Position numbers and translations under genes: made by a program
Shown: piece by piece, positions 1 to 64,000 of the stretch
How positions within the stretch are numbered: position 1 is the stretch's first letter
Layout: the number at the start of each line of letters is the position of its first letter
The notes under the pieces: model-generated
What the model was told of the DNA's origin: nothing
What the model saw: the letters and a program-made list of their open reading frames with translations, nothing else
Database searches by the model: none
Assembly: GCF_003097495.1 (NCBI RefSeq)
Contig: NZ_QEOP01000001.1
Location: 930,001 to 994,000, forward strand
Reading direction: 5' to 3'
DNA from: Amnibacterium flavum
GTDB lineage: Bacteria; Actinomycetota; Actinomycetes; Actinomycetales; Microbacteriaceae
Length of the DNA: 64,000 nucleotides

Positions 1-1
1 G

Positions 2-700
2 CGGCTCGAATCGGCCCAGCCCCGGCCGAGACCCGAATCGGGCCTGAAGTCGATGCTCAGCGGGATCTCTTACGTCGTGCATCACCAGGACATCCGAATC
101 CTCGTACTCCTGGTATTCCTCGTCCTCGGCTGCGTCGGGGCGGCGATGAACCTCCTCGTGATCTCGACGGCGACCATGGTCTTCGATGTGGGCGCCGAGG
201 CGTTCGGTCTGCTCACGTCGTTCATGGCCGTTGGCTCCGTCATCGGGGCTCTCTTCGTCGCCGGGCGACGCGAGCCGAAACTGAAGTTCCTGCTCGGGAG
301 CATCTCCCTGATCGGCGTCTCGCTATGGGTGGCGTCCGCGATGCCGACGTTCGTCGCCTTCGCCTGCGTCATGCCCGTGCTGGGGTTCGGGCTCATCGCC
401 TCTCTCGCCACCTGCAACGCCGCCGTCCAGGTTCGAACCGATCCCGCGATCCGCGGACGGGTGATGGGCGTCTACATCGCCGCATGGATGGCCGGATCAC
501 CGGTCGGCGCACTGGTCTTCGGCGCGATCGTCGACGGCGCGGGTGCGCGGGCGGCGCTCGCCGCAGCCGGGGGAGTCACGCTGGCTGCCGCGGCGGGAGC
601 TGCGGTGCTCTTCGGGCTTCGGCGCACCGGTCGCCCCGGGGCGGACGCGTCGACGGATCCGTCCACGTCGGCTCTCGATCCCCGGGAGGAACGAGCGTGA
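2..700 (+). CDS. MFS transporter, C-terminal half (cut by window edge)
   Basis: The frame is already open at base 2, so the Met codon at 53 is probably internal and the gene begins upstream of the window. The visible 232 codons contain six hydrophobic segments, matching the second half of a 12-segment major facilitator permease. The segment RGRVMGVYIAAWMAGSP is typical of MFS drug or substrate exporters/importers at helix 11. A polar tail of about 20 residues follows the last helix. The gene converges on the crotonase gene that ends at 709, with 8 bp between them. Its position at the edge of an aromatic/glycoside catabolic island suggests substrate or aglycone transport, but the sequence gives no substrate information. 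Confidence 0.8.
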   Translation, partial: RLESAQPRPRPESGLKSMLSGISYVVHHQDIRILVLLVFLVLGCVGAAMNLLVISTATMVFDVGAEAFGLLTSFMAVGSVIGALFVAGRREPKLKFLLGSISLIGVSLWVASAMPTFVAFACVMPVLGFGLIASLATCNAAVQVRTDPAIRGRVMGVYIAAWMAGSPVGALVFGAIVDGAGARAALAAAGGVTLAAAAGAAVLFGLRRTGRPGADASTDPSTSALDPREERA

Positions 701-708
701 TGCGACGG

Positions 709-1449
709 TCAGCCGCGGCGGGCCCTCGCGATGGCGTCCCGAGCCTCCGGCGAACGGAACAGGGCGAGCGACTTCGCGACCAGCGCCGCGGCGTCGCGAT
801 CGAGCGCGGTGATGGCTTCGACGTTGAGAATGGCCTTCGATTCGCGGAGGCCCTGAGGGTCGGCCCGCAGCAGGGAGTCGGCGATCGCCTGCACGACGGA
901 GTCGAGCTCCGCCCGCGGGGCCGTATGCGTGACCAGGCCGAGTCTCGCCGCCTCGTCCGCGGTGATGGACTCGCCGGTCAGGAACAGGCGCGCGGCATCT
1001 CGCGAAGCGAGTCGGCGGAGGACGGTCGCCGACACGACCACCGGGGCGAGGCCCAGCCGCGCCTCGGTGAAGGCGAAGTCCACCTCGTCGGCGGCGACCA
1101 CGAAGTCGGCAGCGCCCAGGATGCCCAGGCCACCGGCGCGGGCCGCCCCGTGAACCCGTGCGATCACGGGCACCGGCGAGTCGAGGATGTCGCGCAGCAG
1201 TCCGACCAGAAGCTCCAGCGCGAGCCGCAGGCGCTCGGGGTCCTGCTCCTTCAGGTCGAGCCCCGCGCAGAACGCCGGCCCCTCTGCGGCGATCACGACG
1301 ACCCGGGCATTTCGACGCGCCTCGGCCAGGCCCTCCCTGATCCCCTCGACCAGCTCGGGGGTCAGCGCGTTCCTGTTGTGCGGACTGGTCAGTGTGATCG
1401 TCAGGATTTCCTGCGATTGGACCTGCGCGACGGAGGCCGTATATTCCAT
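709..1449 (-). CDS. Enoyl-CoA hydratase/isomerase family protein (crotonase)
   Basis: A 246-residue crotonase-fold protein. It has the substrate-binding stretch FCAGLDLKEQ and the oxyanion-hole region ARAGGLGILGAADFVVAAD. Of the two catalytic glutamates of true enoyl-CoA hydratases, the first position is Ile (GGLGIL for the usual GGGxEL) while the second is kept (FTEARLG), so hydration is not assured and isomerase, hydrolase or lyase chemistry is possible. I chose the ATG at 1449 because AAGGTGG lies five bases upstream; a GTG at 1458 is the alternative. It is divergent from the amidohydrolase gene, and the operator at 1452-1469 lies between them. It probably acts on a CoA thioester made by the ligase at 3125-4780. 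Confidence 0.85.
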   Translation of the reverse strand: MEYTASVAQVQSQEILTITLTSPHNRNALTPELVEGIREGLAEARRNARVVVIAAEGPAFCAGLDLKEQDPERLRLALELLVGLLRDILDSPVPVIARVHGAARAGGLGILGAADFVVAADEVDFAFTEARLGLAPVVVSATVLRRLASRDAARLFLTGESITADEAARLGLVTHTAPRAELDSVVQAIADSLLRADPQGLRESKAILNVEAITALDRDAAALVAKSLALFRSPEARDAIARARRG

Positions 1450-1451
1450 AG

Positions 1452-1469
1452 TAACCACCTTAGTAGTTA
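1452..1469. promoter_or_regulatory. Inverted-repeat operator, island regulon site 1
   Basis: TAACCACC-TT-AGTAGTTA, an imperfect 8+2+8 inverted repeat between the divergent crotonase and amidohydrolase genes. It matches the perfect palindrome at 11817-11834 and the site at 14036-14053 in spacing, centre and most positions. It overlaps the ribosome-binding region of the leftward gene, so binding would repress both directions. The TrmB-like regulator at 11877 is the likely ligand (inference). Confidence 0.65.
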
Positions 1470-1480
1470 GTATTGGGGCG

Positions 1481-2326
1481 ATGAGAAAACTAGATCTGCA
1501 CTGCTACCCGGGCACACCAGAGTGGGTGCGCTCGCAGGGGCCGTTCGCGGCGGCGCTCGCCGAGTACTGGAACAAGCCGTGGGACGGCCGACCCGAGCAG
1601 GATGTCGTCGATGACATCCGCGCCGCGGGCATGCAGGCCCTCCTCGTGGCCTTCGACATCGAGAGCATCCACGAGAACTCGCCCGCCTTCCAGAACCAGG
1701 AGGTGGCCGCCATGCGCGACCGCCATCCCGATGTCTTCGTCGGGGCCTGGGGAGCCGTCGATCCGTTCAAGGGCGAAGCGGCCCTCGTCGAGATCGAGCG
1801 CACCGCGCGCGAGGACGGCGTGCTCGGATTGCACTTCCACCCGATCATGGGCCGCTACCGGGTCGACTCGCCCGAGCTGCGCCCCATCTTCGAGTTGATG
1901 CGGGATCTCGGGCTCGTCGCCATGGTCGACGTCGGCACCACCGGCATGGGCGCCGGCTTGCCGGGCGGCCTCGGCTCGCGGATCGACAACGCGCACCCGA
2001 TCGCGATCGACCATCTCGCGGCCGACCTGCCCGAGCTCACCATCATCGCGTCGCACCCGGGGTGGCCCTGGGTCGAGGAGATGACCGCGGTCGCCCTGCA
2101 CAAGGGCAACGTGTTCTGGGAGCTGTCGGGCTGGGCGCCGAAGTACTTCTCGCCGCAGCTGAAGGTCGACATCCGCTCGCGTCTGCAGGACAAGATCATG
2201 TTCGGAACCGATCACCCCAGCATCCCCTTCGACCGGTTGTTCAGAGAATGGGATGAGCTCGGTTACTCGGACGACGTCATGGCGAAGGTGTTCCACGGCA
2301 ACGCGGAACGCGTCCTCGGCGTCTGA
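1481..2326 (+). CDS. Amidohydrolase family 2 (ACMSD/resorcylate-decarboxylase-like) protein
   Basis: A 281-residue metal-dependent TIM-barrel hydrolase of the amidohydrolase-2 type, a group that includes aromatic decarboxylases and ring-fission-product hydrolases. The barrel-strand motifs are visible: DLHCYPG near residue 5, HFHP in the middle, IASHPGWPW with the metal-binding His, and FGTDHPSIP with the catalytic Asp near residue 240. The N-terminal HxH pair is reduced to H-C-Y, so the metal site differs from ACMSD. ATG at 1481 follows GGGGCG. It is first in a three-gene rightward operon with the SDR at 2358 and the ligase at 3125. I infer decarboxylation or hydrolysis of an aromatic or ring-cleavage acid; the substrate is unknown. 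Confidence 0.8.
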   Translation: MRKLDLHCYPGTPEWVRSQGPFAAALAEYWNKPWDGRPEQDVVDDIRAAGMQALLVAFDIESIHENSPAFQNQEVAAMRDRHPDVFVGAWGAVDPFKGEAALVEIERTAREDGVLGLHFHPIMGRYRVDSPELRPIFELMRDLGLVAMVDVGTTGMGAGLPGGLGSRIDNAHPIAIDHLAADLPELTIIASHPGWPWVEEMTAVALHKGNVFWELSGWAPKYFSPQLKVDIRSRLQDKIMFGTDHPSIPFDRLFREWDELGYSDDVMAKVFHGNAERVLGV

Positions 2327-2357
2327 ACGCGACGAAACAGAAACGGAAGACAGCTGC

Positions 2358-3119
2358 ATGAGCACATCACGACCTCGAGCCCTCGTCACCGGATCCGCGA
2401 GCGGGATCGGACGGGCGTCGGCCCTCCGGTTCGCCGAGGCCGGATACGACGTGACCATCAACTACGGCAAGTCGCGGGAGCGCGGCGAGGCGACCCTCGC
2501 AGAACTCGAAGCGTTCGGCGGGCAGCACGCCGCTGTGCAGGCCGACGTCAGTGACGACGCGGCCGTCGCAGAGCTCGTCCGCGTCGCCGCCGGCCCCGAG
2601 GGGCGGCTCGACATCCTCGTCAACAATGCGGGAACGACGATGGAGACGAAGCCCGAGGACCTCGACGGCATCGACCTCGACGAGTGGGACCGCGTCTTCG
2701 CCGTCAACGTCCGGGGACTCGTCCAGGTCACCCGCGCCGCGGCGCCCTTCCTCCGCGCCTCGGGAGGGTCGGTGGTCAACATCGCCAGCATCGTCGGTCT
2801 GCGCCCCGGACCGCAGCCGCTCGCCTACGCGGCGAGCAAGGCGGCGGTCGTGAGCCTGACCAAGACGCTCAGCCGGGTGCTCGCCCCCGAGGTCCGTGTC
2901 AACGCCGTCGCGCCCGGCTGGATCGCCGGCGAGTGGATGGAGCGCACGCTCGGAGACGGCTACGACAAGCTCATGGAGCGTCGTGCCAAGCTCACCCCCA
3001 TGCGTCGCAATGTCGAGCTCGATGACGTGGCCGCCTCGGTGTTCACGCTCGCCACTTCGCACCCGTTCGTCACCGGCGAGATCCTCGTGATCGACGGCGG
3101 CTACACGGCGACGAGCTGA
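2358..3119 (+). CDS. SDR family NAD(P)-dependent oxidoreductase
   Basis: A 253-residue classical short-chain dehydrogenase/reductase. Landmarks are the cofactor motif TGSASGIG near residue 12, NNAG near 90, the catalytic Ser in VNIASIVG, YAASKAA with Tyr and Lys near residue 157, and a C-terminal TGEILVIDGGY. It resembles FabG-type 3-oxoacyl reductases or 3-hydroxyacyl-CoA dehydrogenases. The start at 2358 has GGAAGA upstream. The stop is five bases before the ligase gene, so the two are probably co-transcribed. Next to crotonases and a thiolase, a 3-hydroxyacyl-CoA or benzylic alcohol dehydrogenase role is reasonable but unproven. Confidence 0.88.
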   Translation: MSTSRPRALVTGSASGIGRASALRFAEAGYDVTINYGKSRERGEATLAELEAFGGQHAAVQADVSDDAAVAELVRVAAGPEGRLDILVNNAGTTMETKPEDLDGIDLDEWDRVFAVNVRGLVQVTRAAAPFLRASGGSVVNIASIVGLRPGPQPLAYAASKAAVVSLTKTLSRVLAPEVRVNAVAPGWIAGEWMERTLGDGYDKLMERRAKLTPMRRNVELDDVAASVFTLATSHPFVTGEILVIDGGYTATS

Positions 3120-3124
3120 GCGCC

Positions 3125-4780
3125 GTGGCTCTCGACGGTGTCGTCCGCTTCCCCGCTGAATTCGCCGAGAAGTACCGCGCGGCGGGGTACTGGGACGACC
3201 GGCTGCTCATCGAACACTACGAGGACGCGTTCCGCGACTACGCGGACCGGGTGGCGATCGTCGACGACGACGAGAGCATCACCTACGCCGAGCTGGCGGA
3301 GCGCTCCATGGTCGTCGCCCGCAACCTGCACGATCTGGGCATCAGGCCGCTCGACCGCGTCGTCGTCCAGTTGCGCAACACCGCCCTGTTCGCATCGTTC
3401 TACCTCGGGCTGCAGCACCTCGGCGCGATCCCCATCATGGCTCTGCCCGTGCACCGCTACCGCGAGGTCGAGCAGTTCGTGCGTCTCGCCGGCGCCGTCG
3501 CCCTCGCCTCGCCGGCCGCGGCGAAGGACATCTCCTACCTCGAGCTGTTCGACCGGGTCTCGGCAGAGCATCCGACGCTGAAGCTGCACTTCGTCGAGGG
3601 CCCGGTGGAGCCGGGGGAGGGGCGGGTGTCGATCGACGACCTCCACGTCCGTGCGCCCCGTGCCACCGAGCAGGAGATCCGCGATCAGCGGGCCGGGCTC
3701 GACCCCGAGGATCCCGCCGTATTCCAGCTGTCGGGCGGGACAACGGGGATTCCGAAGCTCATCCCCCGGAGTCACAACGACTACGCCTACAACTCCAAAC
3801 TGGCGGCGTCGGTGTGCGACATCCGCGAGGGCGATGTGCTGCTCGACGTCCTCCCCGTGTCGCACAACCTCCCGCTCGCCTGCCCGGGCATGCAGGGGTT
3901 CCTGTTCTCGGGGGCGACCGTCAGCCTCGTCGCCGTCCCACGGGCCGACGCCATCCTCAGCCGGATCGACCGCGACAGCGCGACGCACATCCACCTGGTG
4001 CCCGCCCTGCTGATCAAGATCCTCGAGGCGCAGCAGAGCGTCGGCGCGGACCTCGGCACGATGCGGGTCATCCAGAGCGGCGGTCAGCGTCTGCAGCCCG
4101 AGACCCGGCTCCGCGCCACCGAGGTGTTCCCCGTGGCGCAGGTCCAGGAGAACTTCGGCATGGCCGAGGGTCTGCTGATGTTCGTCCGGCTCGACGACCC
4201 CGACGACGTGCGTCTCGAGACGGTCGGGCGGCCGATCTGCCCCGACGACGAGGTCCGCCTGATCGACGAGGACGGCGTCGACGTCGCCGACGGCGAAGTC
4301 GGCGAGCTCGCGGCTCGTGGTCCGTACACGCTGCGCGGCTACTTCCGCGCCCCGGAGCACAACCTCACGGCGTTCACGCCCGACGGGTTCTACCTGAGCG
4401 GCGACCTCATGGTGCGCACCGCGTCGGGGAACTACGTCGTCGCAGGGCGGCGCAAGGACCTCATCAACCGCGGAGGCGAGAAGATCTCGGCCGAGGAGAT
4501 CGAGAATCTCATGCTCTCCCACCCGTCGATCGTGATCGCCGCCGTCGTCCCCATGCCCGACCCGGTGCTGGGGGAGCGCATGTGCGCGTGCGTGGTGCTC
4601 CGCGAGGGGACGACCCTCGAGCTCCCGGAGCTCGTCGAGTTCCTCGCCGGGTTCGACCTCGCGCGGTTCAAGCTGCCCGAGGCGCTCCGCGTCTACGACG
4701 AACTGCCGCTGTCGCCCATCGGCAAGGTGTCGAAGAAGGACCTCGTGGCCGAGATCGCGCTCGAGAGCGCCTCGTCCTGA
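3125..4780 (+). CDS. Aryl-acid AMP ligase / acyl-CoA ligase (2,3-dihydroxybenzoate-AMP-ligase-like)
   Basis: A 551-residue ANL-superfamily adenylating enzyme. The N-terminal signature GVVRFPAEFAEKYRAAGYW is the one seen in EntE/DhbE/salicylate-AMP ligases. The P-loop SGGTTGIPKLIPRSHNDY lies near residues 203-220, the hinge GRRKDLINRGGEKISAEEIE near 440, and the catalytic Lys in PIGKVSKKDL near 535. Siderophore enzymes of this type load a carrier protein, but no isochorismatase, carrier or NRPS gene is nearby; the neighbours are CoA-dependent catabolic genes. I therefore infer a hydroxybenzoyl- or hydroxycinnamoyl-CoA ligase activating an aromatic acid. GTG at 3125 is the start; the operon ends in the terminator at 4805-4834. 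Confidence 0.82.
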   Translation: MALDGVVRFPAEFAEKYRAAGYWDDRLLIEHYEDAFRDYADRVAIVDDDESITYAELAERSMVVARNLHDLGIRPLDRVVVQLRNTALFASFYLGLQHLGAIPIMALPVHRYREVEQFVRLAGAVALASPAAAKDISYLELFDRVSAEHPTLKLHFVEGPVEPGEGRVSIDDLHVRAPRATEQEIRDQRAGLDPEDPAVFQLSGGTTGIPKLIPRSHNDYAYNSKLAASVCDIREGDVLLDVLPVSHNLPLACPGMQGFLFSGATVSLVAVPRADAILSRIDRDSATHIHLVPALLIKILEAQQSVGADLGTMRVIQSGGQRLQPETRLRATEVFPVAQVQENFGMAEGLLMFVRLDDPDDVRLETVGRPICPDDEVRLIDEDGVDVADGEVGELAARGPYTLRGYFRAPEHNLTAFTPDGFYLSGDLMVRTASGNYVVAGRRKDLINRGGEKISAEEIENLMLSHPSIVIAAVVPMPDPVLGERMCACVVLREGTTLELPELVEFLAGFDLARFKLPEALRVYDELPLSPIGKVSKKDLVAEIALESASS

Positions 4781-4804
4781 CGGCCTGCTGATCTCGATAC
4801 GACG

Positions 4805-4834
4805 AAGGGGCGGAGCCGATCGGCTCCGCCCCTT
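4805..4834. terminator. Bidirectional hairpin terminator
   Basis: A perfect inverted repeat with 15-bp arms (AAGGGGCGGAGCCGA and its complement) and no loop base left over, followed by TTTCATT on the plus strand and preceded by TCG on the other side. It sits between the convergent operons ending at 4780 (plus) and 4859 (minus). Confidence 0.85.
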
Positions 4835-4858
4835 TCATTGCGCCTGAGGCGAGAGCGG

Positions 4859-6385
4859 TCAGCTGTCCTCGAGGACGGCACCCGCGGTGCGCACCGCGAG
4901 GGCGACGGTGGTGACGGTGGGGTTCGAGGCGGTCGGTGTCGGGATCACTCCGTTGCCGGCGACATAGAGGCCGGGAACGTCCCAGACACGACCCCACGGG
5001 TCGGAGACGCTCTCACCGTCGTTGTCCTCGCCCATCCGAACCGTTCCCTGGTAGTGGATCGAGCTGCCGGCGGGCACGAGTCGAGGGTGTCCGCCGGGCA
5101 CGGGCACGCCCATCTTCTCGACGAGACCGCTGACGATGCCGAGCGCCCGGTTGATGGTGGCGCGATCGACGTCGGTCAGTTCGTAGTGGATCTTCGGCGC
5201 GGGCATGCCGAAGAAGTCCACCTCGGACTCGCTGAACTCGATGTGGTCCTCGAACCGGATGTCCTTCGTCGTGAAGCAGCCCAGACCGACGATCGGGCGG
5301 CGGTCGTCGCTCTCGACATCACCCACGATCATGGGAGCCGCATCGCGCTGCATGATCTGTCCGTGGAAGGGGTAGTCGGGTGCGTTGAAGGGGATCCAGC
5401 TGACCCCTGTCATCGCCTCGCGCTCCGAGTCGGCCGCCTGCTCGATCTGGTCGGGCGGCGCGATGCTCGGGTCGAGGTAGACCGAGCACATCACCTGCGG
5501 CTGGTCGTTGAGATAGTGGCCGAGTGCGCGGGGCCGGATCCCCGATGCCCACAGCAGCTGGGGCGACCCGAACGCGTCGGCGGCGACCACCACCTGCGGA
5601 GCTTCGACCTCTGACCGTTCGCCCGTAACCCGGTCCTCGATCTCGAGACCCCGGACGGCTCCCGAATCATCGAGGAGCACGCGGCGGGCGAGGGTGGAGG
5701 CGCGGAGCTCGAACGATTCGGGCCTCGTCGCCTCGTCGGCCAGCTCGCCGAGCACCGTGTCGGCTCCCGACCACCGCGGTCGGCCGCTCGGTGTCGGTGT
5801 GGCAGCGAGCGGCATGGCCTGGACGCGGCGATCGGCGGGCCGGCCCTCGTTGAAGAACTCTCCGAGCGCACGTTCGACGGCGGCGCGGACGCCGGACTCC
5901 GGATAGGCGTCCTGGGTCACGTGCAGCAGCTCGCCGGCTCGGTCGAGCAGGGCGTCGAGCTCATCGCCGGGGATGAAGGGGACGCGCTCGGTGTTGCCGG
6001 GCAGTGGGCAGGCGCAGGTCCAGTGCTGCCCCATGCCTCCGACCCCGGCGCTCGCAAGAGCCCCCGGCATGTTCGTCTGCGGGTCGTCCCCGATCATCTC
6101 GCCGATGAGGAAGGTCCCCGGGCGCGCGACGGGCCGACCCTGCCGCGAGTCGGAAACGGTAGTCCGACCGTCGGCGTTCGGGCCCTGGGCGAGACGTTCG
6201 GCGTTCGCACGCAGCTCGCCGCTCAGGTTGCGCACCGATTCGCCGGCCAGCGGCGTCGTCTGCGGTCCGCGTTCGACCATCAGGATGCGGGCGTCGGGGC
6301 GGGCCGCGGAGACCTCGCGGGCGACGGCACTGCCCGCGGGACCGCTGCCCACGATGATGAGGTCGTATCCGGACTGTTCGCTCAC
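4859..6385 (-). CDS. FAD-dependent GMC oxidoreductase, pyranose oxidase / C-glycoside 3-oxidase type (copy 1)
   Basis: A 508-residue GMC flavoprotein. The Rossmann motif GSGPAG is at residues 13-18. GMGQHWTCACP, with His121, corresponds to the HWT region around the flavin in pyranose oxidases. A C-terminal His444 (SIHYQGTVRMG) and Asn488 (TASNPTV) form the catalytic pair, spaced like the His/Asn pair of fungal pyranose 2-oxidase. The last 80 residues contain the expected YVAGNGVIP segment. The family includes bacterial glucose/C-glycoside 3-oxidases such as CarA, which oxidise C3 of the sugar before deglycosylation. GTG at 6385 is the start. It is last in a six-gene leftward operon. No signal peptide is visible, so it should be cytoplasmic. 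Confidence 0.85.
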   Translation of the reverse strand: MSEQSGYDLIIVGSGPAGSAVAREVSAARPDARILMVERGPQTTPLAGESVRNLSGELRANAERLAQGPNADGRTTVSDSRQGRPVARPGTFLIGEMIGDDPQTNMPGALASAGVGGMGQHWTCACPLPGNTERVPFIPGDELDALLDRAGELLHVTQDAYPESGVRAAVERALGEFFNEGRPADRRVQAMPLAATPTPSGRPRWSGADTVLGELADEATRPESFELRASTLARRVLLDDSGAVRGLEIEDRVTGERSEVEAPQVVVAADAFGSPQLLWASGIRPRALGHYLNDQPQVMCSVYLDPSIAPPDQIEQAADSEREAMTGVSWIPFNAPDYPFHGQIMQRDAAPMIVGDVESDDRRPIVGLGCFTTKDIRFEDHIEFSESEVDFFGMPAPKIHYELTDVDRATINRALGIVSGLVEKMGVPVPGGHPRLVPAGSSIHYQGTVRMGEDNDGESVSDPWGRVWDVPGLYVAGNGVIPTPTASNPTVTTVALAVRTAGAVLEDS

Positions 6386-6389
6386 GTGC

Positions 6390-7952
6390 TCAGTGCTCCT
6401 CGAGGATCGAATCCGCCGCGCGCAGCGCGAGTGCCACGCTCATAAGGGTCGGATTGACGACGGTGTTGGTGGGGATCACGCCGTTGCCGGCGAGGTACAG
6501 GTTGTCGAACTGCCAGACCCTGCTCCAGGCGTCGCATACGGAGGCGCCGTCGTCGACGGCTCCCATCCGCATGGTCCCCTTGTAGTGCAGGCTCGCGCCG
6601 TTCGGCATGACGGCGGGCTCGCCACCGGGGATGAAGCTGCCGATGGCCCCCGCTACGCGCGCCTGGCTCTCGCGAGCGCCCGCGAGCTCGGCCTGCTCGC
6701 GCTCCGTCAGCTCGTAGTGCACGGTCATGTTCGGCATGCCCGCCCAGTCGAGTTCGTCGTCGTCGTAGGTGACGCAGTCCTCGTAGCGGGCGAACTTGCG
6801 GACTCCGAAGCCCACGTTGGCGTAGCCCCACGGGTTGCCGTGCAGCGGGTGGTCCTCGGGGATAGGGAGCGGCGACTCGTACATGTACAGGACCTGCGAC
6901 GAGTACGGGTGGTCAGGCTCGGAGTAGGGGACGCGCAGCACCGCGGCGACGGGGTCGCTGGTCCCGGCGGCGGCCATCCGCGCACGCTCGTGCTCGATCT
7001 GATCGAGGGTGAGGCGACCGGCCAGCTTCTCCCCGTCGATGGCGACGACGCTGAAGACCCCGGGGTGATCGCTCAGGTAGTGGCCGAGCGCCGGGGGGCG
7101 GATGCCCGACGCCCACAGCAGCTGCGGGGTCCGAAGGGCGTCGGCGGCAGCCACAACGAGGTCGGCGGCGACGAACCGCTCGTCTCCGCCGCGCGGCTTC
7201 ACCATCACCCCTGTCACGTGCCCACCGTCGTCGACGATCCGGGTGACGGGTGTCTCGGGAATCAGTTCGAAGCGGGAGGACAGCTCGGAGTCGGGATCGA
7301 TGAGGGGTCCGAGCACCGTGTCGGTGCCCGTCCAGCGCATCGACCCGTCGGACTGGAGGTCGCCGGCGACGGGCAGCGGGCTCACGCCGTATCCCTCGGG
7401 GAGGAGCGCGTCGACGGCGTCCGAGATCGCGCTCTGCAGGCCGGCAGCGATCGCGGAACCGTCGAACGCGCGGTGCGTCGTGTGCAGCACCGCTTCGGCG
7501 CGCACGACCAGGTCGTCCCATTCGTCGGCGGGGATGAAGGGGATGCGTTCGCTGAACTGCGGGCGGGGTGTCGCGCAGGTCCAGTGCGCACCCTGCCCAC
7601 CCACGCAGGTTGCGACGGCGGCGGCCGGGAACTCGGAGGAATGCCCCGAGCCCTCGCCCCCGAAGTCGATGAGGTGCGTGCCGGCCCTGGCCGTGTAGGT
7701 GCCCTCGATGACGGTCGTGATGGGGATGCCGAGGCCGACCGACTCGCCCTCGCCCGACTTGGGCCCCTGGGATGCCCGCCGGGCGTGGAGCTTCTCGTCG
7801 GGGTCGACGATGTTGCGCACGTTCATGCCCGCCGGATCCGAGACGACGGGTCCGCGCTCGAACATCGTCACCTCGATCTCGGGGGAGCCTTCGAGGAGCC
7901 GCCGGGCGAAGGCGGAGCCGACGGGTCCGCTTCCGACGACGACGACCTTCAT
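6390..7952 (-). CDS. FAD-dependent GMC oxidoreductase, pyranose oxidase / C-glycoside 3-oxidase type (copy 2)
   Basis: A 520-residue paralogue of the protein encoded at 4859-6385. GSGPVG is at residues 7-12, GGQGAHWTCATP carries His123 and is closest to the pyranose oxidase flavin motif, and the catalytic pair is His456 (LHYKGTMRMG) and Asn500 (TVVNPTL), again 44 residues apart. The start at 7952 overlaps the stop of the upstream TIM-barrel gene by 4 bp (ATGA). The two GMC copies differ in the substrate-cap region and in the loop before HWT, so they probably oxidise different glycosides or different linkage positions. The likely reaction is O2- or acceptor-dependent oxidation of a glucosyl C3 (or C2) hydroxyl to the ketone. 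Confidence 0.86.
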   Translation of the reverse strand: MKVVVVGSGPVGSAFARRLLEGSPEIEVTMFERGPVVSDPAGMNVRNIVDPDEKLHARRASQGPKSGEGESVGLGIPITTVIEGTYTARAGTHLIDFGGEGSGHSSEFPAAAVATCVGGQGAHWTCATPRPQFSERIPFIPADEWDDLVVRAEAVLHTTHRAFDGSAIAAGLQSAISDAVDALLPEGYGVSPLPVAGDLQSDGSMRWTGTDTVLGPLIDPDSELSSRFELIPETPVTRIVDDGGHVTGVMVKPRGGDERFVAADLVVAAADALRTPQLLWASGIRPPALGHYLSDHPGVFSVVAIDGEKLAGRLTLDQIEHERARMAAAGTSDPVAAVLRVPYSEPDHPYSSQVLYMYESPLPIPEDHPLHGNPWGYANVGFGVRKFARYEDCVTYDDDELDWAGMPNMTVHYELTEREQAELAGARESQARVAGAIGSFIPGGEPAVMPNGASLHYKGTMRMGAVDDGASVCDAWSRVWQFDNLYLAGNGVIPTNTVVNPTLMSVALALRAADSILEEH

Positions 7953-8917
7953 GACGCCGCCGTGATCGGCTGCAGCACGTGCTGCAGGTACCACCCGTTG
8001 AGCATGGCGCTCGTCGGCGGGTGCGGCGAGAGATCGGATTCGACGGTCACCCAGCCGTCGTAGCCGTGGGAGACGAGGGCGCGGACGACGGCCTCCGCAT
8101 CGACGATGCCGGCAGCCACGCCCAGCTCGAGGAACCAGCGCGGAACCGGCTTCTCCCCACCGCCCTTCTTCACGTGATGCTCGGCGTTCCGGCGCAGGTA
8201 CTCGTCGTCATCGTCGACGGCTGCCGCGTTCTTGAGCTGCACGTGCGCGACCCGATCGGGGTGCGCCTCGATGAATGCCACCGGATCGAGCCCCGCCGCG
8301 GCGAACTCGCCCGTGTCGACGGAGAATCCGACGAGGGCGGGGTCCGTGGCGGCCAGGAGCCTCTCGAGCCCATCGTGGGAGCGCAATGCCGAGAGGAAGT
8401 CGAAGTGGAGGGCGAGCCGGATCCCGAGCGGGGCGATCGCGCGTCCCACATCGTTCCAGCAGGCGGCGATCGTGTCGATCACCGCGTCGTCGAGCTCGGG
8501 TCGCTGCCACGCCGATGCCGTGGGACGCACGACCAGCACCTCTCCCCCCAGCTCCGCGAGCGCTTCGGCGAACCAGGTCGCATGCGAGACCACCGAGTCG
8601 TGCGCGGCCGGATCGGCCGGGTCGGCGGGACCGGACAGGTCCTCGCGGAACCCGAGCAGCGGGTCGAAGAACCAGCTGCTCACCGCCTCGAGAGCAGCGT
8701 CATGGACGAAGTCGGCGAAGCCCGCCGCCGATCCGAAGTTCGCGGCGAGCTGATCGGGGTTGCCGAGCGGCTCCCAGCGACCCGTGCCGGTCGTCAGCTC
8801 GACACCGGTGAAGCCGCTGATCGAGATGACGCGCAGGGCGCGCTCGTGATCGCGACGGCGGGTGAAGTCGTCGAACGACGGCTTCCACTGGTTGATGGCG
8901 TACGACCACCTGATCAC
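7949..8917 (-). CDS. Sugar phosphate isomerase/epimerase-like TIM barrel, type B copy 2
   Basis: A 322-residue xylose-isomerase-like TIM-barrel protein beginning WSYAINQWKPSF. It is a paralogue of the protein at 9855-10847; the two align almost without gaps over the first 230 residues. Likely metal-ligand positions are Asp173 (ALHFDFL, where most relatives have Glu), Asp201 (SVDTGEF), the AHVQLKN strand (His225, with Gln at 227) and Glu in VTVESD near residue 293. GTG at 8917 overlaps the upstream stop as GTGA. The gene lies between a type A partner and the GMC oxidases. By family and context it probably acts on a 3-keto-glycoside or the keto sugar released from it; the reaction is not established. 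Confidence 0.8.
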   Translation of the reverse strand: MIRWSYAINQWKPSFDDFTRRRDHERALRVISISGFTGVELTTGTGRWEPLGNPDQLAANFGSAAGFADFVHDAALEAVSSWFFDPLLGFREDLSGPADPADPAAHDSVVSHATWFAEALAELGGEVLVVRPTASAWQRPELDDAVIDTIAACWNDVGRAIAPLGIRLALHFDFLSALRSHDGLERLLAATDPALVGFSVDTGEFAAAGLDPVAFIEAHPDRVAHVQLKNAAAVDDDDEYLRRNAEHHVKKGGGEKPVPRWFLELGVAAGIVDAEAVVRALVSHGYDGWVTVESDLSPHPPTSAMLNGWYLQHVLQPITAAS

Positions 8918-9858
8918 TTCGCGGCCTCCTCTCGTGCGACCTTCTCGAGCACGTTCTTGGCGTACCAGCGAGCGATGGCGGTGCTCTCGGCGTGGTCGCC
9001 GCCGAGCTTGTTGGCCTTGTCGTGCTCGACGCTCAGCCAGCCGTCGTAGCCGTTGCGCACAACCGCGCGCATGAATGCCTCGAAGTCGACGAGACCTCCC
9101 TCGTCGCCCATCTCGTGGAACCACCTCGGTGTGGTGGTCCCCATCAGTTCGGCGTCGGGGCGGCGGCGGTAGTCGCCGACGAGATCCTGGTGGCGCGTGT
9201 CCTTGAAGTGGAAACCCGTGACCCGATCGGCGTACTTCTCGTAGAACTCGACCGGGTCGACGCTCGCGATGCAGTGCTGCGCGGTGTCGACGAACAGGTT
9301 GACCAGGGCGGGGTCGGTGTAGGCGTAGAAGGTGTCGAGCTCCTCCTTCGACTGGATCCCGCAGAAGAACTCGTGGTGGCAGGTCAGCTTGACGCCCGCG
9401 TCGAGCGTGATCGCGCCGACCTTGTTCCACAGCTCGGCGGTGGTCTTGATCTTGTCCTCGGTGACCGGCTCCATGTCGTAGTAGAGCGTCGCCGGCATGA
9501 CGATGATGTTGTCGAGCTGGATGCCCGACCAGCGGTCCATCGTGACCCGGAAGTCCTCGAGGATGTTGTCGTGCGTCGAGGCGATGTGGGGCGCGTAGTT
9601 GCGCTGGTCGTACGCCGCGGCGTGAAACGTGTTGACGATTCGCTCGAGACCGCGCTCCTGCACGAACTCCTGGTAGTTCGCAACCGAACCGTACTGGTCG
9701 ATGATCGTGAAGTAGCGGTGGTCGAAGGTGTCGATGGCGTCGTAGCCGACCGCCGCGACCTGCTTCAGGAAGCGGTCCATCGAGTCGTAGGTCTGCCACT
9801 GATCGATCGGGCCGTTCGGCGACGGGCTCCGCCAGTGGTCCATGTAGCTCCACTTCAT
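8914..9858 (-). CDS. Sugar phosphate isomerase/epimerase-like TIM barrel, type A copy 2
   Basis: A 314-residue TIM-barrel protein starting MKWSYMDHW, paralogous to the protein at 10844-11791. Candidate metal ligands are Glu163 (CHHEFFCG), Asp191 (FVDTAQH), His217 (GFHFKDT) and the Glu of LSVEHDKA near residue 285, the usual E-D-H-E set of the xylose-isomerase-like fold. ATG at 9858 overlaps the upstream stop by 4 bp. With type B copy 2 it repeats the order A then B seen at 11791-9855. A type A/type B heteromer is suggested by this conserved pairing (inference). Confidence 0.82.
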   Translation of the reverse strand: MKWSYMDHWRSPSPNGPIDQWQTYDSMDRFLKQVAAVGYDAIDTFDHRYFTIIDQYGSVANYQEFVQERGLERIVNTFHAAAYDQRNYAPHIASTHDNILEDFRVTMDRWSGIQLDNIIVMPATLYYDMEPVTEDKIKTTAELWNKVGAITLDAGVKLTCHHEFFCGIQSKEELDTFYAYTDPALVNLFVDTAQHCIASVDPVEFYEKYADRVTGFHFKDTRHQDLVGDYRRRPDAELMGTTTPRWFHEMGDEGGLVDFEAFMRAVVRNGYDGWLSVEHDKANKLGGDHAESTAIARWYAKNVLEKVAREEAAK

Positions 9859-10847
9859 CGTGCGGGCTCCTCGGTTCGGGCCGCGGCGCGGAAACCGGCC
9901 GCGGCGATGTGGGTGAGATACCAGGCGTTCAGCATTGCGCTCGTGGCCGGTTCGGGCGACTGGTCGCTCTCGAGCACTACCCACCCGGAGTAGTCGGATT
10001 CGCCGAGCACGCCGAGCACAGCTGCGGCGTCGACGAGACCCGCCTCGCTCCCGAACTCGAAGAACCAGCGTTCGATCCGGCGCCCCGCGTTGCCCTGGAG
10101 CATGTCGACCTCTGCCCCCGGCAGAAGGTAGGCGTTCTCCGAGTCGACGAAATGGCTGTCCTTGAGGTGCACGTGCCCGATGCGGTCGACGTGTCTGCGG
10201 GCGATCGCGACCGGGTCCTCGCCCGCCACGACGAGGTCGGCGGTGCTGAGGGAGAGGTCGACGAGGTCGGGGTCGGTGGAGTCGAGCAGGCTCGCGATGC
10301 CCGCCGCATCCCGCAGGGGAGACAGGCAGTCGATGTCGGCGGCGAGCCGGACACCACGGTCCTTCGCAGCCGAGCCGATCCGCTCGAGCACCGAGGCGAC
10401 CGCTCCGACGTCGAGGTCGGCTCCGATGCGGCCGGCGGGCTCGGTGGCCCGGACGACGATCCGATCGCAGCCCAGCTCGGTCAGGAGGTCGAGATACGGG
10501 TCGACCGCGGCGAGGATCCGGGCGTGATCGGCGGGGCGGGAGGTCGAGCGGAGGTCGAATCCCTCCTCGGCTGCCGGAGCCGACGGATCCCAGGTGAGGC
10601 TCGAGACGGCGTCGATTCCGCATTCGGCGAGCCGGCCGACGAATCCGGCCGACGACCCGTAGTTCAGTCGGAGATGCTCGGGGCGGCCGAGGTTGCTCCA
10701 CCGGCCCGTGCCCGCCCAGAGCTCGACGGCCCGGAACCCCGAGACGGACAGCGTCTTGAAGGCGCGCTCGTGATCTTCGAGACGAACGAACGAGGTCGGG
10801 CTCTGGCGCCACTGGTTGAGGGCGTAGGAGTAGCGGAATCCGCTCAT
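9855..10847 (-). CDS. Sugar phosphate isomerase/epimerase-like TIM barrel, type B copy 1 (altered metal site)
   Basis: A 330-residue paralogue of the protein at 7949-8917, beginning MSGFRYSYALNQW. Asp173 (AADIDCL) is kept, but the next ligand position, Asp201 in the other copy, is Ser201 (LSLSTADL). The HVHLKDS strand and LESDQSP near residue 301 are kept. Loss of one acidic ligand suggests a weakened metal site or a structural partner role. ATG at 10847 overlaps the preceding stop by 4 bp. The alternative upstream Met at 10892 would overlap type A copy 1 by 49 bp and is not preferred. Confidence 0.8.
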   Translation of the reverse strand: MSGFRYSYALNQWRQSPTSFVRLEDHERAFKTLSVSGFRAVELWAGTGRWSNLGRPEHLRLNYGSSAGFVGRLAECGIDAVSSLTWDPSAPAAEEGFDLRSTSRPADHARILAAVDPYLDLLTELGCDRIVVRATEPAGRIGADLDVGAVASVLERIGSAAKDRGVRLAADIDCLSPLRDAAGIASLLDSTDPDLVDLSLSTADLVVAGEDPVAIARRHVDRIGHVHLKDSHFVDSENAYLLPGAEVDMLQGNAGRRIERWFFEFGSEAGLVDAAAVLGVLGESDYSGWVVLESDQSPEPATSAMLNAWYLTHIAAAGFRAAARTEEPAR

Positions 10848-11791
10848 GCGGCACCCCCTCGGACCGAGTCCAGCACGTTGTCGATGTACCACTTCGCCAC
10901 GGCGGTCGCCTCGGCGAAGTTGCCGCCGCCCAGGTCGGCCTTGTCGTGCTCTACCGTCAGCCAGCCGTCGAATCCACTGTCGAGGATCTCGCGCATCAGC
11001 GCCGGGAAGTCGACGAGGCCCTCTGGCGTGCCCATCTCGTAGAACCAGCGGGGCACTCCGGTCGCCATCAGCTCGGCATCAGGTGCCGTCCGGTACGCGT
11101 CGAAGTCGTCCACTCGCTGGGTGTCCTTGAAGTGGAATCCGCGGCAGCGATCGCGATAGCGGCGGAACAGCGCGAGCGGGTCGACCCCCGCGATCGTGTG
11201 CTGGGCGGTGTCGCAGAAGAAGCCGACCAGCTCGGGGTCGGTGTGCTCGAAGAAGAGCGCCAGCTCGTCCTCGGTCCTGATGGCCCCCCAGAACTCGAAG
11301 TGGCAGGTCAGGTTGAGGCCTCGCGGTGCGAGCATCGCGCCGACCCGGTTCCAGAGCTCGGCGGTGATCTTGATGGTCTCGTCGGTCACGGGCTCGACCT
11401 GGAAGTACGTGTTGGTCGGCATCACGATGACGTTCTCGACCGCGAGACCGTCCACGGCGGCAGCCGTGCGCTCGAAGTCGGCGAAGATCCGGTCGTGGGT
11501 CTCGCGGCGGTGAGGAGCCGCGAAATCCGTCGCATACGGGTAGGCGGCGAAGACGCCGGTGAGTCCGACGAAACCGTGATCCTGAAGGGCCCGCTCGAAC
11601 GCCGGGACCGAACCGTACAACGACGCGTAGATCGGAAGGGTGAAGCCGAAGGTGTCGAAGCCGGTGAAACCGAGCGTCTCGAGCTGCCGAAGATAGCGCT
11701 CGGTGTGATTCCTGTTGAACGTCGGCTGCCGCGGTCCCTGGGGGGTTCCGGTTATCCAGTGATCCATATAGGACCAGCGTTTCCACGTCAT
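10844..11791 (-). CDS. Sugar phosphate isomerase/epimerase-like TIM barrel, type A copy 1
   Basis: A 315-residue TIM-barrel protein with the same architecture as the protein at 8914-9858: RWSYMDHW at the N-terminus, CHFEFWG with the Glu ligand, FFCDTAQH with Asp, RGFHFKDT with His and TVEHDKA with the final Glu. It is the first gene of the leftward operon A1-B1-A2-B2-GMC2-GMC1; the first five genes are linked by 4-bp overlaps and the last follows after a 4-bp gap. A clear AAGGAG precedes the ATG at 11791, and the perfect operator palindrome lies 24 bp upstream. A role in processing 3-keto-glycosides or derived ketoses is inferred from family and neighbours. Confidence 0.83.
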   Translation of the reverse strand: MTWKRWSYMDHWITGTPQGPRQPTFNRNHTERYLRQLETLGFTGFDTFGFTLPIYASLYGSVPAFERALQDHGFVGLTGVFAAYPYATDFAAPHRRETHDRIFADFERTAAAVDGLAVENVIVMPTNTYFQVEPVTDETIKITAELWNRVGAMLAPRGLNLTCHFEFWGAIRTEDELALFFEHTDPELVGFFCDTAQHTIAGVDPLALFRRYRDRCRGFHFKDTQRVDDFDAYRTAPDAELMATGVPRWFYEMGTPEGLVDFPALMREILDSGFDGWLTVEHDKADLGGGNFAEATAVAKWYIDNVLDSVRGGAA

Positions 11792-11814
11792 CGTGCTCCT
11801 TTGCTCGCGATAAC

Positions 11815-11836
11815 ACTACCTACCTTGGTAGGTAGT
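11815..11836. promoter_or_regulatory. Perfect palindromic operator, island regulon site 2
   Basis: ACTACCTACC-TT-GGTAGGTAGT: two perfect 10-bp arms around TT, placed upstream of the leftward TIM-barrel/GMC operon and just after the stop of the TrmB-like gene. It is the best copy of the TANCYACY-NN-RGTRGNTA motif also found at 1452-1469 and 14036-14053. Its symmetry suits a dimeric winged-helix regulator. The regulator encoded next door is the obvious candidate. Confidence 0.75.
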
Positions 11837-11876
11837 TGCACCATTCGATCGCGAAGCTATGTCCCCCGGGGCGCGA

Positions 11877-12797
11877 TCAGGCCGGGCGGCCGCCGGCCCG
11901 ACGACGCACGCGGACGGGCGCTGCGGGCTCCGCGGTCTCGGGCTCGACAGCCTCCATGACGGGCGCGCGGTAGGTCTCGAGCGCCTGCAGGCCGGGGCCG
12001 TACGCCTCCACGAGCGTCGGCCCGAAGTCGGCGTAGACCTGCTGCAGATCGATGTCGTGGCGGATCATGCCCTTGACGGCGGCGATGATGGCCGTGTTGC
12101 CGGACTGCACGCCCTCCCAGGTCTCGCCGTCGACGGCGACCGCGGTCACCGCCTCCAACGAGTCGACCACGAGCGCGAGATGCCGTGCCTGATGGTGACG
12201 GTAGATGGCCCGGTCGGTGCTCGCGTGGCGGAAGATGCGCATGCCGTGCTCCTGGCGGCCCGCTGCGCCGAAGTCGAGCAGGATGACGTCGACACCGCGA
12301 TCCACCGCCGCCCGGAGGGATGGGATGAGCGCGTCGAGCTCGGCCGGCGAGGTCGAGAGGTAGACGCGCCGCTCGGCGCCCTCGATGAGGCTACGCGCGG
12401 CGGCCATGACGCGATCGCCGGTGCGGAAACCACGCACCTGCACGGCGGGGGAGGTGTGGTCGTCGTGATGGATCGTCTTCGCGGCTTGAGCGGCGGACTC
12501 GTGACTGCGGCGGAACTCGCGCTCGAGGTCCTCGAGGACCTGATCGGGCGCGGTGGCGGCGAAGACCGCCGGGTCGTCGGCGATCTGCTGAGCGACTCCG
12601 CGTCGCACCAGGCGCCGCAGCGTCTCGTAGACCTTCGGCTGCGGCACGCCGGTCGCCTTGGCGACGCCGTAGCCGGTCAGGCCGTCGGACCCGATCAGTC
12701 CGACGTAGCACTTCGCCTCGTACTGGCTGAAGCCGAGCTGCAGCAGTGCATCGAACAGCTGCTGCCGCGACCCGGTAAGTGCCGTCTCATCAGTCAT
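11877..12797 (-). CDS. TrmB-family transcriptional regulator
   Basis: A 306-residue regulator. Residues 15-75 form a winged helix of the TrmB type: LGFSQYEAKCYVGLIG, then GVAKATGVPQPKVYETLRRL as the recognition region. A short coiled segment follows (EDLEREFRRSHESAAQAAKT, about 110-130). The C-terminal half has a PLD-like effector fold (RRVYLSTSPAELDALIPSL through VDVILLDFG). TrmB proteins of this type sense sugars or sugar derivatives. AGGAGG precedes the ATG at 12797; a GTG at 12800 is too close to it. The gene sits centrally among the operons carrying the shared operator and has a related half-site (12829-12836) upstream of itself, suggesting autoregulation. Confidence 0.85.
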   Translation of the reverse strand: MTDETALTGSRQQLFDALLQLGFSQYEAKCYVGLIGSDGLTGYGVAKATGVPQPKVYETLRRLVRRGVAQQIADDPAVFAATAPDQVLEDLEREFRRSHESAAQAAKTIHHDDHTSPAVQVRGFRTGDRVMAAARSLIEGAERRVYLSTSPAELDALIPSLRAAVDRGVDVILLDFGAAGRQEHGMRIFRHASTDRAIYRHHQARHLALVVDSLEAVTAVAVDGETWEGVQSGNTAIIAAVKGMIRHDIDLQQVYADFGPTLVEAYGPGLQALETYRAPVMEAVEPETAEPAAPVRVRRRAGGRPA

Positions 12798-12828
12798 CAC
12801 GACCTCCTGCGGAGAAGTATAGGACGGT

Positions 12829-12836
12829 AGTGGTTA
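12829..12836. promoter_or_regulatory. Possible operator half-site upstream of the TrmB-like gene
   Basis: AGTGGTTA fits the right half of the island motif (RGTRGNTA) about 30 bp upstream of the regulator start. The expected left half (12819-12826) matches poorly. This is weak evidence for autoregulation. Confidence 0.35.
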
Positions 12837-12874
12837 CCGGTGTAGTACGTGTCGCTCGGCGTGGGCTGTGCGTC

Positions 12875-14020
12875 TCAGCGGCGCTCGACGATCATGGCCA
12901 TGCCCTGGCCGCCCCCGACGCAGAGCGTGACCATGCCGATGGTGCCGTCGATCTCCTCGAGAGTGGTCATGAGAGTGGTCAGCAGGCGGATCCCGCTCAT
13001 GCCGAAGGGATGCCCGAGGGCGATCGATCCGCCGCGCAGGTTGACCTGCGAGTCGATGTCCATACCGGTGTCGCGCGCCGTGGCCAGGACCTGCGCGGCG
13101 AAGGCCTCGTTGAACTCGATCGCGTCGATGTCGCCGATGGTCATTCCGGCTCGCTCGAGCACTCTTCCGACGGCCTCGATGGGTCCGATGCCCATGAGTT
13201 CGGGCGCGATGCCCGACACCGACGTTGCGACGATACGTGCCCGCACGGGCAGCTCCTGCTCGGCGGCCAATCGGTCGCTCACGACGACGGCGGCGGCAGC
13301 GCCGTCGTTCAGGGGGCAGGAGTTGCCCGCCGTCACTCGGCCGTTCTCGCGGAATGCGGGTCGCAGCCCCGCGAGGGTCTCGAGGCTCGTGTCCCGTCGC
13401 GGACCGTCGTCGGTGTCGAACGAAGTCCCGTCCGGCAGTGCGACCGGCGTGATCTCCTTCGCGGTCGACCCGCTGTCGCGGGCGGCGATGGCGAGACGAT
13501 GGGAGCGGAGTGCGAACTCGTCCATCTCGGTCCGCGTGATGCCGTAGCGGTCGGCGACGTTCTCCGCCGTCTCGCCCATGGCGATGTACATGTCGGCGAG
13601 GCCTCCCGGCAGCAGGAGCGGATGCTTGTCCTCGTCCCGGGTGCCGCGGCCGGTCGTGCTCGTCGACTCGACGCCCGACGCGAGGATCGCGTCCGACTCG
13701 CCAGACCAGATCGCGTGCGCCGACATGCGCATCGCCTGCAGGCTCGAGGCGCAGAAGCGGTTGACCGTCGCGCCGGGAACGGTGATCGGGAGGCCGGCGA
13801 GCGGGACCGCCCGGCGGCCGAGATTGCCGCCTGCCTTGCCCTCGGGGTAGGCGGTGCCGAGAAGCGAATCCTCGAGCGTGTGCGGGTCGATTCCGGAGTG
13901 CTGCACCGCGGCCCGCATCGCGGTGGCGACGAGATCGTCGGGGCGGACCTCCCGCAGTGATCCCTTCACGGCGCGGCCGATAGGAGTGCGGGTGAGTGAG
14001 GCGATCAAAGCTTCGGGCAT
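12875..14020 (-). CDS. Thiolase family acetyl-CoA C-acyltransferase
   Basis: A 381-residue thiolase of degradative length. The nucleophilic Cys is in RFCASSLQAM near residue 92, the catalytic His in GHPFGMSG near 335, and the second Cys in LCVGGGQGMAM near 370. It performs CoA-dependent cleavage of a 3-ketoacyl-CoA. Start ATG at 14020 has AGGAGG ten bases upstream, overlapping the operator at 14036-14053. It is divergent from the crotonase-hydantoinase operon at 14080, so both are likely controlled from the same site. The substrate is presumably a 3-oxoacyl-CoA from the aglycone side chain (inference). Confidence 0.92.
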   Translation of the reverse strand: MPEALIASLTRTPIGRAVKGSLREVRPDDLVATAMRAAVQHSGIDPHTLEDSLLGTAYPEGKAGGNLGRRAVPLAGLPITVPGATVNRFCASSLQAMRMSAHAIWSGESDAILASGVESTSTTGRGTRDEDKHPLLLPGGLADMYIAMGETAENVADRYGITRTEMDEFALRSHRLAIAARDSGSTAKEITPVALPDGTSFDTDDGPRRDTSLETLAGLRPAFRENGRVTAGNSCPLNDGAAAAVVVSDRLAAEQELPVRARIVATSVSGIAPELMGIGPIEAVGRVLERAGMTIGDIDAIEFNEAFAAQVLATARDTGMDIDSQVNLRGGSIALGHPFGMSGIRLLTTLMTTLEEIDGTIGMVTLCVGGGQGMAMIVERR

Positions 14021-14035
14021 GTGAATATTTCCTCC

Positions 14036-14053
14036 TACCTACTATGGTAGTTC
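14036..14053. promoter_or_regulatory. Inverted-repeat operator, island regulon site 3
   Basis: TACCTACT-AT-GGTAGTTC, an 8+2+8 imperfect inverted repeat in the 59-bp divergent region between the thiolase and second crotonase genes. It overlaps the Shine-Dalgarno region of the thiolase. It shares TACCTAC and GGTAG with the perfect site at 11815-11836. Confidence 0.65.
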
Positions 14054-14079
14054 ATAGAGGCCCGAACGATGGAGTGACG

Positions 14080-14763
14080 ATGCCCGAGACCGAGACGAAA
14101 CCGCCTGCGCGGCTCGAGCGACGCGGGGGCACCGCGCTGATCACCCTCTCGGGGCCCGCGTTCTGCTCCGGAGCTGTGCTCTCCACCCTCGTCGCCTCCG
14201 CGGACGGGCGCTTCGACGATGTCATCGCCGTCTACGAAGGATTCCTTCGAGTGCGACGCTCCCCGCTTCCCACTATCGCCGCCGTGAACGGGCCCGCCGT
14301 GGGGGCCGGGCTCAACCTCGCCCTCGCCTGCGATGTGCGCACCGCCTCGACGTCGGCACGATTCGAGAGCCGCTTCCCCGCGCTTCGACTGCATCCCGGC
14401 GGAGGGCACACCTGGCTTCTCGAACGGGCCGTCGGCCGGCAGCGGGCGACGATGATGAACGTCTTCGGCGAGGCCCTCGACGCCGCCGCCGCCCTCCAGG
14501 CCGGTCTCATCGCCTCCGTGCATTCGCCCGACGCCCTCGTCGAGGAGACGGTCGAGCTCGCCTCACGCGCCACCGAGCTCGACCGCGAATACGTCGAAGC
14601 GGTCACGGCCACCCTGCGCACCGCCGAGGAGACTCCCGAGCACGCCGGCATCCTCGACCTCGAGACCCGGCGTCAGCGCTGGTCGACCGGTCGACCCGAC
14701 TTCATCGCCGCGACTCGGGCGCTGCAGGAACGCATCACCGGACGGGAGAGGGGCAGCCGATGA
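14080..14763 (+). CDS. Enoyl-CoA hydratase/isomerase family protein (crotonase), short
   Basis: A 227-residue crotonase-fold protein, shorter than usual because the N-terminal strands are reduced (the substrate loop FCSGAVLSTL lies near residue 28). Both glutamates of classical hydratases are absent: GAGLNLALACD has Asn at the first position, and the second is within FESRFPALRLHPGGG without the PE motif. HPGGGHTWLL is a variant seen in some actinobacterial crotonases of unknown reaction. GGAG lies before the ATG at 14080. The stop overlaps the hydantoinase A start (ATGA). It is first in a ten-gene rightward run ending at 24060. Confidence 0.82.
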   Translation: MPETETKPPARLERRGGTALITLSGPAFCSGAVLSTLVASADGRFDDVIAVYEGFLRVRRSPLPTIAAVNGPAVGAGLNLALACDVRTASTSARFESRFPALRLHPGGGHTWLLERAVGRQRATMMNVFGEALDAAAALQAGLIASVHSPDALVEETVELASRATELDREYVEAVTATLRTAEETPEHAGILDLETRRQRWSTGRPDFIAATRALQERITGRERGSR

Positions 14764-16799
14764 GCCGCGTCGCCATCGATATCGGAGGGACCTTCACCGA
14801 CGTCGTCGCCATGGACGAACGAGGGGCTATCTCGGTGGGCAAATCGCTCAGCACCCCGAGCCACCTCCTCGAGGGCATCCTGACCGGGCTGCGATACTCG
14901 GGCACCGAGGTCGAGGACGTCGACTTCCTGCTCCACGGCAGCACCGTCGTCATCAACTCCCTGATCGAGCGCCGCGGGGCCGACACCGCCCTCATCACCA
15001 CGGAGGGGTTCCGCGACGTCTACGAGATCGGCCGCGTCAATCGGCCCGACGCGTTCAACCTCGCCTTCCGCCGCCCTCGTCCCCTGATCCCGCGCCGGCG
15101 GGTCTTCGAAGCGCCCGAACGGATGCGCGCCGACGGATCGGTGCACCGCTCCCTCGACGAGGCCGCGGTGCGGGAGATCGCGCGCCGTCTGCGGGTCGAC
15201 GGGGTCGAATCCGTGGCCGTCGCTCTGCTGCACGCCTACCGCAACCCCGACCACGAGATCCGCATTGGCGAGATCCTCGCCGAGGAGCTCCCCGGCGTCT
15301 TCGTGTCGCTCTCGCACGAGCTCAGCCGCGAGTACCGCGAGTACGAGCGCACCTCGACCGTCGCAGCGAATGCGTTCGTCGGACCGGTCGTCGCCGACTA
15401 CCTCGCCGAGCTCGACCGCGCCTTTGAGGGCAGCGGCGGTGCGATCGCGATCATGCAGTCCAACGGCGGTCTCGCCGGCATCGAACGCATCCGGCGGCAG
15501 AGCGTGCAGATGCTCGAGTCCGGTCCGGCGGGCGGGGTGGTGGGCACGATCGAGACCTGCCGGCGCCTGGGCTACGAGCACGCCATCGCGTTCGACATGG
15601 GCGGCACCACCGCGAAGGCGTCGATCGTCCGGGATCTCGCCTTCCCGATCGCCGCCGAGTACTTCGTCGGGGGATACGCGGAGGGGCTCCCCATCCGCGT
15701 TCCCTGCCTCGACATCGTCGAGGTCGGCACCGGCGGGGGGAGCATCGCGAGCGTCGACGTCGGCGGCGGGATCCGGGTGGGCCCGCGCAGCGCGGGTTCC
15801 GAACCGGGACCGGCCTGCTACGGCAGGGGAGGCACCGACGCGACGGTGACGGACGCGAGCCTGGTGCTCGGGATCATCGACTCGAACCAGAAGCTGTCCG
15901 GCGGCCTCGAGCTGCACGCCGACGCGGCCCGAGACGCGGTGTCCGCCGTCGCCGACCAGTTGGGGCTCAGCACCCCGGCCGCCGCGGGTGGGATCCTGCA
16001 GATCGCCGCCGCGTCGATGGCGACAGCGGTCCGCGCAGTGACGACCGAACGGGGTCTCGATCCGCGCGACTTCGCCATGTTCGCCTATGGGGGCAACGGC
16101 CCGGTGCACGCGTCGCTCATCGCTCGCGAACTGGGCATCACCCGTGTCGTCATCCCCGTGCTGCCCTCGGTCTTCTCGGCCATCGGGATGCTGCTCGCAG
16201 ATCTCCGCCACGATGTCGTCCAGACGAGGATCCAACCCCTCGCGGGCCTCGACGCCGGTTTCCAGGAGCGGATCGACGCGCTCAAGGCCGAATGCCTGGT
16301 CGCCCTGCAGGAGGGCGGCATGCCCGACGGTCCGACCCGGCACCTCATCGCGCTCGACATGAGGTACGTCGGCCAGGAGCACGTGCTGACCCTCCCGATC
16401 GACGATGCCCCGATCGATCCGGTCGGGTTGGCCGGTGCGTTCGACGAGGGGCACCGAGTGCGGTTCGGGCACGCTGCGCCCGGCCAGCCGGTCGAGATCG
16501 TGAGCCTGCGGGTCTCCGCGATCCGTTCGATCGCCCGCACCGAGCCCGAGGTCCTGCCGGCCGGGTCGGGTTCGCCGAGCCCCGAGTCGCGCCGCCCCGA
16601 TCGCCTGGTGCTCTTCGACATCGGAGCGGAGCCGCTCCGGTGCGCCGTCTACGAACGGGCGGCGCTGCTCGCCGGCGACGAGATCGAGGGCCCGGCCGCG
16701 ATCGAGGAGGAGACGACCACAACCCTGCTGCGGCCGGGGGACCGTGCCGTCGTCGACGCAACGGGCGCTCTGCTGCTCGAGATCGGAGCAGCACGATGA
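14760..16799 (+). CDS. Hydantoinase/oxoprolinase A-type subunit (ATP-binding)
   Basis: A 679-residue HyuA-type protein. Residues 5-14 (AIDIGGTFTD) are the ATP-binding phosphate motif of the ASKHA fold; FLLHGSTVVINSLIERRG and AFDMGGTTAKAS are further family blocks. These subunits pair with HyuB in N-methylhydantoinases, caprolactamases, 5-oxoprolinases and acetone/acetophenone carboxylases, all ATP-dependent reactions on amides or ketones. The gene overlaps both neighbours by 4 bp and is followed directly by the B subunit. No third small subunit like that of acetone carboxylase is present. With aromatic and CoA genes around, a ketone-carboxylase-like role on an aryl ketone is attractive, but hydrolysis of a cyclic amide cannot be excluded. 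Confidence 0.87.
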   Translation: MSRVAIDIGGTFTDVVAMDERGAISVGKSLSTPSHLLEGILTGLRYSGTEVEDVDFLLHGSTVVINSLIERRGADTALITTEGFRDVYEIGRVNRPDAFNLAFRRPRPLIPRRRVFEAPERMRADGSVHRSLDEAAVREIARRLRVDGVESVAVALLHAYRNPDHEIRIGEILAEELPGVFVSLSHELSREYREYERTSTVAANAFVGPVVADYLAELDRAFEGSGGAIAIMQSNGGLAGIERIRRQSVQMLESGPAGGVVGTIETCRRLGYEHAIAFDMGGTTAKASIVRDLAFPIAAEYFVGGYAEGLPIRVPCLDIVEVGTGGGSIASVDVGGGIRVGPRSAGSEPGPACYGRGGTDATVTDASLVLGIIDSNQKLSGGLELHADAARDAVSAVADQLGLSTPAAAGGILQIAAASMATAVRAVTTERGLDPRDFAMFAYGGNGPVHASLIARELGITRVVIPVLPSVFSAIGMLLADLRHDVVQTRIQPLAGLDAGFQERIDALKAECLVALQEGGMPDGPTRHLIALDMRYVGQEHVLTLPIDDAPIDPVGLAGAFDEGHRVRFGHAAPGQPVEIVSLRVSAIRSIARTEPEVLPAGSGSPSPESRRPDRLVLFDIGAEPLRCAVYERAALLAGDEIEGPAAIEEETTTTLLRPGDRAVVDATGALLLEIGAAR

Positions 16800-18535
16800 C
16801 CGACCGCCTCGACCCGATCACCGCGGAGATCATCCGCGGCAACCTCATCGGCATCACCAATGAGATGAAGACCAATCTCATGCGGACCGCCTACAACCAG
16901 ATCATCTACGAGGCCCAGGACTTCACGGTCGGCCTCTTCGACTCGGACGGGGAGACCGTGTCCATCGGGCTCGGGCTGCCGATGTTCGTCGGCGGGCTGT
17001 CGCATGCGGTCAAGGCGATGATCGAGCACTTCGGACGCGACGGGATCGATCCGGGCGACGTCCTCCTCACCAACGACGGCTTCCTCAGCGGCAGCCATCT
17101 GAACCACATCATCGTCGTGCTCCCGGTCTTCGCCGACGGGCGCATCGTCGCGTTCTCCGCATCGATGGCGCACTGGGCCGATGTCGGCGGAGTCCTCGGC
17201 GGCACCACCCACGACATCTACTCCGAGGGCTTCCAGTTCCCGATGGTCAAGATCGTCAAAGCGGGGGTCGAGGATCGCGAACTGCTCGCCATCATCGAGC
17301 TCAACGTCCGGTTCTCCAACCTCGCCCTCGGCGATCTCCGCGCGCAGCTGGCAGCGGTCCGCACGGGTGAGGCCCGCATCGTCGAACTCGCCGCGCGGTA
17401 CGGAGCCGACGTCCTCGACGCCGCCTTCCAGGCGATGTTCGACGCCAGCGAGAAGCGCGCCAGGGCAGCGGTCCTCGCCATCCCCGACGGGGAGTACCGT
17501 GCGAGCGCCGAGATGGATGACGACGGCGTACGCGTCGGTCAACGCGTCCCCATCGACGTCACGGTGCGCATCGAGGGCGACCGCTTCATCGTCGACCTGT
17601 CGCGGATGAGTCCTCAGGTGCCGGGCTACTACAACTCCGGCGAGGCGGCCGGACTCTCCGCCGTCCACGTCGCCTTCAAGGCTCTGACTTCGCCGACCGA
17701 GGGGCCCGTCAACGCGGGAAGCTTCCGTCCGGCCGAGGTGATCCTCCCGCCGGGCACCGTTGTGAGTGCTCAGCGGCCCGCGGCGATGCGCTGGTGGATG
17801 ACCTATCCGATGACGCTGGTCGACTGCATCTTCCGTGCCCTCGCCCCCGCGGTTCCGAACCTCGCGATCGCCGGTCATCACGCCGACATCGGGGTGGCGA
17901 CCGCCTTCGGCGAGGATTCCGAGACGGGTCGGCTCTTCGTCTTCGTCCATGCCGCCCAGGGCGGAGGATGGGGCGCCCGCCGCGACGCCGATGGCGAGAG
18001 CGCGACGATCTGCATCAATGACGGCGACACCCACAACACCCCGATCGAGGCCAACGAGGTCAAGCGCTCGGGGCTCCTCGCCACCCGGTACGAACTGCGG
18101 CCCGACTCCGGAGGGGCCGGCAGACGACGCGGCGGCCTCGGAACGACATTCGAGTGGCAGGTCGAGGCCGGGATGCGCTTCAACAGCTCGGTCGAGCGGA
18201 CGGTCATGGCGCCCTGGGGACTCGAGGGCGGAACCGCCGCGTTCCCGAACGCGGTCCGGCGGCGGGAACCCGAGGGGGGAATCGTCACACTGCCGAGCGG
18301 CAAGGCCGACTCCCTGCCGTTGGCGCCCGGCGAATCCTTCATCGTCGAGACCGGCGGCGGGGGAGGTTTCGGCGATCCGGCCGAGCGACCCGCGACCGAG
18401 GTCCTGGCGGACGTCACGGCCGGCTACGTCAGCGTCGATGCCGCGCGCGAGCTCTATCGCGTCGCGATCGACGGGGATCAGGACGGCTGGCGCATCGACG
18501 AGCCGGCGACGGCGGAACTGAGGAGGACACGATGA
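16796..18535 (+). CDS. Hydantoinase/oxoprolinase B-type subunit
   Basis: A 579-residue HyuB-type subunit beginning DPITAEIIRGNLIGITNEMK, the family start block. Further marks are TNDGFLSGSHLNHIIV and the C-terminal ETGGGGGFGDP that closes most HyuB proteins, followed by RPATEVLADVTAGYVS. It forms the metal-containing catalytic half of the two-subunit enzyme made with the product of 14760-16799. ATGA overlaps join it to both neighbours (16796 and 18532). Substrate class as for the A subunit. Confidence 0.88.
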   Translation: MTDRLDPITAEIIRGNLIGITNEMKTNLMRTAYNQIIYEAQDFTVGLFDSDGETVSIGLGLPMFVGGLSHAVKAMIEHFGRDGIDPGDVLLTNDGFLSGSHLNHIIVVLPVFADGRIVAFSASMAHWADVGGVLGGTTHDIYSEGFQFPMVKIVKAGVEDRELLAIIELNVRFSNLALGDLRAQLAAVRTGEARIVELAARYGADVLDAAFQAMFDASEKRARAAVLAIPDGEYRASAEMDDDGVRVGQRVPIDVTVRIEGDRFIVDLSRMSPQVPGYYNSGEAAGLSAVHVAFKALTSPTEGPVNAGSFRPAEVILPPGTVVSAQRPAAMRWWMTYPMTLVDCIFRALAPAVPNLAIAGHHADIGVATAFGEDSETGRLFVFVHAAQGGGWGARRDADGESATICINDGDTHNTPIEANEVKRSGLLATRYELRPDSGGAGRRRGGLGTTFEWQVEAGMRFNSSVERTVMAPWGLEGGTAAFPNAVRRREPEGGIVTLPSGKADSLPLAPGESFIVETGGGGGFGDPAERPATEVLADVTAGYVSVDAARELYRVAIDGDQDGWRIDEPATAELRRTR

Positions 18536-19431
18536 GCATCACCCGCTTCCACCGGATGCGGTTGGCCGACACCGAGCGGATCGTTGCCGAACGGGACGGG
18601 CGGTATCACGATGCGGCCCGCCTCCTCGGGCGTCCGGTCGACATCGCCGACGTGCTCCAGGACACCGGGCTCGTCGACGAGATCGAGGCGGCGATCGGCG
18701 ACGGGCGCGTCGCCGAGACCAGCATCGAAGGCTGGACGCACCGTCCGCCGACGGTCGACCGGCCGGCCGTCTTCTGCGCCGGCGCCAACTTCGCCGACCA
18801 TGTCGCCGAGATGGGCGAGACGGCGATCGTGCGCCCCTACCACTTCATCTCCCCGCCCACGGTGCTCGCCGGCGACGGCGACCAGGTCCGACGCCCGACG
18901 GGAGGCGACCTGCTCGACTGGGAGGTCGAACTCGTCGCCGTGATCGGACGCCGCTCTTTCGAGGTCGCAGAGGAGTCAGCTCTCGACGTGCTCGCGGGAT
19001 ACACGGTCGGCAACGACGTCTCCGTCCGCGGACCGCACCTCGTGCACCCGATCTTCGGAATCGACTGGGGAGTCGCGAAGAACGCGGACGGTCTCACACC
19101 GATCGGGCCCGCCCTCGTGCCGGCGCGCTTCGTGCCGGATCCCCAGGCCCTCGCCATGACCCTCACGGTCGACGGCATCGTCCGGCAGCAGTCGTCGACC
19201 GCGCAGATGCTCGTCAGCGTCGCGGCGCAGATCGCCGCGATCACCCGCTACACGACGCTGAACCCCGGTGATCTGATCCTCACGGGGACTCCCGCCGGAA
19301 CCGCACGCGCGCACGACGGCGCCTACCTCGAGGACGGTGCCGTCATGGTCGCCGAGATCGACGGCGTCGGCAGCCTCAGCAACCAGATCGTCGCTACCCG
19401 GCGCGACGCGAACGACAGGGAGAACCGATGA
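18532..19431 (+). CDS. Fumarylacetoacetate hydrolase family protein
   Basis: A 299-residue FAH-superfamily protein. The metal-binding set is visible: Glu residues in DLLDWEVELVAVIG near 125-135 and Asp in GYTVGNDVSVRG near 160; FCAGANFADHVAEM and LILTGTPAGTA are the usual flanking blocks. Members hydrolyse C-C bonds of 1,3-diketones, decarboxylate oxaloacetate-like acids or dehydrate 2-keto-3-deoxy sugar acids. AGGAGG precedes the ATG at 18532. Placed after a HyuAB pair and before deglycosidase subunits, it could cleave an aroylacetate-type diketone from the aglycone or act on a keto sugar acid; the sequence does not decide. Confidence 0.87.
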   Translation: MSITRFHRMRLADTERIVAERDGRYHDAARLLGRPVDIADVLQDTGLVDEIEAAIGDGRVAETSIEGWTHRPPTVDRPAVFCAGANFADHVAEMGETAIVRPYHFISPPTVLAGDGDQVRRPTGGDLLDWEVELVAVIGRRSFEVAEESALDVLAGYTVGNDVSVRGPHLVHPIFGIDWGVAKNADGLTPIGPALVPARFVPDPQALAMTLTVDGIVRQQSSTAQMLVSVAAQIAAITRYTTLNPGDLILTGTPAGTARAHDGAYLEDGAVMVAEIDGVGSLSNQIVATRRDANDRENR

Positions 19432-20423
19432 CCCATTCCATCAAACGGGGCGTCAGCCTCTACTCGTTCCAAGAGGAGTTCTTCCTCCGCGAGCTGAGCC
19501 TCGAGGACTGCATCAGGATCTCCGTGGGGTTCGGTGCATTCGGCATCGAGACCATCGCCGAGCAGATGATGCCCGGCTTTCCCAACCTGACCGAGGACTT
19601 CTACCGCCGGTGGGACGGCTGGCGCGAGCAGTACGGCTTCCAGCCGACGGCGCACGACATGTTCGCCGAGCTCAAGCTCTACCCCGACCGCGAGCGGCCG
19701 ACCGACGAACTGGTCGCTGACTTGAAGAAGGACATCGACCACACCGCGCGACTCGGAGCGACCGTCATCCGGATCCTCGCGGCGACGCCCGCAGAGGTCG
19801 TCGAGCTCGCGGCGCCCTACGCGCGCGACAAGGGGATCAAGCTGGCCACCGAGATCCACTCCCCGCGCCGGTTCGGGAGCGAGTGGTTCGAGAGCCACCT
19901 CGAGGTCGCCCAGCGGGTCGGATCCGACGTGGTGGGGATCTGCCCCGACCTCGGGATCTTCGTCAAGCGCCTGCCCCGCGTCCTCTGGGAGCGTTCACTG
20001 CGCGACGGAGCCGACCCCGACTTCGTCAAGCGCGTCGTCGACGTCTACGACAGCGGCGAGGACACCTCGATCCTTCCCGTGGAGGCCGAGAGGCTGAACC
20101 TCGGGCCGATCGAGCAGGACCTGGCGGTCCAGGCCACCCGGTTCATCTGGGAGGAGCCGCGACGGCTGCTCGACTACATGCCGTTCATCCACCACGTGCA
20201 CGCCAAGTTCTACGACATCGACGAGAGCGGCGAGGAGTACAGCATCCCCTACGGCGAGATCATCTCGGTCCTCAAGGAGGGCGGGTACGACGGCTACCTG
20301 TCCAGCGAGTACGAGGGCAACCGGCACATCCAGGACGCGTTCGAGGTAGACAGTGTCGAACAGGTGCGTCGCCACCAGGAGATGATGGCCCGCCTGCTCG
20401 ACGACGAGAAGCAAGGAGACTGA
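19428..20423 (+). CDS. C-glycoside deglycosidase alpha-like subunit (TIM barrel), copy 1
   Basis: A 331-residue sugar phosphate isomerase/epimerase-fold protein. Metal ligands can be placed at Glu142 (LATEIHSP), Asp174 (CPDLGIF), His258 (HHVHAKFYDID) and Glu294 (SSEYEG), with His144 as a further active-site candidate. The HAKFYDID strand is shared with the protein at 21220-22224. Known C-glycoside deglycosidases (DgpBC, CarBC and the Arthrobacter/Microbacterium CGDs) are heteromers of such a barrel with a small beta protein, and cleave the C-C bond of 3-keto-C-glycosides. The next gene encodes that beta type, four bases downstream. ATGA overlap with the FAH gene. Confidence 0.83.
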   Translation: MTHSIKRGVSLYSFQEEFFLRELSLEDCIRISVGFGAFGIETIAEQMMPGFPNLTEDFYRRWDGWREQYGFQPTAHDMFAELKLYPDRERPTDELVADLKKDIDHTARLGATVIRILAATPAEVVELAAPYARDKGIKLATEIHSPRRFGSEWFESHLEVAQRVGSDVVGICPDLGIFVKRLPRVLWERSLRDGADPDFVKRVVDVYDSGEDTSILPVEAERLNLGPIEQDLAVQATRFIWEEPRRLLDYMPFIHHVHAKFYDIDESGEEYSIPYGEIISVLKEGGYDGYLSSEYEGNRHIQDAFEVDSVEQVRRHQEMMARLLDDEKQGD

Positions 20424-20426
20424 CCC

Positions 20427-20819
20427 ATGTTCGACCGGTACATCATCGTCGAGAACAGCCTGCGCAACGTCGAGGACGGCGCCGACATCGTCGGCTTCGC
20501 CTTCGAGGCGCGCTGCGGGTACTACCGCAGACTCATCCTGTCCATGGTCGAGGAGCTTGCCGTCTCCGTCGACGGTGAGGCGATCCCTCGTGAGGATGTG
20601 GCCCTCACCGTCGACGGCACCAGCTACTCGCTCGAGGACATGCGCACCGAGTACACCGTCGCCTGGGAGTTCGGCGATCCGGCCACGATCACCGTCCGCA
20701 GACCCGGAGGGCTGACGGCGGGGCCGCACGAGCTGGGTCTCGCCGAACAGCTGCGCATCTCCTACATCCCCGTCCCGCACACCCCCTCCACGACGCAGAC
20801 CCAGACGGTGGCGGCGTGA
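20427..20819 (+). CDS. C-glycoside deglycosidase beta-like subunit (DUF6379-type), copy 1
   Basis: A 130-residue beta-rich protein starting MFDRYIIVENSLRNV, with GFAFEARCGYYRRLIL near residues 30-45 and a VSVDGEAIPREDVALTVDG strand pair. This pattern matches the small beta subunits of bacterial C-glycoside deglycosidases (formerly DUF6379), which complete the active site of the alpha barrel. AAGGAG precedes the ATG. It lies directly after alpha copy 1 and overlaps beta copy 2 by 4 bp (GTGA). Recognition is from remembered family character, not a search. Confidence 0.78.
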   Translation: MFDRYIIVENSLRNVEDGADIVGFAFEARCGYYRRLILSMVEELAVSVDGEAIPREDVALTVDGTSYSLEDMRTEYTVAWEFGDPATITVRRPGGLTAGPHELGLAEQLRISYIPVPHTPSTTQTQTVAA

Positions 20820-21223
20820 CCCGGCCCGAACTGCTCCTCGGCCCCGACGCCGCCGTCGCCGGCCCGGGCGGTCTCGAGGTGCGGATCCGCCAGCCGTGGT
20901 ACCGCAGCCTGCCCCTGACCAGCGTGCTCGGGGTCACGGTCGCGATCGACGGCGAGGACGTCCCGGCCGACGCCATACGGCTCCGAGTGAACGGGAGATC
21001 GCGCACCTTCGACGAGCTCGCCGAGGTGTGGGACGAGGTGTGGTTCATCCAGGACGAGGGGGCCGTCGAGATCGCCGGTGTCGAGAGAGCCGCCGGCGAC
21101 GACGTCGACGTCTCGGTCGAGATCGAACTCCGCTTCCCCTACATCATCATCGACGGCGTCGGTCCGCTCACCCGTCGCACCGACGCGCGCCGCACCCTGA
21201 GCGTTCAGGAGAACCGCCCATGA
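20816..21223 (+). CDS. C-glycoside deglycosidase beta-like subunit, divergent copy 2
   Basis: A 135-residue protein related to its upstream neighbour: GGLEVRIRQPWYRSLPL aligns with the EARCGYYRRLIL region, and VTVAIDGEDVPADAIRLRVN with the DGEAIPREDVALTVDG pair. A longer insertion and an acidic C-terminal stretch (DDVDVSVEIELRFPY) distinguish it. GTG at 20816 overlaps the previous stop; its own stop overlaps the start of alpha copy 2 (ATGA). The order alpha1-beta1-beta2-alpha2 suggests it pairs with alpha copy 2. Confidence 0.74.
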   Translation: MTRPELLLGPDAAVAGPGGLEVRIRQPWYRSLPLTSVLGVTVAIDGEDVPADAIRLRVNGRSRTFDELAEVWDEVWFIQDEGAVEIAGVERAAGDDVDVSVEIELRFPYIIIDGVGPLTRRTDARRTLSVQENRP

Positions 21224-22224
21224 CCACCGCTCCTCTTCTCGGCACGACTCTCTACTCGTTCACCAACGAGTGGGTCACCGCCCGCTACACGCTCACCGAA
21301 CTGCTCGAGCATGTCGCCGAGACCGGCATCGGGCCGGGGGTGGAACTCGTCGGCTTCCAGAGCATCCGCGACTTCCCCCGTCTCGAGACGTCGTTCATCG
21401 ACGAGTTCCGGGAGACCACCTCGAGACTGGGCCTCGTCCCCACCTCCCTCGCCGCGAACATCGACATCGCCATCCGTCGCGACAGGGACCTGACGACCGA
21501 GGAACGCGTCGAGTACACGATTCCCCAGATCGAGGCCGCGAGGCTCCTCGGCTTCCCGGTCGTCCGCATCCAGATCGGCGCGGACCCGGCGACGCTCGAG
21601 CGGCTCGTCCCGTACGCCGAGAAGGCCGGCGTCCGTCTCGGCATGGAGATCCACGCGCCGGAAGGCCCCCTGACGCCCAAGGTGCGGGCGGTCAGCGAGG
21701 TCTACGACCGCATCGACTCCGACCTGCTCGGCTTCATCCCCGATTTCAGCTCGACGATGCACAGCATCTCGGCCGGGCTAGCTCAGACCTACGTCGAGGC
21801 CGGGCTCCCCGCGGAGCTCCTGCCCGAGCTGCAGCGCATCTGGGCGGGCGGCGGTGGGCAGGGCGAGCGTCTGAAGGAGTTCATCGCGCTCGCCGAGAGC
21901 CGAGGGGTGCCCGCATCCACGGCGTCCGTCGTCGCGAGCGCCTTCACGATGAACGGCCATGAGCGTCCCGAGGACTGGGCCGAACTCATGCCGCGCATCT
22001 TCCACATCCACGCCAAGTTCTACGACATCGACGACAACGGCGACGAGCCCGCCATCGACTACTTCCGCAACCTCGGCCCGATCCTCCGGGCGGGGTTCTC
22101 CGGGTCGATCTCGAGCGAATGGGAGGCCCACTCCTGGACTCCCAACGCCGAACTGCGGACCGCCGAGCTGATCCGCCGTCAGCACGATCTGATGCGCAGG
22201 GTCATCTCCGAGGTGAACGCGTGA
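21220..22224 (+). CDS. C-glycoside deglycosidase alpha-like subunit (TIM barrel), copy 2
   Basis: A 334-residue paralogue of the protein at 19428-20423, starting with GTTLYSFTNEW (copy 1: GVSLYSFQEEF). Ligand positions match closely: Glu143 and His145 (GMEIHAPE), Asp175 (IPDFSST), the His of FHIHAKFYDID and the Glu of SSEWEAHSW. Sequence between the blocks has diverged, so a different aglycone or sugar is likely. It overlaps beta copy 2 and the following dehydrogenase gene. Confidence 0.81.
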   Translation: MTTAPLLGTTLYSFTNEWVTARYTLTELLEHVAETGIGPGVELVGFQSIRDFPRLETSFIDEFRETTSRLGLVPTSLAANIDIAIRRDRDLTTEERVEYTIPQIEAARLLGFPVVRIQIGADPATLERLVPYAEKAGVRLGMEIHAPEGPLTPKVRAVSEVYDRIDSDLLGFIPDFSSTMHSISAGLAQTYVEAGLPAELLPELQRIWAGGGGQGERLKEFIALAESRGVPASTASVVASAFTMNGHERPEDWAELMPRIFHIHAKFYDIDDNGDEPAIDYFRNLGPILRAGFSGSISSEWEAHSWTPNAELRTAELIRRQHDLMRRVISEVNA

Positions 22225-23243
22225 CGGGAACCACCCGCTGGGCCATCGTCGGCACCGGAGGCATCGCACGGCGGGTGCTCGCCGACCTGCGCCTCACCGA
22301 GAACGTCGAGGTCGTCGCCGCCGGGTCGAGGAGCCAGGAGACGGCCGACCGCTTCTGCGCCGAGACGGGCGTGCCGCGCGGGTACGGCGACTACGAGGCG
22401 CTGCTGCAGGACGAGGGGATCGACCTCGTCTACATCTGCACACCGCACCCGATGCACTTCGACTACGCACGGCGCGCGATCCTCGCCGGCAAGCACGTCC
22501 TCGTCGAGAAGCCCATGGTCATGGCGCTCGGGCACGCCACCCAGCTGCGCGACCTCGCGGCGGCGCGCGGCGTCTTCCTCATGGAGGCGCTGTGGACCAA
22601 GTTCAACCCCAACGTGCGACGTGCCCTCGCCGTCGTCGCGGAGGGCAGGATCGGCGTGCCCCGATTCGCGCAGACCGGGATGGGGTTCCCCGTCGCGGCG
22701 ACCGGCCCGAAGAGGTTCTGGGATCCGGAGCTCGGCGGGGGAGCCCTCTGGGATCTGGGGGTCTACACGCTGTCCATCGTGCACGCCTTCCTGGGGGCGC
22801 CGCGCGCCGTCCGCGCCCTCGGCGAGCTGCAGGACGACGGGGTGGACCGCTGGGAGGCGGCGACCCTCGACTACGACGGCGGGGGCGTGGCGCTCGCCGC
22901 ATCGTCGATCGTCTTCGCCGTTCCGCCATCGGCGTCGATCGGCGGCACGAAGGGCACCCTCGTGTTCTCGGGGCCGTTCTTCTCACCGACGGCGTTCACC
23001 GTCACACTCGGCCGCCCTCCCGGCGACTCCTCGATCGAGGAGTTCAGCGAGCCGCTCGAGGGTGTCGGCTACGTGCCGATGTTCCGCGCCGTCAGCGAGA
23101 CCGTGCTGGCAGGCGACCTCGAGCATCCCTTCCACCCCGTGTCGGACACGATCGAGGTCCTCCAGATCATGGAGGCCGTCCGCGATCAGCTCGGCCCCGC
23201 GCACGCCCACGGTCCCGTCGCCCACGTTCCCGCCAACAACTGA
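22221..23243 (+). CDS. Gfo/Idh/MocA family oxidoreductase
   Basis: A 340-residue NAD(P)-dependent dehydrogenase. The Rossmann motif GTGGIA is at about residues 11-16, CTPHPMHFDYARRAI near 75, the signature EKPMVM near 100, and FLMEALWTKFNP near 127. In anaerobic C-glycoside degraders a Gfo/Idh enzyme (DgpA) oxidises sugar C3; here two GMC oxidases may do that, so this enzyme may instead reduce the keto sugar released or recycle it. GTG at 22221 overlaps the previous stop as GTGA. Confidence 0.88.
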   Translation: MTGTTRWAIVGTGGIARRVLADLRLTENVEVVAAGSRSQETADRFCAETGVPRGYGDYEALLQDEGIDLVYICTPHPMHFDYARRAILAGKHVLVEKPMVMALGHATQLRDLAAARGVFLMEALWTKFNPNVRRALAVVAEGRIGVPRFAQTGMGFPVAATGPKRFWDPELGGGALWDLGVYTLSIVHAFLGAPRAVRALGELQDDGVDRWEAATLDYDGGGVALAASSIVFAVPPSASIGGTKGTLVFSGPFFSPTAFTVTLGRPPGDSSIEEFSEPLEGVGYVPMFRAVSETVLAGDLEHPFHPVSDTIEVLQIMEAVRDQLGPAHAHGPVAHVPANN

Positions 23244-23283
23244 GCCCCGGCGCCCCGTCGGTCAGCAACGAATGGAGTCACGC

Positions 23284-24060
23284 ATGTTCACCCTCGCACC
23301 CAACATCGACCTGCTCTACACGGAAGCGGGTGACGATCTCGCGGATCGTGTCCGGGCGGCTGCGGCCGACGGCTTCGACACCGTCGAGATGTGGGGCACC
23401 GTCGGCCGTGATGTGCCGGCCCTCGCTGCCGCCCTCCAGGAGACCGGAGTCGCGGTGAGCTCGGTGCTGAGCCTTCCCCGCACGAACTTCGCCTGGCCGA
23501 ACGCCGACCTCGAAGCGTTCTACGCCGGTGTCGCGTCCACCATGGCCGACGCCCGCGCACTGGGCTGCCCCCGCGTGGTCGTCGGCTCGGGGGCGGGGTT
23601 CAGCGCGATGAAGCGACCCGCCCAGCACGCGCGTCTCGCCGAGATCCTGACCGAGGTCCTGGAGCGCACCGCGGATTCGGGGGTCGACATCGTCCTCGAG
23701 CCGGTCAACAGCCGAGTCGATCACCCGGGTGCCTTCCTCGATCACACCGAGTACGCCATCGAGGTGGCGCGCGCCGTCGGATCGCCGCGGCTGACCCTCC
23801 TGTACGACCTCTACCACTCGCTCACACAGCGCGAGAGCGTCGAGGGGACTCTCGCCGCGGCGTCGGGACTGATCGGCTACGCGCAGCTCGCCGATGTGCC
23901 GGGACGCGGAGAGCCGGGTTCCGGCACCGTGGACTGGAGCGAGCAGCTCCGCCTGCTCCAGGCGGCCGGATACACGGGCGTCATCGGCTTGGAGTTCGTG
24001 CCGACGCAGGCGACCTCGAGCGCTGTCGCGGAGATCGTGCGCATCAACTCCGAGCTCTGA
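23284..24060 (+). CDS. Hydroxypyruvate isomerase-like TIM-barrel protein
   Basis: A 258-residue member of the xylose-isomerase-like fold resembling Hyi: LAPNIDLLYTE at the N-terminus, DIVLEPVNSRVDHPG with a metal-ligand Glu, LYDLYHSLTQ with Asp and His, and GVIGLEFVPTQ with the last Glu. GGAG lies before the ATG at 23284. It is last in the rightward operon, 40 bases after the dehydrogenase. Likely an aldose-ketose or hydroxypyruvate/tartronate isomerase acting on the sugar-derived product. Confidence 0.82.
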   Translation: MFTLAPNIDLLYTEAGDDLADRVRAAAADGFDTVEMWGTVGRDVPALAAALQETGVAVSSVLSLPRTNFAWPNADLEAFYAGVASTMADARALGCPRVVVGSGAGFSAMKRPAQHARLAEILTEVLERTADSGVDIVLEPVNSRVDHPGAFLDHTEYAIEVARAVGSPRLTLLYDLYHSLTQRESVEGTLAAASGLIGYAQLADVPGRGEPGSGTVDWSEQLRLLQAAGYTGVIGLEFVPTQATSSAVAEIVRINSEL

Positions 24061-24062
24061 TC

Positions 24063-24123
24063 GGCCCGCCCGCTGGGCGCGTCGAGGCGGGGGTGCTTGC
24101 GCATCGCTGCGCTCGGCGGGCGG
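24063..24123. repeat. Degenerate member of the dispersed hairpin repeat family
   Basis: The arms CCCGCCCGCTGGGCGCGTCG and TCGCTGCGCTCGGCGGGCGG can pair in part, and they match in layout the tandem units at 33172-33540. It follows the rightward island operon and may act as its terminator. Confidence 0.45.
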
Positions 24124-24223
24124 TGCGCCTCGCTCTGCCGTCAGCGGAGTCGGCGGCCGCTGCCCTCTGCGCGCCGTAGCGTCGAGTCGACGGGCGAGGC
24201 CCCGTGCGAGAGGGGAACGTCCG

Positions 24224-24931
24224 ATGGAACTGATCTTCGTCCACGGCGCTCTCGTGCGCGACGGCGCCTGGTGGTGGCGGCGGACCGCCGACCTCCTCCT
24301 CGAGCGCACCGGTATCCGCAGCAGGTCGCTGGCGCTCCCCTCCTGCGGCGAGACCGCGCCCGAGGAGATGCAGGGCGGCCTGACCGCCGACGCCGCAGCC
24401 CTCCGCGGCGTACTCGACGACGTCGACACCGCCGTCGTCGTCGGCCACTCCTACGGGGGCACGGTCATCGCGGAGGCGGGAGCGCACCCGAGCGTCGCCC
24501 ACCTCCTCTACATCTCCTCCTACCTGCCCGACATCGGACAGGCCCAGGCCATGATCATGAGCGGCGAGGCCGACCCCGTCTCCATCCCCGACAACGGCGA
24601 TGGAACGCTCAGCGTCGCCGGCTACGACCAGGCCTCGTTCGGCGCCCGGTTCCTGCAGGACGCCGAGCCGACCGCCCAGCAGGAGGCGTGGGAGCGGGTG
24701 ACGGCCCAGGCCGTCGGCGCCTTCGTGACTCCGACGAGCGAAGCCGGGTGGCGCGACGTCGAGTCGACCTACCTCGTGTGCGGCGAGGACCGAAGCACCT
24801 CGGTCGCGCTCCAGCGCTTCCACGCCGAGCGGGCCACCCGGGCAGTCGAGCTGCCGACGGGGCATCACCCGTTCATCTCCCGTCCCGAGCTGGTCGTCGA
24901 TCAGGTGGAGAGGCTGCTCCAGCGGACCTGA
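24224..24931 (+). CDS. Alpha/beta hydrolase
   Basis: A 235-residue alpha/beta hydrolase with FVHGALVRDGAWWW (oxyanion region, residues 4-17), the nucleophile elbow GHSYGG near residue 75 and a late His in TGHHPFIS near 217. The VHGA...W start resembles small esterase/salicylate-esterase-like enzymes. Such enzymes in aromatic islands often hydrolyse phenolic esters; this is inferred from context. GAGAGGGGAACG lies before the ATG at 24224. The 163-bp gap upstream holds the repeat at 24063-24123, so it may have its own promoter. Confidence 0.83.
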   Translation: MELIFVHGALVRDGAWWWRRTADLLLERTGIRSRSLALPSCGETAPEEMQGGLTADAAALRGVLDDVDTAVVVGHSYGGTVIAEAGAHPSVAHLLYISSYLPDIGQAQAMIMSGEADPVSIPDNGDGTLSVAGYDQASFGARFLQDAEPTAQQEAWERVTAQAVGAFVTPTSEAGWRDVESTYLVCGEDRSTSVALQRFHAERATRAVELPTGHHPFISRPELVVDQVERLLQRT

Positions 24932-24995
24932 TCCCGGCTCTGCTGTGAGCGGAAAGCACTCCGTTCCGGGCGTGCTGACCGGTTGACTGAGCCGC

Positions 24996-25331
24996 ATGAG
25001 CGAAGCACGACGCGACGGCCGCGCGGCCCGTCGAACCGAGACCCCGCAGCCGGAACGCACCGAGCGGCTCTGGCGTGACGTCGTCGGAGAGCAGCTGCGG
25101 GAGACCCGCCGCGCTCGCGGCGAGACTCTGCAGACCGTTGCGAAGCGGGCGAGCGTCTCGATGCAGTACCTGTCCGAGGTCGAACGCGGCAGCAAGGAGC
25201 CATCGAGCGAGATCCTCGCCGCGATCGGAGCCTCCCTCGAGCTGACACTGCTCGATCTCACGGTCGGTGCGGCCGGCCGGCTCCAGGCGCCGCCCTCCGA
25301 CCGGCGCGACAACGTCGTCCTCGCGGCCTGA
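24996..25331 (+). CDS. ClgR-like XRE-family transcriptional regulator
   Basis: A 111-residue Cro/CI-type DNA-binding protein. Residues 30-90 hold the helix-turn-helix: LRETRRARGETLQTVAKRAS, then VSMQYLSEVERGSKEPSSEI. YLSEVERGxKExSSEIL is the recognition helix signature of actinobacterial ClgR, the activator of clp and other proteolysis genes. A basic N-terminal extension of about 25 residues is unusual for that family. It stands alone between the hydrolase and the GH3 gene and is not obviously part of either catabolic unit. Confidence 0.8.
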   Translation: MSEARRDGRAARRTETPQPERTERLWRDVVGEQLRETRRARGETLQTVAKRASVSMQYLSEVERGSKEPSSEILAAIGASLELTLLDLTVGAAGRLQAPPSDRRDNVVLAA

Positions 25332-25373
25332 CCCCGGAGCCCCCTCGAGTCCTGCGGCGGTGGAGCAGCAGGG

Positions 25374-27743
25374 TCAGACCGTCGTGACGGAGACCTCGCA
25401 GTGGAGCTCGCGGGTGTGGTCCACGTGGCGGAGCGGGCCCGTGAGCTCGGTCACCGCGGTGTGCCGGATGTCCTCGCTGGACGCGCCGAGCTGGAGTTCG
25501 ATCTCGCCGGGCTCGACGACTCTGACCAGATCGCGACCGATGAACGACGTCGTGTCGGCGGGCACATCGAACCGCACCTCGACCGATCGACCGGCCGGGA
25601 CCTCGACGCGCGCGTAGGCGATGAGGCGACGGACCGGGCGGGTGACCTGGGCGACCGGATCGTGCAGGTAGAGCTGCACGATCTCGGCGCCGTCGCGGTC
25701 ACCGGTGTTGCGGACCGTCACGCCGATGCGCGCCGTCCCGTCGGTCGCGACCCGGGCCGGCGCCGCGACATCGAGCGCCGACCACTCGAAGCTCGAGTAG
25801 CCGAGTCCGAAACCGAACGGGTAGGCGGGGGTGGTGTCGATGTTCGACACCTCGCTCCGCTTCGCGAGCTTGGGAAGGAGGTAGGTCGACGGCTGGCCGC
25901 CGGTCCGGGACGGAACCCCGACAGGCAGTCGACCCGACGGGTTCACCGCACCCGAGAGCACAGATGCGATCGCCGTGCCGCCCTCCTCTCCCGGGAAGAA
26001 GGTCTGGACGATGGCCGCCGCACGCTCCGGCGCGGTCCCCAGCACGTAGGGGCGTCCGGAGACGAGCACGACGACGACAGGCGTGCCCGTGTCGAGTACG
26101 GCTTCGAGCAGCTCCCCCTGGAGGCCCGGCAGGTCGAGGGTGTCGGCGTCGCAGCCCTCGCCGGAGGTGCCGCGACCGAAGAGGCCGGCGCGGTCGCCCA
26201 GCGACACGACGACGACATCCGCAGCGCGTGCCGCCTCGACAGCGGCCGCGATTCCGTCACGGTCGGGCCCATCGATGGAGCAGCCCTGCTCGTACGAGAC
26301 CGCGCGGCCGGGGAACGCCTCGGTGATCCCCTCGAGAACCGTGGAGATCGAGATCCCCACGGGCAGCTCGGGGTGGTGCACACCCACGTGACTCGGGAAC
26401 GAGTAGCAGCCGAGCATGGTCATGGCGTCGGCGGCGGTCGGGCCGACGACGGCGATGCTGCCGGTCGTGGGGAGGGGCAGGATGCCGTCGTTGCGCAGGA
26501 GCACGACCGAACGCTCCGCGATCCGTCGCGCGAGCGCACGATCCTCGGCGCCGTCGAACACCACTCGCCCGGTCCGATCAGCGGGGGAGGCGAGGTCGTC
26601 CTCGGTCCACCCCTCGGGAAGAGGCGACCAGTCCGCGTCGAGGAGGCCGAGCTCGGCCTTCTGACGCAGCACGCGCTCGAGTGCGCGGTCGACGAACGAT
26701 TCGGCCAGTGCGCCTGACTCGATCTCTCCGATGAGGGGGTCGGCATACGTCTTCATGCCGGGCAGTTCGACGTCGACGCCCGCCGTGAGGGCGAGCGCGG
26801 CTGCCTCGCCCCAGGTACCCGCAACGCCGTGCAGCAGCTTGAGGAAGCTGATCCCGAAGTAGTCGGCGACGACGGTGCCGTCGAATCCCCACTGGTCGCG
26901 CAGGAGCTCGGTGAGGAGCCGTTCGTCGGCAGCGGCCGGGACGCCGTCGATCTCGGAGTAGGAGTGCATCACCGAACGCACCCCGCCCTCGCGCACGGCC
27001 ATCTCGAACGGAGGCAGGATCACATCGCCCAGCTCGCGCGGACCCATGGGAACCGGGGCGAGATTGCGACCGCCGCGCGAGGCCGAGTAGCCGGCGAAGT
27101 GCTTCAGCGTCGAGACGATGCCGGTCTTCTCCAGCCCGCGCACGTATGCGGTCGCCACCGTGCCGACGAGGTAGGGATCCTCACCGATCGTCTCCTCGGT
27201 CCGCCCCCACCGCGGGTCCCGGGTGACGTCGAGTACGGGTGCGAGACCCTGGTGCACCCCGACCGAGCGCATGCTCGTGCCGATCCGCTCTGCCATCTCC
27301 TCCACGATCGCCGGGTCGAAGGTCGCGCCCCAGGCCAACGGGACCGGGTAGGCGGTGGCCTTCCAGGTGGTGAATCCGGCGAGGCACTCCTCGTGCACGA
27401 GAGCGGGGATGCCGAAACGGCCGGCGGCGGCGATGTGCCTCTGCACCTTCGCGAGACTCGCGGCCCCCTCGGCGGGCTCCAGGGGCGTGGTGCCGAACGC
27501 GCGGGTCAGCTGACCGAGACCGTGGGTGAGGAGCTCATCGAGATCGAGGTCCTCGCCGAGGTCGTTCTGGTGCGGTGCGACACCCTCGCCGTCGGTGGAG
27601 GCGCCGACCCACATGCCGTAGAGCTGAGCCACCTTCTCCCGCAGCGTCATGGCCGCGATCAGGCTCGAGACCCGCTCGTCGACGCTGCGCGCGGAATCGG
27701 CCCAGGGGCGGACGGAGACCTCGGTCTCAGAGTCCAGTGACAT
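25374..27743 (-). CDS. Glycoside hydrolase family 3, BxlA-like beta-xylosidase/beta-glucosidase
   Basis: A 789-residue cytoplasmic GH3 enzyme. The start MTLREKVAQLYGMWVG...GVAPHQNDL resembles actinobacterial BxlA beta-xylosidases. TLKHFAGYS holds the substrate-binding KH pair near residue 215, and VVADYFGISF holds the nucleophile Asp near 285. A C-terminal fibronectin-III-like domain follows (about 660-760; NTGDRDGAEIVQLYLHDP). There is no signal peptide, so it acts on imported oligosaccharides. It is divergent from the LacI gene with two xylan-box sites between them. Exact sugar specificity (xylose against glucose) is not readable. Confidence 0.85.
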   Translation of the reverse strand: MSLDSETEVSVRPWADSARSVDERVSSLIAAMTLREKVAQLYGMWVGASTDGEGVAPHQNDLGEDLDLDELLTHGLGQLTRAFGTTPLEPAEGAASLAKVQRHIAAAGRFGIPALVHEECLAGFTTWKATAYPVPLAWGATFDPAIVEEMAERIGTSMRSVGVHQGLAPVLDVTRDPRWGRTEETIGEDPYLVGTVATAYVRGLEKTGIVSTLKHFAGYSASRGGRNLAPVPMGPRELGDVILPPFEMAVREGGVRSVMHSYSEIDGVPAAADERLLTELLRDQWGFDGTVVADYFGISFLKLLHGVAGTWGEAAALALTAGVDVELPGMKTYADPLIGEIESGALAESFVDRALERVLRQKAELGLLDADWSPLPEGWTEDDLASPADRTGRVVFDGAEDRALARRIAERSVVLLRNDGILPLPTTGSIAVVGPTAADAMTMLGCYSFPSHVGVHHPELPVGISISTVLEGITEAFPGRAVSYEQGCSIDGPDRDGIAAAVEAARAADVVVVSLGDRAGLFGRGTSGEGCDADTLDLPGLQGELLEAVLDTGTPVVVVLVSGRPYVLGTAPERAAAIVQTFFPGEEGGTAIASVLSGAVNPSGRLPVGVPSRTGGQPSTYLLPKLAKRSEVSNIDTTPAYPFGFGLGYSSFEWSALDVAAPARVATDGTARIGVTVRNTGDRDGAEIVQLYLHDPVAQVTRPVRRLIAYARVEVPAGRSVEVRFDVPADTTSFIGRDLVRVVEPGEIELQLGASSEDIRHTAVTELTGPLRHVDHTRELHCEVSVTTV

Positions 27744-27774
27744 CTTTGCTCACTTCTGCGGCAAACCCCGCTTA

Positions 27775-27806
27775 AAAAACTTTCGCGCTTCATTGGGAAA
27801 GTTATG
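27775..27806. promoter_or_regulatory. Two xylan-box operators between GH3 and LacI genes
   Basis: AAAAACTTTCG (27775-27785) matches CGAAACTTTCG at 9 of 11 positions, and GGAAAGTTATG (27796-27806, read on the other strand) at 8 of 11. The centres are 21 bp apart, two helical turns. BxlR-type LacI proteins of Streptomyces bind CGAA-N3-TTCG. Position upstream of the GH3 start fits repression of GH3 and autoregulation. Confidence 0.6.
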
Positions 27807-27895
27807 GTGCCCGCGAAGTCTATGTGTCGGGAATCCGGCGGGTCAAGAACGTGGAAAACGATGTCGAAAACTGTCGTGACCCCTACCATTGCTCC

Positions 27896-28921
27896 ATGTC
27901 GATCCAGGAAATCGGGCGCGGGCCGAGCCGAGCGACCCTCTCGCGTGTCGCGGAAGAGGCGTCGGTGTCGATCTCGACGGTCTCGAAAGTTCTCAATGGG
28001 CGCTCCGGAGTTTCCGACGCGACTCGGGCACGAGTCGAGGAGCTTCTGAAAGACCACCGCTACAACCGGCGCAACTCCGGTCAGACCGTGGCCCCGCTCG
28101 TCGAACTCGTGTTCCAGCAGATCGACGGCGCCTGGGCGGTCGAGATCATCCAGGGGGTCGAGAGAGTCGCTCGCGAGAACGGCATGAGCGTCATCCTCAC
28201 CGAGAGCGGGGATCGGCATTCGCCGGCCGCCACGTGGATCGACGGTGTCCTCCAGCGTCGCCCGGCGGGCGTGATCCTGATCCTGTCCGACCTCTCGCCG
28301 TCGCAGAAGCATCAGCTCCGCACCCGGAAGATCCCGTTCGTGCTCGTCGACCCGACCGGCGATCCGGCTCCCGACGTTCCCTCGATCGGCTCCGCCAACT
28401 GGAATGGCGGGTATCTCGCCACCCGTCACCTCGTCGAGCTCGGACACCGGCAGATCGCCATGATCACGGGCCCTGAGGACATCATGTGCTCGACCGCGCG
28501 GCTCAGCGGCTACCGCGCTGCGCTCGAGGGTGCGGGCATCCCGTTCCGCGCCGACTATGTGACGACCGGCAACTTCGACTACGAGTCCGGCGTCGCCCGT
28601 GCGCGCGAGCTGCTCGAACTCGAGGATGCTCCGACGGCGATCTTCGCGGGCAGCGACCTGCAGGCACTCGGCGTCTACGAGGCCGCCAGGTCGGCCGGCA
28701 TCAGCATTCCCGACGAGCTGTCGGTGGTCGGGTACGACGACCTGAAGCTCGCGTCCTGGGCGGGGCCGCCTCTGACGACCGTGCGCCAGCCGCTCACGGA
28801 GATGGCCGAGGAGGCGACGCGTCTCGTCCTGCGTCTGCGCACCGAGGAGCAGGTCGACAACCTGCGCCTCGACCTCGCGACCCGTCTCATCGTGCGGGGG
28901 AGCACGCGTCCCCTGTCCTGA
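27896..28921 (+). CDS. LacI-family transcriptional regulator (BxlR/xylan-box type)
   Basis: A 341-residue LacI-type repressor. The helix-turn-helix spans about residues 12-40 (TLSRVAEEASVSISTVSKVL NGR with the hinge after it), and the periplasmic-binding-like sensor domain runs from about 65 to 335 (IDGAWAVEIIQGVER, SIGSANWNGGYLATRHLVELGH, LSVVGYDDLKLASW). I chose ATG 27896 because it puts the HTH near the N-terminus; no strong ribosome-binding site is seen. A GTG at 27824 is an in-frame alternative. The operators that would fit it lie at 27775-27806, 34382-34413, 38163-38262 and 46782-46822. Confidence 0.88.
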   Translation: MSIQEIGRGPSRATLSRVAEEASVSISTVSKVLNGRSGVSDATRARVEELLKDHRYNRRNSGQTVAPLVELVFQQIDGAWAVEIIQGVERVARENGMSVILTESGDRHSPAATWIDGVLQRRPAGVILILSDLSPSQKHQLRTRKIPFVLVDPTGDPAPDVPSIGSANWNGGYLATRHLVELGHRQIAMITGPEDIMCSTARLSGYRAALEGAGIPFRADYVTTGNFDYESGVARARELLELEDAPTAIFAGSDLQALGVYEAARSAGISIPDELSVVGYDDLKLASWAGPPLTTVRQPLTEMAEEATRLVLRLRTEEQVDNLRLDLATRLIVRGSTRPLS

Positions 28922-28972
28922 CAGAGGCGCGCTCGCACGGGTCTGCGGGCCCCGTCGAATCACGGCCGATAA

Positions 28973-29029
28973 CGAAACATTTCTCGTTTCCGCCTGAAAC
29001 TTGACCTCTCTGCGGACCGCTTGTAACTT
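28973..29029 (+). promoter_or_regulatory. Promoter of the sugar ABC importer with xylan-box-like elements
   Basis: A sigma70-type promoter can be placed at TTGACC (29001-29006), a 17-base spacer, and TAACTT (29024-29029). Just upstream are CGAAACATTTC (28973-28983) and TGAAACTTGAC (28995-29005), partial matches to CGAAACTTTCG, the second overlapping the -35. This suggests LacI control of the importer. Confidence 0.55.
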
Positions 29030-29282
29030 GGCCCCTGTCGCGATGGAGGTCAACTCCACTCGCGGTAGTGGTTGGAGACAAAGGTGTTGATCGCGAGATA
29101 GAGCCGACGGCCCGAGGAAATCCACCGTCGCGCAGTCGCGACGATAGTTTCCTCCCCTCCTGAAGCGAGTCCACGCGACCGCCACCTTCCTCTCCCTCCC
29201 TTTCGGACGAAGCCGTCCCGCGATCGCTGGTCGGCTCCACAGGCCCGGCACAAGGCAGTGCCGGTGAGAACAAGGAGAGACG
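29030..29282 (+). other. Long structured 5' leader of the binding-protein mRNA
   Basis: About 250 bases between the promoter and the binding-protein start with no convincing gene. GAGGAAA (29114-29120) pairs with TTTCCTC (29148-29154), enclosing CGTCGCG-CAGT-CGCGACG (29126-29143), giving a stable two-part hairpin. CCGGCAC...GTGCCGG forms a second small stem close to the ribosome-binding site. It matches no riboswitch that I recognise. Confidence 0.45.
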
Positions 29283-30653
29283 ATGTACACAGCACATCGA
29301 TCACGGCGCAAGCTCCGTGCAGCGGCCATCATCGCCGCGGGCGTGACTTCCGCGTTGATCCTGTCCGCATGCGCGGGCGGCGGCGGTGGCGGCGGAGCCG
29401 AGGGCGAAGCCGATTCCGGAACCCTCAACTGGTGGGGTTGGACCCCTGACATCAGCGTCGGGCAGGCGTACATCGACGCCTTCAACGAGGAATACCCCGA
29501 CATCACCATCAACTACAAGCAGGTCCCGATCGAGGACTGGGAGGCCGCGCTCCGCCCGGCTCTCGCCTCGCCCAGCGGCCCCGACATCTTCGCGATGCAG
29601 CCCGGCGCCCGCGTCGAGGCGTTCAAGTCCTTCGCCGAGGATCTGACACCGCTCGCCGAGGATACCCTCGGTGAGGACTGGGAGGACAAGGTCTCCGCGA
29701 TCGGCGTCGAAGGCCTCTCGGCCGACGGCAAGCTGACCGCCATGTCGATCGGCGCCACGTACGCCGGCTCGGTCTGGATCAACCAGGACCTCTTCGACAA
29801 GTACAACCTGACTCCGCCGACGACGCTCGACGAGTGGGTCGACGTCTGCGCCGAGTTCAAGGCCAACGGCGTCGGCTGCTTCGTGCAGGGCGCGTCGCAG
29901 GAGGGCTTCGACCAGGACACGCTCCAGGCGATCTCCGACAGCATCGAGCCCGGTGTCTGGACGAGTGCGTCGAAGGGTGACACCCCCTGGACCGACCCGA
30001 CGATCGTCAAGACGCTCGAGACCTGGAAGTCGCTGTTCGAGAACGGGATCATGCAGGACGGCGCCATCGGCTACGCCCAGTACCCCGACGCGAACAACGA
30101 CTTCATGAGCCAGAAGTACGCGATGGTCCAGATGGGCACGTGGTACATGCAGTACGCCACGACCGCCGGTCAGACCGCCGCCATCGAGGCCGCCGGGGTC
30201 GCAGACCCCAAGCCGTTCCCGATCGTCCCCATCCCCTTCCCGGACGTGACCGGCTCGGGCAACCCGGCCGCTTACTACGGTGACTCGGACTACGGCCTGG
30301 CGCTCAACACCAAGTCGAAGAACAAGGCAGCCGCCCGCACCTTCATCTCGTGGCTCACCGCCACCGAGGCGGGGCAGCAGGTCGTCGCGGACAAGCTCAA
30401 CGACATCCCCGCCCTGCTGGGTGTCGAGCCCAACTGGGACAGCATCGAGCAGCCCTTCCCCGACGTGCAGCGCGAGCCGGTGCAGAAGCTGATCGCCGAC
30501 GCGTCGGCGTCCTCCGAGTCCCGCTTCCTCTACCTCAACCAGGATGTGCAGGACGCGATCCTCGCGGCGTGCACCTCGGTTGCGGATGGATCGGCGACAC
30601 CCGAGGAAGCCGCAGCGACGCTCGACGCCGCAGCGGTCGCATCTCGCAGCTGA
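29283..30653 (+). CDS. Sugar ABC transporter substrate-binding lipoprotein
   Basis: A 456-residue extracellular solute-binding protein (CUT1 type). The signal peptide has RSRRK, a hydrophobic core, then the lipobox LSAC with the lipid Cys near residue 30, followed by a Gly-rich linker. LNWWGWTPD and GLALNTKSKNKAAARTFISWL are family blocks. AAGGAG precedes the ATG. It delivers an oligosaccharide, probably xylobiose or a related beta-glycan fragment, to the permeases downstream. As usual for actinobacterial CUT1 importers no ATPase gene is linked, so a shared MsiK-type ATPase is expected elsewhere. Confidence 0.92.
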   Translation: MYTAHRSRRKLRAAAIIAAGVTSALILSACAGGGGGGGAEGEADSGTLNWWGWTPDISVGQAYIDAFNEEYPDITINYKQVPIEDWEAALRPALASPSGPDIFAMQPGARVEAFKSFAEDLTPLAEDTLGEDWEDKVSAIGVEGLSADGKLTAMSIGATYAGSVWINQDLFDKYNLTPPTTLDEWVDVCAEFKANGVGCFVQGASQEGFDQDTLQAISDSIEPGVWTSASKGDTPWTDPTIVKTLETWKSLFENGIMQDGAIGYAQYPDANNDFMSQKYAMVQMGTWYMQYATTAGQTAAIEAAGVADPKPFPIVPIPFPDVTGSGNPAAYYGDSDYGLALNTKSKNKAAARTFISWLTATEAGQQVVADKLNDIPALLGVEPNWDSIEQPFPDVQREPVQKLIADASASSESRFLYLNQDVQDAILAACTSVADGSATPEEAAATLDAAAVASRS

Positions 30654-30696
30654 GCACCGCCGGCTGACGCCGGTCCCGTAAAAAGCAGTCAAATCC

Positions 30697-30731
30697 GGTC
30701 GGCTGGTCGCGCATCGCGCGGCCAGCCGACC
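30697..30731 (+). terminator. Intercistronic hairpin (attenuating)
   Basis: GGTCGGCTGG (30697-30706) pairs with CCAGCCGACC (30722-30731), extended by GCGC/GCGC inside, with no T run after it. Placed between the binding protein and first permease, it probably protects the upstream mRNA or reduces permease expression. Confidence 0.6.
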
Positions 30732-30752
30732 GACCAACGCAAAGGAGCGGAC

Positions 30753-31697
30753 GTGGTGGCCACGACGCTGCAGACACCCCCAACTCGGCAAGTCCCATCC
30801 GACGAGCCCGCGCTGAAGCGCCGGCCGCACCGCCTGAGCCCTCCGGGTCTTCCCTGGATCCTCCCGGCCCTCGTGCTCTCGGTGGGGCTGATCTACTACT
30901 GCATCGGGTACACCGGGGTCATCTCGACCTGGGACTGGGACGGCATCAGCCCCAACCCCGAGCAGGTCGGACTCGAGAACTACCTGAAGATGGTGAACAG
31001 CCCCGTCTTCTGGGGAGCCATCTGGCACACGATCGTCTTCTTCGTCGTGACCTTCACGGCCCAGACCGTGCTCGGCCTCCTCTTCGCGGTGCTCCTGCAC
31101 TCGCAGGTGAAGCTGGCCGTCGTCTACAAGGTCATCGTCTTCGTCCCCGTCGTGCTCGCACCCGCCATCATGGCCCCGGTGTTCCGCCAGTTCTACGGAG
31201 CCGACGGCCAGTTCAACTGGATCCTCGAGCACATCGGACTGGGCGCCATCACCCAGCCCTGGCTCGGGCAGTCGAGCACGGCGCTCTGGGTGCTCATGGC
31301 CGTGGCGGTGTGGCAGTGGACGGGACTCACCTTCGTCCTCTACTTCGCAGCCATGGGCCAGATCGACCAGTCGGTCCTCGAGGCCGCACGCATCGACGGT
31401 GCCGGCAACATCCGCACCATCGTGAGCATCATCTGGCCCGGCGTGCGCGGAACCACCGTCGCCCTCGCCATGCTCGGTGCTATCGGGGCTCTGAAGACGT
31501 TCGACCTCCCGTGGCTGATCACGGTCGGAGGTCCGAACGGTGCGACCGAGTTCCTCGGCACGATCATCTACCGCCAGACCATCCCCAACTATCACGTCGG
31601 CTACGGCGCAGCGGTCTCGATCGTCCTGCTCGTCCTCGCCCTCGCGATGGCCATCCTCCTGCAAGTGCGCGGTCGCGAGAAAGTGACGGTCGACTGA
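30753..31697 (+). CDS. Sugar ABC transporter permease 1 (MalF/BxlF-like)
   Basis: A 314-residue integral membrane permease with about six hydrophobic segments. The EAA loop for ATPase contact is QSVLEAARIDGAGNIRTIV (about residues 208-226). N-terminal 30 residues are basic and cytoplasmic. AAAGGAG lies five bases before GTG 30753. The stop overlaps the start of permease 2 (TGATG). Confidence 0.92.
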   Translation: MVATTLQTPPTRQVPSDEPALKRRPHRLSPPGLPWILPALVLSVGLIYYCIGYTGVISTWDWDGISPNPEQVGLENYLKMVNSPVFWGAIWHTIVFFVVTFTAQTVLGLLFAVLLHSQVKLAVVYKVIVFVPVVLAPAIMAPVFRQFYGADGQFNWILEHIGLGAITQPWLGQSSTALWVLMAVAVWQWTGLTFVLYFAAMGQIDQSVLEAARIDGAGNIRTIVSIIWPGVRGTTVALAMLGAIGALKTFDLPWLITVGGPNGATEFLGTIIYRQTIPNYHVGYGAAVSIVLLVLALAMAILLQVRGREKVTVD

Positions 31698-32485
31698 TGT
31701 TCGAAGCTCGAAGCATCCAGGCCAAGATCGGCCTCCAACTCCTCGTCACGCTCCTCGCCATCCCGTACCTGCTGCCCCTCGTGGCGATGGTGCAGGGATC
31801 CCTCGCCGGCAAGGGATGGGGCAACTTCGAGGCCGTGCTCGCGGTGCCCGGCCTGTGGCAGTTCTTCCTCAGCTCGGTCATCATCTCGGCGAGCGTCATC
31901 GCGATCGTCTACGTGGTCACGATGCTCGCGTCGTTCGGTTTCGCCAAGCTGCACATCCGCAACAAGGAGGTGTACTTCTGGCTGCTGCTCGCCTGTCTGA
32001 CGCTTCCCGAGGTGGTCCTCCTCGCGCCGCTGTTCGCGACCGCGATCTCGCTCGGCGTCTACGACACCTACTGGTCAGTCATCCTGCCGCTGGCTGCACT
32101 GCAGGTCCCGTTCGCGGTTCTGCTCGCTCGCAACTTCATCGACGGCATCCCGAACGAACTGTTCGAGGCCGCACGCGTCGACGGGGCGAACTCGTTCCGC
32201 GGCTTCATCTACCTGGTGATCCCGCTGACACGTCCGATCGCCGCCGCGATCCTGATCTTCACGCTCATCGGCGCCTGGAACAACTACCTGCTCCCGCTGG
32301 TGTTCCTCCAGGATCCTGCCAAGCAGACGATCACTCTGCTGCCGTCGTACTTCATCGGCCAATTCAGCAACGATCAGACGAAGGTCCTCGCCTCCGCGGT
32401 GCTCACCGCGATCCCCGAGGTCCTCGCCTACCTGTTCCTGCAGCGGCTGTTCGAGCGCGGCCTAGCCGCGGGCGCGATCAAGTGA
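31697..32485 (+). CDS. Sugar ABC transporter permease 2 (MalG/BxlG-like)
   Basis: A 262-residue permease with six hydrophobic segments and the EAA loop IPNELFEAARVDGANSFR near residues 152-170, followed by the second-permease hallmark IGAWNNYLLPLVFL. It completes the importer with the two genes upstream. Slightly short for the family because the N-terminal tail is only about 12 residues. GTGA overlap with the ThuA-like gene. Confidence 0.92.
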   Translation: MFEARSIQAKIGLQLLVTLLAIPYLLPLVAMVQGSLAGKGWGNFEAVLAVPGLWQFFLSSVIISASVIAIVYVVTMLASFGFAKLHIRNKEVYFWLLLACLTLPEVVLLAPLFATAISLGVYDTYWSVILPLAALQVPFAVLLARNFIDGIPNELFEAARVDGANSFRGFIYLVIPLTRPIAAAILIFTLIGAWNNYLLPLVFLQDPAKQTITLLPSYFIGQFSNDQTKVLASAVLTAIPEVLAYLFLQRLFERGLAAGAIK

Positions 32486-33150
32486 GCGGCGTGCCGCCCG
32501 TCCGGACCCTCGTCCTCACGGGCGGCACCGACCCGTTCGTCGACCCGTGGCATCCGTTCGCGGAGACGAGCAGGCGCATCGCGGACATCGCGAGGTCGCG
32601 CGGGCACGAGGTCGAGGTGTCAGGTGACATCGCGCAGCGCCTCGCCGATCTCGGCGACGTCGATCTGCTCATCGTCAACGCGCCCGCTCCTGCGGACGCC
32701 ATCGATCCCGACCTGCTCGAGGCGGGGGAGAGGTTCCTGGCCGCGCACCTCGCGGCCGGCCGGCCCGTCGCGGGCTTCCACTCCGGCATGACCGGCTTGC
32801 TCGGCCTCGGACTCTGGAACCGGGTCATCGGCGCCCGCTGGATCGCCGACGTGTCCGGTCATCCGCCGCTCGGAGACGCCACGATCGACGTCCGAGACAG
32901 TCCGATCAGCGAGGGGCCCTCGTCGATCGATCTGTTCGACGAGAAGTACAGCTTCCTCGAGATCGACGGTCCGCTGACCGTGGTCGCGTCGCACGAGTAC
33001 GAGGGCGCCGTGCATCCGGTCGTCTGGTTGCGCGAGTGGGACGGGTCGCGCGTCTTCGCCGATGCGCTTGCGCACGACGCGCGGTCGTTCGACTCGCCCG
33101 AGCACGTGCGCATCGTCGAGCGCGCCCTGGACTGGCTGGTCGAGGGGTAG
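32482..33150 (+). CDS. ThuA-like domain protein
   Basis: A 222-residue protein of the ThuA (trehalose utilisation)/glutamine-amidotransferase-like fold: LVLTGGTDPFVDPWHPF at the start, VDLLIVNAPA, then GRPVAGFHSGMTGLLGL in place of the class-I amidotransferase elbow, and VVASHEYEGAVHPVVWLRE near residue 175. ThuA proteins act in keto-disaccharide metabolism. GTG at 32482 overlaps the permease stop. Probably part of the importer operon and acting on an oxidised sugar intermediate. Confidence 0.78.
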   Translation: MSGVPPVRTLVLTGGTDPFVDPWHPFAETSRRIADIARSRGHEVEVSGDIAQRLADLGDVDLLIVNAPAPADAIDPDLLEAGERFLAAHLAAGRPVAGFHSGMTGLLGLGLWNRVIGARWIADVSGHPPLGDATIDVRDSPISEGPSSIDLFDEKYSFLEIDGPLTVVASHEYEGAVHPVVWLREWDGSRVFADALAHDARSFDSPEHVRIVERALDWLVEG

Positions 33151-33171
33151 CGTTCCGCCCCTCGGTCGGCC

Positions 33172-33540
33172 CGCCCGCTGAGCTCGTCGAAGCGTGTGCC
33201 ATCATTTCGCTGCGCTCAATGGGCGGGGCCGCGCCCGCTGAGCTCGTCGAAGCGAGTGCCATCATTTCGCTGCGCTCAATGGGCGGGGCCACGCCCGCTG
33301 AGCTCGTCGAAGCGTGTGCCTTCATTTCGACGGGCTCAATGGGCGGGGGCCACGCCCGCTGAGCCTGTCGAAGCGAGTGCCTTCATTTCGCTGCGCTCAA
33401 TGGGCGGGGCTCTGCCCGCTGAGCTCGTCGAAGCGTGTGCCTTCATTTCGACGGGCTCAATGGACGGTGGCTCTGTTCGCTGAGCTCGTCGAAGCGTGTG
33501 GCGGGGGTTCTGCCCGCCCGCTGAGCGCAGCGAAGCGAAG
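33172..33540. repeat. Tandem array of about six 60-bp hairpin units
   Basis: Five nearly full units of 60-61 bp and a partial sixth run head to tail after the ThuA-like gene. Each unit has GCCCGCTGAGCTCGTCGAA, a 13-base loop (gcgtgtgccatca or close), then TTTCGCTGCGCTCAATGGGC, which pairs back with the first arm. Units differ at a few paired positions that keep the stem (for example CTGCGC against ACGGGC). The array fills most of the 402-bp gap 33151-33552. All reading frames through it are repetitive translations, not genes. Confidence 0.85.
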
Positions 33541-33552
33541 GGCGACTGGTGC

Positions 33553-34341
33553 CTACAGGTAGAGCTCGTTGATGCGGCGCATCTGCTCGTCGTTAAGCTC
33601 GAAGCCGAACACGTCGAAGTTCTGCGCCTGCCGTGCGGCGTCCTTCGAGCGGGGGATCGGCACCGTGCCCAGCTGAATGCTCCAGCGGAGCGCCACCTGG
33701 TTCCAGCTCACGCCGAACTCGTCGGCGATCCGCTGCAGGGTCCCATCGGCCTCGATGGCGGCGCGCCCCTTGAGCGGACTGTAGCTCTCGGTGACGATGC
33801 CCTTCGACTCGTGGAACGAGCGCAGGTCGTCCTGCGGGAGCCCGATGTGCAGCTCGATCTGGTTCAGTGCGGGGAGCACTCCCGTCTCCGCCTCGAGACG
33901 CAGGATCTGCTCCGCGGAGAAGTTCGAAACCCCGATGGTGCGAACGGAGCCCGACTTCTGCAGCTCGATCATGGCGCGCCACGAGTCGACGAAGAGGTCC
34001 TTCTCGGGCTCCGGCCAGTGGATCAGGTACACGTCGACGGTATCCAGCCCGAGGTTCGCGCGCGACGTCTCGAACGAGCGCAGCGTGGCCTCGTAACCGT
34101 GGTCGTCGCCAGGGAGTTTCGTGGTGAGGACGATCTCATCACGGGGGATGCCGGACTCGCGGATCCCGGCTCCGACGGCATCCTCGTTGCCGTAGCCGAG
34201 GGCGGTGTCGATGAGGCGGTAGCCCGTGCGAAGAGCGGCGGCGACCGCCGCGGCGCCGTCCTCGCCGTCGAGGCTGTACGTGCCGAGACCGATGGTGGGG
34301 ATCGAGGTCCCGTCGATCATGGGAAGCGTGGGTGTGGTCAT
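33553..34341 (-). CDS. Aldo/keto reductase (2,5-diketo-gluconate reductase-like)
   Basis: A 262-residue AKR. GLGTYSL leads into DTALGYGNEDAVG with the catalytic Asp and Tyr (about residues 43-48), TTKLPG has the Lys, and VYLIHWPEP the His near 105. VRTIGVSNFSAEQI and PIPRSKD (NADPH phosphate site) complete the set. AKRs of this length reduce keto sugars or keto acids. It faces away from the tautomerase gene, with xylan-box sites between. Confidence 0.9.
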   Translation of the reverse strand: MTTPTLPMIDGTSIPTIGLGTYSLDGEDGAAAVAAALRTGYRLIDTALGYGNEDAVGAGIRESGIPRDEIVLTTKLPGDDHGYEATLRSFETSRANLGLDTVDVYLIHWPEPEKDLFVDSWRAMIELQKSGSVRTIGVSNFSAEQILRLEAETGVLPALNQIELHIGLPQDDLRSFHESKGIVTESYSPLKGRAAIEADGTLQRIADEFGVSWNQVALRWSIQLGTVPIPRSKDAARQAQNFDVFGFELNDEQMRRINELYL

Positions 34342-34381
34342 GGCGGGGGAGTTTAGCGACCCGTTCCCGATATCCACCGAA

Positions 34382-34413
34382 AGAAAGTTTCGTGCAATGA
34401 ATACAAAGTTGCG
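34382..34413. promoter_or_regulatory. Two xylan-box operators
   Basis: AGAAAGTTTCG (34382-34392) matches the xylan box at 10 of 11 positions on the reverse strand; ACAAAGTTGCG (34403-34413) at 8 of 11. Spacing is 21 bp, the same as at 27775-27806. They lie between the divergent AKR and tautomerase genes. Confidence 0.68.
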
Positions 34414-34491
34414 GACACCTCGAGGGGCGGCTAGCGTCGAGTAGCGAGCACCGGGCCGAGTCGGTCGGCCGGCCGCGACAAAGGAGTTGTT

Positions 34492-34848
34492 GTGCCCCTC
34501 ATCCAGATCGACCTCGACGAAGACGTCTACGAGAACCTGCACGAGCAGATCAGTGCCGAAGTCCACCAGGCGCAGATCGACGTGCTGAAGGTCCCCGCCG
34601 ATGATCTGTTCCAGATCTTCCGCACCCACAAACCGGGTCAGCTCAAGTTCGACCCCACCTACAACAACGTCGAGCGACGCAGCCTCGTCCTGATCCGAAT
34701 CACGATGGTGCACCTGTACAGCGTCGCCACGAAGCGCGCCCTGTTCGAGGCCATCGCCGCCCGGCTCGACGCGATCGGCGTCCGTCACGAGGACCTGCTG
34801 ATCTCGGTCGTCGAGAACCACTTCGAAGACTGGTACGCCGGCGCCTGA
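34492..34848 (+). CDS. Tautomerase superfamily protein (MSAD-like, Pro1)
   Basis: A 118-residue protein beginning M-P-L-I-Q-I-D-L, with the Pro next to Met that becomes the catalytic N-terminal Pro1 in 4-oxalocrotonate tautomerase and malonate semialdehyde decarboxylase relatives. RRSLVLIRITMVHL and KRALFEAIAARLDAIGVRHEDLLI are the beta-alpha-beta second half, ending VENHFEDWYAG as in the longer tautomerase_2 group. AAAGGAG precedes GTG 34492. It opens a three-gene run. In this oxidative sugar region it may tautomerise or decarboxylate a keto acid. Confidence 0.85.
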   Translation: MPLIQIDLDEDVYENLHEQISAEVHQAQIDVLKVPADDLFQIFRTHKPGQLKFDPTYNNVERRSLVLIRITMVHLYSVATKRALFEAIAARLDAIGVRHEDLLISVVENHFEDWYAGA

Positions 34849-34872
34849 GCGCCGACGCAAAGGACACCTCAC

Positions 34873-35919
34873 ATGGCTTTGGATCCCGCACCCCTCTCCG
34901 TCCTCTTCATCGGAGGAACCGGAACCATCAGCGCCTCGAGCGTCCGCCTCGCGGTCGCATCGGGCATGACCGTCCACGTGCTCAACCGGGGCAACAACTC
35001 GGCGGCGCGCGACCTGCCCGACGAGGTCGTCTGGCTCACGGGTGACGTGACAGACGATGCCTCGCTCGCGGCCGCCCTCGGCGACCGGCACTTCGACGCG
35101 GTCGTCAACTTCCTGTCCTACGACGCCCCCGGCGCCCAGCGCATGGTCGACACCTTCACCGGTCGCACCGGGCACTACCTGCACATCAGCACCGCCTCGC
35201 TGTACGGCAAGCCGGTGCTGAAGTGGCCGATCACCGAGTCGACGCAGCTGCACAATCGCTTCGTCAAGTACTCGCGCGACAAGCTCGACGCCGAGCACGT
35301 GCTCTTCGACGCGTTCGCCGAGAAGGGCTTCCCGGTCACGATCATCCGTCCGTCGCACACCTACGACGACCACAACCCGCCCCTCCCCGGTGGCTGGACG
35401 GTCATCGACCAGATGACGCGCGGCGAGGAGGTCGTGGTGCCGGGTGACGGCACGTCGCTGTGGACGCTGACGCACGCCGAGGACTTCGCCCTCGGGCTCG
35501 TCGGACTGCTCGGCAACACCCGTGCGATCGGCGAGGCGTTCCACATCACAGGTGACGACGTCTTCACGTGGGATCAGATCTACACGATCATCGCCGACGC
35601 ATTGGGCGTCGAGGCCAAGCTCGTGCACGTCCCGTCGGAGCTCATCTCCGCTGCGGCCCCCGACTGGTTCTGGTCCGAGCTGATCATCGGCGACCTGTCG
35701 CACTCGGCGGTCTTCGACAACTCGAAGATCCGCAGCTTCGTGCCGAGCTTCCGTCCGTCGCTCACCTTCAACCGCGCGGCAGTGCGGATGATGGCGTGGC
35801 GCGCGGCGAACCCCGAGCTCACCAAGGTCGACGCTTCGACCGACGAGGTGCTGAAGCGCCTCGTGAAGGGATATCACCTGGCACTCGACGCGTTCACCTC
35901 GCTCGCACCGAGCAAGTGA
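34873..35919 (+). CDS. NAD-dependent epimerase/dehydratase family protein
   Basis: A 348-residue extended-SDR-like protein. GGTGTIS near residues 14-20 is the cofactor motif; the usual YxxxK is replaced by YSRDKLDAE near 136 (Tyr and Lys kept with altered neighbours). TIIRPSHTYDDHNPPLPGG resembles plant CSP41-like and bacterial reductase members. It probably acts on a nucleotide-free keto sugar. AAGGACACCT precedes the ATG. The stop overlaps the following AKR start (TGATG). Confidence 0.83.
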   Translation: MALDPAPLSVLFIGGTGTISASSVRLAVASGMTVHVLNRGNNSAARDLPDEVVWLTGDVTDDASLAAALGDRHFDAVVNFLSYDAPGAQRMVDTFTGRTGHYLHISTASLYGKPVLKWPITESTQLHNRFVKYSRDKLDAEHVLFDAFAEKGFPVTIIRPSHTYDDHNPPLPGGWTVIDQMTRGEEVVVPGDGTSLWTLTHAEDFALGLVGLLGNTRAIGEAFHITGDDVFTWDQIYTIIADALGVEAKLVHVPSELISAAAPDWFWSELIIGDLSHSAVFDNSKIRSFVPSFRPSLTFNRAAVRMMAWRAANPELTKVDASTDEVLKRLVKGYHLALDAFTSLAPSK

Positions 35920-36890
35920 TGAGCGAGTCCGGACAGTCCCGAGTCGAGCTCGCCCATCGCGAGCTCGGCTCGACCGGACTCAGCGTCACCGAGGTCTGCA
36001 TCGGCACCAGCCCGATCGCGAACATGGCCGGGCTGTACGGGTACGAGGTCGGCGAGGAACGCGCCATCGAGACCGTGCTCGCGGTCTTCGACAGCCCGTT
36101 CAACTTCCTCGACACCTCGAACGGCTACGGCGCCAACGGCGAGTCCGAGGTGCGGATCGGCAAGGCCATCGCCCGCGTGGGCGGCCTACCCGACGGGTTC
36201 GTCCTCGCCACCAAGGTCGACCCCGACCCGGCGACCCGCGACTACTCGGGTGCTCGTGTTCGTCGTTCGATCGAGGAGAGTCTCGAGCGGTTGGGTCTCG
36301 AACGTTTCGACCTCCTCCAGCTGCACGACCCCGAGCAGATCAGCTTCGAGGAGGGCACCGCCGCGGGCGGACCGCTCGAGGCGCTCGTGGCGCTGAAGGA
36401 GGAGGGCCTCGTCGACAACATCGGCGTCGCCGGTGGGCCGGTGGGCCTGCTGCAGCAGTACATCGACACCGGTGTCTTCGACGTGGTGCTGAGCCACAAC
36501 CGGCTGACCCTGCTCGATCGATCGGCGGAGTCGCTGTTCGCGTCGGCTCGCGAACGGGGCATGGGCGTCATGAATGCCGCCCCGTACGGCGGCGGCATGC
36601 TCGCGAAAGGTCCCGAGGCGCAGCCCAAGTACGCCTACGGTGCACGCGACGACAGGATCACCGAGGCGGCTATCGCGATGCGCGACGCCTGCGGGCGCTT
36701 CGGGGTTCCGCTCGCCGCGGCCGCCCTGCAGTTCTCCACCCGGCACCCGCTCGTGCACTCGACGGTCGTCGGAGTCTCGGCGCCCGAGCGCGTGCAGCAG
36801 ACGCTCGACTACCTGGCGGTCGCGATCCCGGACGAGCTCTGGGCCGAGCTCGCCGACCTCACCCCGTCGAAGGATCTCTGGCTCGACTGA
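35919..36890 (+). CDS. Aldo/keto reductase, aldose 1-dehydrogenase-like
   Basis: A 323-residue AKR of the L-fucose / D-threo-aldose 1-dehydrogenase group: LGSTGLSVTEVCIGTSP at the start, DTSNGYGANGESE with catalytic Asp and Tyr, ATKVDPD with Lys, LLQLHDPE with His, and NAAPYGGGMLAKGP typical of this group. It oxidises a free aldose to the lactone with NAD(P). Directly coupled to the upstream gene by a TGATG overlap. Confidence 0.87.
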   Translation: MSESGQSRVELAHRELGSTGLSVTEVCIGTSPIANMAGLYGYEVGEERAIETVLAVFDSPFNFLDTSNGYGANGESEVRIGKAIARVGGLPDGFVLATKVDPDPATRDYSGARVRRSIEESLERLGLERFDLLQLHDPEQISFEEGTAAGGPLEALVALKEEGLVDNIGVAGGPVGLLQQYIDTGVFDVVLSHNRLTLLDRSAESLFASARERGMGVMNAAPYGGGMLAKGPEAQPKYAYGARDDRITEAAIAMRDACGRFGVPLAAAALQFSTRHPLVHSTVVGVSAPERVQQTLDYLAVAIPDELWAELADLTPSKDLWLD

Positions 36891-36895
36891 CCGCA

Positions 36896-37047
36896 CCGCC
36901 CGTTGAGCCCGTCGAAACGAAGGCGAGCCGGGTCTCGATACGCGCTGGCGCGCTACTCGACCTCCGTGAGAAGGCTCCGCCCGTTGAGCTCGTCGAAACG
37001 AAAGGTGAGCCGGGTCTCGGTACGCGCTGGCGCGCTACTCGACCTCC
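36896..37047. repeat. Two direct copies of a 70-bp palindrome-rich repeat
   Basis: Copies at 36896-36965 and 36977-37047 each read CCGCCCGTTGAGC, CGTCGAAACGAA, GAGCCGGGTCTCG, TACGCGCTGGCGCGCTACTC, GACCTCC. A partial inverted copy (TCGAGTAGCG...GGGTACCGGGA) follows at about 37060-37090. The first part is the same hairpin family as the array at 33172-33540. It separates the converging genes ending at 36890 and 37130. Confidence 0.75.
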
Positions 37048-37129
37048 AATGCTTCGGACGTCGAGTAGCGGAGGGTACCGGGAGGGCTCGAGTGGCGGCC
37101 CGCGCGTATCGAGAGCGGCGACTCCGCCC

Positions 37130-38110
37130 CTATGCGACCGACCGGTCGAAGCCCGCCGCCTCGTAGATGGCGTCGATGAGCGCCATGTTCGCGACGATGT
37201 CAGCACCTTCGGTCGGCAGCTTCTCGCCGGTCTCGAGGGCGCGCAGCACCGCGTCGAGCTGGTGGTCGTAGGTCGTCAGGCCCGCGACGGTGAACTGGCG
37301 GTCCACCCCGTCGACCGTCTGGGTGACGCTGTGGCCCGAGCTGGGGAAGACGAGCGAGTCGATCGTCGCCGTCCCCGTCGAACCCGTCAACGAGAGGGTC
37401 GCCTCGAGCGGGCCGTCCATGCTCGTCACGATGGTGGCGGTGGCGCCGGAGGGGAACTCGAGCTGCGCCTCGATGCTCTGATCGGCGCCGAGGGCGTTCT
37501 TCTCGGCTCTCGCCGACACGACGCGGGGCTCTTCGCCCATGAAGGCGCGGATCCAGTGGACCGGGTAGCAGCCGAGGTCCATGAGCGCACCGCCTCCGAC
37601 GGTCGGCTCGTGGCGGATGGATGCCGGGTCGAAGGGGATCTCGGCGGTGAACCGGGCTTCGATGTGCTGGATCGTGCCGATGGAGCCGTCGGTGAGGTAC
37701 TCGCCGATGCGGGCGCTCAGCGGGTGGTAGCGGTCGTGGAAGGCCTCGATCAGTCGCCGTCCCGTGCGCTCGGCGGCCTCGACCATCGCCGCCGACTGGG
37801 TGGCGTTCATGGCGCTGGGCTTCTCGCAGAGGACGTCCTTGCCGGCTTCGAGGGCCGCGATCGTCCACTCCGCGTGCTCCGACGGGGGGAGGGCGTTGTA
37901 GACGAGATCGATCGTCGGATCGGCGAGCAGTTCCGCATAGGAGCCGTAGGAGGACTCGATGCCATGCGTCGCGGCGTACTCCGCGGCGGCGGCCGCGCGG
38001 CGGGAGGCGACGGCGGCGATGACGGCATCGCCGGATCGGCGGCGGACGGGACGGATGATCGCGGCCGGGGCGATGCCCGCGGCTCCTAGGATTCCGATGC
38101 GTGTTGTCAT
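37130..38110 (-). CDS. Gfo/Idh/MocA family oxidoreductase
   Basis: A 326-residue NAD(P)-dependent sugar or polyol dehydrogenase. GAAGIAPAAI near residues 9-18, YNALPPSEHAEWTIAALE near 75 and the signature CEKPSAMN near 97 are visible; FHDRYHPLSARI replaces the more common YNRRF block and GCYPVHWIRAFMGEEP holds the catalytic-His region. Divergent from the xylose dehydrogenase-like SDR, with a perfect xylan box just upstream of its start. Likely aldose or keto sugar dehydrogenase in the same pathway. Confidence 0.88.
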   Translation of the reverse strand: MTTRIGILGAAGIAPAAIIRPVRRRSGDAVIAAVASRRAAAAAEYAATHGIESSYGSYAELLADPTIDLVYNALPPSEHAEWTIAALEAGKDVLCEKPSAMNATQSAAMVEAAERTGRRLIEAFHDRYHPLSARIGEYLTDGSIGTIQHIEARFTAEIPFDPASIRHEPTVGGGALMDLGCYPVHWIRAFMGEEPRVVSARAEKNALGADQSIEAQLEFPSGATATIVTSMDGPLEATLSLTGSTGTATIDSLVFPSSGHSVTQTVDGVDRQFTVAGLTTYDHQLDAVLRALETGEKLPTEGADIVANMALIDAIYEAAGFDRSVA

Positions 38111-38162
38111 GTCCTCTTCCTCGTCGATGGGGTGGAGCCAGCCTATCGGCCCGGCCTGAGCA

Positions 38163-38173
38163 CGAAAGTTTCG
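38163..38173. promoter_or_regulatory. Perfect xylan-box operator
   Basis: CGAAAGTTTCG, an 11 of 11 match to CGAAACTTTCG read on the reverse strand, 53 bp upstream of the leftward Gfo/Idh start. The best copy in the window. Confidence 0.75.
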
Positions 38174-38251
38174 CTCGATTCGGTGACCCGGGATTGCCTC
38201 GAATGCAGGTTTGACACCCGTCCCGCCGCGTCCGTAGGCTCATCCGAGCGG

Positions 38252-38262
38252 CGAAAGTATCG
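38252..38262. promoter_or_regulatory. Xylan-box operator upstream of the SDR-lactonase pair
   Basis: CGAAAGTATCG, 10 of 11 to the xylan box on the reverse strand, 70 bp upstream of the SDR start at 38332. One box per divergent gene in this intergenic region. Confidence 0.68.
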
Positions 38263-38331
38263 AATTCCGCCGCGCGAACGAGCATCGCCATGGGCGGTGC
38301 CGTCGCAATCATGCTGACGAAGGAGTCGCGA

Positions 38332-39147
38332 GTGTCCGAGACGTCTGGATCCGAGATCTCCGAGATCTCCGAGTCCCCGAAATCGCGATACGCGAGCTAC
38401 CCGAGTCTCGAGGGCCGGGTCGCGTTCGTCAGCGGCGGAGCATCCGGGCTCGGCGCCGAGTTCGTCAGTCAGCTCGCGGCCCAGGGCGTGCGCGTCGCGT
38501 TCGTCGACATTGACGACGCCGCCGGCGAGGCCCTGGCCCGTGAGATCGCCGATCGCGGCCATCCGGCGCCCTGGTACCGCCACGGGGACGTGCGGGACAT
38601 CCCCGCCCTCCAGCAGCTGATCGCCGACGCGGGACGCGAGCTCGGCCCCATCACCGTGCTCGTCAACAACGCGGCGAACGACACCCGGCACAAGGTCGAG
38701 GACGTCGACGTCGCGCTCTGGGACGACCGCACCGCCGTGAACATCCGGCATCACTTCTTCGCCGCCCAGGCGGTCGCGCCGATGATGCGCGAGGTCGGCG
38801 GCGGGTCGATCATCAACCTCGGGTCGATCTCGGCGCACATCGATCTCGCCGACCTCCCCATCTACATCGCGTCGAAGGCGGGGATCGAGGGTCTCACCCG
38901 CACCATGGCACGCGAGCTCGGGGGAGATCTCATCCGGGTCAACTGCATCATCCCGGGGTGGGTCATGACGCAGCGTCAGCTCGACAACTGGATCACCCCC
39001 GAGGCCGAGGCCTCCATCGAGGCCAACCAGGCGCTTCCCCATAAGCTCTATCCCGACGACGTCGCGCGCATGGTCCTCTGGCTCGCCGCCGACGACTCGC
39101 GTTCGTGCACCGGGCAGAAATGGATCGTCGACGGAGGGTGGATGTGA
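38332..39147 (+). CDS. SDR oxidoreductase, D-xylose 1-dehydrogenase (XylB)-like
   Basis: A 271-residue SDR. YPSLEGRVAFVSGGASGLGA, LVNNAANDTRHKVEDV, IINLGSISAHIDLADL and IYIASKAGIEGLTRTMAREL are block-for-block similar to Caulobacter XylB, including NDxRHK after NNA and the TP-EAEASI stretch before the C-terminus (SCTGQKWIVDGGWM). Tyr and Lys of the catalytic tetrad are present. GTG 38332 is chosen because AAGGAG lies six bases upstream; an ATG at 38290 has no such site. It overlaps the lactonase gene, so aldose to lactone to acid conversion is encoded together. Confidence 0.86.
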   Translation: MSETSGSEISEISESPKSRYASYPSLEGRVAFVSGGASGLGAEFVSQLAAQGVRVAFVDIDDAAGEALAREIADRGHPAPWYRHGDVRDIPALQQLIADAGRELGPITVLVNNAANDTRHKVEDVDVALWDDRTAVNIRHHFFAAQAVAPMMREVGGGSIINLGSISAHIDLADLPIYIASKAGIEGLTRTMARELGGDLIRVNCIIPGWVMTQRQLDNWITPEAEASIEANQALPHKLYPDDVARMVLWLAADDSRSCTGQKWIVDGGWM

Positions 39148-40001
39148 ACACGACGGCGGAGCAGGTCACCAGCCCCATTGCGAAGCACGGCGAGGGCCCC
39201 CTCTGGGATCCGAAGGGCAACCGACTGCTGTTCGTCGATCTGCTCGTCGGCGACATCATCTCGGTCTCGCCTGACGGCGATACCGCGCGCCACCACATCG
39301 ACGACATCGCTGCAGCGCTCCGAATCCGCGACTCCGGCGGCTTCGTCGTCGCCGTGGAGCAGGGCTTCCGCTTCCTCGACGACGACCTCCGTCGGGTGGG
39401 CGACTACATCCCCGCGTTCGACACCGCGGGCGTCCGCATGAACGACGGCGGATGCGACCCGCAGGGCCGGTTCTACTGCGGATCGATGGCGTATTCGGCG
39501 GCCGACGGGGCGGGAACCCTGTACAGCATCGAAGCCGATCACTCGGTGCGCACGGTGCTCTCGGGCGTCACGATCTCGAACGGCCTCCAGTGGAACGCGG
39601 CGGGCACCCGGGCGTTCTACAACGACACCCCAACCGCGCGGGTCGACGTCTACGACTTCGACGGCGAATCCGGAGCGTTCTCGAATCGCCGCACCTTCAC
39701 CGAAGTGCCGGGTCCGGGTATGCCCGACGGGATGGCGATCGACGAGCAGGACGGCATCTGGATCGCGCTCTGGGAGGGCAGCTCGGTGCAGCACTACGAC
39801 CGCGACGGTCGTCTCGACCGGGTGGTCGAGCTGCCGGTCTCGCGAGTGACGGCGTGCACGTTCGGCGGCGACGACCTGAAGACGCTCTACATCACCACCT
39901 CGCAGGAGGAGGTCGATCTCGCCGATGAGCCTCTCGCCGGTGCCGTCTTCTCCGTCCGGGTCGACGTCGCGGGCGCCCGCGCGCACACGTTCGCGGGCTG
40001 A
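39144..40001 (+). CDS. SMP-30/gluconolactonase family protein, xylonolactonase-like
   Basis: A 285-residue six-bladed propeller lactonase. GEGPLWDPKGNRLLFVDLL at the start carries the metal Glu, MNDGGCDPQGRFYCGSM the Asn/Asp block, ISNGLQWNAAGTRAFYND the next Asn, and MPDGMAIDEQDGIWIALW the final Asp. LKTLYITTSQEE and PLAGAVFSVRVDVAG at the end resemble Caulobacter XylC. It hydrolyses a sugar lactone to the aldonic acid. GTG 39144 overlaps the SDR stop by 4 bp; GGAGGG lies upstream inside the SDR gene. Confidence 0.88.
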   Translation: MNTTAEQVTSPIAKHGEGPLWDPKGNRLLFVDLLVGDIISVSPDGDTARHHIDDIAAALRIRDSGGFVVAVEQGFRFLDDDLRRVGDYIPAFDTAGVRMNDGGCDPQGRFYCGSMAYSAADGAGTLYSIEADHSVRTVLSGVTISNGLQWNAAGTRAFYNDTPTARVDVYDFDGESGAFSNRRTFTEVPGPGMPDGMAIDEQDGIWIALWEGSSVQHYDRDGRLDRVVELPVSRVTACTFGGDDLKTLYITTSQEEVDLADEPLAGAVFSVRVDVAGARAHTFAG

Positions 40002-40067
40002 CGCCGCAGTTCCTCCCGCCCGGATCGTCCTCCCCATGGGGAGCCTGCCCGGTGCCATGATCGAGCC

Positions 40068-41345
40068 ATGGTCGCACGATCCTCGGGGCGCCCCGTCTGG
40101 CGTCGCTGGAACATCCGGACGGCTCTCGCCTGGGTGTGGCCGACCGCGCCCAGCACCTGGTCCGAAGTGCCGGGGCGGCTCGCGCCCGGCGCCATCCAGG
40201 TCGCCCGTCTCACCATCGCGGCGGTGCTCTCCTACGTCGTCGCGGATGCGCTGTTCCCCGGAATCCTCGATCTGACCGCCCCTCTGACCGCGCTCCTCGT
40301 CGTCCAGGCGTCGACGGTCGGGACTCTGCTGATGGGCGTCGTGCGCGTCGGCGCGGTGCTGACGGGTGTTCTCGTCGCCATCGGCGTGACCGCGTACCTC
40401 GGCTTGTCCTGGTGGAGTCTCGCGCTCGTCATCGCGGCGTCCCTGATCCTCGCCAAGCTGCTGCGGCTCGGGGATCAGACCCTCGAGGCGCCCATCAGCG
40501 GGATGCTCATCCTCGCCGTGTCCACTCCGGGGATCGCGGGGGAGGTGCGGCTCGCGAACACCCTGATCGGCACCGTCGTGGGGATCGCGTTCAGTCTCGT
40601 GGTGCCGATCGCGATCCCGAACGCGCAAGCGGGCTCGGCCGCGCGGCGGGTCGCGCGCTCCCAGGCCGCATTGCTCGACGAGATCTCGCACACCGTGGCG
40701 AGCCGCCCGCCCCACGCCGAGGAGGTCGTCGCCTGGACCGAGTGGGGTGCTCATATCGCCGGCGAGCTCGCCGCGGCCGAGCAGGCGGTCGTCGAGGCGC
40801 GGGAGAGCAGGCGCCTCAACCCGAGGGCGCTCGCGACGGCGACGGTGCATCCGGGCCTCAGTGCCGCCGTCGCGCGGCTGGCGCGCGCCCATTCGGCGGA
40901 GCAGGCGCTCGTCGTCGCGATCGGCCGCCAGGCGCCCACCGACGATCAGGTGGCCGACGAGTCGGACCCGATCGGAACCGAACTGCGTCGAGCGTTCGCC
41001 GTCGCTCTCGACAACGTCGCCAGCGGACTGCGCTCGTTCGGGGAGCTCGTCGAGGCCGAGTACGGACGCGTCAGGGTCGACCGCGTCGACGGGGCGCTCG
41101 AGCTCACCCTCGAGTCGGTCCGGGAGACCCGGGCGGTGCTGACCGAATTGACGCTGCTCGATGTCGATCCGCGCGGCCGCAGCGACCTGTGGATGCTGCA
41201 CGGCTCGGTGCTCACCGCTCTCGAGCACCTCGTCGCCCAGCTCGACGTCGAGCAGGATCAACGCAGCTCCGAACCGTGGCTCGGCAGCAGGGCGCTGCCG
41301 AGCCTCCGCTCATCGGTCTTCGGCGGGTGGCTGCGGGGTCGCTGA
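40068..41345 (+). CDS. FUSC / aromatic acid exporter family membrane protein
   Basis: A 425-residue protein with six N-terminal hydrophobic segments (about residues 42-190) followed by a 230-residue soluble alpha-helical tail rich in Ala, Glu and Arg. APGAIQVARLTIAAVLSYVVAD and PLTALLVVQASTVGTLLMGVVRVGAVLTG split across helices 1-3 are typical of the ArAE/FUSC fold, which exports weak aromatic acids. It stands alone; nothing shows that it belongs to the xylan-box regulon. Confidence 0.8.
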   Translation: MVARSSGRPVWRRWNIRTALAWVWPTAPSTWSEVPGRLAPGAIQVARLTIAAVLSYVVADALFPGILDLTAPLTALLVVQASTVGTLLMGVVRVGAVLTGVLVAIGVTAYLGLSWWSLALVIAASLILAKLLRLGDQTLEAPISGMLILAVSTPGIAGEVRLANTLIGTVVGIAFSLVVPIAIPNAQAGSAARRVARSQAALLDEISHTVASRPPHAEEVVAWTEWGAHIAGELAAAEQAVVEARESRRLNPRALATATVHPGLSAAVARLARAHSAEQALVVAIGRQAPTDDQVADESDPIGTELRRAFAVALDNVASGLRSFGELVEAEYGRVRVDRVDGALELTLESVRETRAVLTELTLLDVDPRGRSDLWMLHGSVLTALEHLVAQLDVEQDQRSSEPWLGSRALPSLRSSVFGGWLRGR

Positions 41346-41465
41346 CCTGAGTCCTCGGACGGCCGTCGTGCCCCGCGGGAGGTACCGTGTCTGCAGGAAC
41401 GGTTCTCTTATCGACCTGGTTCCGACAAAGTTCGCGGCCATCCGAATCCGCGACTGAGGAAGCGG

Positions 41466-41972
41466 ATGATGACGGACGATCATAGGCCGCAAGAGCCTCA
41501 AGAGCCGGCGGGGCCCGACCGGTTGCAGAGGTTCAATTCCGCCCGTCTGCTTATCGTCTCTGTCGCGCTGATCGTGTTCGCGTCGGTCCAGCTCCTTGAT
41601 GCTTTGCGCGATGGCGGGGAGCCGCTCATTTTCGCAGGACTGCTGACGGTCGGCGTGATAGGTGCCATCTTCGGCTTTCGCTTGGTTCGAAGGCACTGGG
41701 TGAAGCGCGATGGGCTGACGCTCGACGAAGCCGATCCGAAACGCTCACCTGAAGAGCAGCGTCGACGCGACGACCGCGTGCGCAGTAACAAAGCTGACAT
41801 GACCCCGCGTCAGGAGGTCAGTGTCGGGCTCATTCTCATCCCGGTCGCAGGCCTTTTCGGTGCACTGCCGCTGATGACCGGCGAACCCTTTAACTGCCTC
41901 TTAGCCATCGGTTTAGCCATCATCGGTATCGTCCTGCTCATCCGCGGACTGGTTCGTCTTGGTAAGCGATAA
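41466..41972 (+). CDS. Hypothetical membrane protein
   Basis: A 168-residue protein of unknown function. Hydrophobic segments lie at about residues 27-44, 53-72, 118-138 and 141-163, with a basic/acidic loop (KRSPEEQRRRDDRVRSNKAD) between pairs. GAGGAAGCGG precedes ATG 41466. Base composition is visibly less G+C rich than its neighbours, and it uses TTA twice in the final helix (CLLAIGLAI), a codon almost absent from the rest of the window. This suggests recent acquisition. Confidence 0.65.
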   Translation: MMTDDHRPQEPQEPAGPDRLQRFNSARLLIVSVALIVFASVQLLDALRDGGEPLIFAGLLTVGVIGAIFGFRLVRRHWVKRDGLTLDEADPKRSPEEQRRRDDRVRSNKADMTPRQEVSVGLILIPVAGLFGALPLMTGEPFNCLLAIGLAIIGIVLLIRGLVRLGKR

Positions 41973-41979
41973 CGACCCC

Positions 41980-42312
41980 GTGAATGCGAATACCCGTACG
42001 AGCCTTCTCCGATCGGAGATGATGCGACGGATGAACGACGGGTGGATGGTGATCGAGAGAAATGCATTCAGCATGATCTTGGTTCACGAGGTCCCTCCAC
42101 CGTGGTGGAGGCTCGCACTCGAATTGCTCAATCCCCTGACTTGGGTTGACAGCACTTCGACCCTCGGGCAGGTGAAGCGGTGGCTTCACGTCAGCATCGA
42201 CGAGGACGGCACCCTGTCTCGGTACACCATCGGGGAGATCCCGCCGCGCTGGCAGCGTCCCTTCTCATGGGAAGTGCCCGATGGCGACTCTCCGCGTGGC
42301 ACGTCGAGCTGA
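41980..42312 (+). CDS. Hypothetical protein
   Basis: A 110-residue protein with no family that I recognise: it has a Met-rich start (SEMMRRMNDGWMVIERNAFSM read in pieces), a Trp-rich centre (PPPWWRLALELLNPLTWVD) and a Trp-containing tail. I placed the start at GTG 41980, just after the upstream stop; TTG 41959 is an alternative that overlaps it. Composition matches the A+T-richer upstream gene, so the two may have arrived together. Confidence 0.45.
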   Translation: MNANTRTSLLRSEMMRRMNDGWMVIERNAFSMILVHEVPPPWWRLALELLNPLTWVDSTSTLGQVKRWLHVSIDEDGTLSRYTIGEIPPRWQRPFSWEVPDGDSPRGTSS

Positions 42313-42391
42313 GGACCCCCGCGACCAATAACGGACTGCCCGCTCGAGGGACTGGGTCGCGCCCCGCTGACCTGGCCGTCCGACCAGGCGC

Positions 42392-42430
42392 GCGCACGTT
42401 CCGGGCATGGGGGCCGGCCGGAACGTGCGC
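42392..42430. terminator. Hairpin between convergent genes
   Basis: GCGCACGTTCCGG (42392-42404) and CCGGAACGTGCGC (42418-42430) are perfect 13-bp arms around a 13-base G-rich loop. It lies downstream of both the hypothetical gene ending at 42312 and the dehydratase gene ending at 42461, a terminator position for each. No T run is present. Confidence 0.65.
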
Positions 42431-42460
42431 GTTCGCCCGGAACGCCCAGCTCTGGTGGGG

Positions 42461-44235
<1,775 letters not shown>

Positions 44236-44239
<4 letters not shown>

Positions 44240-45333
44240 GGGATCAGTACCGTTCTTCCGATGGCGCCGTGGGTGAGCTGGTGGTAGCCCTCGTTGACCT
44301 CCGCGAGGGGGAGGCGGTCGCCGAGGAGCGCGTCGAGGGGGAGCTTTCCCGCGAGGTACAGCTCGAAGATCCGCGGAAGGTCGACGAGCGGGTTGCTCGA
44401 CCCGTAGAGCGATCCGACGACCTTCTTCTGCCGCTGTACCAGTTCGTTCACCGGGACCGCGAAGGACGCATCGCCGCGGCCGAGGCCGATGGCCACGAGC
44501 GTGCCGGCCGGGCCGACCGTGGCGAACGCCTGCTGCATCGTGTCGGGTCGGCCGATCGCCTCGATGACCCAGGGAGCACCGGTCGGGAGGATGTCGAGGA
44601 CCTTCTCGACGGTCCTGCCGTCGGCCGCGTTCACGACGTGAGTCGCACCGATCTGCTTCGCCAGATCCAGGCGGGCGTCATCCATGTCGACCACGACGAT
44701 CGGGTTAGCGCCGATGAGCTGAGCGCCCATCACCGCGGACAGGCCGACACCGCCGGCGCCGAAGACGACGAGCGGGCGTCCGGCTGCGTCGTGCACGGCG
44801 TTGAACGCGGCCCCGACACCCGTGATGACGGCGCAGCCGGCGATGGCGGCGACCTCGGGCGGCACTCCGTCGGGCACGACGACGACGGAGCTCTCGGAGA
44901 CGACCGAGTACTCCGCGAAGCAGGAGACGCCGAGGAAGTGGTGCACCTTCTCGTCGCCCTCGTGGAGACGCGAGGTGCCGTCGAGCAGGCCGCCGGTCTG
45001 AGCGAGCACGCGACCGAACTGGCAGAGCACCGGGTTGCCGGTGACGCAGGCCTCGCACTTGCCGCAGCGCGGGCGCCAGAGCAGAGCGACCCGGTCGCCG
45101 ACCTTGACCTTCTCGCCCGCGCCCTCGCCGAGCGCCTCGACGATGCCCGCGCCCTCGTGGCCGAGAACGATGGGCAGCGGGCAGGCGATGTCGCCCGTCA
45201 TGTAGTGGTAGTCGCTGTGGCAGACGCCGGCCGCCTCGATGCGGACGCGGATCTCGCCGGGTCCTGGTGCGTCGAGCTGGACCTCTTCGATGACGAGCGG
45301 CGAGCCGGGCTCGCGGAACACGGCGGCGCGCAT
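44236..45333 (-). CDS. Zinc-dependent alcohol dehydrogenase (class III/mycothiol-type fold)
   Basis: A 365-residue MDR alcohol dehydrogenase. AAGVCHSDYHYMTGD holds the catalytic-zinc Cys and His, GHEGAGIVEALGEGAGE the second His, CGKCEACVTGNPVLC the structural-zinc cysteines, and VFGAGGVGLSAVMGAQ the NAD motif. It oxidises or reduces an alcohol/aldehyde. In the run GH5-ADH-dehydratase it may act on glycolaldehyde or another product of sugar-acid cleavage. A 12-codon open frame (from 45370) ends in TGATG at this start and could couple translation. Confidence 0.88.
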
Positions 45334-45373
45334 CAGCGGGTCCTCTCCGCGGACAGGTGCGTGGGGGTCATGG

Positions 45374-46765
45374 TCAGCCTTCCTTCAGCTGGTCGAGGAG
45401 GGTCTCCCGCACGGCGCAGTTCTCGAAGGAGAACGAGTCGGCGAGGGCATCGAGCTCGGCGTCGTCCAGCCCGCGGAACAGCTCCGCGTACTCGTCGGCG
45501 AGGGGCTGGGCGATCGTGATGTTGAGCAGCAGCGTGCGCACCCAGTCGAAGCGGCCCCAGGGGTACGGCGAGAAGTCGGGAACCTCGGCGGCGACGAGAT
45601 CCTGCACCGGCTGGGTCACCTCCTTCACTCCTTCACCCGTGCTGCCCCACTGGTCGACGCCGAGGCGGACCTTCTTGGCGACGAAATCGTCGAAGCGTCG
45701 GCGGTACGGGGTGTCGGGCTTCACGGAGACGAGTCCCTGACGGCCGAGGTCCTTGTACATCCAGGTCGTCCAGCTCGCGTCGTACTCGCGGTACAGCTCG
45801 AGCTGGTCGCGCAGGATGTCCCGGCGCATCGCGTCGATCCGCTCGTCTCCGGTGTAGATCGGTGCGAACTCCCCGACGAAGATCGGGGTGCCCGATCCGC
45901 GGGCGTATTCGGAGCGCTGCAGGAACTTGGCTCTGGCGAAGTCGCGATCGATCCAGACGCCGTCCATGTTGAAGCCGGGGTAGTCGAGTCCACGGCCCAG
46001 GCCGGCCGAGACGTAGTCGTGCAGCGTGTAGACCGTGTTCGGCCACGGTTCGCCGAAGATGTCGAACTCGGTCGAGTAGGTGTTGCCGTCGTTGAAGACG
46101 ATGTGGTCGGGGTCGATCGCCCGGACCGCCTCGAAGAGGCGCTCGTAGAACGGGCCGACCACCTTGCGCGACGGGTCGGCAGGCTCGTTCATCAGGTTGT
46201 AGCCGGCGACCCACGGATTGCCCTTGTAGCGGGTCGCGATGGCCTCCCAGATGCCGACGACGCGGTCCTGGAAGTGCTTGTGCAGCCAGAACGACGCGAT
46301 GTGGGTCGGGTTGTCGGAGTGCCAGTGCTGATTCTGCGAACCCGGCAGGGCGTGCAGATCGATGACCGAGTAGATGCCCCGTGCCGCGCACTGCTCGATG
46401 ACGCGGTCGAGGTGGCGGAAGCCGTCCTCGATGATCTCGAACGGCGCGTCGTCGCGTTCGAGGTGGTGGTAGTTGACGGGGATCCGGACGACGTTGAAGC
46501 CGTTGTCGCCGAGGAACTGCGCGTCGGCGTCGTCGAAGAACGCGGTCAGCAGGCGTTCGAAGAACCGCTCGTACTTCTCATCGCCCAGGACCTCACGGAC
46601 CTTCTCCCGCATGAGCGACTCGTTGGCCGCGTAGCCGGTGATGAAGTTCTCCATGTTGAGCCAACCGCCGATGCAGACGCCGCGCAGTCGGACCGGTTCC
46701 CCGCTCGCGTCGACGAACGACGCCCCCTCGACATGGAGGAACGGGGCGGATGAAACTGCTGACAC
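45374..46765 (-). CDS. Glycoside hydrolase family 5 protein, cytoplasmic
   Basis: A 463-residue (beta/alpha)8 glycosidase. NVVRIPVNYHHLE near residue 88, YSVIDLHALPGSQN near 125, YNLMNEPAD with the acid/base Glu near 190, and TPIFVGEFAPIY with the nucleophile Glu near 290 define GH5; LHDYVSAG has the conserved His-Asp. There is no signal peptide, so imported oligosaccharides or glycosides are the likely substrates (beta-glucoside or beta-1,3/1,6-type exo activity). GTG 46765 with GGGAG upstream. Two xylan-box sites lie within 60 bp upstream. Confidence 0.88.
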   Translation of the reverse strand: MSAVSSAPFLHVEGASFVDASGEPVRLRGVCIGGWLNMENFITGYAANESLMREKVREVLGDEKYERFFERLLTAFFDDADAQFLGDNGFNVVRIPVNYHHLERDDAPFEIIEDGFRHLDRVIEQCAARGIYSVIDLHALPGSQNQHWHSDNPTHIASFWLHKHFQDRVVGIWEAIATRYKGNPWVAGYNLMNEPADPSRKVVGPFYERLFEAVRAIDPDHIVFNDGNTYSTEFDIFGEPWPNTVYTLHDYVSAGLGRGLDYPGFNMDGVWIDRDFARAKFLQRSEYARGSGTPIFVGEFAPIYTGDERIDAMRRDILRDQLELYREYDASWTTWMYKDLGRQGLVSVKPDTPYRRRFDDFVAKKVRLGVDQWGSTGEGVKEVTQPVQDLVAAEVPDFSPYPWGRFDWVRTLLLNITIAQPLADEYAELFRGLDDAELDALADSFSFENCAVRETLLDQLKEG

Positions 46766-46781
46766 GGAGACTCCCTCGTCG

Positions 46782-46822
46782 CGAAACTTTCTTTATCTCA
46801 ACAGCGAGTTTCAAAAGTTGCG
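46782..46822. promoter_or_regulatory. Two xylan-box operators upstream of GH5
   Basis: CGAAACTTTCT (46782-46792) matches at 10 of 11; CAAAAGTTGCG (46812-46822) matches at 9 of 11 on the reverse strand. They flank the expected promoter of the leftward GH5-ADH-dehydratase operon. Confidence 0.66.
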
Positions 46823-47014
46823 AAGTCAGCCTAGGAATCGCTTCAGGCCGTGTCAAGGAAGGCGGACCTGCCTCGAGGCCTCCCCGTGGAGCGAGGTCGC
46901 GCACGCCGGTGCAGGAACTGCGGAATCGCTCGCGAACGGGGACTCGTACAGCGATTTCCGCGGCTGAAGCCGCGATCCATGTACGTGTTGCCCTGTTCCC
47001 GCTAACGTCGTGCC

Positions 47015-48289
47015 ATGAGGATCCTCTTGGTCGGTGCCGGCGGAGTAGGCGACGCGATCGCCAAGATCGCAGCGAGGCGCAACTTCTACGAACTGATCGT
47101 CGTCAGCGACTACGACCCCGCGCGGGCCGAGCGCACCGTGGCCTGGGTCGCCGCCCGTCACGGCGACGAGGTCGCCTCCCGTTTCGCAGCAGCATCGATC
47201 GACGCCTCCGACGCCGCCTCTGTCGAGGCTGTCGCCCGTGAGCACGGTGCCACCCACGTCATGAACGCGGTCGAGCCGAAGTTCGTGCAGACGATCTTCG
47301 CCGGGGCGCTCGCCGCCGGTGCCGACTACCTCGACATGGCGATGAGCCTGTCGGAACCCGACCCCGAGATGCCGTACGAGAAGACCGGACTGAAGCTCGG
47401 CGACGAGCAGTTCGACGCGGCGGAGGACTGGGAGGCCGCAGGCCGGCTCGCCCTCGTGGGCATGGGCGTCGAGCCGGGCCTCAGCGATGTCTTCGCCCGT
47501 TACGCCGCAGACCACCTGTTCAGCGAGATCGACGAGCTCGGCACGCGCGATGGCGCCAACCTCGTGGTCCGCGACGACGACGGCAACGAGATCTTCGCCC
47601 CCTCGTTCAGCATCTGGACGACCATCGAGGAGTGCCTCAACCCTCCGGTCATCTGGGAGAAGGACCGCGGCTGGTACACCACCCCGCCGTTCAGCGAGCC
47701 CGAGGTCTTCGACTTCCCCGACGGAATCGGCCCCGTCGAGTGCGTCAACGTCGAGCACGAAGAGGTCCTGCTCATGCCCCGCTGGGTCGACGCGAAGCGC
47801 GTCACCTTCAAGTACGGACTCGGCAATGAGTTCATCGGCATCCTCAAGACGCTGCACCAGCTGCACCTCGACGAGGTGAAGCCGATCCGCGTCCGGTCGG
47901 CCGCGGGCCCCGTCGAAGTGGCTCCGCGCGACGTCGTCGCGGCGGCGCTGCCCGACCCGGCGACCCTCGGACCCCGGATGACCGGCAAGACCTGCGCCGG
48001 GCTGTGGGTCACCGGCACGGGCAAGGACGGCTCGCCGCGCGAGGTGTACCTGTACCACGTGAGCGACAACGAGTGGACGATGGCCGAGTACGAGGCGCAG
48101 TGCGTGGTGTGGCAGACCGCACTCAACCCCGTGATCGCGCTCGAGCTGCTCGCCACCGGTGTGTGGCAGGGCGCAGGAGTCCGCGGGCCTGAGTCCTTCG
48201 ACGCGGCCCCGTTCCTCGAGCTCATGGCGAAGGCCGAGAGCGACGGCGGATACGGTCAGGCCTGGGGCCTGGAGGATCGACTCGCCTGA
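47015..48289 (+). CDS. Saccharopine dehydrogenase family protein
   Basis: A 424-residue protein with GAGGVGDAIAKIAARR at residues 7-22 (Rossmann), ATHVMNAVEPKF near 84, YLDMAMSLSEPD near 110 and GMGVEPGLSDVFARYAAD near 155, as in LYS9-type saccharopine/carboxynorspermidine dehydrogenase relatives. The actual substrate of actinobacterial members is unsettled. ATG 47015 lies close to a TAACGT hexamer and has no ribosome-binding site, so a leaderless mRNA is possible. It is not clearly part of either catabolic region. Confidence 0.85.
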   Translation: MRILLVGAGGVGDAIAKIAARRNFYELIVVSDYDPARAERTVAWVAARHGDEVASRFAAASIDASDAASVEAVAREHGATHVMNAVEPKFVQTIFAGALAAGADYLDMAMSLSEPDPEMPYEKTGLKLGDEQFDAAEDWEAAGRLALVGMGVEPGLSDVFARYAADHLFSEIDELGTRDGANLVVRDDDGNEIFAPSFSIWTTIEECLNPPVIWEKDRGWYTTPPFSEPEVFDFPDGIGPVECVNVEHEEVLLMPRWVDAKRVTFKYGLGNEFIGILKTLHQLHLDEVKPIRVRSAAGPVEVAPRDVVAAALPDPATLGPRMTGKTCAGLWVTGTGKDGSPREVYLYHVSDNEWTMAEYEAQCVVWQTALNPVIALELLATGVWQGAGVRGPESFDAAPFLELMAKAESDGGYGQAWGLEDRLA

Positions 48290-48299
48290 GCCGCGCCCC

Positions 48300-48920
48300 T
48301 CAGATCACCGAGTTGAGCGCCGCGATGAGCGGAGCGGTGATGACCAGCACGGCCGCCCCGCCGATGAGGTAGGTCAGAGCGGGGTGACGCTCGTACCAGT
48401 ACAGGTTCACCCCGAACCGATGCCGCAGCTCCGAGCGGGTGATCGGCTCCGTGAGCCGCTCGATCGGCAGGTCGTAGGCGTCGAGCGCACGCGCGATCAT
48501 CGCGTCGCCCCAGTACTGGCCGCGGAGGCGCAGGCGGGTTCTGCCGTCGCGATCGAGGAAGAAGACGTGCGTGTTCGTCGCCAGTGAGCGGCCGCTGTTG
48601 ACCGGCACCACCAGCACCGAGGCGAGTTCGGCCGCCGGCGTCGAATGCACCCCGCCCAGGTAGCCGCGTTCGACTATCTCGTCCTGCGAGAACGCCACCC
48701 GCACCGCGGCCATCCGAGCGATACCGCCCACGAGGATGGCGACCACGATCGCATTCACGATCAGCACCACGAGCGCGCCGCCGCTCGCCCAGGTCAGGAA
48801 ATACAGGGCCGCGAACGGCGGAGTCAGTGCGAGCAGAGCCGAGAGATTCGCGCGTCGAGCGACGCTCGCGAACAGAGGCCGCAGCGTGACGACCTCACCC
48901 ACCCCCATATGCGCCTGCAT
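48300..48920 (-). CDS. Hypothetical membrane protein with PH-like middle domain
   Basis: A 206-residue protein. Two hydrophobic segments lie near residues 30-46 and 48-66, a soluble beta-rich domain near 72-165 (VAFSQDEIVERGYLGGVHS resembles bacterial PH-like domains), and one C-terminal segment near 183-204. No known function. It faces the saccharopine dehydrogenase-like gene with 10 bp between the stops. Confidence 0.7.
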   Translation of the reverse strand: MQAHMGVGEVVTLRPLFASVARRANLSALLALTPPFAALYFLTWASGGALVVLIVNAIVVAILVGGIARMAAVRVAFSQDEIVERGYLGGVHSTPAAELASVLVVPVNSGRSLATNTHVFFLDRDGRTRLRLRGQYWGDAMIARALDAYDLPIERLTEPITRSELRHRFGVNLYWYERHPALTYLIGGAAVLVITAPLIAALNSVI

Positions 48921-49079
48921 CGCGGACCCCCCTCCACCCGAATGCTAACGGCGGAGCGCAGCGCGGGCACGGACCCACTTCGGGGCCACCGCAGTCGGAG
49001 GTCGAGTAGCGGCGGAGCAGCGTACCGAGACCAGCACGTGGTCGGTCTCGCGTGCTGCGGTGGGCCGCCTTCGTCGGCC

Positions 49080-49147
49080 GGAGGATGGGGGACTCCGTCG
49101 CGAGCCGCTGCGCGGGCTGCTCCTCCCCGAATCCCTTTACCTCCGCC
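49080..49147. repeat. Two degenerate copies of the tRNA-Ser 3' end
   Basis: GGAGGATGGGGGACTC (49080-49095) matches the tRNA-Ser 3' region at 49193-49208 (same strand) at 15 of 16 bases. A second copy in opposite orientation, GGCGGAGG, then GGGATTCGG on the minus strand, covers about 49126-49147. They resemble remnants of integration or duplication at the tRNA end. Confidence 0.6.
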
Positions 49148-49196
49148 AACAGGAAGAGCGCCGCCCCGGGGGGCGGCGCTCTTCCTGTTGGCGGAG
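49141..49196. terminator. Perfect 56-bp palindrome at the tRNA-Ser 3' end
   Basis: Two 27-bp arms (starting CTCCGCCAACAGGAAGAGCG) around GG, with no mismatch. The right arm begins inside the tRNA gene (its 3' CTCCGCCA). On the minus strand it follows the tRNA and would terminate transcription, but it lacks a T run. Confidence 0.8.
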
Positions 49197-49276
49197 GATG
49201 GGGGATTCGAACCCCCGAGGGCTTTCACCCAACACGCTTTCCAAGCGTGCGCCATAGGCCACTAGGCGAATCCTCC
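49189..49276 (-). tRNA. tRNA-Ser (anticodon GGA)
   Basis: On the minus strand GGAGGAT...ATCCTCC forms the acceptor stem, discriminator G, and CCA is encoded. The anticodon arm GCACGCTTGGAAAGCGTG reads GGA. A long variable arm (TTGGGTGAAAGCCCTC) and T loop GGGGGTTCGAATCCCCC are present; 88 bases including CCA, a class II tRNA. It decodes UCC and UCU. Confidence 0.96.
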
Positions 49277-49340
49277 GGTCGGCGAGACGGCGGAACCGTC
49301 GAAGCCATCAAGCATCCTACCGTGACGGTAAGCTAGACGT

Positions 49341-49437
49341 CGGCTCCCCGCGTGGCGCCATCCAGGCCAACTCCCCCAGGGCGGAAACGCAGCAAGGGTA
49401 ACCGGGCTCTGGCGGGTGCGCGGGGGGTCCTTTTTTT
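49341..49437 (+). ncRNA. ffs: Small signal recognition particle RNA (4.5S type)
   Basis: Contains the conserved SRP domain IV core: CCAGGCCAACTCCCCCAGG, GGAAACGCAGCAAGGGTAA, then CCGGGCTCTGG, flanked by the closing stem GGCTCCCCGCG / CGCGGGGGGTCC. Length about 90 bases, the bacterial short form, ending in TTTTTTT (49431-49437). TAAGCT at 49329-49334 is a plausible -10. Lies just before dnaX, a common arrangement in actinobacteria. Confidence 0.95.
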
Positions 49438-49510
49438 CGCCCTGCGCGCACCCCGCCGAGCGCCGGGCGACGGCGTCTCCGATGTCCGACGCGGCGGTTA
49501 CCCTTGACCC

Positions 49511-51595
49511 GTGGTCACCGCTCTGTATCGCCGCTACCGGCCCGAGTCCTTCGGAGAGTTGATCGGCCAGAGCCAGGTCACCGATCCTCTCCGCACCGCC
49601 CTGCGCACCGATCGGGTCAACCACGCCTACCTCTTCAGCGGTCCGCGCGGCTGCGGCAAGACCACGTCCGCCCGCATCCTCGCCCGCTGCCTCAACTGCG
49701 CCGAGGGCCCGACCGACACCCCCTGCGGCAAGTGCGACAGCTGCGTCGAACTCGGCCGCGGCGGCGGCGGATCGCTCGATGTCGTCGAGATCGACGCCGC
49801 GAGCCACAACGGTGTCGACGACGCCCGCGACCTCCGCGAGCGCGCCGTGTTCGCTCCCGCACGCGACCGCTACAAGATCTTCATCCTCGACGAGGCGCAC
49901 ATGGTCACGCCGCAGGGCTTCAACGCTCTGCTGAAGATCGTCGAAGAGCCGCCCGAGCACGTCAAGTTCATCTTCGCGACCACCGAGCCCGAGAAGGTCA
50001 TCGGCACCATCCGGTCGCGCACCCACCACTACCCCTTCCGACTCGTGCCGCCGGCGCAGATGCTGGAGTACCTCGGCGAGCTGTGCGCGAGCGAGGGCAT
50101 CACCGTCGCCGCCGGTGTCCTGCCGCTCGTCGTCCGCGCGGGCGGAGGGTCCGTCCGCGACACCCTGTCGCTGCTCGATCAGCTCATCGCAGGATCCGAG
50201 GGTGCGAACGTCGAATACGAGCGGGCCGTCGCGCTGCTCGGGTACACCCACGGGGCCCTGCTCGACGAGATCGTCATGGCGCTCGGGCAGCGCGACGCCG
50301 CCGCCGCGTTCGGCGCCGTCGACCGGGTCATCCAGACCGGACAGGATCCCCGCCGGTTCGTCGAGGATCTGCTCGAGCGACTCCGCGACCTCATCGTCGT
50401 CGCGGCCACTGGCGCGAACGCCGGTGCGGTGCTCCGCGGCGTCCCCACCGAGCAGATCGAGTCCTACCGGGTGCAGTCGACCCATTTCGGTGCCGCCGAG
50501 CTCTCCCGAGCCGCCGACGTCGTCAATGACGCGCTCACCGAGATGACCGGTGCGACCTCGCCGCGGCTGCACCTCGAACTCATGATCGCGCGGGTCCTCG
50601 TCCCCTCGAACGACTCGGCCGGTGCCATCGCCCGCGTCGAGCGACTCGAACGCCGGGTCGGTGTCGAGGGCTCGAGCGGCGACAGCTCGCGTTCCGCCGT
50701 TCCGGCTCCGGCTTCAGCGCCTCCGGTTGCGGCTCCCGTCCAGGTTCAGCGTGTTCCCGCGCCGGCAGAGGCCGCCCCCGCTCCCCGTGTCGATACGGTT
50801 GCCCCCGCCGCGGTCGCTCCCGCCGCCCCTGCGGCCGAACGCCCGACGGCCGCCCCTGTGCAGGCGCCGCCTCCTGTCCGCCCCGCCGCGGAAGCACCGT
50901 CCGCGCCCGTCGAATCCCGCAGGCCGAGCGGCGGTCCCGTCACCGCAGGATCGATCCCGGTCTCCGAACCCGGCTGGGAGGTCAGGGTGCCCGGGGCTCC
51001 TCTGATGTCCGAGTCCACGCCGCCGCCCAGCGATGACGACGCGCCCGAGCCCGACGAGCCGCCCCGGTCCGAGGTCGCGCCGTCTCCCGAGCCGGTGCGC
51101 GCCGCCCCGGTCGCCGCCGAGCCCGCCCCAGCTGGGCCCTCCCCGGTGTCGTCCGCCGCATCGGCTGCGACCGCTCCGGTCGGCGCGCTCGAACTCCAGC
51201 ACGTCCGCGACGCGTGGCCCGAGGTGCTCGAAGCCGTGCGACGCTCCAGCATCAGCGCCTGGACCGTCGTCTACACGGCGTCGCCACTCATCCTGAACGG
51301 TGACGTCCTCACCCTCGGGTTCGTCAGCGAGAACGACGTGACCAGCTTCCGCCAGCAGCAGGCGTCAGGCCAGGGTGTCAGCGAGGTGCTGCGGCAGGCG
51401 ATCGTCGAGGTCCTCGGCACCCGCGTCAAGTTCCTCGTCCGCGTCGATGCCCCCGTGCAGACCGAAGCCGCCGCGGTCGTCGTCGACCCGTCCGCGGTCG
51501 ACGAGTCCCGCCGCTACGGCGAAGCGGTCGTGCGTGAGATCCTCGGCGCCAACTTCCTCGAGGAGACCACCATCGCGCCCAAAGCGAAGGACTGA
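49511..51595 (+). CDS. dnaX: DNA polymerase III gamma/tau subunit
   Basis: A 694-residue clamp-loader ATPase. Walker [12 protein letters not shown] is at about residues 45-55, the zinc motif CLNC...CGKCDSC at 64-79, Walker [11 protein letters not shown] near 120 and the sensor [10 protein letters not shown] near 173. Residues about 395-560 are a Pro/Ala-rich linker; the last 140 residues form the tau-like C-terminal domain ([21 protein letters not shown]). No slippery frameshift site is obvious, so a single product is likely. GTG 49511. Confidence 0.97.
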
Positions 51596-51600
51596 CCGGA

Positions 51601-52206
51601 GTGTACGAAGGCATCGTCCAAGAGCTGATCGACGAGCTCGGCCGGCTCCCCGGGGTGGGGCCCAAGTCGGCTCAGCGCATCGCGTTCCACATCGTGCAGA
51701 CCGAGTCCTTCGACGTGCGCCGACTCGGGGAGCTGCTCCTCGTCGTGCGCGACCAGGTCCGCTTCTGCATCGAGTGCGGCAACATCGCCGACCAGGAACG
51801 ATGCAACATCTGCCGTGACCCGCGCCGGAACCGGGCTCTCATCTGCGTCGTCGAAGAGGCGAAGGACGTCGTCGCCATCGAGCGCACCCGGGAATTCCGC
51901 GGCCTCTACCACGTGCTCGGCGGAGCGATCAGCCCCATCGACGGCGTCGGGCCCGAACAGCTGCGCATCCGCGAGCTCCTGAAGCGGCTCGCCGACGGCA
52001 CGGTCGAGGAGGTCATCATCGCCACCGACCCGAACCTCGAGGGCGAGGCCACCGCCACCTACCTCTCGCGCACTCTCCGCACGCTCGACATCCCCGTCAG
52101 CCGGCTCGCGTCGGGTCTGCCCGTCGGCGGCGATCTCGAATACGCCGACGAAGTGACTCTCGGGCGGGCCTTCGAGGGACGAAGGCTCGTCGACGAAGGT
52201 CGCTGA
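51601..52206 (+). CDS. recR: Recombination protein RecR
   Basis: A 201-residue RecR. N-terminal helix-hairpin-helix [17 protein letters not shown], zinc motif [16 protein letters not shown] near residues 56-71, then a TOPRIM domain with [14 protein letters not shown] and [18 protein letters not shown], and a C-terminal Walker-like [17 protein letters not shown]. It works with RecF/RecO in gap repair. It lies five bases after dnaX, the usual dnaX-recR pair. Confidence 0.97.
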
Positions 52207-52260
52207 AGTCGTAGATAGACTCGTGGGCGGCTATTTCGGCCGCGTCCCAGGAGTGCAGCA

Positions 52261-54638
<2,378 letters not shown>

Positions 54639-54731
54639 CCGCTTCCGCTGCCGCTGCGCCGCCTGACAGGGCGCGGCGCGCATCGGAACCTCCCGAAGGG
54701 TTCACCCGGGTGCCGGACCTAAACTGGAGCC

Positions 54732-56210
54732 ATGTCATCCGCTGAGCCCGTCGACGTCGTCCTCATCGGCGGAGGCATCATGAGCGCGACCCTCGGGACG
54801 CTCCTCCACCGCCTCGAACCGACCTGGTCGATCCGCATCTACGAGCGCCTCGGCGAGGTCGCGGCTGAGAGCAGCAACCCGTGGAACAACGCGGGAACGG
54901 GCCATGCCGCCTACTGCGAGCTCAACTACACCCCCGAGCGCCCCGACGGCAGCATCGACATCGCGAGCGCGGTCAAGGTCAACGAGCAGTTCCAGCTCTC
55001 GCGCGAGTTCTGGTCCGCGCTCGTCGAAGGGTCCTACCTCACCGATCCGGCGCAGTTCATCAATCCCACCCCCCACATGACCTTCGTCAGGGGCGCGGCC
55101 AACGTCGAGTTCCTCCGCCGCCGTTACGAGGCGCTCTCCTCCCATCCCCTCTTCGCGGACATGGAGTTCAGCGACGACCCCGCCGTCATCCACTCGTGGA
55201 CCCCGACCCTCGTCATCGGCCGCGACAAGGACGAGCCGATCGCGGCGACCCGCATCGATGCGGGAACCGACGTCGACTTCGGCGCCCTCACGAGTCAGCT
55301 GTTCGATCGCCTCGAAGAGGACGGCGCCGAGCTGCTGCTGAACCACGAGGTCCGCGGCCTCCGTCGTCTGAAGAACGGCAACTGGCACGTCAAGGTCAAC
55401 CAGCTCGTCGGTCACACCACGAGCGAGGTCGAGGCGCGATTCGTGTTCGTCGGAGCCGGCGGCTGGGCGCTCAAGCTGCTCCAGAAGTCGAAGATCAAAG
55501 AGGCCCGCGGCTACGGCGTCTTCCCGATCAGCGGGCAGTTCCTCCGCACCGACGACCCGGGCGTCGTCGCCCGGCACAACGCGAAGGTCTACGGCAAGGC
55601 CTCCGTCGGCGCCCCGCCGATGTCCGTCCCGCACCTCGACACCCGCATCGTCGGGGGCAGGGCATCGCTGATGTTCGGCCCCTATGCCGGGTTCAGCCCG
55701 AAATTCCTCAAGAAGGGGTCGATCCTCGACCTGTTCGGGTCGATCAAGGTGCACAACATCATCCCGCTCCTCGCCGTCGCGAAGGACAACTTCTCACTGG
55801 TCCGCTATCTGATCGGTGAGCTGCTCGCGAGTCGTGCCTCGAAGTTCCGGAGCCTCCAGGAGTTCTTCCCCGACGCCGACCGCAAGGACTGGCGGCTCGT
55901 CGTCGCCGGTCAGCGCGCGCAGGTGATCAAGCCCGACAAGGCGAAGGGCGGAGTTCTCCAGTTCGGCACCGAGGTGATCGCCGCCTCCGACGGCAGCATC
56001 GCCGGGCTCCTCGGAGCCTCGCCCGGCGCGTCGACGGCAGTGCCGATCATGCTCGACCTGCTGAAGAGGTGCTTCCCCTCGCGATTCGATGGTTGGGAGC
56101 CCGAGATCCGGCAGCTCGTCCCGACTTACGGCACCCTGCTCTCCGATTCACCCGCTCAGGCCAAGAAGATCCAGCAGGAGACCGCAGAGGCGCTCGAACT
56201 CACCGCATGA
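54732..56210 (+). CDS. mqo: Malate:quinone oxidoreductase
   Basis: A 492-residue membrane-associated FAD enzyme. [17 protein letters not shown] at residues 10-26 binds [23 protein letters not shown] near 56 and [12 protein letters not shown]-like [14 protein letters not shown] near 297 are Mqo blocks, with [16 protein letters not shown] after it. It oxidises malate directly to the quinone pool, the usual actinobacterial TCA step. ATG 54732 follows a leaderless-type TAAACT. Confidence 0.97.
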
Positions 56211-56218
56211 ACTTGACC

Positions 56219-56244
56219 GACATTCGAACGTGTGTTCGAATGTC
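56219..56244. promoter_or_regulatory. LexA SOS box over a leaderless promoter
   Basis: GACATTCGAAC-GTGT-GTTCGAATGTC: perfect 11-bp arms around four bases, containing the actinobacterial LexA core TCGAAC-N4-GTTCGA. A promoter TTGACC (56213-56218), 17-base spacer and TCGAAT (56236-56241) overlaps it, and the ATG at 56248 is where transcription should start, so the mRNA is probably leaderless and LexA would block it. Confidence 0.85.
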
Positions 56245-56247
56245 CGA

Positions 56248-57279
56248 ATGCGATGGGCTGGTCAGGAATTGTCGACGGGAGTCGCGTCCGACGCGCTCCC
56301 GGGGCTCGCGAAGATCTCAGGCCTCGTCCGCTCGGTGCAGACGCCCGAGTTCGCGGGAGTCACCTTCCACGAGGTGATGGCGAAATCCGCGCTCAACAAG
56401 GTGCCGGGTACCGCGATGGGCTTCGGGTGGACCATCAACCCGTATCGCGGCTGCACTCACGCCTGCGTCTACTGCTTCGCGCGTCCGACGCACGGCTACC
56501 TCGAGCTCGACGCGGGCGACGACTTCGACCGCCAGATCATCGTGAAGGTCAATGTCGCCGACGTGCTGCGCAAAGAGGTGCGGAAGGCGTCGTGGAACGG
56601 TGAAGCGGTCGCGCTCGGCACGAACACCGATCCGTACCAGCGCGCGGAGGGCCGGTACAAGCTGATGCCGCAGATCCTCACCGCTCTGGCGGAGTCGGGG
56701 TCGCCGATCTCCATCCTCACGAAGGGCACACTGCTGCGCCGCGACCTCGAGCTGCTGGCCGATCTCTCGACGCGTGTGCCGGTCGATATCGCCATGTCGA
56801 TCGCGATCTACGACGACGACCTCCAGCACGCGGTCGAACCGGGCACACCGTCGACCTCGGCTCGGCTGGCGACGGTCGCGGCGGTCCGCGAGCACGGCCT
56901 GCCGTGCAGCGTGTTCGTGATGCCGGTCCTGCCGTATCTGACCGACACGAAGAAGCACCTCTCCCAGGCGATGCGCGGGCTCGCCGAGGCAGGGGCGACA
57001 TCGGTGCTGCACTCCACTCTCTACCTGAAGCCCGGCACCCGCGAGTGGTACTTCGCCTGGCTCGAGCGCACGCACCCCGACCTCGTCGCGCGCTATCAGG
57101 AGCTGTACCGAGGCGGAACGCATGCGCCCAAGGAGTACAAGAAGTGGCTCGCCGCCCGTTTCTCCGAGGCGAGGCGGGCCAGCGGTCTCGAGACCGGTCG
57201 TGCAGATCCCGCAACGGGGGCCATGTTCTCGCGAGCTGTCCGACAGGCTCCTCCCGCTCGGGATCTCACCCTGTTCTGA
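56248..57279 (+). CDS. Rv2578c-like radical SAM protein
   Basis: A 343-residue radical SAM enzyme of the SplB/Rv2578c-like group. The cluster-binding motif is PYRGCTHACVYCFARPTH with Cys residues in the CxxxCxxC pattern (near residue 70). GTNTDPYQRAEGRYKLMP follows and ILTKGTLLRRDLELL completes the core barrel, with the arginine-rich tail variable. Relatives are associated with DNA-damage response in mycobacteria. ATG 56248 places the gene immediately after the SOS box. It is just downstream of mqo but independently promoted. Confidence 0.88.
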   Translation: MRWAGQELSTGVASDALPGLAKISGLVRSVQTPEFAGVTFHEVMAKSALNKVPGTAMGFGWTINPYRGCTHACVYCFARPTHGYLELDAGDDFDRQIIVKVNVADVLRKEVRKASWNGEAVALGTNTDPYQRAEGRYKLMPQILTALAESGSPISILTKGTLLRRDLELLADLSTRVPVDIAMSIAIYDDDLQHAVEPGTPSTSARLATVAAVREHGLPCSVFVMPVLPYLTDTKKHLSQAMRGLAEAGATSVLHSTLYLKPGTREWYFAWLERTHPDLVARYQELYRGGTHAPKEYKKWLAARFSEARRASGLETGRADPATGAMFSRAVRQAPPARDLTLF

Positions 57280-57494
57280 GCCGGCGACGGCCTTCGTCGA
57301 GGCTCCCGTGCGGGGGCGCGACCCGATGTGTACCCAGTACCGGGGTGAATTCGGCGAATCCCGGCGGCAAATGTCGCCCGATCTGCCAATCGGGGTACAA
57401 AATGTCGGTCAGCGCTGTAATAATCGACCCGGACGGCAACCGAGGCAGGAGCTGTTCACGGGCGTCTGGTCCGCCACGACTGTGAGGAGACGGA
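57280..57494 (+). promoter_or_regulatory. Promoter region of the two-component operon
   Basis: A 215-bp gap. CCCGAT (57377-57382) and ATCGGG (57389-57394) form a small inverted repeat; AATGTCG is repeated directly around 57370 and 57400; TAATAATC near 57418 is a good -10 candidate. AGGAGA precedes the GTG at 57495. No gene is seen in it. Confidence 0.4.
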
Positions 57495-58724
57495 GTGTCG
57501 CTCGGACTTCCCGCGCATCTCGCGTCACGCGTCGTCACCGCAGCCATATCCCGTGCCGGTCATGTGCTCGCCGGATTGATGCTCGCCTCGGCGATCCTCG
57601 CGTCGCTGCTCCTGATCGGCAGTAATCCGCCGCGCGGCATCGTCCTCCTGGTGACGGTCTCGGTCGCGATCGCGGTTCTGCTCGTCTTCCTCTCGCGCCG
57701 GCCGTCGCTCGTGACAGCCGGAATCTACCTCGTCTTCGGGGCCGCCGGTCTCTCCGCGGCGACCGTCGTCGCCGCGGTGATGCCGAGCCGACTCGAATCG
57801 GTGGACGCCTACGTGATCGCCGCGCTCTGGATCGCCCTGGTCCTCACAGGGGCAGCCGGAGGAGGGTACAGACGCGGCATCGTGATGTCGGTCGCGGGCC
57901 TGGGCGCCGGAGCGGTCGGAGCTGCCGTCGGGGCAGCGGTGGGCGGAGTCCTCCCTCCCGTCGAGCCGACCGTTCCCTTCGCCGCTCTCCTCATCGTGAC
58001 GATCTACTTCGTAACGGGCACCTCGACCCGATACGCCCGGCGAGCCCAGCCCGACATCCACCGCGCCGCTCGCGACGAGAAGCTCGCCGAGGTGCGGATC
58101 GGTGTCGAGGCCCGTGCTGCCGCGCTCCTCCACGACACCGTCCTCGGGTCCCTCGCCGCCGTCGCGTCGAGCCCGGTCGGTCCGCTTCCGCGGAAGGTCG
58201 CCGACAGTCTCGAATCCGATCTGCACGCCATCATCGGACAGGACTGGTCCGAGCGCCCGATCGTCAGCGAGGACGTCAGCCACGCTGCCCCCATCACCGC
58301 CGCTTCCGAGCAGGCTGCGGCCCTCGGTCTCCACGTCGAGACCACCGGGGATCTCGGCGCGCTGTCCCGGGTCGAACCCTCGGTCGTGGAGACCGTCGCG
58401 CTCGCGGTCCGTCAACTTCTCGCCAACGTCCGCCTGCATTCCGGCAGCCCGACCGCCGAGGTGGTCGTCTTCGGTGACGACCGGACGGTGTCGGTCATGG
58501 TCATCGACAGCGGCGAGGGTTTCGACCCCGAGGCGGTGAGCGCCGACAGGCTCGGACTCCGCAACTCCGTGAAGAGGAGGCTCAGCCTCGTGAACGGGGA
58601 GGTGAAGATCTGGTCGTCGCCCGGGCGGGGCACCTCGGTGCTGCTCAGCGTTCCCGTCTCCGACTCGGCTTCGCCGCCCGATGAATCCGCGAGTTCCGCG
58701 CGTCAGCCCCAGGGGGCGATGTGA
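57495..58724 (+). CDS. Sensor histidine kinase (NarL-type two-component system)
   Basis: A 409-residue membrane kinase. Five or six hydrophobic segments occupy residues 20-185. The phospho-acceptor helix is ALLHDTVLGSLAAV with His near residue 215, and the ATPase domain has LLANVRLHSGSPTAEVVV (N box), MVIDSGEGFDPEAV (G1) and SPGRGTSVLLSVP (G2). HDTV/L plus this reduced ATPase is the HisKA_3-like actinobacterial form. GTG 57495; it overlaps the next gene (GTGA). Confidence 0.86.
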   Translation: MSLGLPAHLASRVVTAAISRAGHVLAGLMLASAILASLLLIGSNPPRGIVLLVTVSVAIAVLLVFLSRRPSLVTAGIYLVFGAAGLSAATVVAAVMPSRLESVDAYVIAALWIALVLTGAAGGGYRRGIVMSVAGLGAGAVGAAVGAAVGGVLPPVEPTVPFAALLIVTIYFVTGTSTRYARRAQPDIHRAARDEKLAEVRIGVEARAAALLHDTVLGSLAAVASSPVGPLPRKVADSLESDLHAIIGQDWSERPIVSEDVSHAAPITAASEQAAALGLHVETTGDLGALSRVEPSVVETVALAVRQLLANVRLHSGSPTAEVVVFGDDRTVSVMVIDSGEGFDPEAVSADRLGLRNSVKRRLSLVNGEVKIWSSPGRGTSVLLSVPVSDSASPPDESASSARQPQGAM

Positions 58725-59860
58725 TCCGCGAACAATCCCTGCAACGGGTCGACCCGCTCGGCGCACTCGCTGGTCGACGCCTCACGGCGGTCACCGCCGT
58801 GGCGGTCGTCCTGCTTTCGGTGGTCTTCGCGTACACGTCGGGCCACTTCGTGACCGATCCGTCCGCGGCTGCGGGGGCCGTCATCCTCGAGGCGGCCGCG
58901 GCGGCGCTCCTCGTGATCCGCACCGGGCACCGCCAGCTGCCGTTCGGCCGGCCCTGGGCGCTGACTGTGCTCGCGCTGGGCCTCGCTGCGCAGTGGCTCG
59001 CCGCGCTCGGCACCGGGACGAGCGCACCCGGTGGACAGTGGGCTCCCTACGCCCTCGCGCTCCTCCTGCTGGCGATGGTCCCCTACCGCCCGATGAACGA
59101 CATCGTCGCGATGACCGCTCTGGCCGCTGCCTGGGTGGGGGTGGTCACCTCGATGGCCCCCGCTGCGGATGCCGACGGTGTGCGCGGCTTCGAGCAGCTC
59201 GCCGCAGTCGTTCCCGTCCTCGCTCTTCCCATCGCGGGTGTCGTCTTCTCGCAGACGGTTCTCGAGTATCTGCGGCGCTGGCGCGACGACGCGCTCGCGT
59301 CGACGGAGGACGAGGCGCGGCGACAGGAGGTCGCCATCACGCGGGCTGTTCAGCAGACCCGTGTCAGCATCCTCAACCGCGACGTCGTGCCGTTCTATGC
59401 CGGCCTCGTGGAGCGAGGATCGGTGACCGCCGAGGATGTGGATCGTGCGGCCGAGCTCGCGGGTTCGATCCGAGCGGTCATGCTCGCCGACACCGAGAGG
59501 TCGTGGCTCGACGATCTGCTCTCGGGCCGTCAGGGCGCCGGCTCTCCTGCGATGCACCCCAGCGCGGTCCACGATGACGAGGATCTCGCCCGCTTCATGA
59601 ACATCGATCAGCGCGCCTCGCTGCGCGCCCTCGTCGGCGCGCTCCGCGACAGCGTCGCGCCCGAGTCGATGGGCATCTCGCTCCGCCCGGCCGGACTCTT
59701 CTGCGAGGCGCTGCTGGTCGCGAGCGCCGGACCATCTCTGCGCAGATCGGTGGTGAGCCTGCGACCGTACCTCGCGGTCGGCTCAGCCGTCTTCTCCGAG
59801 TTCAGCTACGACATCATCGACGACACGTTGAAAGTGAGGTTCAGCTATGAGCGACCGTGA
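58721..59860 (+). CDS. Kinase-like membrane protein lacking catalytic parts
   Basis: A 379-residue protein laid out like the kinase upstream: six hydrophobic segments (about residues 20-185), a coiled stretch (LRRWRDDALASTEDEARRQE) and an acceptor-like helix VSILNRDVVPFYAGL, in which the His position is Asn-Arg. The C-terminal domain has no N or G boxes for ATP. It is sandwiched between the kinase and the response regulator, overlapping the latter by 14 bp. A receptor or modulator partner of the kinase is likely. Confidence 0.75.
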   Translation: MIREQSLQRVDPLGALAGRRLTAVTAVAVVLLSVVFAYTSGHFVTDPSAAAGAVILEAAAAALLVIRTGHRQLPFGRPWALTVLALGLAAQWLAALGTGTSAPGGQWAPYALALLLLAMVPYRPMNDIVAMTALAAAWVGVVTSMAPAADADGVRGFEQLAAVVPVLALPIAGVVFSQTVLEYLRRWRDDALASTEDEARRQEVAITRAVQQTRVSILNRDVVPFYAGLVERGSVTAEDVDRAAELAGSIRAVMLADTERSWLDDLLSGRQGAGSPAMHPSAVHDDEDLARFMNIDQRASLRALVGALRDSVAPESMGISLRPAGLFCEALLVASAGPSLRRSVVSLRPYLAVGSAVFSEFSYDIIDDTLKVRFSYERP

Positions 59861-60587
59861 CCCGGATTCAACGCTGACCGGAAGCATCCCCACCCTGATC
59901 GGAGGCGCGTCCCACCACCCCGCGCCCGAGGCGGCGGCATTCGATCAGCCCCGCATCCGTGTGGCCATCCTCGACGACCACGAGGTCCTGCTCGACAGCC
60001 TGAGCAGTTGGATCACCGCGAACGCTCCCGACTTCGAGGTCGCGTTGAGCGCCAAGACGTGGCTGGAGCTCGTGCACAGCGCGAACTTCCCGACCCAGCT
60101 GGTGCTGCTCGACTTCCAGCTGAAGGAGCACGTCTCGATCGAGGCCCGGGTCCGCACCTGCCGGGCGGCCGGTGCGAAGGTCATCGTGCTCAGCGGCCTC
60201 GAGACCAACGAGGCGCGCGATCGTGCGCTCGCCGCCGGCGCGGCCGGTTTCGTCTCGAAGGCGCAACCTCTCCGCGAGGTCATGGACCTCGCCCGCACGG
60301 TCATGGGCCTCTCCCGCGAGACCGACCTGCAGCGTGACTGGCGGCCGCTCCCCATCGGTGCGGAGTCGCCGAACCGCCCGAAGCTCAGCCTGGGGGAGCG
60401 GGAGGCGTTCAAGCTGTATGTCGCCGGCCACTCGACGAACGAGGTCGCCGAGCTGATGAACGTGCGGTACGAGACAGCCAAGACGTACCTGCGCCGGGTG
60501 CGCGAGAAGTACGCTAAAGCGAACCGACCCGCGAGCCGCAAAGCCGATCTCATCCGTCGTGCGGCCGAGGACGGGTATCTGCAGTGA
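59847..60587 (+). CDS. LuxR/NarL-family response regulator
   Basis: A 246-residue regulator. A 35-residue disordered N-terminal extension precedes the receiver domain (VAILDDHEVLLDSL; phospho-Asp in VLLDFQLKEH near 91; Lys in AAGFVSKAQPL near 137). The C-terminal LuxR helix-turn-helix is LGEREAFKLYVAGHSTNEVA and ELMNVRYETAKTYLRRVREK. TTAFVSK-like turn fits phosphorylation control. It is co-transcribed with the kinase and the kinase-like protein. Confidence 0.92.
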   Translation: MSDRDPDSTLTGSIPTLIGGASHHPAPEAAAFDQPRIRVAILDDHEVLLDSLSSWITANAPDFEVALSAKTWLELVHSANFPTQLVLLDFQLKEHVSIEARVRTCRAAGAKVIVLSGLETNEARDRALAAGAAGFVSKAQPLREVMDLARTVMGLSRETDLQRDWRPLPIGAESPNRPKLSLGEREAFKLYVAGHSTNEVAELMNVRYETAKTYLRRVREKYAKANRPASRKADLIRRAAEDGYLQ

Positions 60588-60629
60588 CATCGCCTGCGTG
60601 CGCTTCAGCGCGCTGACCTAAGGAGCCGC

Positions 60630-61268
60630 GTGGCCAAGCTGTACTTCCGCTACGGAGCCATGAACAGCGGCAAGAGCACCGCCCTGCTGCAGGCCGCGTT
60701 CAACTACGAGGAGCGCGGTCAGCGTGTGCTGCTCGCCAAGCCGGCGATCGATGTCAAGGGCGATCGCAGCATCCAGTCCCGCCTCGGTGTGGAACGCGCC
60801 GTGGACTTCACCGTCACCCCCGACGACGACATCGACACCGCTTTCCACCGTGAGGCGCAGCGCGTCACCGACGAGACCGGGGATCGCGTCGCCTGCCTCC
60901 TCGTCGACGAGGCGCAGTTCCTCACCGCGACGCAGGCGGACGACCTTCTGCGGATCGCGATCGTCGACGACGTGCCCGTGCTCGCCTACGGCATCCGTAC
61001 CGACTTCCAGACTGTCGCATTCCCCGGCAGCCGGCGTCTGCTCGAGATCTCCCACAGCCTCGAGGAGCTCAAGACCATCTGCCGTTGCGGCCGCAAGGCG
61101 CTGTTCAACGCCCGACGCATCGGCGACCGCTTCGTGTTCGACGGCGACCAGGTCGCGATCGACACCTTCGAGGACGTCACCTACGAGTCGCTCTGCGGTG
61201 CCTGCTATCTCGAGGAGAGCGGCGGCCTCCTCGCCGGCCGCGACGACCACGCCCACCGCGTCGCCTAG
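60630..61268 (+). CDS. tdk: Thymidine kinase
   Basis: A 212-residue type II thymidine kinase. P-loop GAMNSGKSTALLQA at residues 9-22, Walker B LLVDEAQFLT near 90-99, the lasso region with CRCGRKA and LCGACYLEE providing the zinc cysteines. It phosphorylates thymidine for salvage. GTG 60630 with GGAG upstream (aaggagccgc). Confidence 0.95.
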   Translation: MAKLYFRYGAMNSGKSTALLQAAFNYEERGQRVLLAKPAIDVKGDRSIQSRLGVERAVDFTVTPDDDIDTAFHREAQRVTDETGDRVACLLVDEAQFLTATQADDLLRIAIVDDVPVLAYGIRTDFQTVAFPGSRRLLEISHSLEELKTICRCGRKALFNARRIGDRFVFDGDQVAIDTFEDVTYESLCGACYLEESGGLLAGRDDHAHRVA

Positions 61269-61351
61269 CGGCGGCCGGGCACGGCCTCGAAGCGGGTCGA
61301 AGCATGTGGAAGCTGACACTCGTGCGCCAGTGGGCCCTGGGTACCTCTCCG

Positions 61352-61409
61352 CGGATACCCCGACAAATGAGTAAGGCCCCCGCCTGGCGGCGAGGGCCTT
61401 GCTCATCTG

Positions 61410-61412
<3 letters not shown>
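61352..61412. repeat. Long inverted repeat at the tRNA-Pro 3' end
   Basis: TACCCCGACAAATGAGTAAG then GCCCCCGCC on the left; GGCGGCGAGGGCCTT, GCTCATCTGTCGGGGTA on the right. About 26 of 29 paired positions match. The right arm starts in the tRNA 3' acceptor strand, and the left arm repeats the same tRNA end (TACCCCGACA). The inner part is a strong terminator hairpin for the leftward tRNA. Confidence 0.8.
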
Positions 61413-61483
<71 letters not shown>

Positions 61484-61545
61484 ATGTGCCCCGAAGAGCA
61501 GGTTCGATTCTAGCCGATCGAGAGCAGTGCTTCACGACGCGGACG

Positions 61546-62478
61546 TCAGGAAGCCGCCGTCAAGGTCACCAGTGTCGCTTCGGGACGGTTCGCGAAGCGC
61601 ACCGGAGCGAAGATCGACGTGCCGAGACCCCCGGAAACATGCAGCCATGCCACCCGCCGCGCATGATTCCACAGACTGAGGCCCTTCACCTGCTCGCGCG
61701 GGATGTCGCAGTTCGTGACCAGCGCGCCGTACCCCGGTACCGCGACCTGCCCGCCGTGAGTGTGTCCGGCGAAGATCACATCGGCCCCGTTGGTCACGAA
61801 CGAGTTCAGCACCCGCTGATACGGCGCATGGGTGACCGCGAGAGTCACGTCCGCCCAATCCGGGTCGTCGGCGCGCAGTTCGTCGATCGCCGCTGACACC
61901 AGATCGAGCCGATCGAAGTGGCGGTGCGGGTCGTCGGTGCCGAACAGCTCGAAAGCGACACCGCCCCCGGTCAACGTCGTTGCCGTGTTGTCGAGATCTT
62001 TCCAGCCGAGGCTGTCGAGGTAGGTCTGCAGCCCCGGTCGGTCGAGCAGGGCGCCCGAGCTCTTCGAGTGCGTTGACTTGCGGAAGTAGCGGAAGGGGTT
62101 TTTCGCCTGAGGGCCGAAGTAGTCGTTCGACCCCCACACGTAGACCCCGGGGATTCCCGCGAACGGTTCGAACGCCCGCTTGATCCCCTCGAGTCCACGC
62201 TCGTGGCCCAGGTTGTCGCCGGTGTCCACGATCAGATCGGGATGCAGGTCCGCGAGTTGCCGGATCCAGTCCTGCTTGCGCTTCTGCCACGGCGCCATGT
62301 GCAGGTCCGAAAGGTGCAGCACCCGGATCGGCCGCGAACCGGCGGGCAGGACGGGCACCGAGACGCGGCGCAGCACGTAGGCGTTACGCTCGATCAGGCT
62401 CCCGTAGGCGAACGCCGCCGCCCCGACCGCGGCGACGGCCCCGACGATGGACAGAGCGCGGCGGATCACTGCGGGCAT
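61546..62478 (-). CDS. Metallophosphoesterase with N-terminal membrane anchor
   Basis: A 310-residue calcineurin-like phosphoesterase. A single hydrophobic segment at residues 8-27 anchors or exports it. Metal motifs are HLSDLHMAPW near 55, VDTGDNLGHE near 84, VYVWGSNDYF near 112 and the paired histidines AVTHAPYQR and FAGHTHGGQV near 240 (GHTHGGQ is the signature). It shares 13 bp with the penicillin-binding protein gene upstream, so the two are co-transcribed. Confidence 0.9.
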   Translation of the reverse strand: MPAVIRRALSIVGAVAAVGAAAFAYGSLIERNAYVLRRVSVPVLPAGSRPIRVLHLSDLHMAPWQKRKQDWIRQLADLHPDLIVDTGDNLGHERGLEGIKRAFEPFAGIPGVYVWGSNDYFGPQAKNPFRYFRKSTHSKSSGALLDRPGLQTYLDSLGWKDLDNTATTLTGGGVAFELFGTDDPHRHFDRLDLVSAAIDELRADDPDWADVTLAVTHAPYQRVLNSFVTNGADVIFAGHTHGGQVAVPGYGALVTNCDIPREQVKGLSLWNHARRVAWLHVSGGLGTSIFAPVRFANRPEATLVTLTAAS

Positions 62479-64000
62479 CCCGTCGGCGGCACTGCACCCG
62501 TCGGTGAGTACAGGGTCAGCGTGATCGGTGAGCTGATCGTCGCCTTCGCACCCGGGGCCGGATCGGTTGCGGCGACCACACAGGTGTTGGCGACAGTTGC
62601 GCCGGTCGCCGTGTAGGCGACCGTGACCTTAGAGGTGTCCACCCCCGCCGCGGCGAGAGCCTGCAGCGCGACGTCACTGCGCTGACCCGTCAGGTTGGGC
62701 ATCGTGGCGCCCGCCTGGCTCCCATCGCTCGTGTAGACCGTGATCGTCGCCCCCTTGCCCGTCTGGGTTCCCCCGGCCGGATCCATCGCGATGACGAGAC
62801 CAGCGGTTGCATCGGAGGCGCGCGTTCCGCCGTCCTGGAAGGTGAATCCAGCACCCTCGATGACGGCCTTCGCCTGCTCGAGGGTCTGACCCGTCACATC
62901 GGGGACCGCCACCTGAACGCCGCGGATGTACTTGGAGTCGGGTGTCACGAAGTCGTCGCCGCCGAGACGGGCGTCGATCGCCTCCATGATCGGAAGCCAG
63001 ATCCGGTGACGCGCGGTCGCCGCGCTGCCGCTGTCGAGATCGAGCGCACGCAGGTTCGCGTACTCGTCGAGTCCTGCCGGCAGCGAGGCCTGGCCGACCA
63101 GCACCGACAGGCCGACCTTCGAGCTGGCGCCGGTCGTCCATGTCGTCGTGTTGCCGTCGCTCGTTCCCGTCTTCGCGATGTGCTCGACTCCGTCGTACGG
63201 GTTCGAGGCGGTCGCGGATCCGCCCTCGATGACGCCGCGCAGCGCGTACGCCGCTGCATCGGCGATCGGAGCCTCGATGGCCTGCGAGCAGAGCGACGCC
63301 GGGATGGCGGCGTCGGTCCCGTCGGGCTTCACCATGCGGTCGATCGCGACGGGCGTGCAGAACAGTCCATGATTCGCGATCCCCGCGTAGGCGGCCGCCA
63401 TCGTCAGCGGCGCGACCTCGTTCGTGCCGAGGATCGCAGACGGCTTGTCCTCGAGCGGAGCCCCGTCCGCGCGGTGGACACCGAGATCGGTCGCGGCCTT
63501 GCGGATGTCGCACTGATCGAGTTGCTGACCCATCTGCATGAATCCGCCGTTGATCGACGTCGCCGTCGACTGCATGACGGTGCGGGTGCCGCGCTCGTTG
63601 GCGTCGTTCGCAACCTGGTACTCGCCGGTGTACGTGGCGTCGCAGGCCTTGAAGTCGGCCTGGTTGTACGTCTTGGGAGAGATGTTGAACGACTCGCCCA
63701 GCGTGTGCCCCGCCCGCAGCCAGGCGATGAGGGTGAACACCTTGTAGGTCGACGCCGCCTGGAATCCGCTGGAACTGCCGTAGTCGGAATCGGCGTTGTA
63801 GTTGACAGCGGAGAAGTTCTCGCCGGCGGCTGCGGCGTCGCCCGAGTCGTTGAAGTCCTTATTCTGAGCCATCACCTTGATGCGACCGGTGCCGGCCTCG
63901 ACCGCCGAGGCCGCCGACGCGAGATCGACCCCATCGAACCGGGTCTTGGGGATGTTCTCGTCGATCGCCTGCTGAGCGACGTCCTGCATGTCGAGGTCGA
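62466..64000 (-). CDS. Class A penicillin-binding protein, C-terminal part with PASTA domains (cut by window edge)
   Basis: The frame is still open at 64000, and DLDMQDVAQQAID at its start is the TLDxxLQ-like linker before the transpeptidase, so the glycosyltransferase half lies outside the window. The transpeptidase motifs are STYK (nucleophile Ser), TSINGG as SxN, and AKTGTSDG as KTG. Two or three PASTA repeats follow from about 360 visible residues onward (VPDVTGQTLEQAKAVIEGAG; MPNLTGQRSDVALQALAAAG), ending in a Thr/Pro tail. It cross-links peptidoglycan outside the membrane. Confidence 0.92.
   Translation of the reverse strand, partial: DLDMQDVAQQAIDENIPKTRFDGVDLASAASAVEAGTGRIKVMAQNKDFNDSGDAAAAGENFSAVNYNADSDYGSSSGFQAASTYKVFTLIAWLRAGHTLGESFNISPKTYNQADFKACDATYTGEYQVANDANERGTRTVMQSTATSINGGFMQMGQQLDQCDIRKAATDLGVHRADGAPLEDKPSAILGTNEVAPLTMAAAYAGIANHGLFCTPVAIDRMVKPDGTDAAIPASLCSQAIEAPIADAAAYALRGVIEGGSATASNPYDGVEHIAKTGTSDGNTTTWTTGASSKVGLSVLVGQASLPAGLDEYANLRALDLDSGSAATARHRIWLPIMEAIDARLGGDDFVTPDSKYIRGVQVAVPDVTGQTLEQAKAVIEGAGFTFQDGGTRASDATAGLVIAMDPAGGTQTGKGATITVYTSDGSQAGATMPNLTGQRSDVALQALAAAGVDTSKVTVAYTATGATVANTCVVAATDPAPGAKATISSPITLTLYSPTGAVPPTGCPQ

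Follow-up and report, generated by a model that had tools for sequence, protein, structure and literature searches.

C-glycosides resist ordinary glycosidases, and the fate of the aglycone in soil bacteria once the sugar is removed is not covered in the available text of the C-glycoside papers cited here. A locus of Amnibacterium flavum, in which aglycone-type genes stand among C-glycoside deglycosidase (CGD) genes, raises the question of whether one island could serve both halves of the molecule. The island is about 30.8 kb long (923270-954060 of contig C1). The window, i.e. the whole stretch of 64,000 nucleotides analysed, covers it from 930001 onward, and to the left of the window the island runs on with two further alpha/beta pairs (A3B3 and A4B4) and an importer, giving four CGD pairs in the whole island. 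GH3 and GH1 genes lie near it. Within the window, a Pfam scan gave two CarA/G3Ox-type GMC oxidases, two CGD alpha/beta pairs, seven xylose-isomerase-fold proteins, a Gfo/Idh oxidoreductase, HyuAB, a FAH-family hydrolase, a thiolase, crotonases, an SDR and a ligase. The whole is best explained, probably, as a self-contained island for the aerobic utilisation of C-glycosides and likely also of O-aryl-glycosides; its reactions, their order and the aglycone itself are what we infer from these genes.

An ABC importer and an MFS carrier would bring the glycoside into the cell, where oxidation and elimination would follow through these proteins:
53-700, plus strand: MFS transporter, 3' part, the gene beginning left of the window (ORF start L007:17399; syntenic in Naasia, 75%)
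4859-6385, minus strand: GMC1, CarA/G3Ox-type C-glycoside 3-oxidase by sequence (PF05199 4.5e-19; 8QVE 9.4e-130, 7DVE 3.6e-116)
6390-7952, minus strand: GMC2, second such oxidase by sequence (PF05199 2.8e-14; 7QF8 4.8e-108, 7DVE 1.5e-99)
19428-20423, plus strand: A1, CGD alpha subunit (8QVC 2e-101; residues EHDHKEE)
20427-20819, plus strand: B1, CGD beta subunit (PF19906 2.3e-38; 8QVC chain B 2.6e-23)
20816-21223, plus strand: B2, CGD beta subunit (PF19906 8.9e-15; 7DNM chain B 1e-15)
21220-22224, plus strand: A2, CGD alpha subunit, 7DNM-like (7DNM 4e-81; E147, H149, D179, H269, K271, E305 and E307 kept)

The nearest structures to GMC1 and GMC2 in a PDB sequence search are 8QVE, 7QF8 and 7DVE; GMC domains with bacterial G3Ox structures as nearest relatives place both, at the level of sequence, among CarA/G3Ox-type oxidases. 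The catalytic motifs are IHYQGT and SNPTV in GMC1, LHYKGT and VNPTL in GMC2, and we take their His and Asn to be the catalytic His and Asn of C-glycoside 3-oxidases. Both enzymes would oxidise the sugar at C3 using O2. The metal-dependent A1B1 and A2B2, joined by A3B3 and A4B4, variant pairs encoded left of the window, would then eliminate the aglycone from the 3-keto glycoside, yielding 2-hydroxy-3-keto-glucal. The alpha metal ligands are E147/D179/H269/K271/E305, with H149/E307 in addition (numbering and roles from the available text of PMC8563793), and A1 and A2 carry all seven published metal/base residues. Position 269 is Q in A3, and positions 149 and 307 are Q and G in A4; therefore neither carries the full seven. 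B1 (130.9 bits), B2 (54.9) and B3 (123.9) all exceed the PF19906 (CGDB) cut-off of 27.6, and B4 has no Pfam match. The PDB sequence search put A1/B1 nearest to 8QVC and A2/B2 nearest to 7DNM, so that by sequence search both pairs group with known deglycosidases; the first-pass annotation had named a phylogeny placing them outside such clades as fatal to its proposal. Their assignment as CGD pairs predicted to cleave 3-keto-C-glycosides is thereby supported, and the oxidases and subunits proposed in that annotation, two of each kind, are borne out by Pfam, the PDB searches and the A1/A2 residues.

One might argue that O-aryl-glycosides or disaccharides are the main substrates and C-glycosides incidental. 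PurA, according to the available text of PMC12724307, oxidises O-glycosides too, which then deglycosylate spontaneously, and the nearby GH3 and GH1 genes would fit such a diet. But spontaneous O-deglycosylation needs no CGD alpha/beta pairs, and queries with GH3, NHX and GH1 found no match beside the related island of Naasia aerilata. We regard this explanation as highly improbable.

With C-glycosides as the probable substrates, the sugar half would be processed by the following proteins:
7949-8917, minus strand: TIMd1, IolE-like barrel, its metal-site residues altered (PF01261)
8914-9858, minus strand: TIMc1, IolE-like barrel whose metal-site residues are intact, a proposed hydratase of 3-keto-glucal (PF01261)
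9855-10847, minus strand: TIMd2, partner of TIMc2 (PF01261)
10844-11791, minus strand: TIMc2, second IolE-like barrel with an intact metal site (PF01261)
22221-23243, plus strand: GFO, Gfo/Idh oxidoreductase, proposed 3-keto-sugar reductase (PF01408 2.9e-26)
23284-24060, plus strand: HYI, hydroxypyruvate-isomerase-like barrel (PF01261 1.2e-33; TIGR03234 2.5e-42, below cut-off)

These five barrels together with A1 and A2 make up seven PF01261 matches and, with one PF01408 match, agree with the count of xylose-isomerase-fold and Gfo/Idh proteins given at first. The TIMc/TIMd pairs (or HYI) may rehydrate 2-hydroxy-3-keto-glucal to 3-keto-glucose, which GFO would reduce to glucose; an order of oxidation, elimination, hydration and reduction, ending in keto-sugar reduction, is a published proposal (PMC10628242, available text). 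The TIMd profile matches the 2-hydroxy-3-keto-glucal hydratase 8RO4 at 1.1e-6 and the TIMc profile only at E 0.016; both match IolE better than 8RO4, and for the TIMc1 model IolE 3CNY ranked first and 8RO4 15th.

The aglycone-type genes form a third set, with the ligase, SDR, one crotonase and an amidohydrolase that the first-pass annotation does not mention at 709-4780, left of the range 4859-24060 singled out at first:
709-1449, minus strand: ECH1, crotonase family, start taken as ATG 1449 in an ORF from 1458 (PF00378 5.2e-39 over 709-1458; Naasia 68% identity, syntenic)
1481-2326, plus strand: AMH, hydrolase or decarboxylase of the Amidohydro_2 family (PF04909 7.8e-39, scored on the longer ORF 1187-2326; Naasia 94%, dN/dS 0.07)
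2358-3119, plus strand: SDR oxidoreductase (Pfam/NCBIfam; Naasia 92%)
3125-4780, plus strand: LIG, acyl-AMP/CoA ligase (PF00501 1.2e-61; Naasia 89%)
12875-14020, minus strand: THL, thiolase (PF00108 6.3e-64; TIGR01930 423.7, over the cut-off of 240.55)
14080-14763, plus strand: ECH2, crotonase (PF00378 1.9e-31 from profile position 44)
14760-16799, plus strand: HyuA, ATP-binding subunit in an enzyme of the hydantoinase/ketone-carboxylase type (CapA 1.2e-149, ApcC 3.2e-78, both below cut-off)
16796-18535, plus strand: HyuB, metal subunit paired with HyuA (PF02538 1.3e-151)
18532-19431, plus strand: FAH-family hydrolase (PF01557 3.1e-58)

HyuAB might spend ATP to activate a ketone-like aglycone or fragment, by enol-phosphorylation and carboxylation or by hydrolysis, after which C-C hydrolysis by FAH, CoA activation by LIG, crotonase and SDR steps and thiolysis could follow. 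The FAH protein is 43% identical over 190 aa to a FAH-like protein of the G274 cassette. The nearest NCBIfam model of LIG is 2,3-dihydroxybenzoate-AMP ligase (TIGR02275, 4e-144), at 480.8 against a cut-off of 723.55 and thus below it. Counted along the motifs, Lys286 of HyuA corresponds to Lys281 of ApcA' and Asp302 of CapA, and inspection by eye shows HLNH in HyuB at the position of the His99-xx-Asp102 given for CapB. HyuAB falls short of the NCBIfam cut-offs for acetophenone carboxylase (HyuA 263.7 bits to ApcC and HyuB 131.7 to ApcD, cut-off 1500), whose complex has five subunits where only HyuA and HyuB are present here, and of those for the caprolactamase CapAB (499.7 and 287.9 bits, cut-off 1000). 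The first-pass annotation spoke of a full set of aromatic/CoA genes. The ligase, crotonases, thiolase, HyuAB, FAH and SDR are indeed there, but "full set" is too strong because no aromatic ring oxygenase, hydroxylase or dioxygenase turned up in those island genes to which Pfam was applied. ECH2 also lacks an internal stretch of 36 residues that aligns in Naasia ECH2, and HyuAB scores below the NCBIfam cut-offs; any complete aromatic pathway or named substrate is unsupported.

Could these genes act on the oxidised sugar half, or on a cyclitol, instead of an aglycone, with the IolE-like and Gfo/Idh proteins in that route? The four IolE-like proteins, none of which reaches the IolE cut-off, and the match of FAH to 2,4-didehydro-3-deoxy-L-rhamnonate hydrolase (2.2e-43, below cut-off) point this way. 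Yet the published proposal terminates in keto-sugar reduction, LIG resembles an aryl-acid ligase, and five other CGD genomes have TIMc/TIMd pairs with no HyuAB near them, so that we hold such a route to be very unlikely.

For an aglycone branch, the gene arrangement is informative. Overlaps of 4 bp join ECH2-HyuA-HyuB-FAH-A1 and B1-B2-A2-GFO, with 3 bp between A1 and B1, and TIMc2-TIMd2-TIMc1-TIMd1-GMC2 are joined by 4-bp overlaps as well. The overlap of FAH with A1 physically fuses aglycone-type genes to CGD genes. A single operator is moreover common to three promoters:
1450-1471, no strand: operator site 1, between ECH1 and AMH (5/22 mismatches to the 11815 palindrome; Naasia counterpart at L092:8270, 6/22 mismatches)
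11815-11836, no strand: operator site 2, upstream of the TIM/GMC operon (inverted repeat ACTACCTACC-TT-GGTAGGTAGT)
11877-12797, minus strand: TrmB-family regulator, candidate operator-binding protein (PF01978 2e-17; Naasia 74%)
14034-14055, no strand: operator site 3, in the divergent promoter of THL and the ECH2-HyuAB-CGD operon (6/22 mismatches to the 11815 palindrome; conserved in Naasia)

The 16-mer CTACCTACYWWGGTAG, a pattern derived from the very sites it finds, has 4 matches with up to two mismatches in the whole 3.57-Mb genome, all at the three operator places; the count is not enriched, because the reversed-pattern control gives 9 (6 forward, 3 reverse). A looser palindrome was not significant either in the window (13 found, 8.2 +/- 3.0 expected, 13 reached in 7 of 100 shuffles) or in the whole genome (39 matches, with 312 in the control). 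Conservation in Naasia is independent sequence support for the operator: site 2 reads ACTACCTACCGGAGTAGGTAGT there, with an unchanged left arm and a right arm identical at 9 of 10 bases, and the single operator family first proposed holds for the three sites. Even with as many as 6 mismatches allowed, no operator turned up at the importer operon of A3/B3 or at A4/B4. We infer that the local TrmB protein would control the three promoters through ACTACCTACC-NN-GGTAGGTAGT; it exceeds the PF01978 cut-off (63.2 against 25.6) and falls below the NCBIfam cut-offs of the archaeal TrmB equivalogs.

Synteny with Naasia aerilata extends from A4/B4 through HYI and includes the operators. All 22 window genes tested show dN/dS of 0.06-0.30, i.e. 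purifying selection, with about 0.1 for HyuA, HyuB, LIG and THL, and the aglycone-type genes are kept fused to CGD genes in Naasia. The proposed linkage of the two gene sets is supported by this arrangement. Still, this might be an ordinary deglycosylation island that captured an independent HyuAB-FAH-thiolase-ligase module, for a lactam, a hydantoin or a non-glycosidic aryl ketone, sharing the promoter and not the pathway. HyuAB relatives at 50-62% in other bacteria have a FAH match in 11 of 37 loci and a ligase match in 5, and a Streptomyces plasmid groups ligase, FAH, HyuA, HyuB, crotonase and CoA-transferase genes. GMC, alpha and beta queries found no match in the DNA covered at any of these 37 loci; therefore HyuAB has no general tie to glycosides, and the co-occurrence for which the first-pass annotation proposed a search was seen, among the genomes examined, only in this one and in Naasia. 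Against capture speak the FAH-A1 overlap and the operators common to all three promoters, which Naasia retains with dN/dS near 0.1, and the other CGD islands of the family, which are likewise often near aglycone-type genes. On balance we find an independent module unlikely.

An aglycone branch linked to deglycosylation is unusual in this form. The survey of 20 CGD-bearing genomes of the family suggests a rule, to which this genome, with a different gene set, is the exception: the other 19 all have a cyclase gene (at most 20 kb from a CGD gene in 17), whereas this one has the HyuAB/CoA genes and lacks the cyclase. An FAD monooxygenase adjoins the cyclase in all nine stretches reaching it. Naasia has both gene sets, far apart. 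The HyuAB/CoA set lies beside CGD genes only in these two related genomes among those examined; the branch called unusual at first is so in its HyuAB/CoA content, but not in bringing aglycone-type genes near CGD genes. Many family islands share HYI, GMC1, B2-A2, A2-B2, a GFO-like gene, A4/B4 and the importer with this one, and differ in the cyclase (19/19), in nearby pca genes (5/19) and, in the stretches that were read, in an FAD monooxygenase and FAH.

The deglycosylation core is already known. The soil systems CarABC, PurABC and PsG3Ox-PsCGD combine a GMC 3-oxidase with CGD alpha/beta; for the PsG3Ox cluster, two genes each of CGD_C and CGD_B are reported (PMC10646112, available text). The present island departs from them in its number of alpha/beta pairs, four, in having paired IolE-like barrels and TrmB, and in a HyuAB/CoA branch that shares an operon with CGD genes; aglycone genes are not mentioned in the available text, supplements aside, of PMC12724307, PMC8563793, PMC10807413 and PMC10646112. 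The Agrobacterium GlycDH-AtOGE-AtHYD-Gfo operon for non-hydrolytic O-glycoside cleavage follows the same logic with TIM barrels and Gfo/Idh (PMC10628242, available text), but here we find a GMC flavoprotein oxidase, a two-chain CGD eliminase and paired IolE-like hydratase candidates. The fde and ifc clusters for flavonoid catabolism also gather genes for the aglycone (PMC11069340, available text); their A-ring pathway is marked by FAD monooxygenase and dioxygenase genes, whereas here no FAD monooxygenase or glyoxalase-type dioxygenase was found by Pfam among the island genes scanned. Apc and CapAB share superfamily and ATP motifs with HyuAB, which differs in having two genes only and in scoring below both curated cut-offs. 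The apc genes share an operon with a benzoylacetate-CoA ligase, and thiolysis comes next (PMC5214803, available text); here too a CoA ligase and a thiolase belong to the HyuAB regulon, as acetophenone degradation would need.

One might even speculate on a distinct class of C-glycoside pathway, which we consider possible but doubtful. HyuAB, rather than a monooxygenase and ring cleavage, would open an aryl-ketone aglycone, with CoA ligation and thiolysis to follow, on one transcript with the CGD genes: acetophenone-type logic in an aerobe, acting directly on deglycosylated plant polyphenols. Rehydration would fall to a new two-chain IolE-type enzyme, with TIMc as active and TIMd as altered chain, and A3 (H269Q) and A4 (H149Q with E307G) would add two CGD classes of altered chemistry. 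Since overlap and operator tie the deglycosylation and aglycone halves together, a series of mutants or transcripts could reveal the aglycone route. A3 and A4 represent, in any case, two non-canonical and invariant classes of CGD alpha subunit whose active sites are altered, and they and the IolE-like pairs offer further enzyme targets.

The first-pass annotation had proposed an island joining sugar oxidation, deglycosylation and CoA-dependent breakdown of the aglycone. Genes in the window (64 kb, C1:930001-994000, G+C 68.6%, in a host genome of 3.57 Mb) were called from ORFs, codon-position G+C and sequences resembling ribosome-binding sites, and searches of Pfam, NCBIfam and PDB bore out every item of the claimed inventory: two GMC oxidases (GMC1, GMC2), two beta subunits of C-glycoside deglycosidase (CGD; B1, B2), a Gfo/Idh protein (GFO), the hydantoinase/ketone-carboxylase-type subunits HyuA and HyuB, an FAH-family hydrolase (FAH), a thiolase (THL), two crotonases (ECH1, ECH2), an SDR, a ligase (LIG), and seven xylose-isomerase-fold proteins, two of which are CGD alpha subunits (A1, A2). 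The proposed extent was too narrow, as the ligase, the SDR and one crotonase lie outside it, at 709-4780, a region that also holds an amidohydrolase absent from the first account. The island includes a regulator:

11877-12797, TrmB-family regulator

A whole-genome search with Pfam CGDB matched at three places, including one immediately beyond the window's left edge. In this adjoining stretch (L007), a pair A3/B3 follows genes for a solute-binding protein and two permeases (A3 50% to A1; B3 matching PF19906 at 3.6e-36), together with a further divergent pair, A4/B4 (A4 27% to A2; B4 25% to B2 and with no Pfam match). There are thus four alpha/beta pairs in total, from C1:923270 to 954060. Right of the island, window 25374-35919 carries a separate sugar cluster (GH3, LacI regulator, solute-binding protein, permease and ThuA-domain protein), whose queries gave no match beside the related island of Naasia aerilata.

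The genes are tightly packed. Most overlap their neighbours by 4 bp, namely those of TIMc2-TIMd2-TIMc1-TIMd1-GMC2 (TIMc and TIMd being IolE-like barrels with intact and altered metal-site residues, respectively), ECH2-HyuA-HyuB-FAH-A1 and B1-B2-A2-GFO; gaps of 3-5 bp separate GMC2-GMC1, SDR-LIG and A1-B1, and 40 bp lie between GFO and the hydroxypyruvate-isomerase-like barrel HYI. An inverted repeat with 10-bp arms is found upstream of the TIM/GMC operon (site 2, 11815-11836), with relatives in the divergent promoters of ECH1 and the Amidohydro_2 gene AMH (site 1, 1450-1471) and of THL/ECH2 (site 3, 14034-14055). A 16-mer derived from the very sites being counted has four matches in the genome at up to two mismatches, all confined to these three places, a count not enriched over its reversed control (nine matches), so that it establishes restriction to the island and not significance of the motif. 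It superseded a looser palindrome, ACTACCNNNNNNGGTAGT, which was neither specific nor significant. The TrmB-family protein may be the binder of the three sites. The idea of one operator family governing the whole holds for the part within the window, but does not extend to the A3/B3 importer operon or to A4/B4, which have no site at up to six mismatches.

The island has a close relative in another member of the Microbacteriaceae. Searching genome contigs with HyuB gave 39 loci, two of which (L009 and L010) belong to N. aerilata and show a gene order identical to that of the island at 60-93% identity; a third Naasia stretch, L092, corresponds to the left arm up to A4. In the Naasia record NZ_AP027731.1 (L009, L010, L092-L095) the island appears twice, and the 9.1 kb tested at the end of the record equal its start at 99.9%. 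The two copies are likely a single locus seen twice through an untrimmed circular overlap. Several frames in the record are broken. It also carries additional CGDB genes, near 0.32-0.34 and 1.87 Mb. The remaining 37 HyuB loci had no GMC, alpha or beta match in the stretches compared, with FAH matches in 11 of them and ligase matches in five. Relative to Naasia, dN/dS is 0.06-0.30 for all 22 window genes tested and about 0.1 for HyuA, HyuB, LIG, THL, A1, A2, TIMc1, TIMc2 and TIMd1, which argues that the aglycone branch has been maintained. All three operator sites are present in Naasia, site 2 differing at three central bases and keeping the left arm and nine of the ten right-arm bases; at the sequence level, this conservation is independent support for the predicted operators. 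ECH2 (14080-14763) is missing 36 consecutive internal residues that the Naasia protein has; in the latter, the residues GPA directly precede this segment and recur at its end.

How unusual is this linkage within the family? PF19906 occurs in 20 of 299 genomes; for the 19 other than A. flavum, we surveyed the surroundings of the CGD genes in 37 stretches. The usual island in these stretches comprises HYI, GMC1, B2-A2, A2-B2, a GFO-like gene, A4/B4, an importer and often GMC2. HyuB lies near CGD genes in A. flavum only, in none of the other 19, four of which have distant HyuB homologues (31-34%) on contigs without CGD genes. These 19 genomes also gave no TrmB match, and neither the 37 stretches nor the plasmid loci had an operator site at up to six mismatches. 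A ligase (30%) and an AMH-like protein (39%) in G032 were discarded as orthologues, such identities showing resemblance only.

Other aglycone-type genes do occur beside CGD islands. Genes of pca type were found in five of the 19 genomes, assigned by family models in G226, G153 and G026 and by tblastn only in G007 and G258. A cyclase adjoins an FAD monooxygenase in all nine stretches reaching it (G007, G016, G028, G073, G103, G153, G188, G226 and G274), mostly accompanied by FAH genes. Pfam searches, which covered portions of this cassette in two genomes, identified thiolase, FAH, FAD monooxygenase and cyclase in G274, and thiolase, FAH, FAD monooxygenase and Amidohydro_2 in G188. This cassette, seen at the island edge in L051, L054, L058, L068, L071, L075, L076, L078 and L082, is possibly a putative system for flavonoid-type aglycone breakdown. 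Using as query the cyclase of G274, itself a CGD genome, we found it at no less than 69% identity in all 19 other CGD genomes, searched whole (in 17 of them no more than 20 kb from a CGDB gene), and in seven of 279 CGD-negative genomes (six more had 48-53% matches). With relatedness ignored, 19/20 against 7/279 gives a Fisher p of 2.6e-23. The CGD genome without it is that of A. flavum, with only 37-40% homologues elsewhere. The notion that both genomes with CGD and HyuAB lack the cyclase was ruled out, as Naasia carries it (70-73%), broken into two frames and about 100 kb from the nearer island copy. The survey suggests that the family as a rule couples deglycosylation to aglycone-type genes; the present island varies this pattern by carrying another gene set.

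HyuAB has its ATP motifs, and motif counting places Lys at residue 286 of HyuA, where CapA has Asp302 and ApcA' Lys281 (positions as in the excerpted text of PMC8453981). On this residue, HyuAB leans to a ketone carboxylase. Yet its two-gene form, its family scores and the HxxH (not HxxD) of HyuB fit neither Apc nor CapAB. In the Apc system a CoA ligase is encoded in the same operon and thiolysis is the next step (PMC5214803, in part), an arrangement that LIG and THL would fit. Among the island genes scanned, no ring oxygenase was found. Pseudouridine and bergenin were dropped as substrates for lack of evidence.

The alpha subunits differ in their active sites. Aligned to 7DNM, which we take to be AgCGD2 and whose numbering fits that of the AgCGD2 paper, A2 keeps all five metal ligands and His149/Glu307, as does A1. 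These residues are described in the excerpted text of PMC8563793. We compared seven positions in 86 alpha sequences from A. flavum, Naasia, the 19 family genomes (hits above 750 bp, shorter ones dropped) and two Arthrobacter plasmids, each classed by its best-matching query, and found three patterns: EHDHKEE in 50 (48 A2-like, two A1-like), EHDQKEE in all 20 A3-like sequences (H269Q, a metal ligand lost) and EQDHKEG in all 16 A4-like ones (H149Q and E307G, base and partner lost). Since the altered residues are invariant across genera, decay would be unlikely, and they suggest that the A3 and A4 classes may perform other chemistry. At A4/B4 (L007:11270-12708) and the family loci, the alpha with Gln149 and Gly307 adjoins a small protein without Pfam match.

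The published proposal for the sugar route runs from C3 oxidation through beta-elimination and hydration to reduction (PMC10628242, in part). With ligand roles assigned by analogy, TIMc has E163, D191, H217 and E278 invariant in ten of ten sequences, while TIMd has D for the first E in nine of nine, the second ligand lost in one and Gln for His in four. The two adjoin in five of the 19 other CGD genomes (G016, G026, G032, G036, G103) and on a Novosphingobium humi plasmid (L085), which has a CGD alpha match elsewhere and no CGD query match within 14 kb of the pair. Near that pair are a tryptophan-halogenase-family protein, a cupin and an SDR. IolE is the first match of both profiles, and the 2-hydroxy-3-keto-glucal hydratase 8RO4 follows at 1.1e-6 (TIMd) and 0.016 (TIMc); with a TIMc1 model (pLDDT 79.8), Foldseek ranks IolE first and 8RO4 15th, a ranking within the known fold only. 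From the pairing and these matches, we propose that TIMc and TIMd may form a two-chain hydratase.

Searches of the open-licence literature turned up no account of the HyuAB branch or of aglycone cassettes beside CGD islands, which is not proof of absence; they returned no paper for C-glycoside with hydantoinase or for glucal hydratase, and none, under aglycone/FAH or protocatechuate terms, reporting CGD-linked aglycone genes. Clusters of oxidase and CGD are known from soil actinobacteria (PMC10646112, PMC12724307 and PMC10807413, each in part), and the one in the first has two genes each for alpha and beta. On a plasmid of Arthrobacter sp. NicSoilB11 typed as conjugative (L089), a GMC oxidase and CGD beta and alpha genes lie beside GH3 and alpha-L-rhamnosidase genes.
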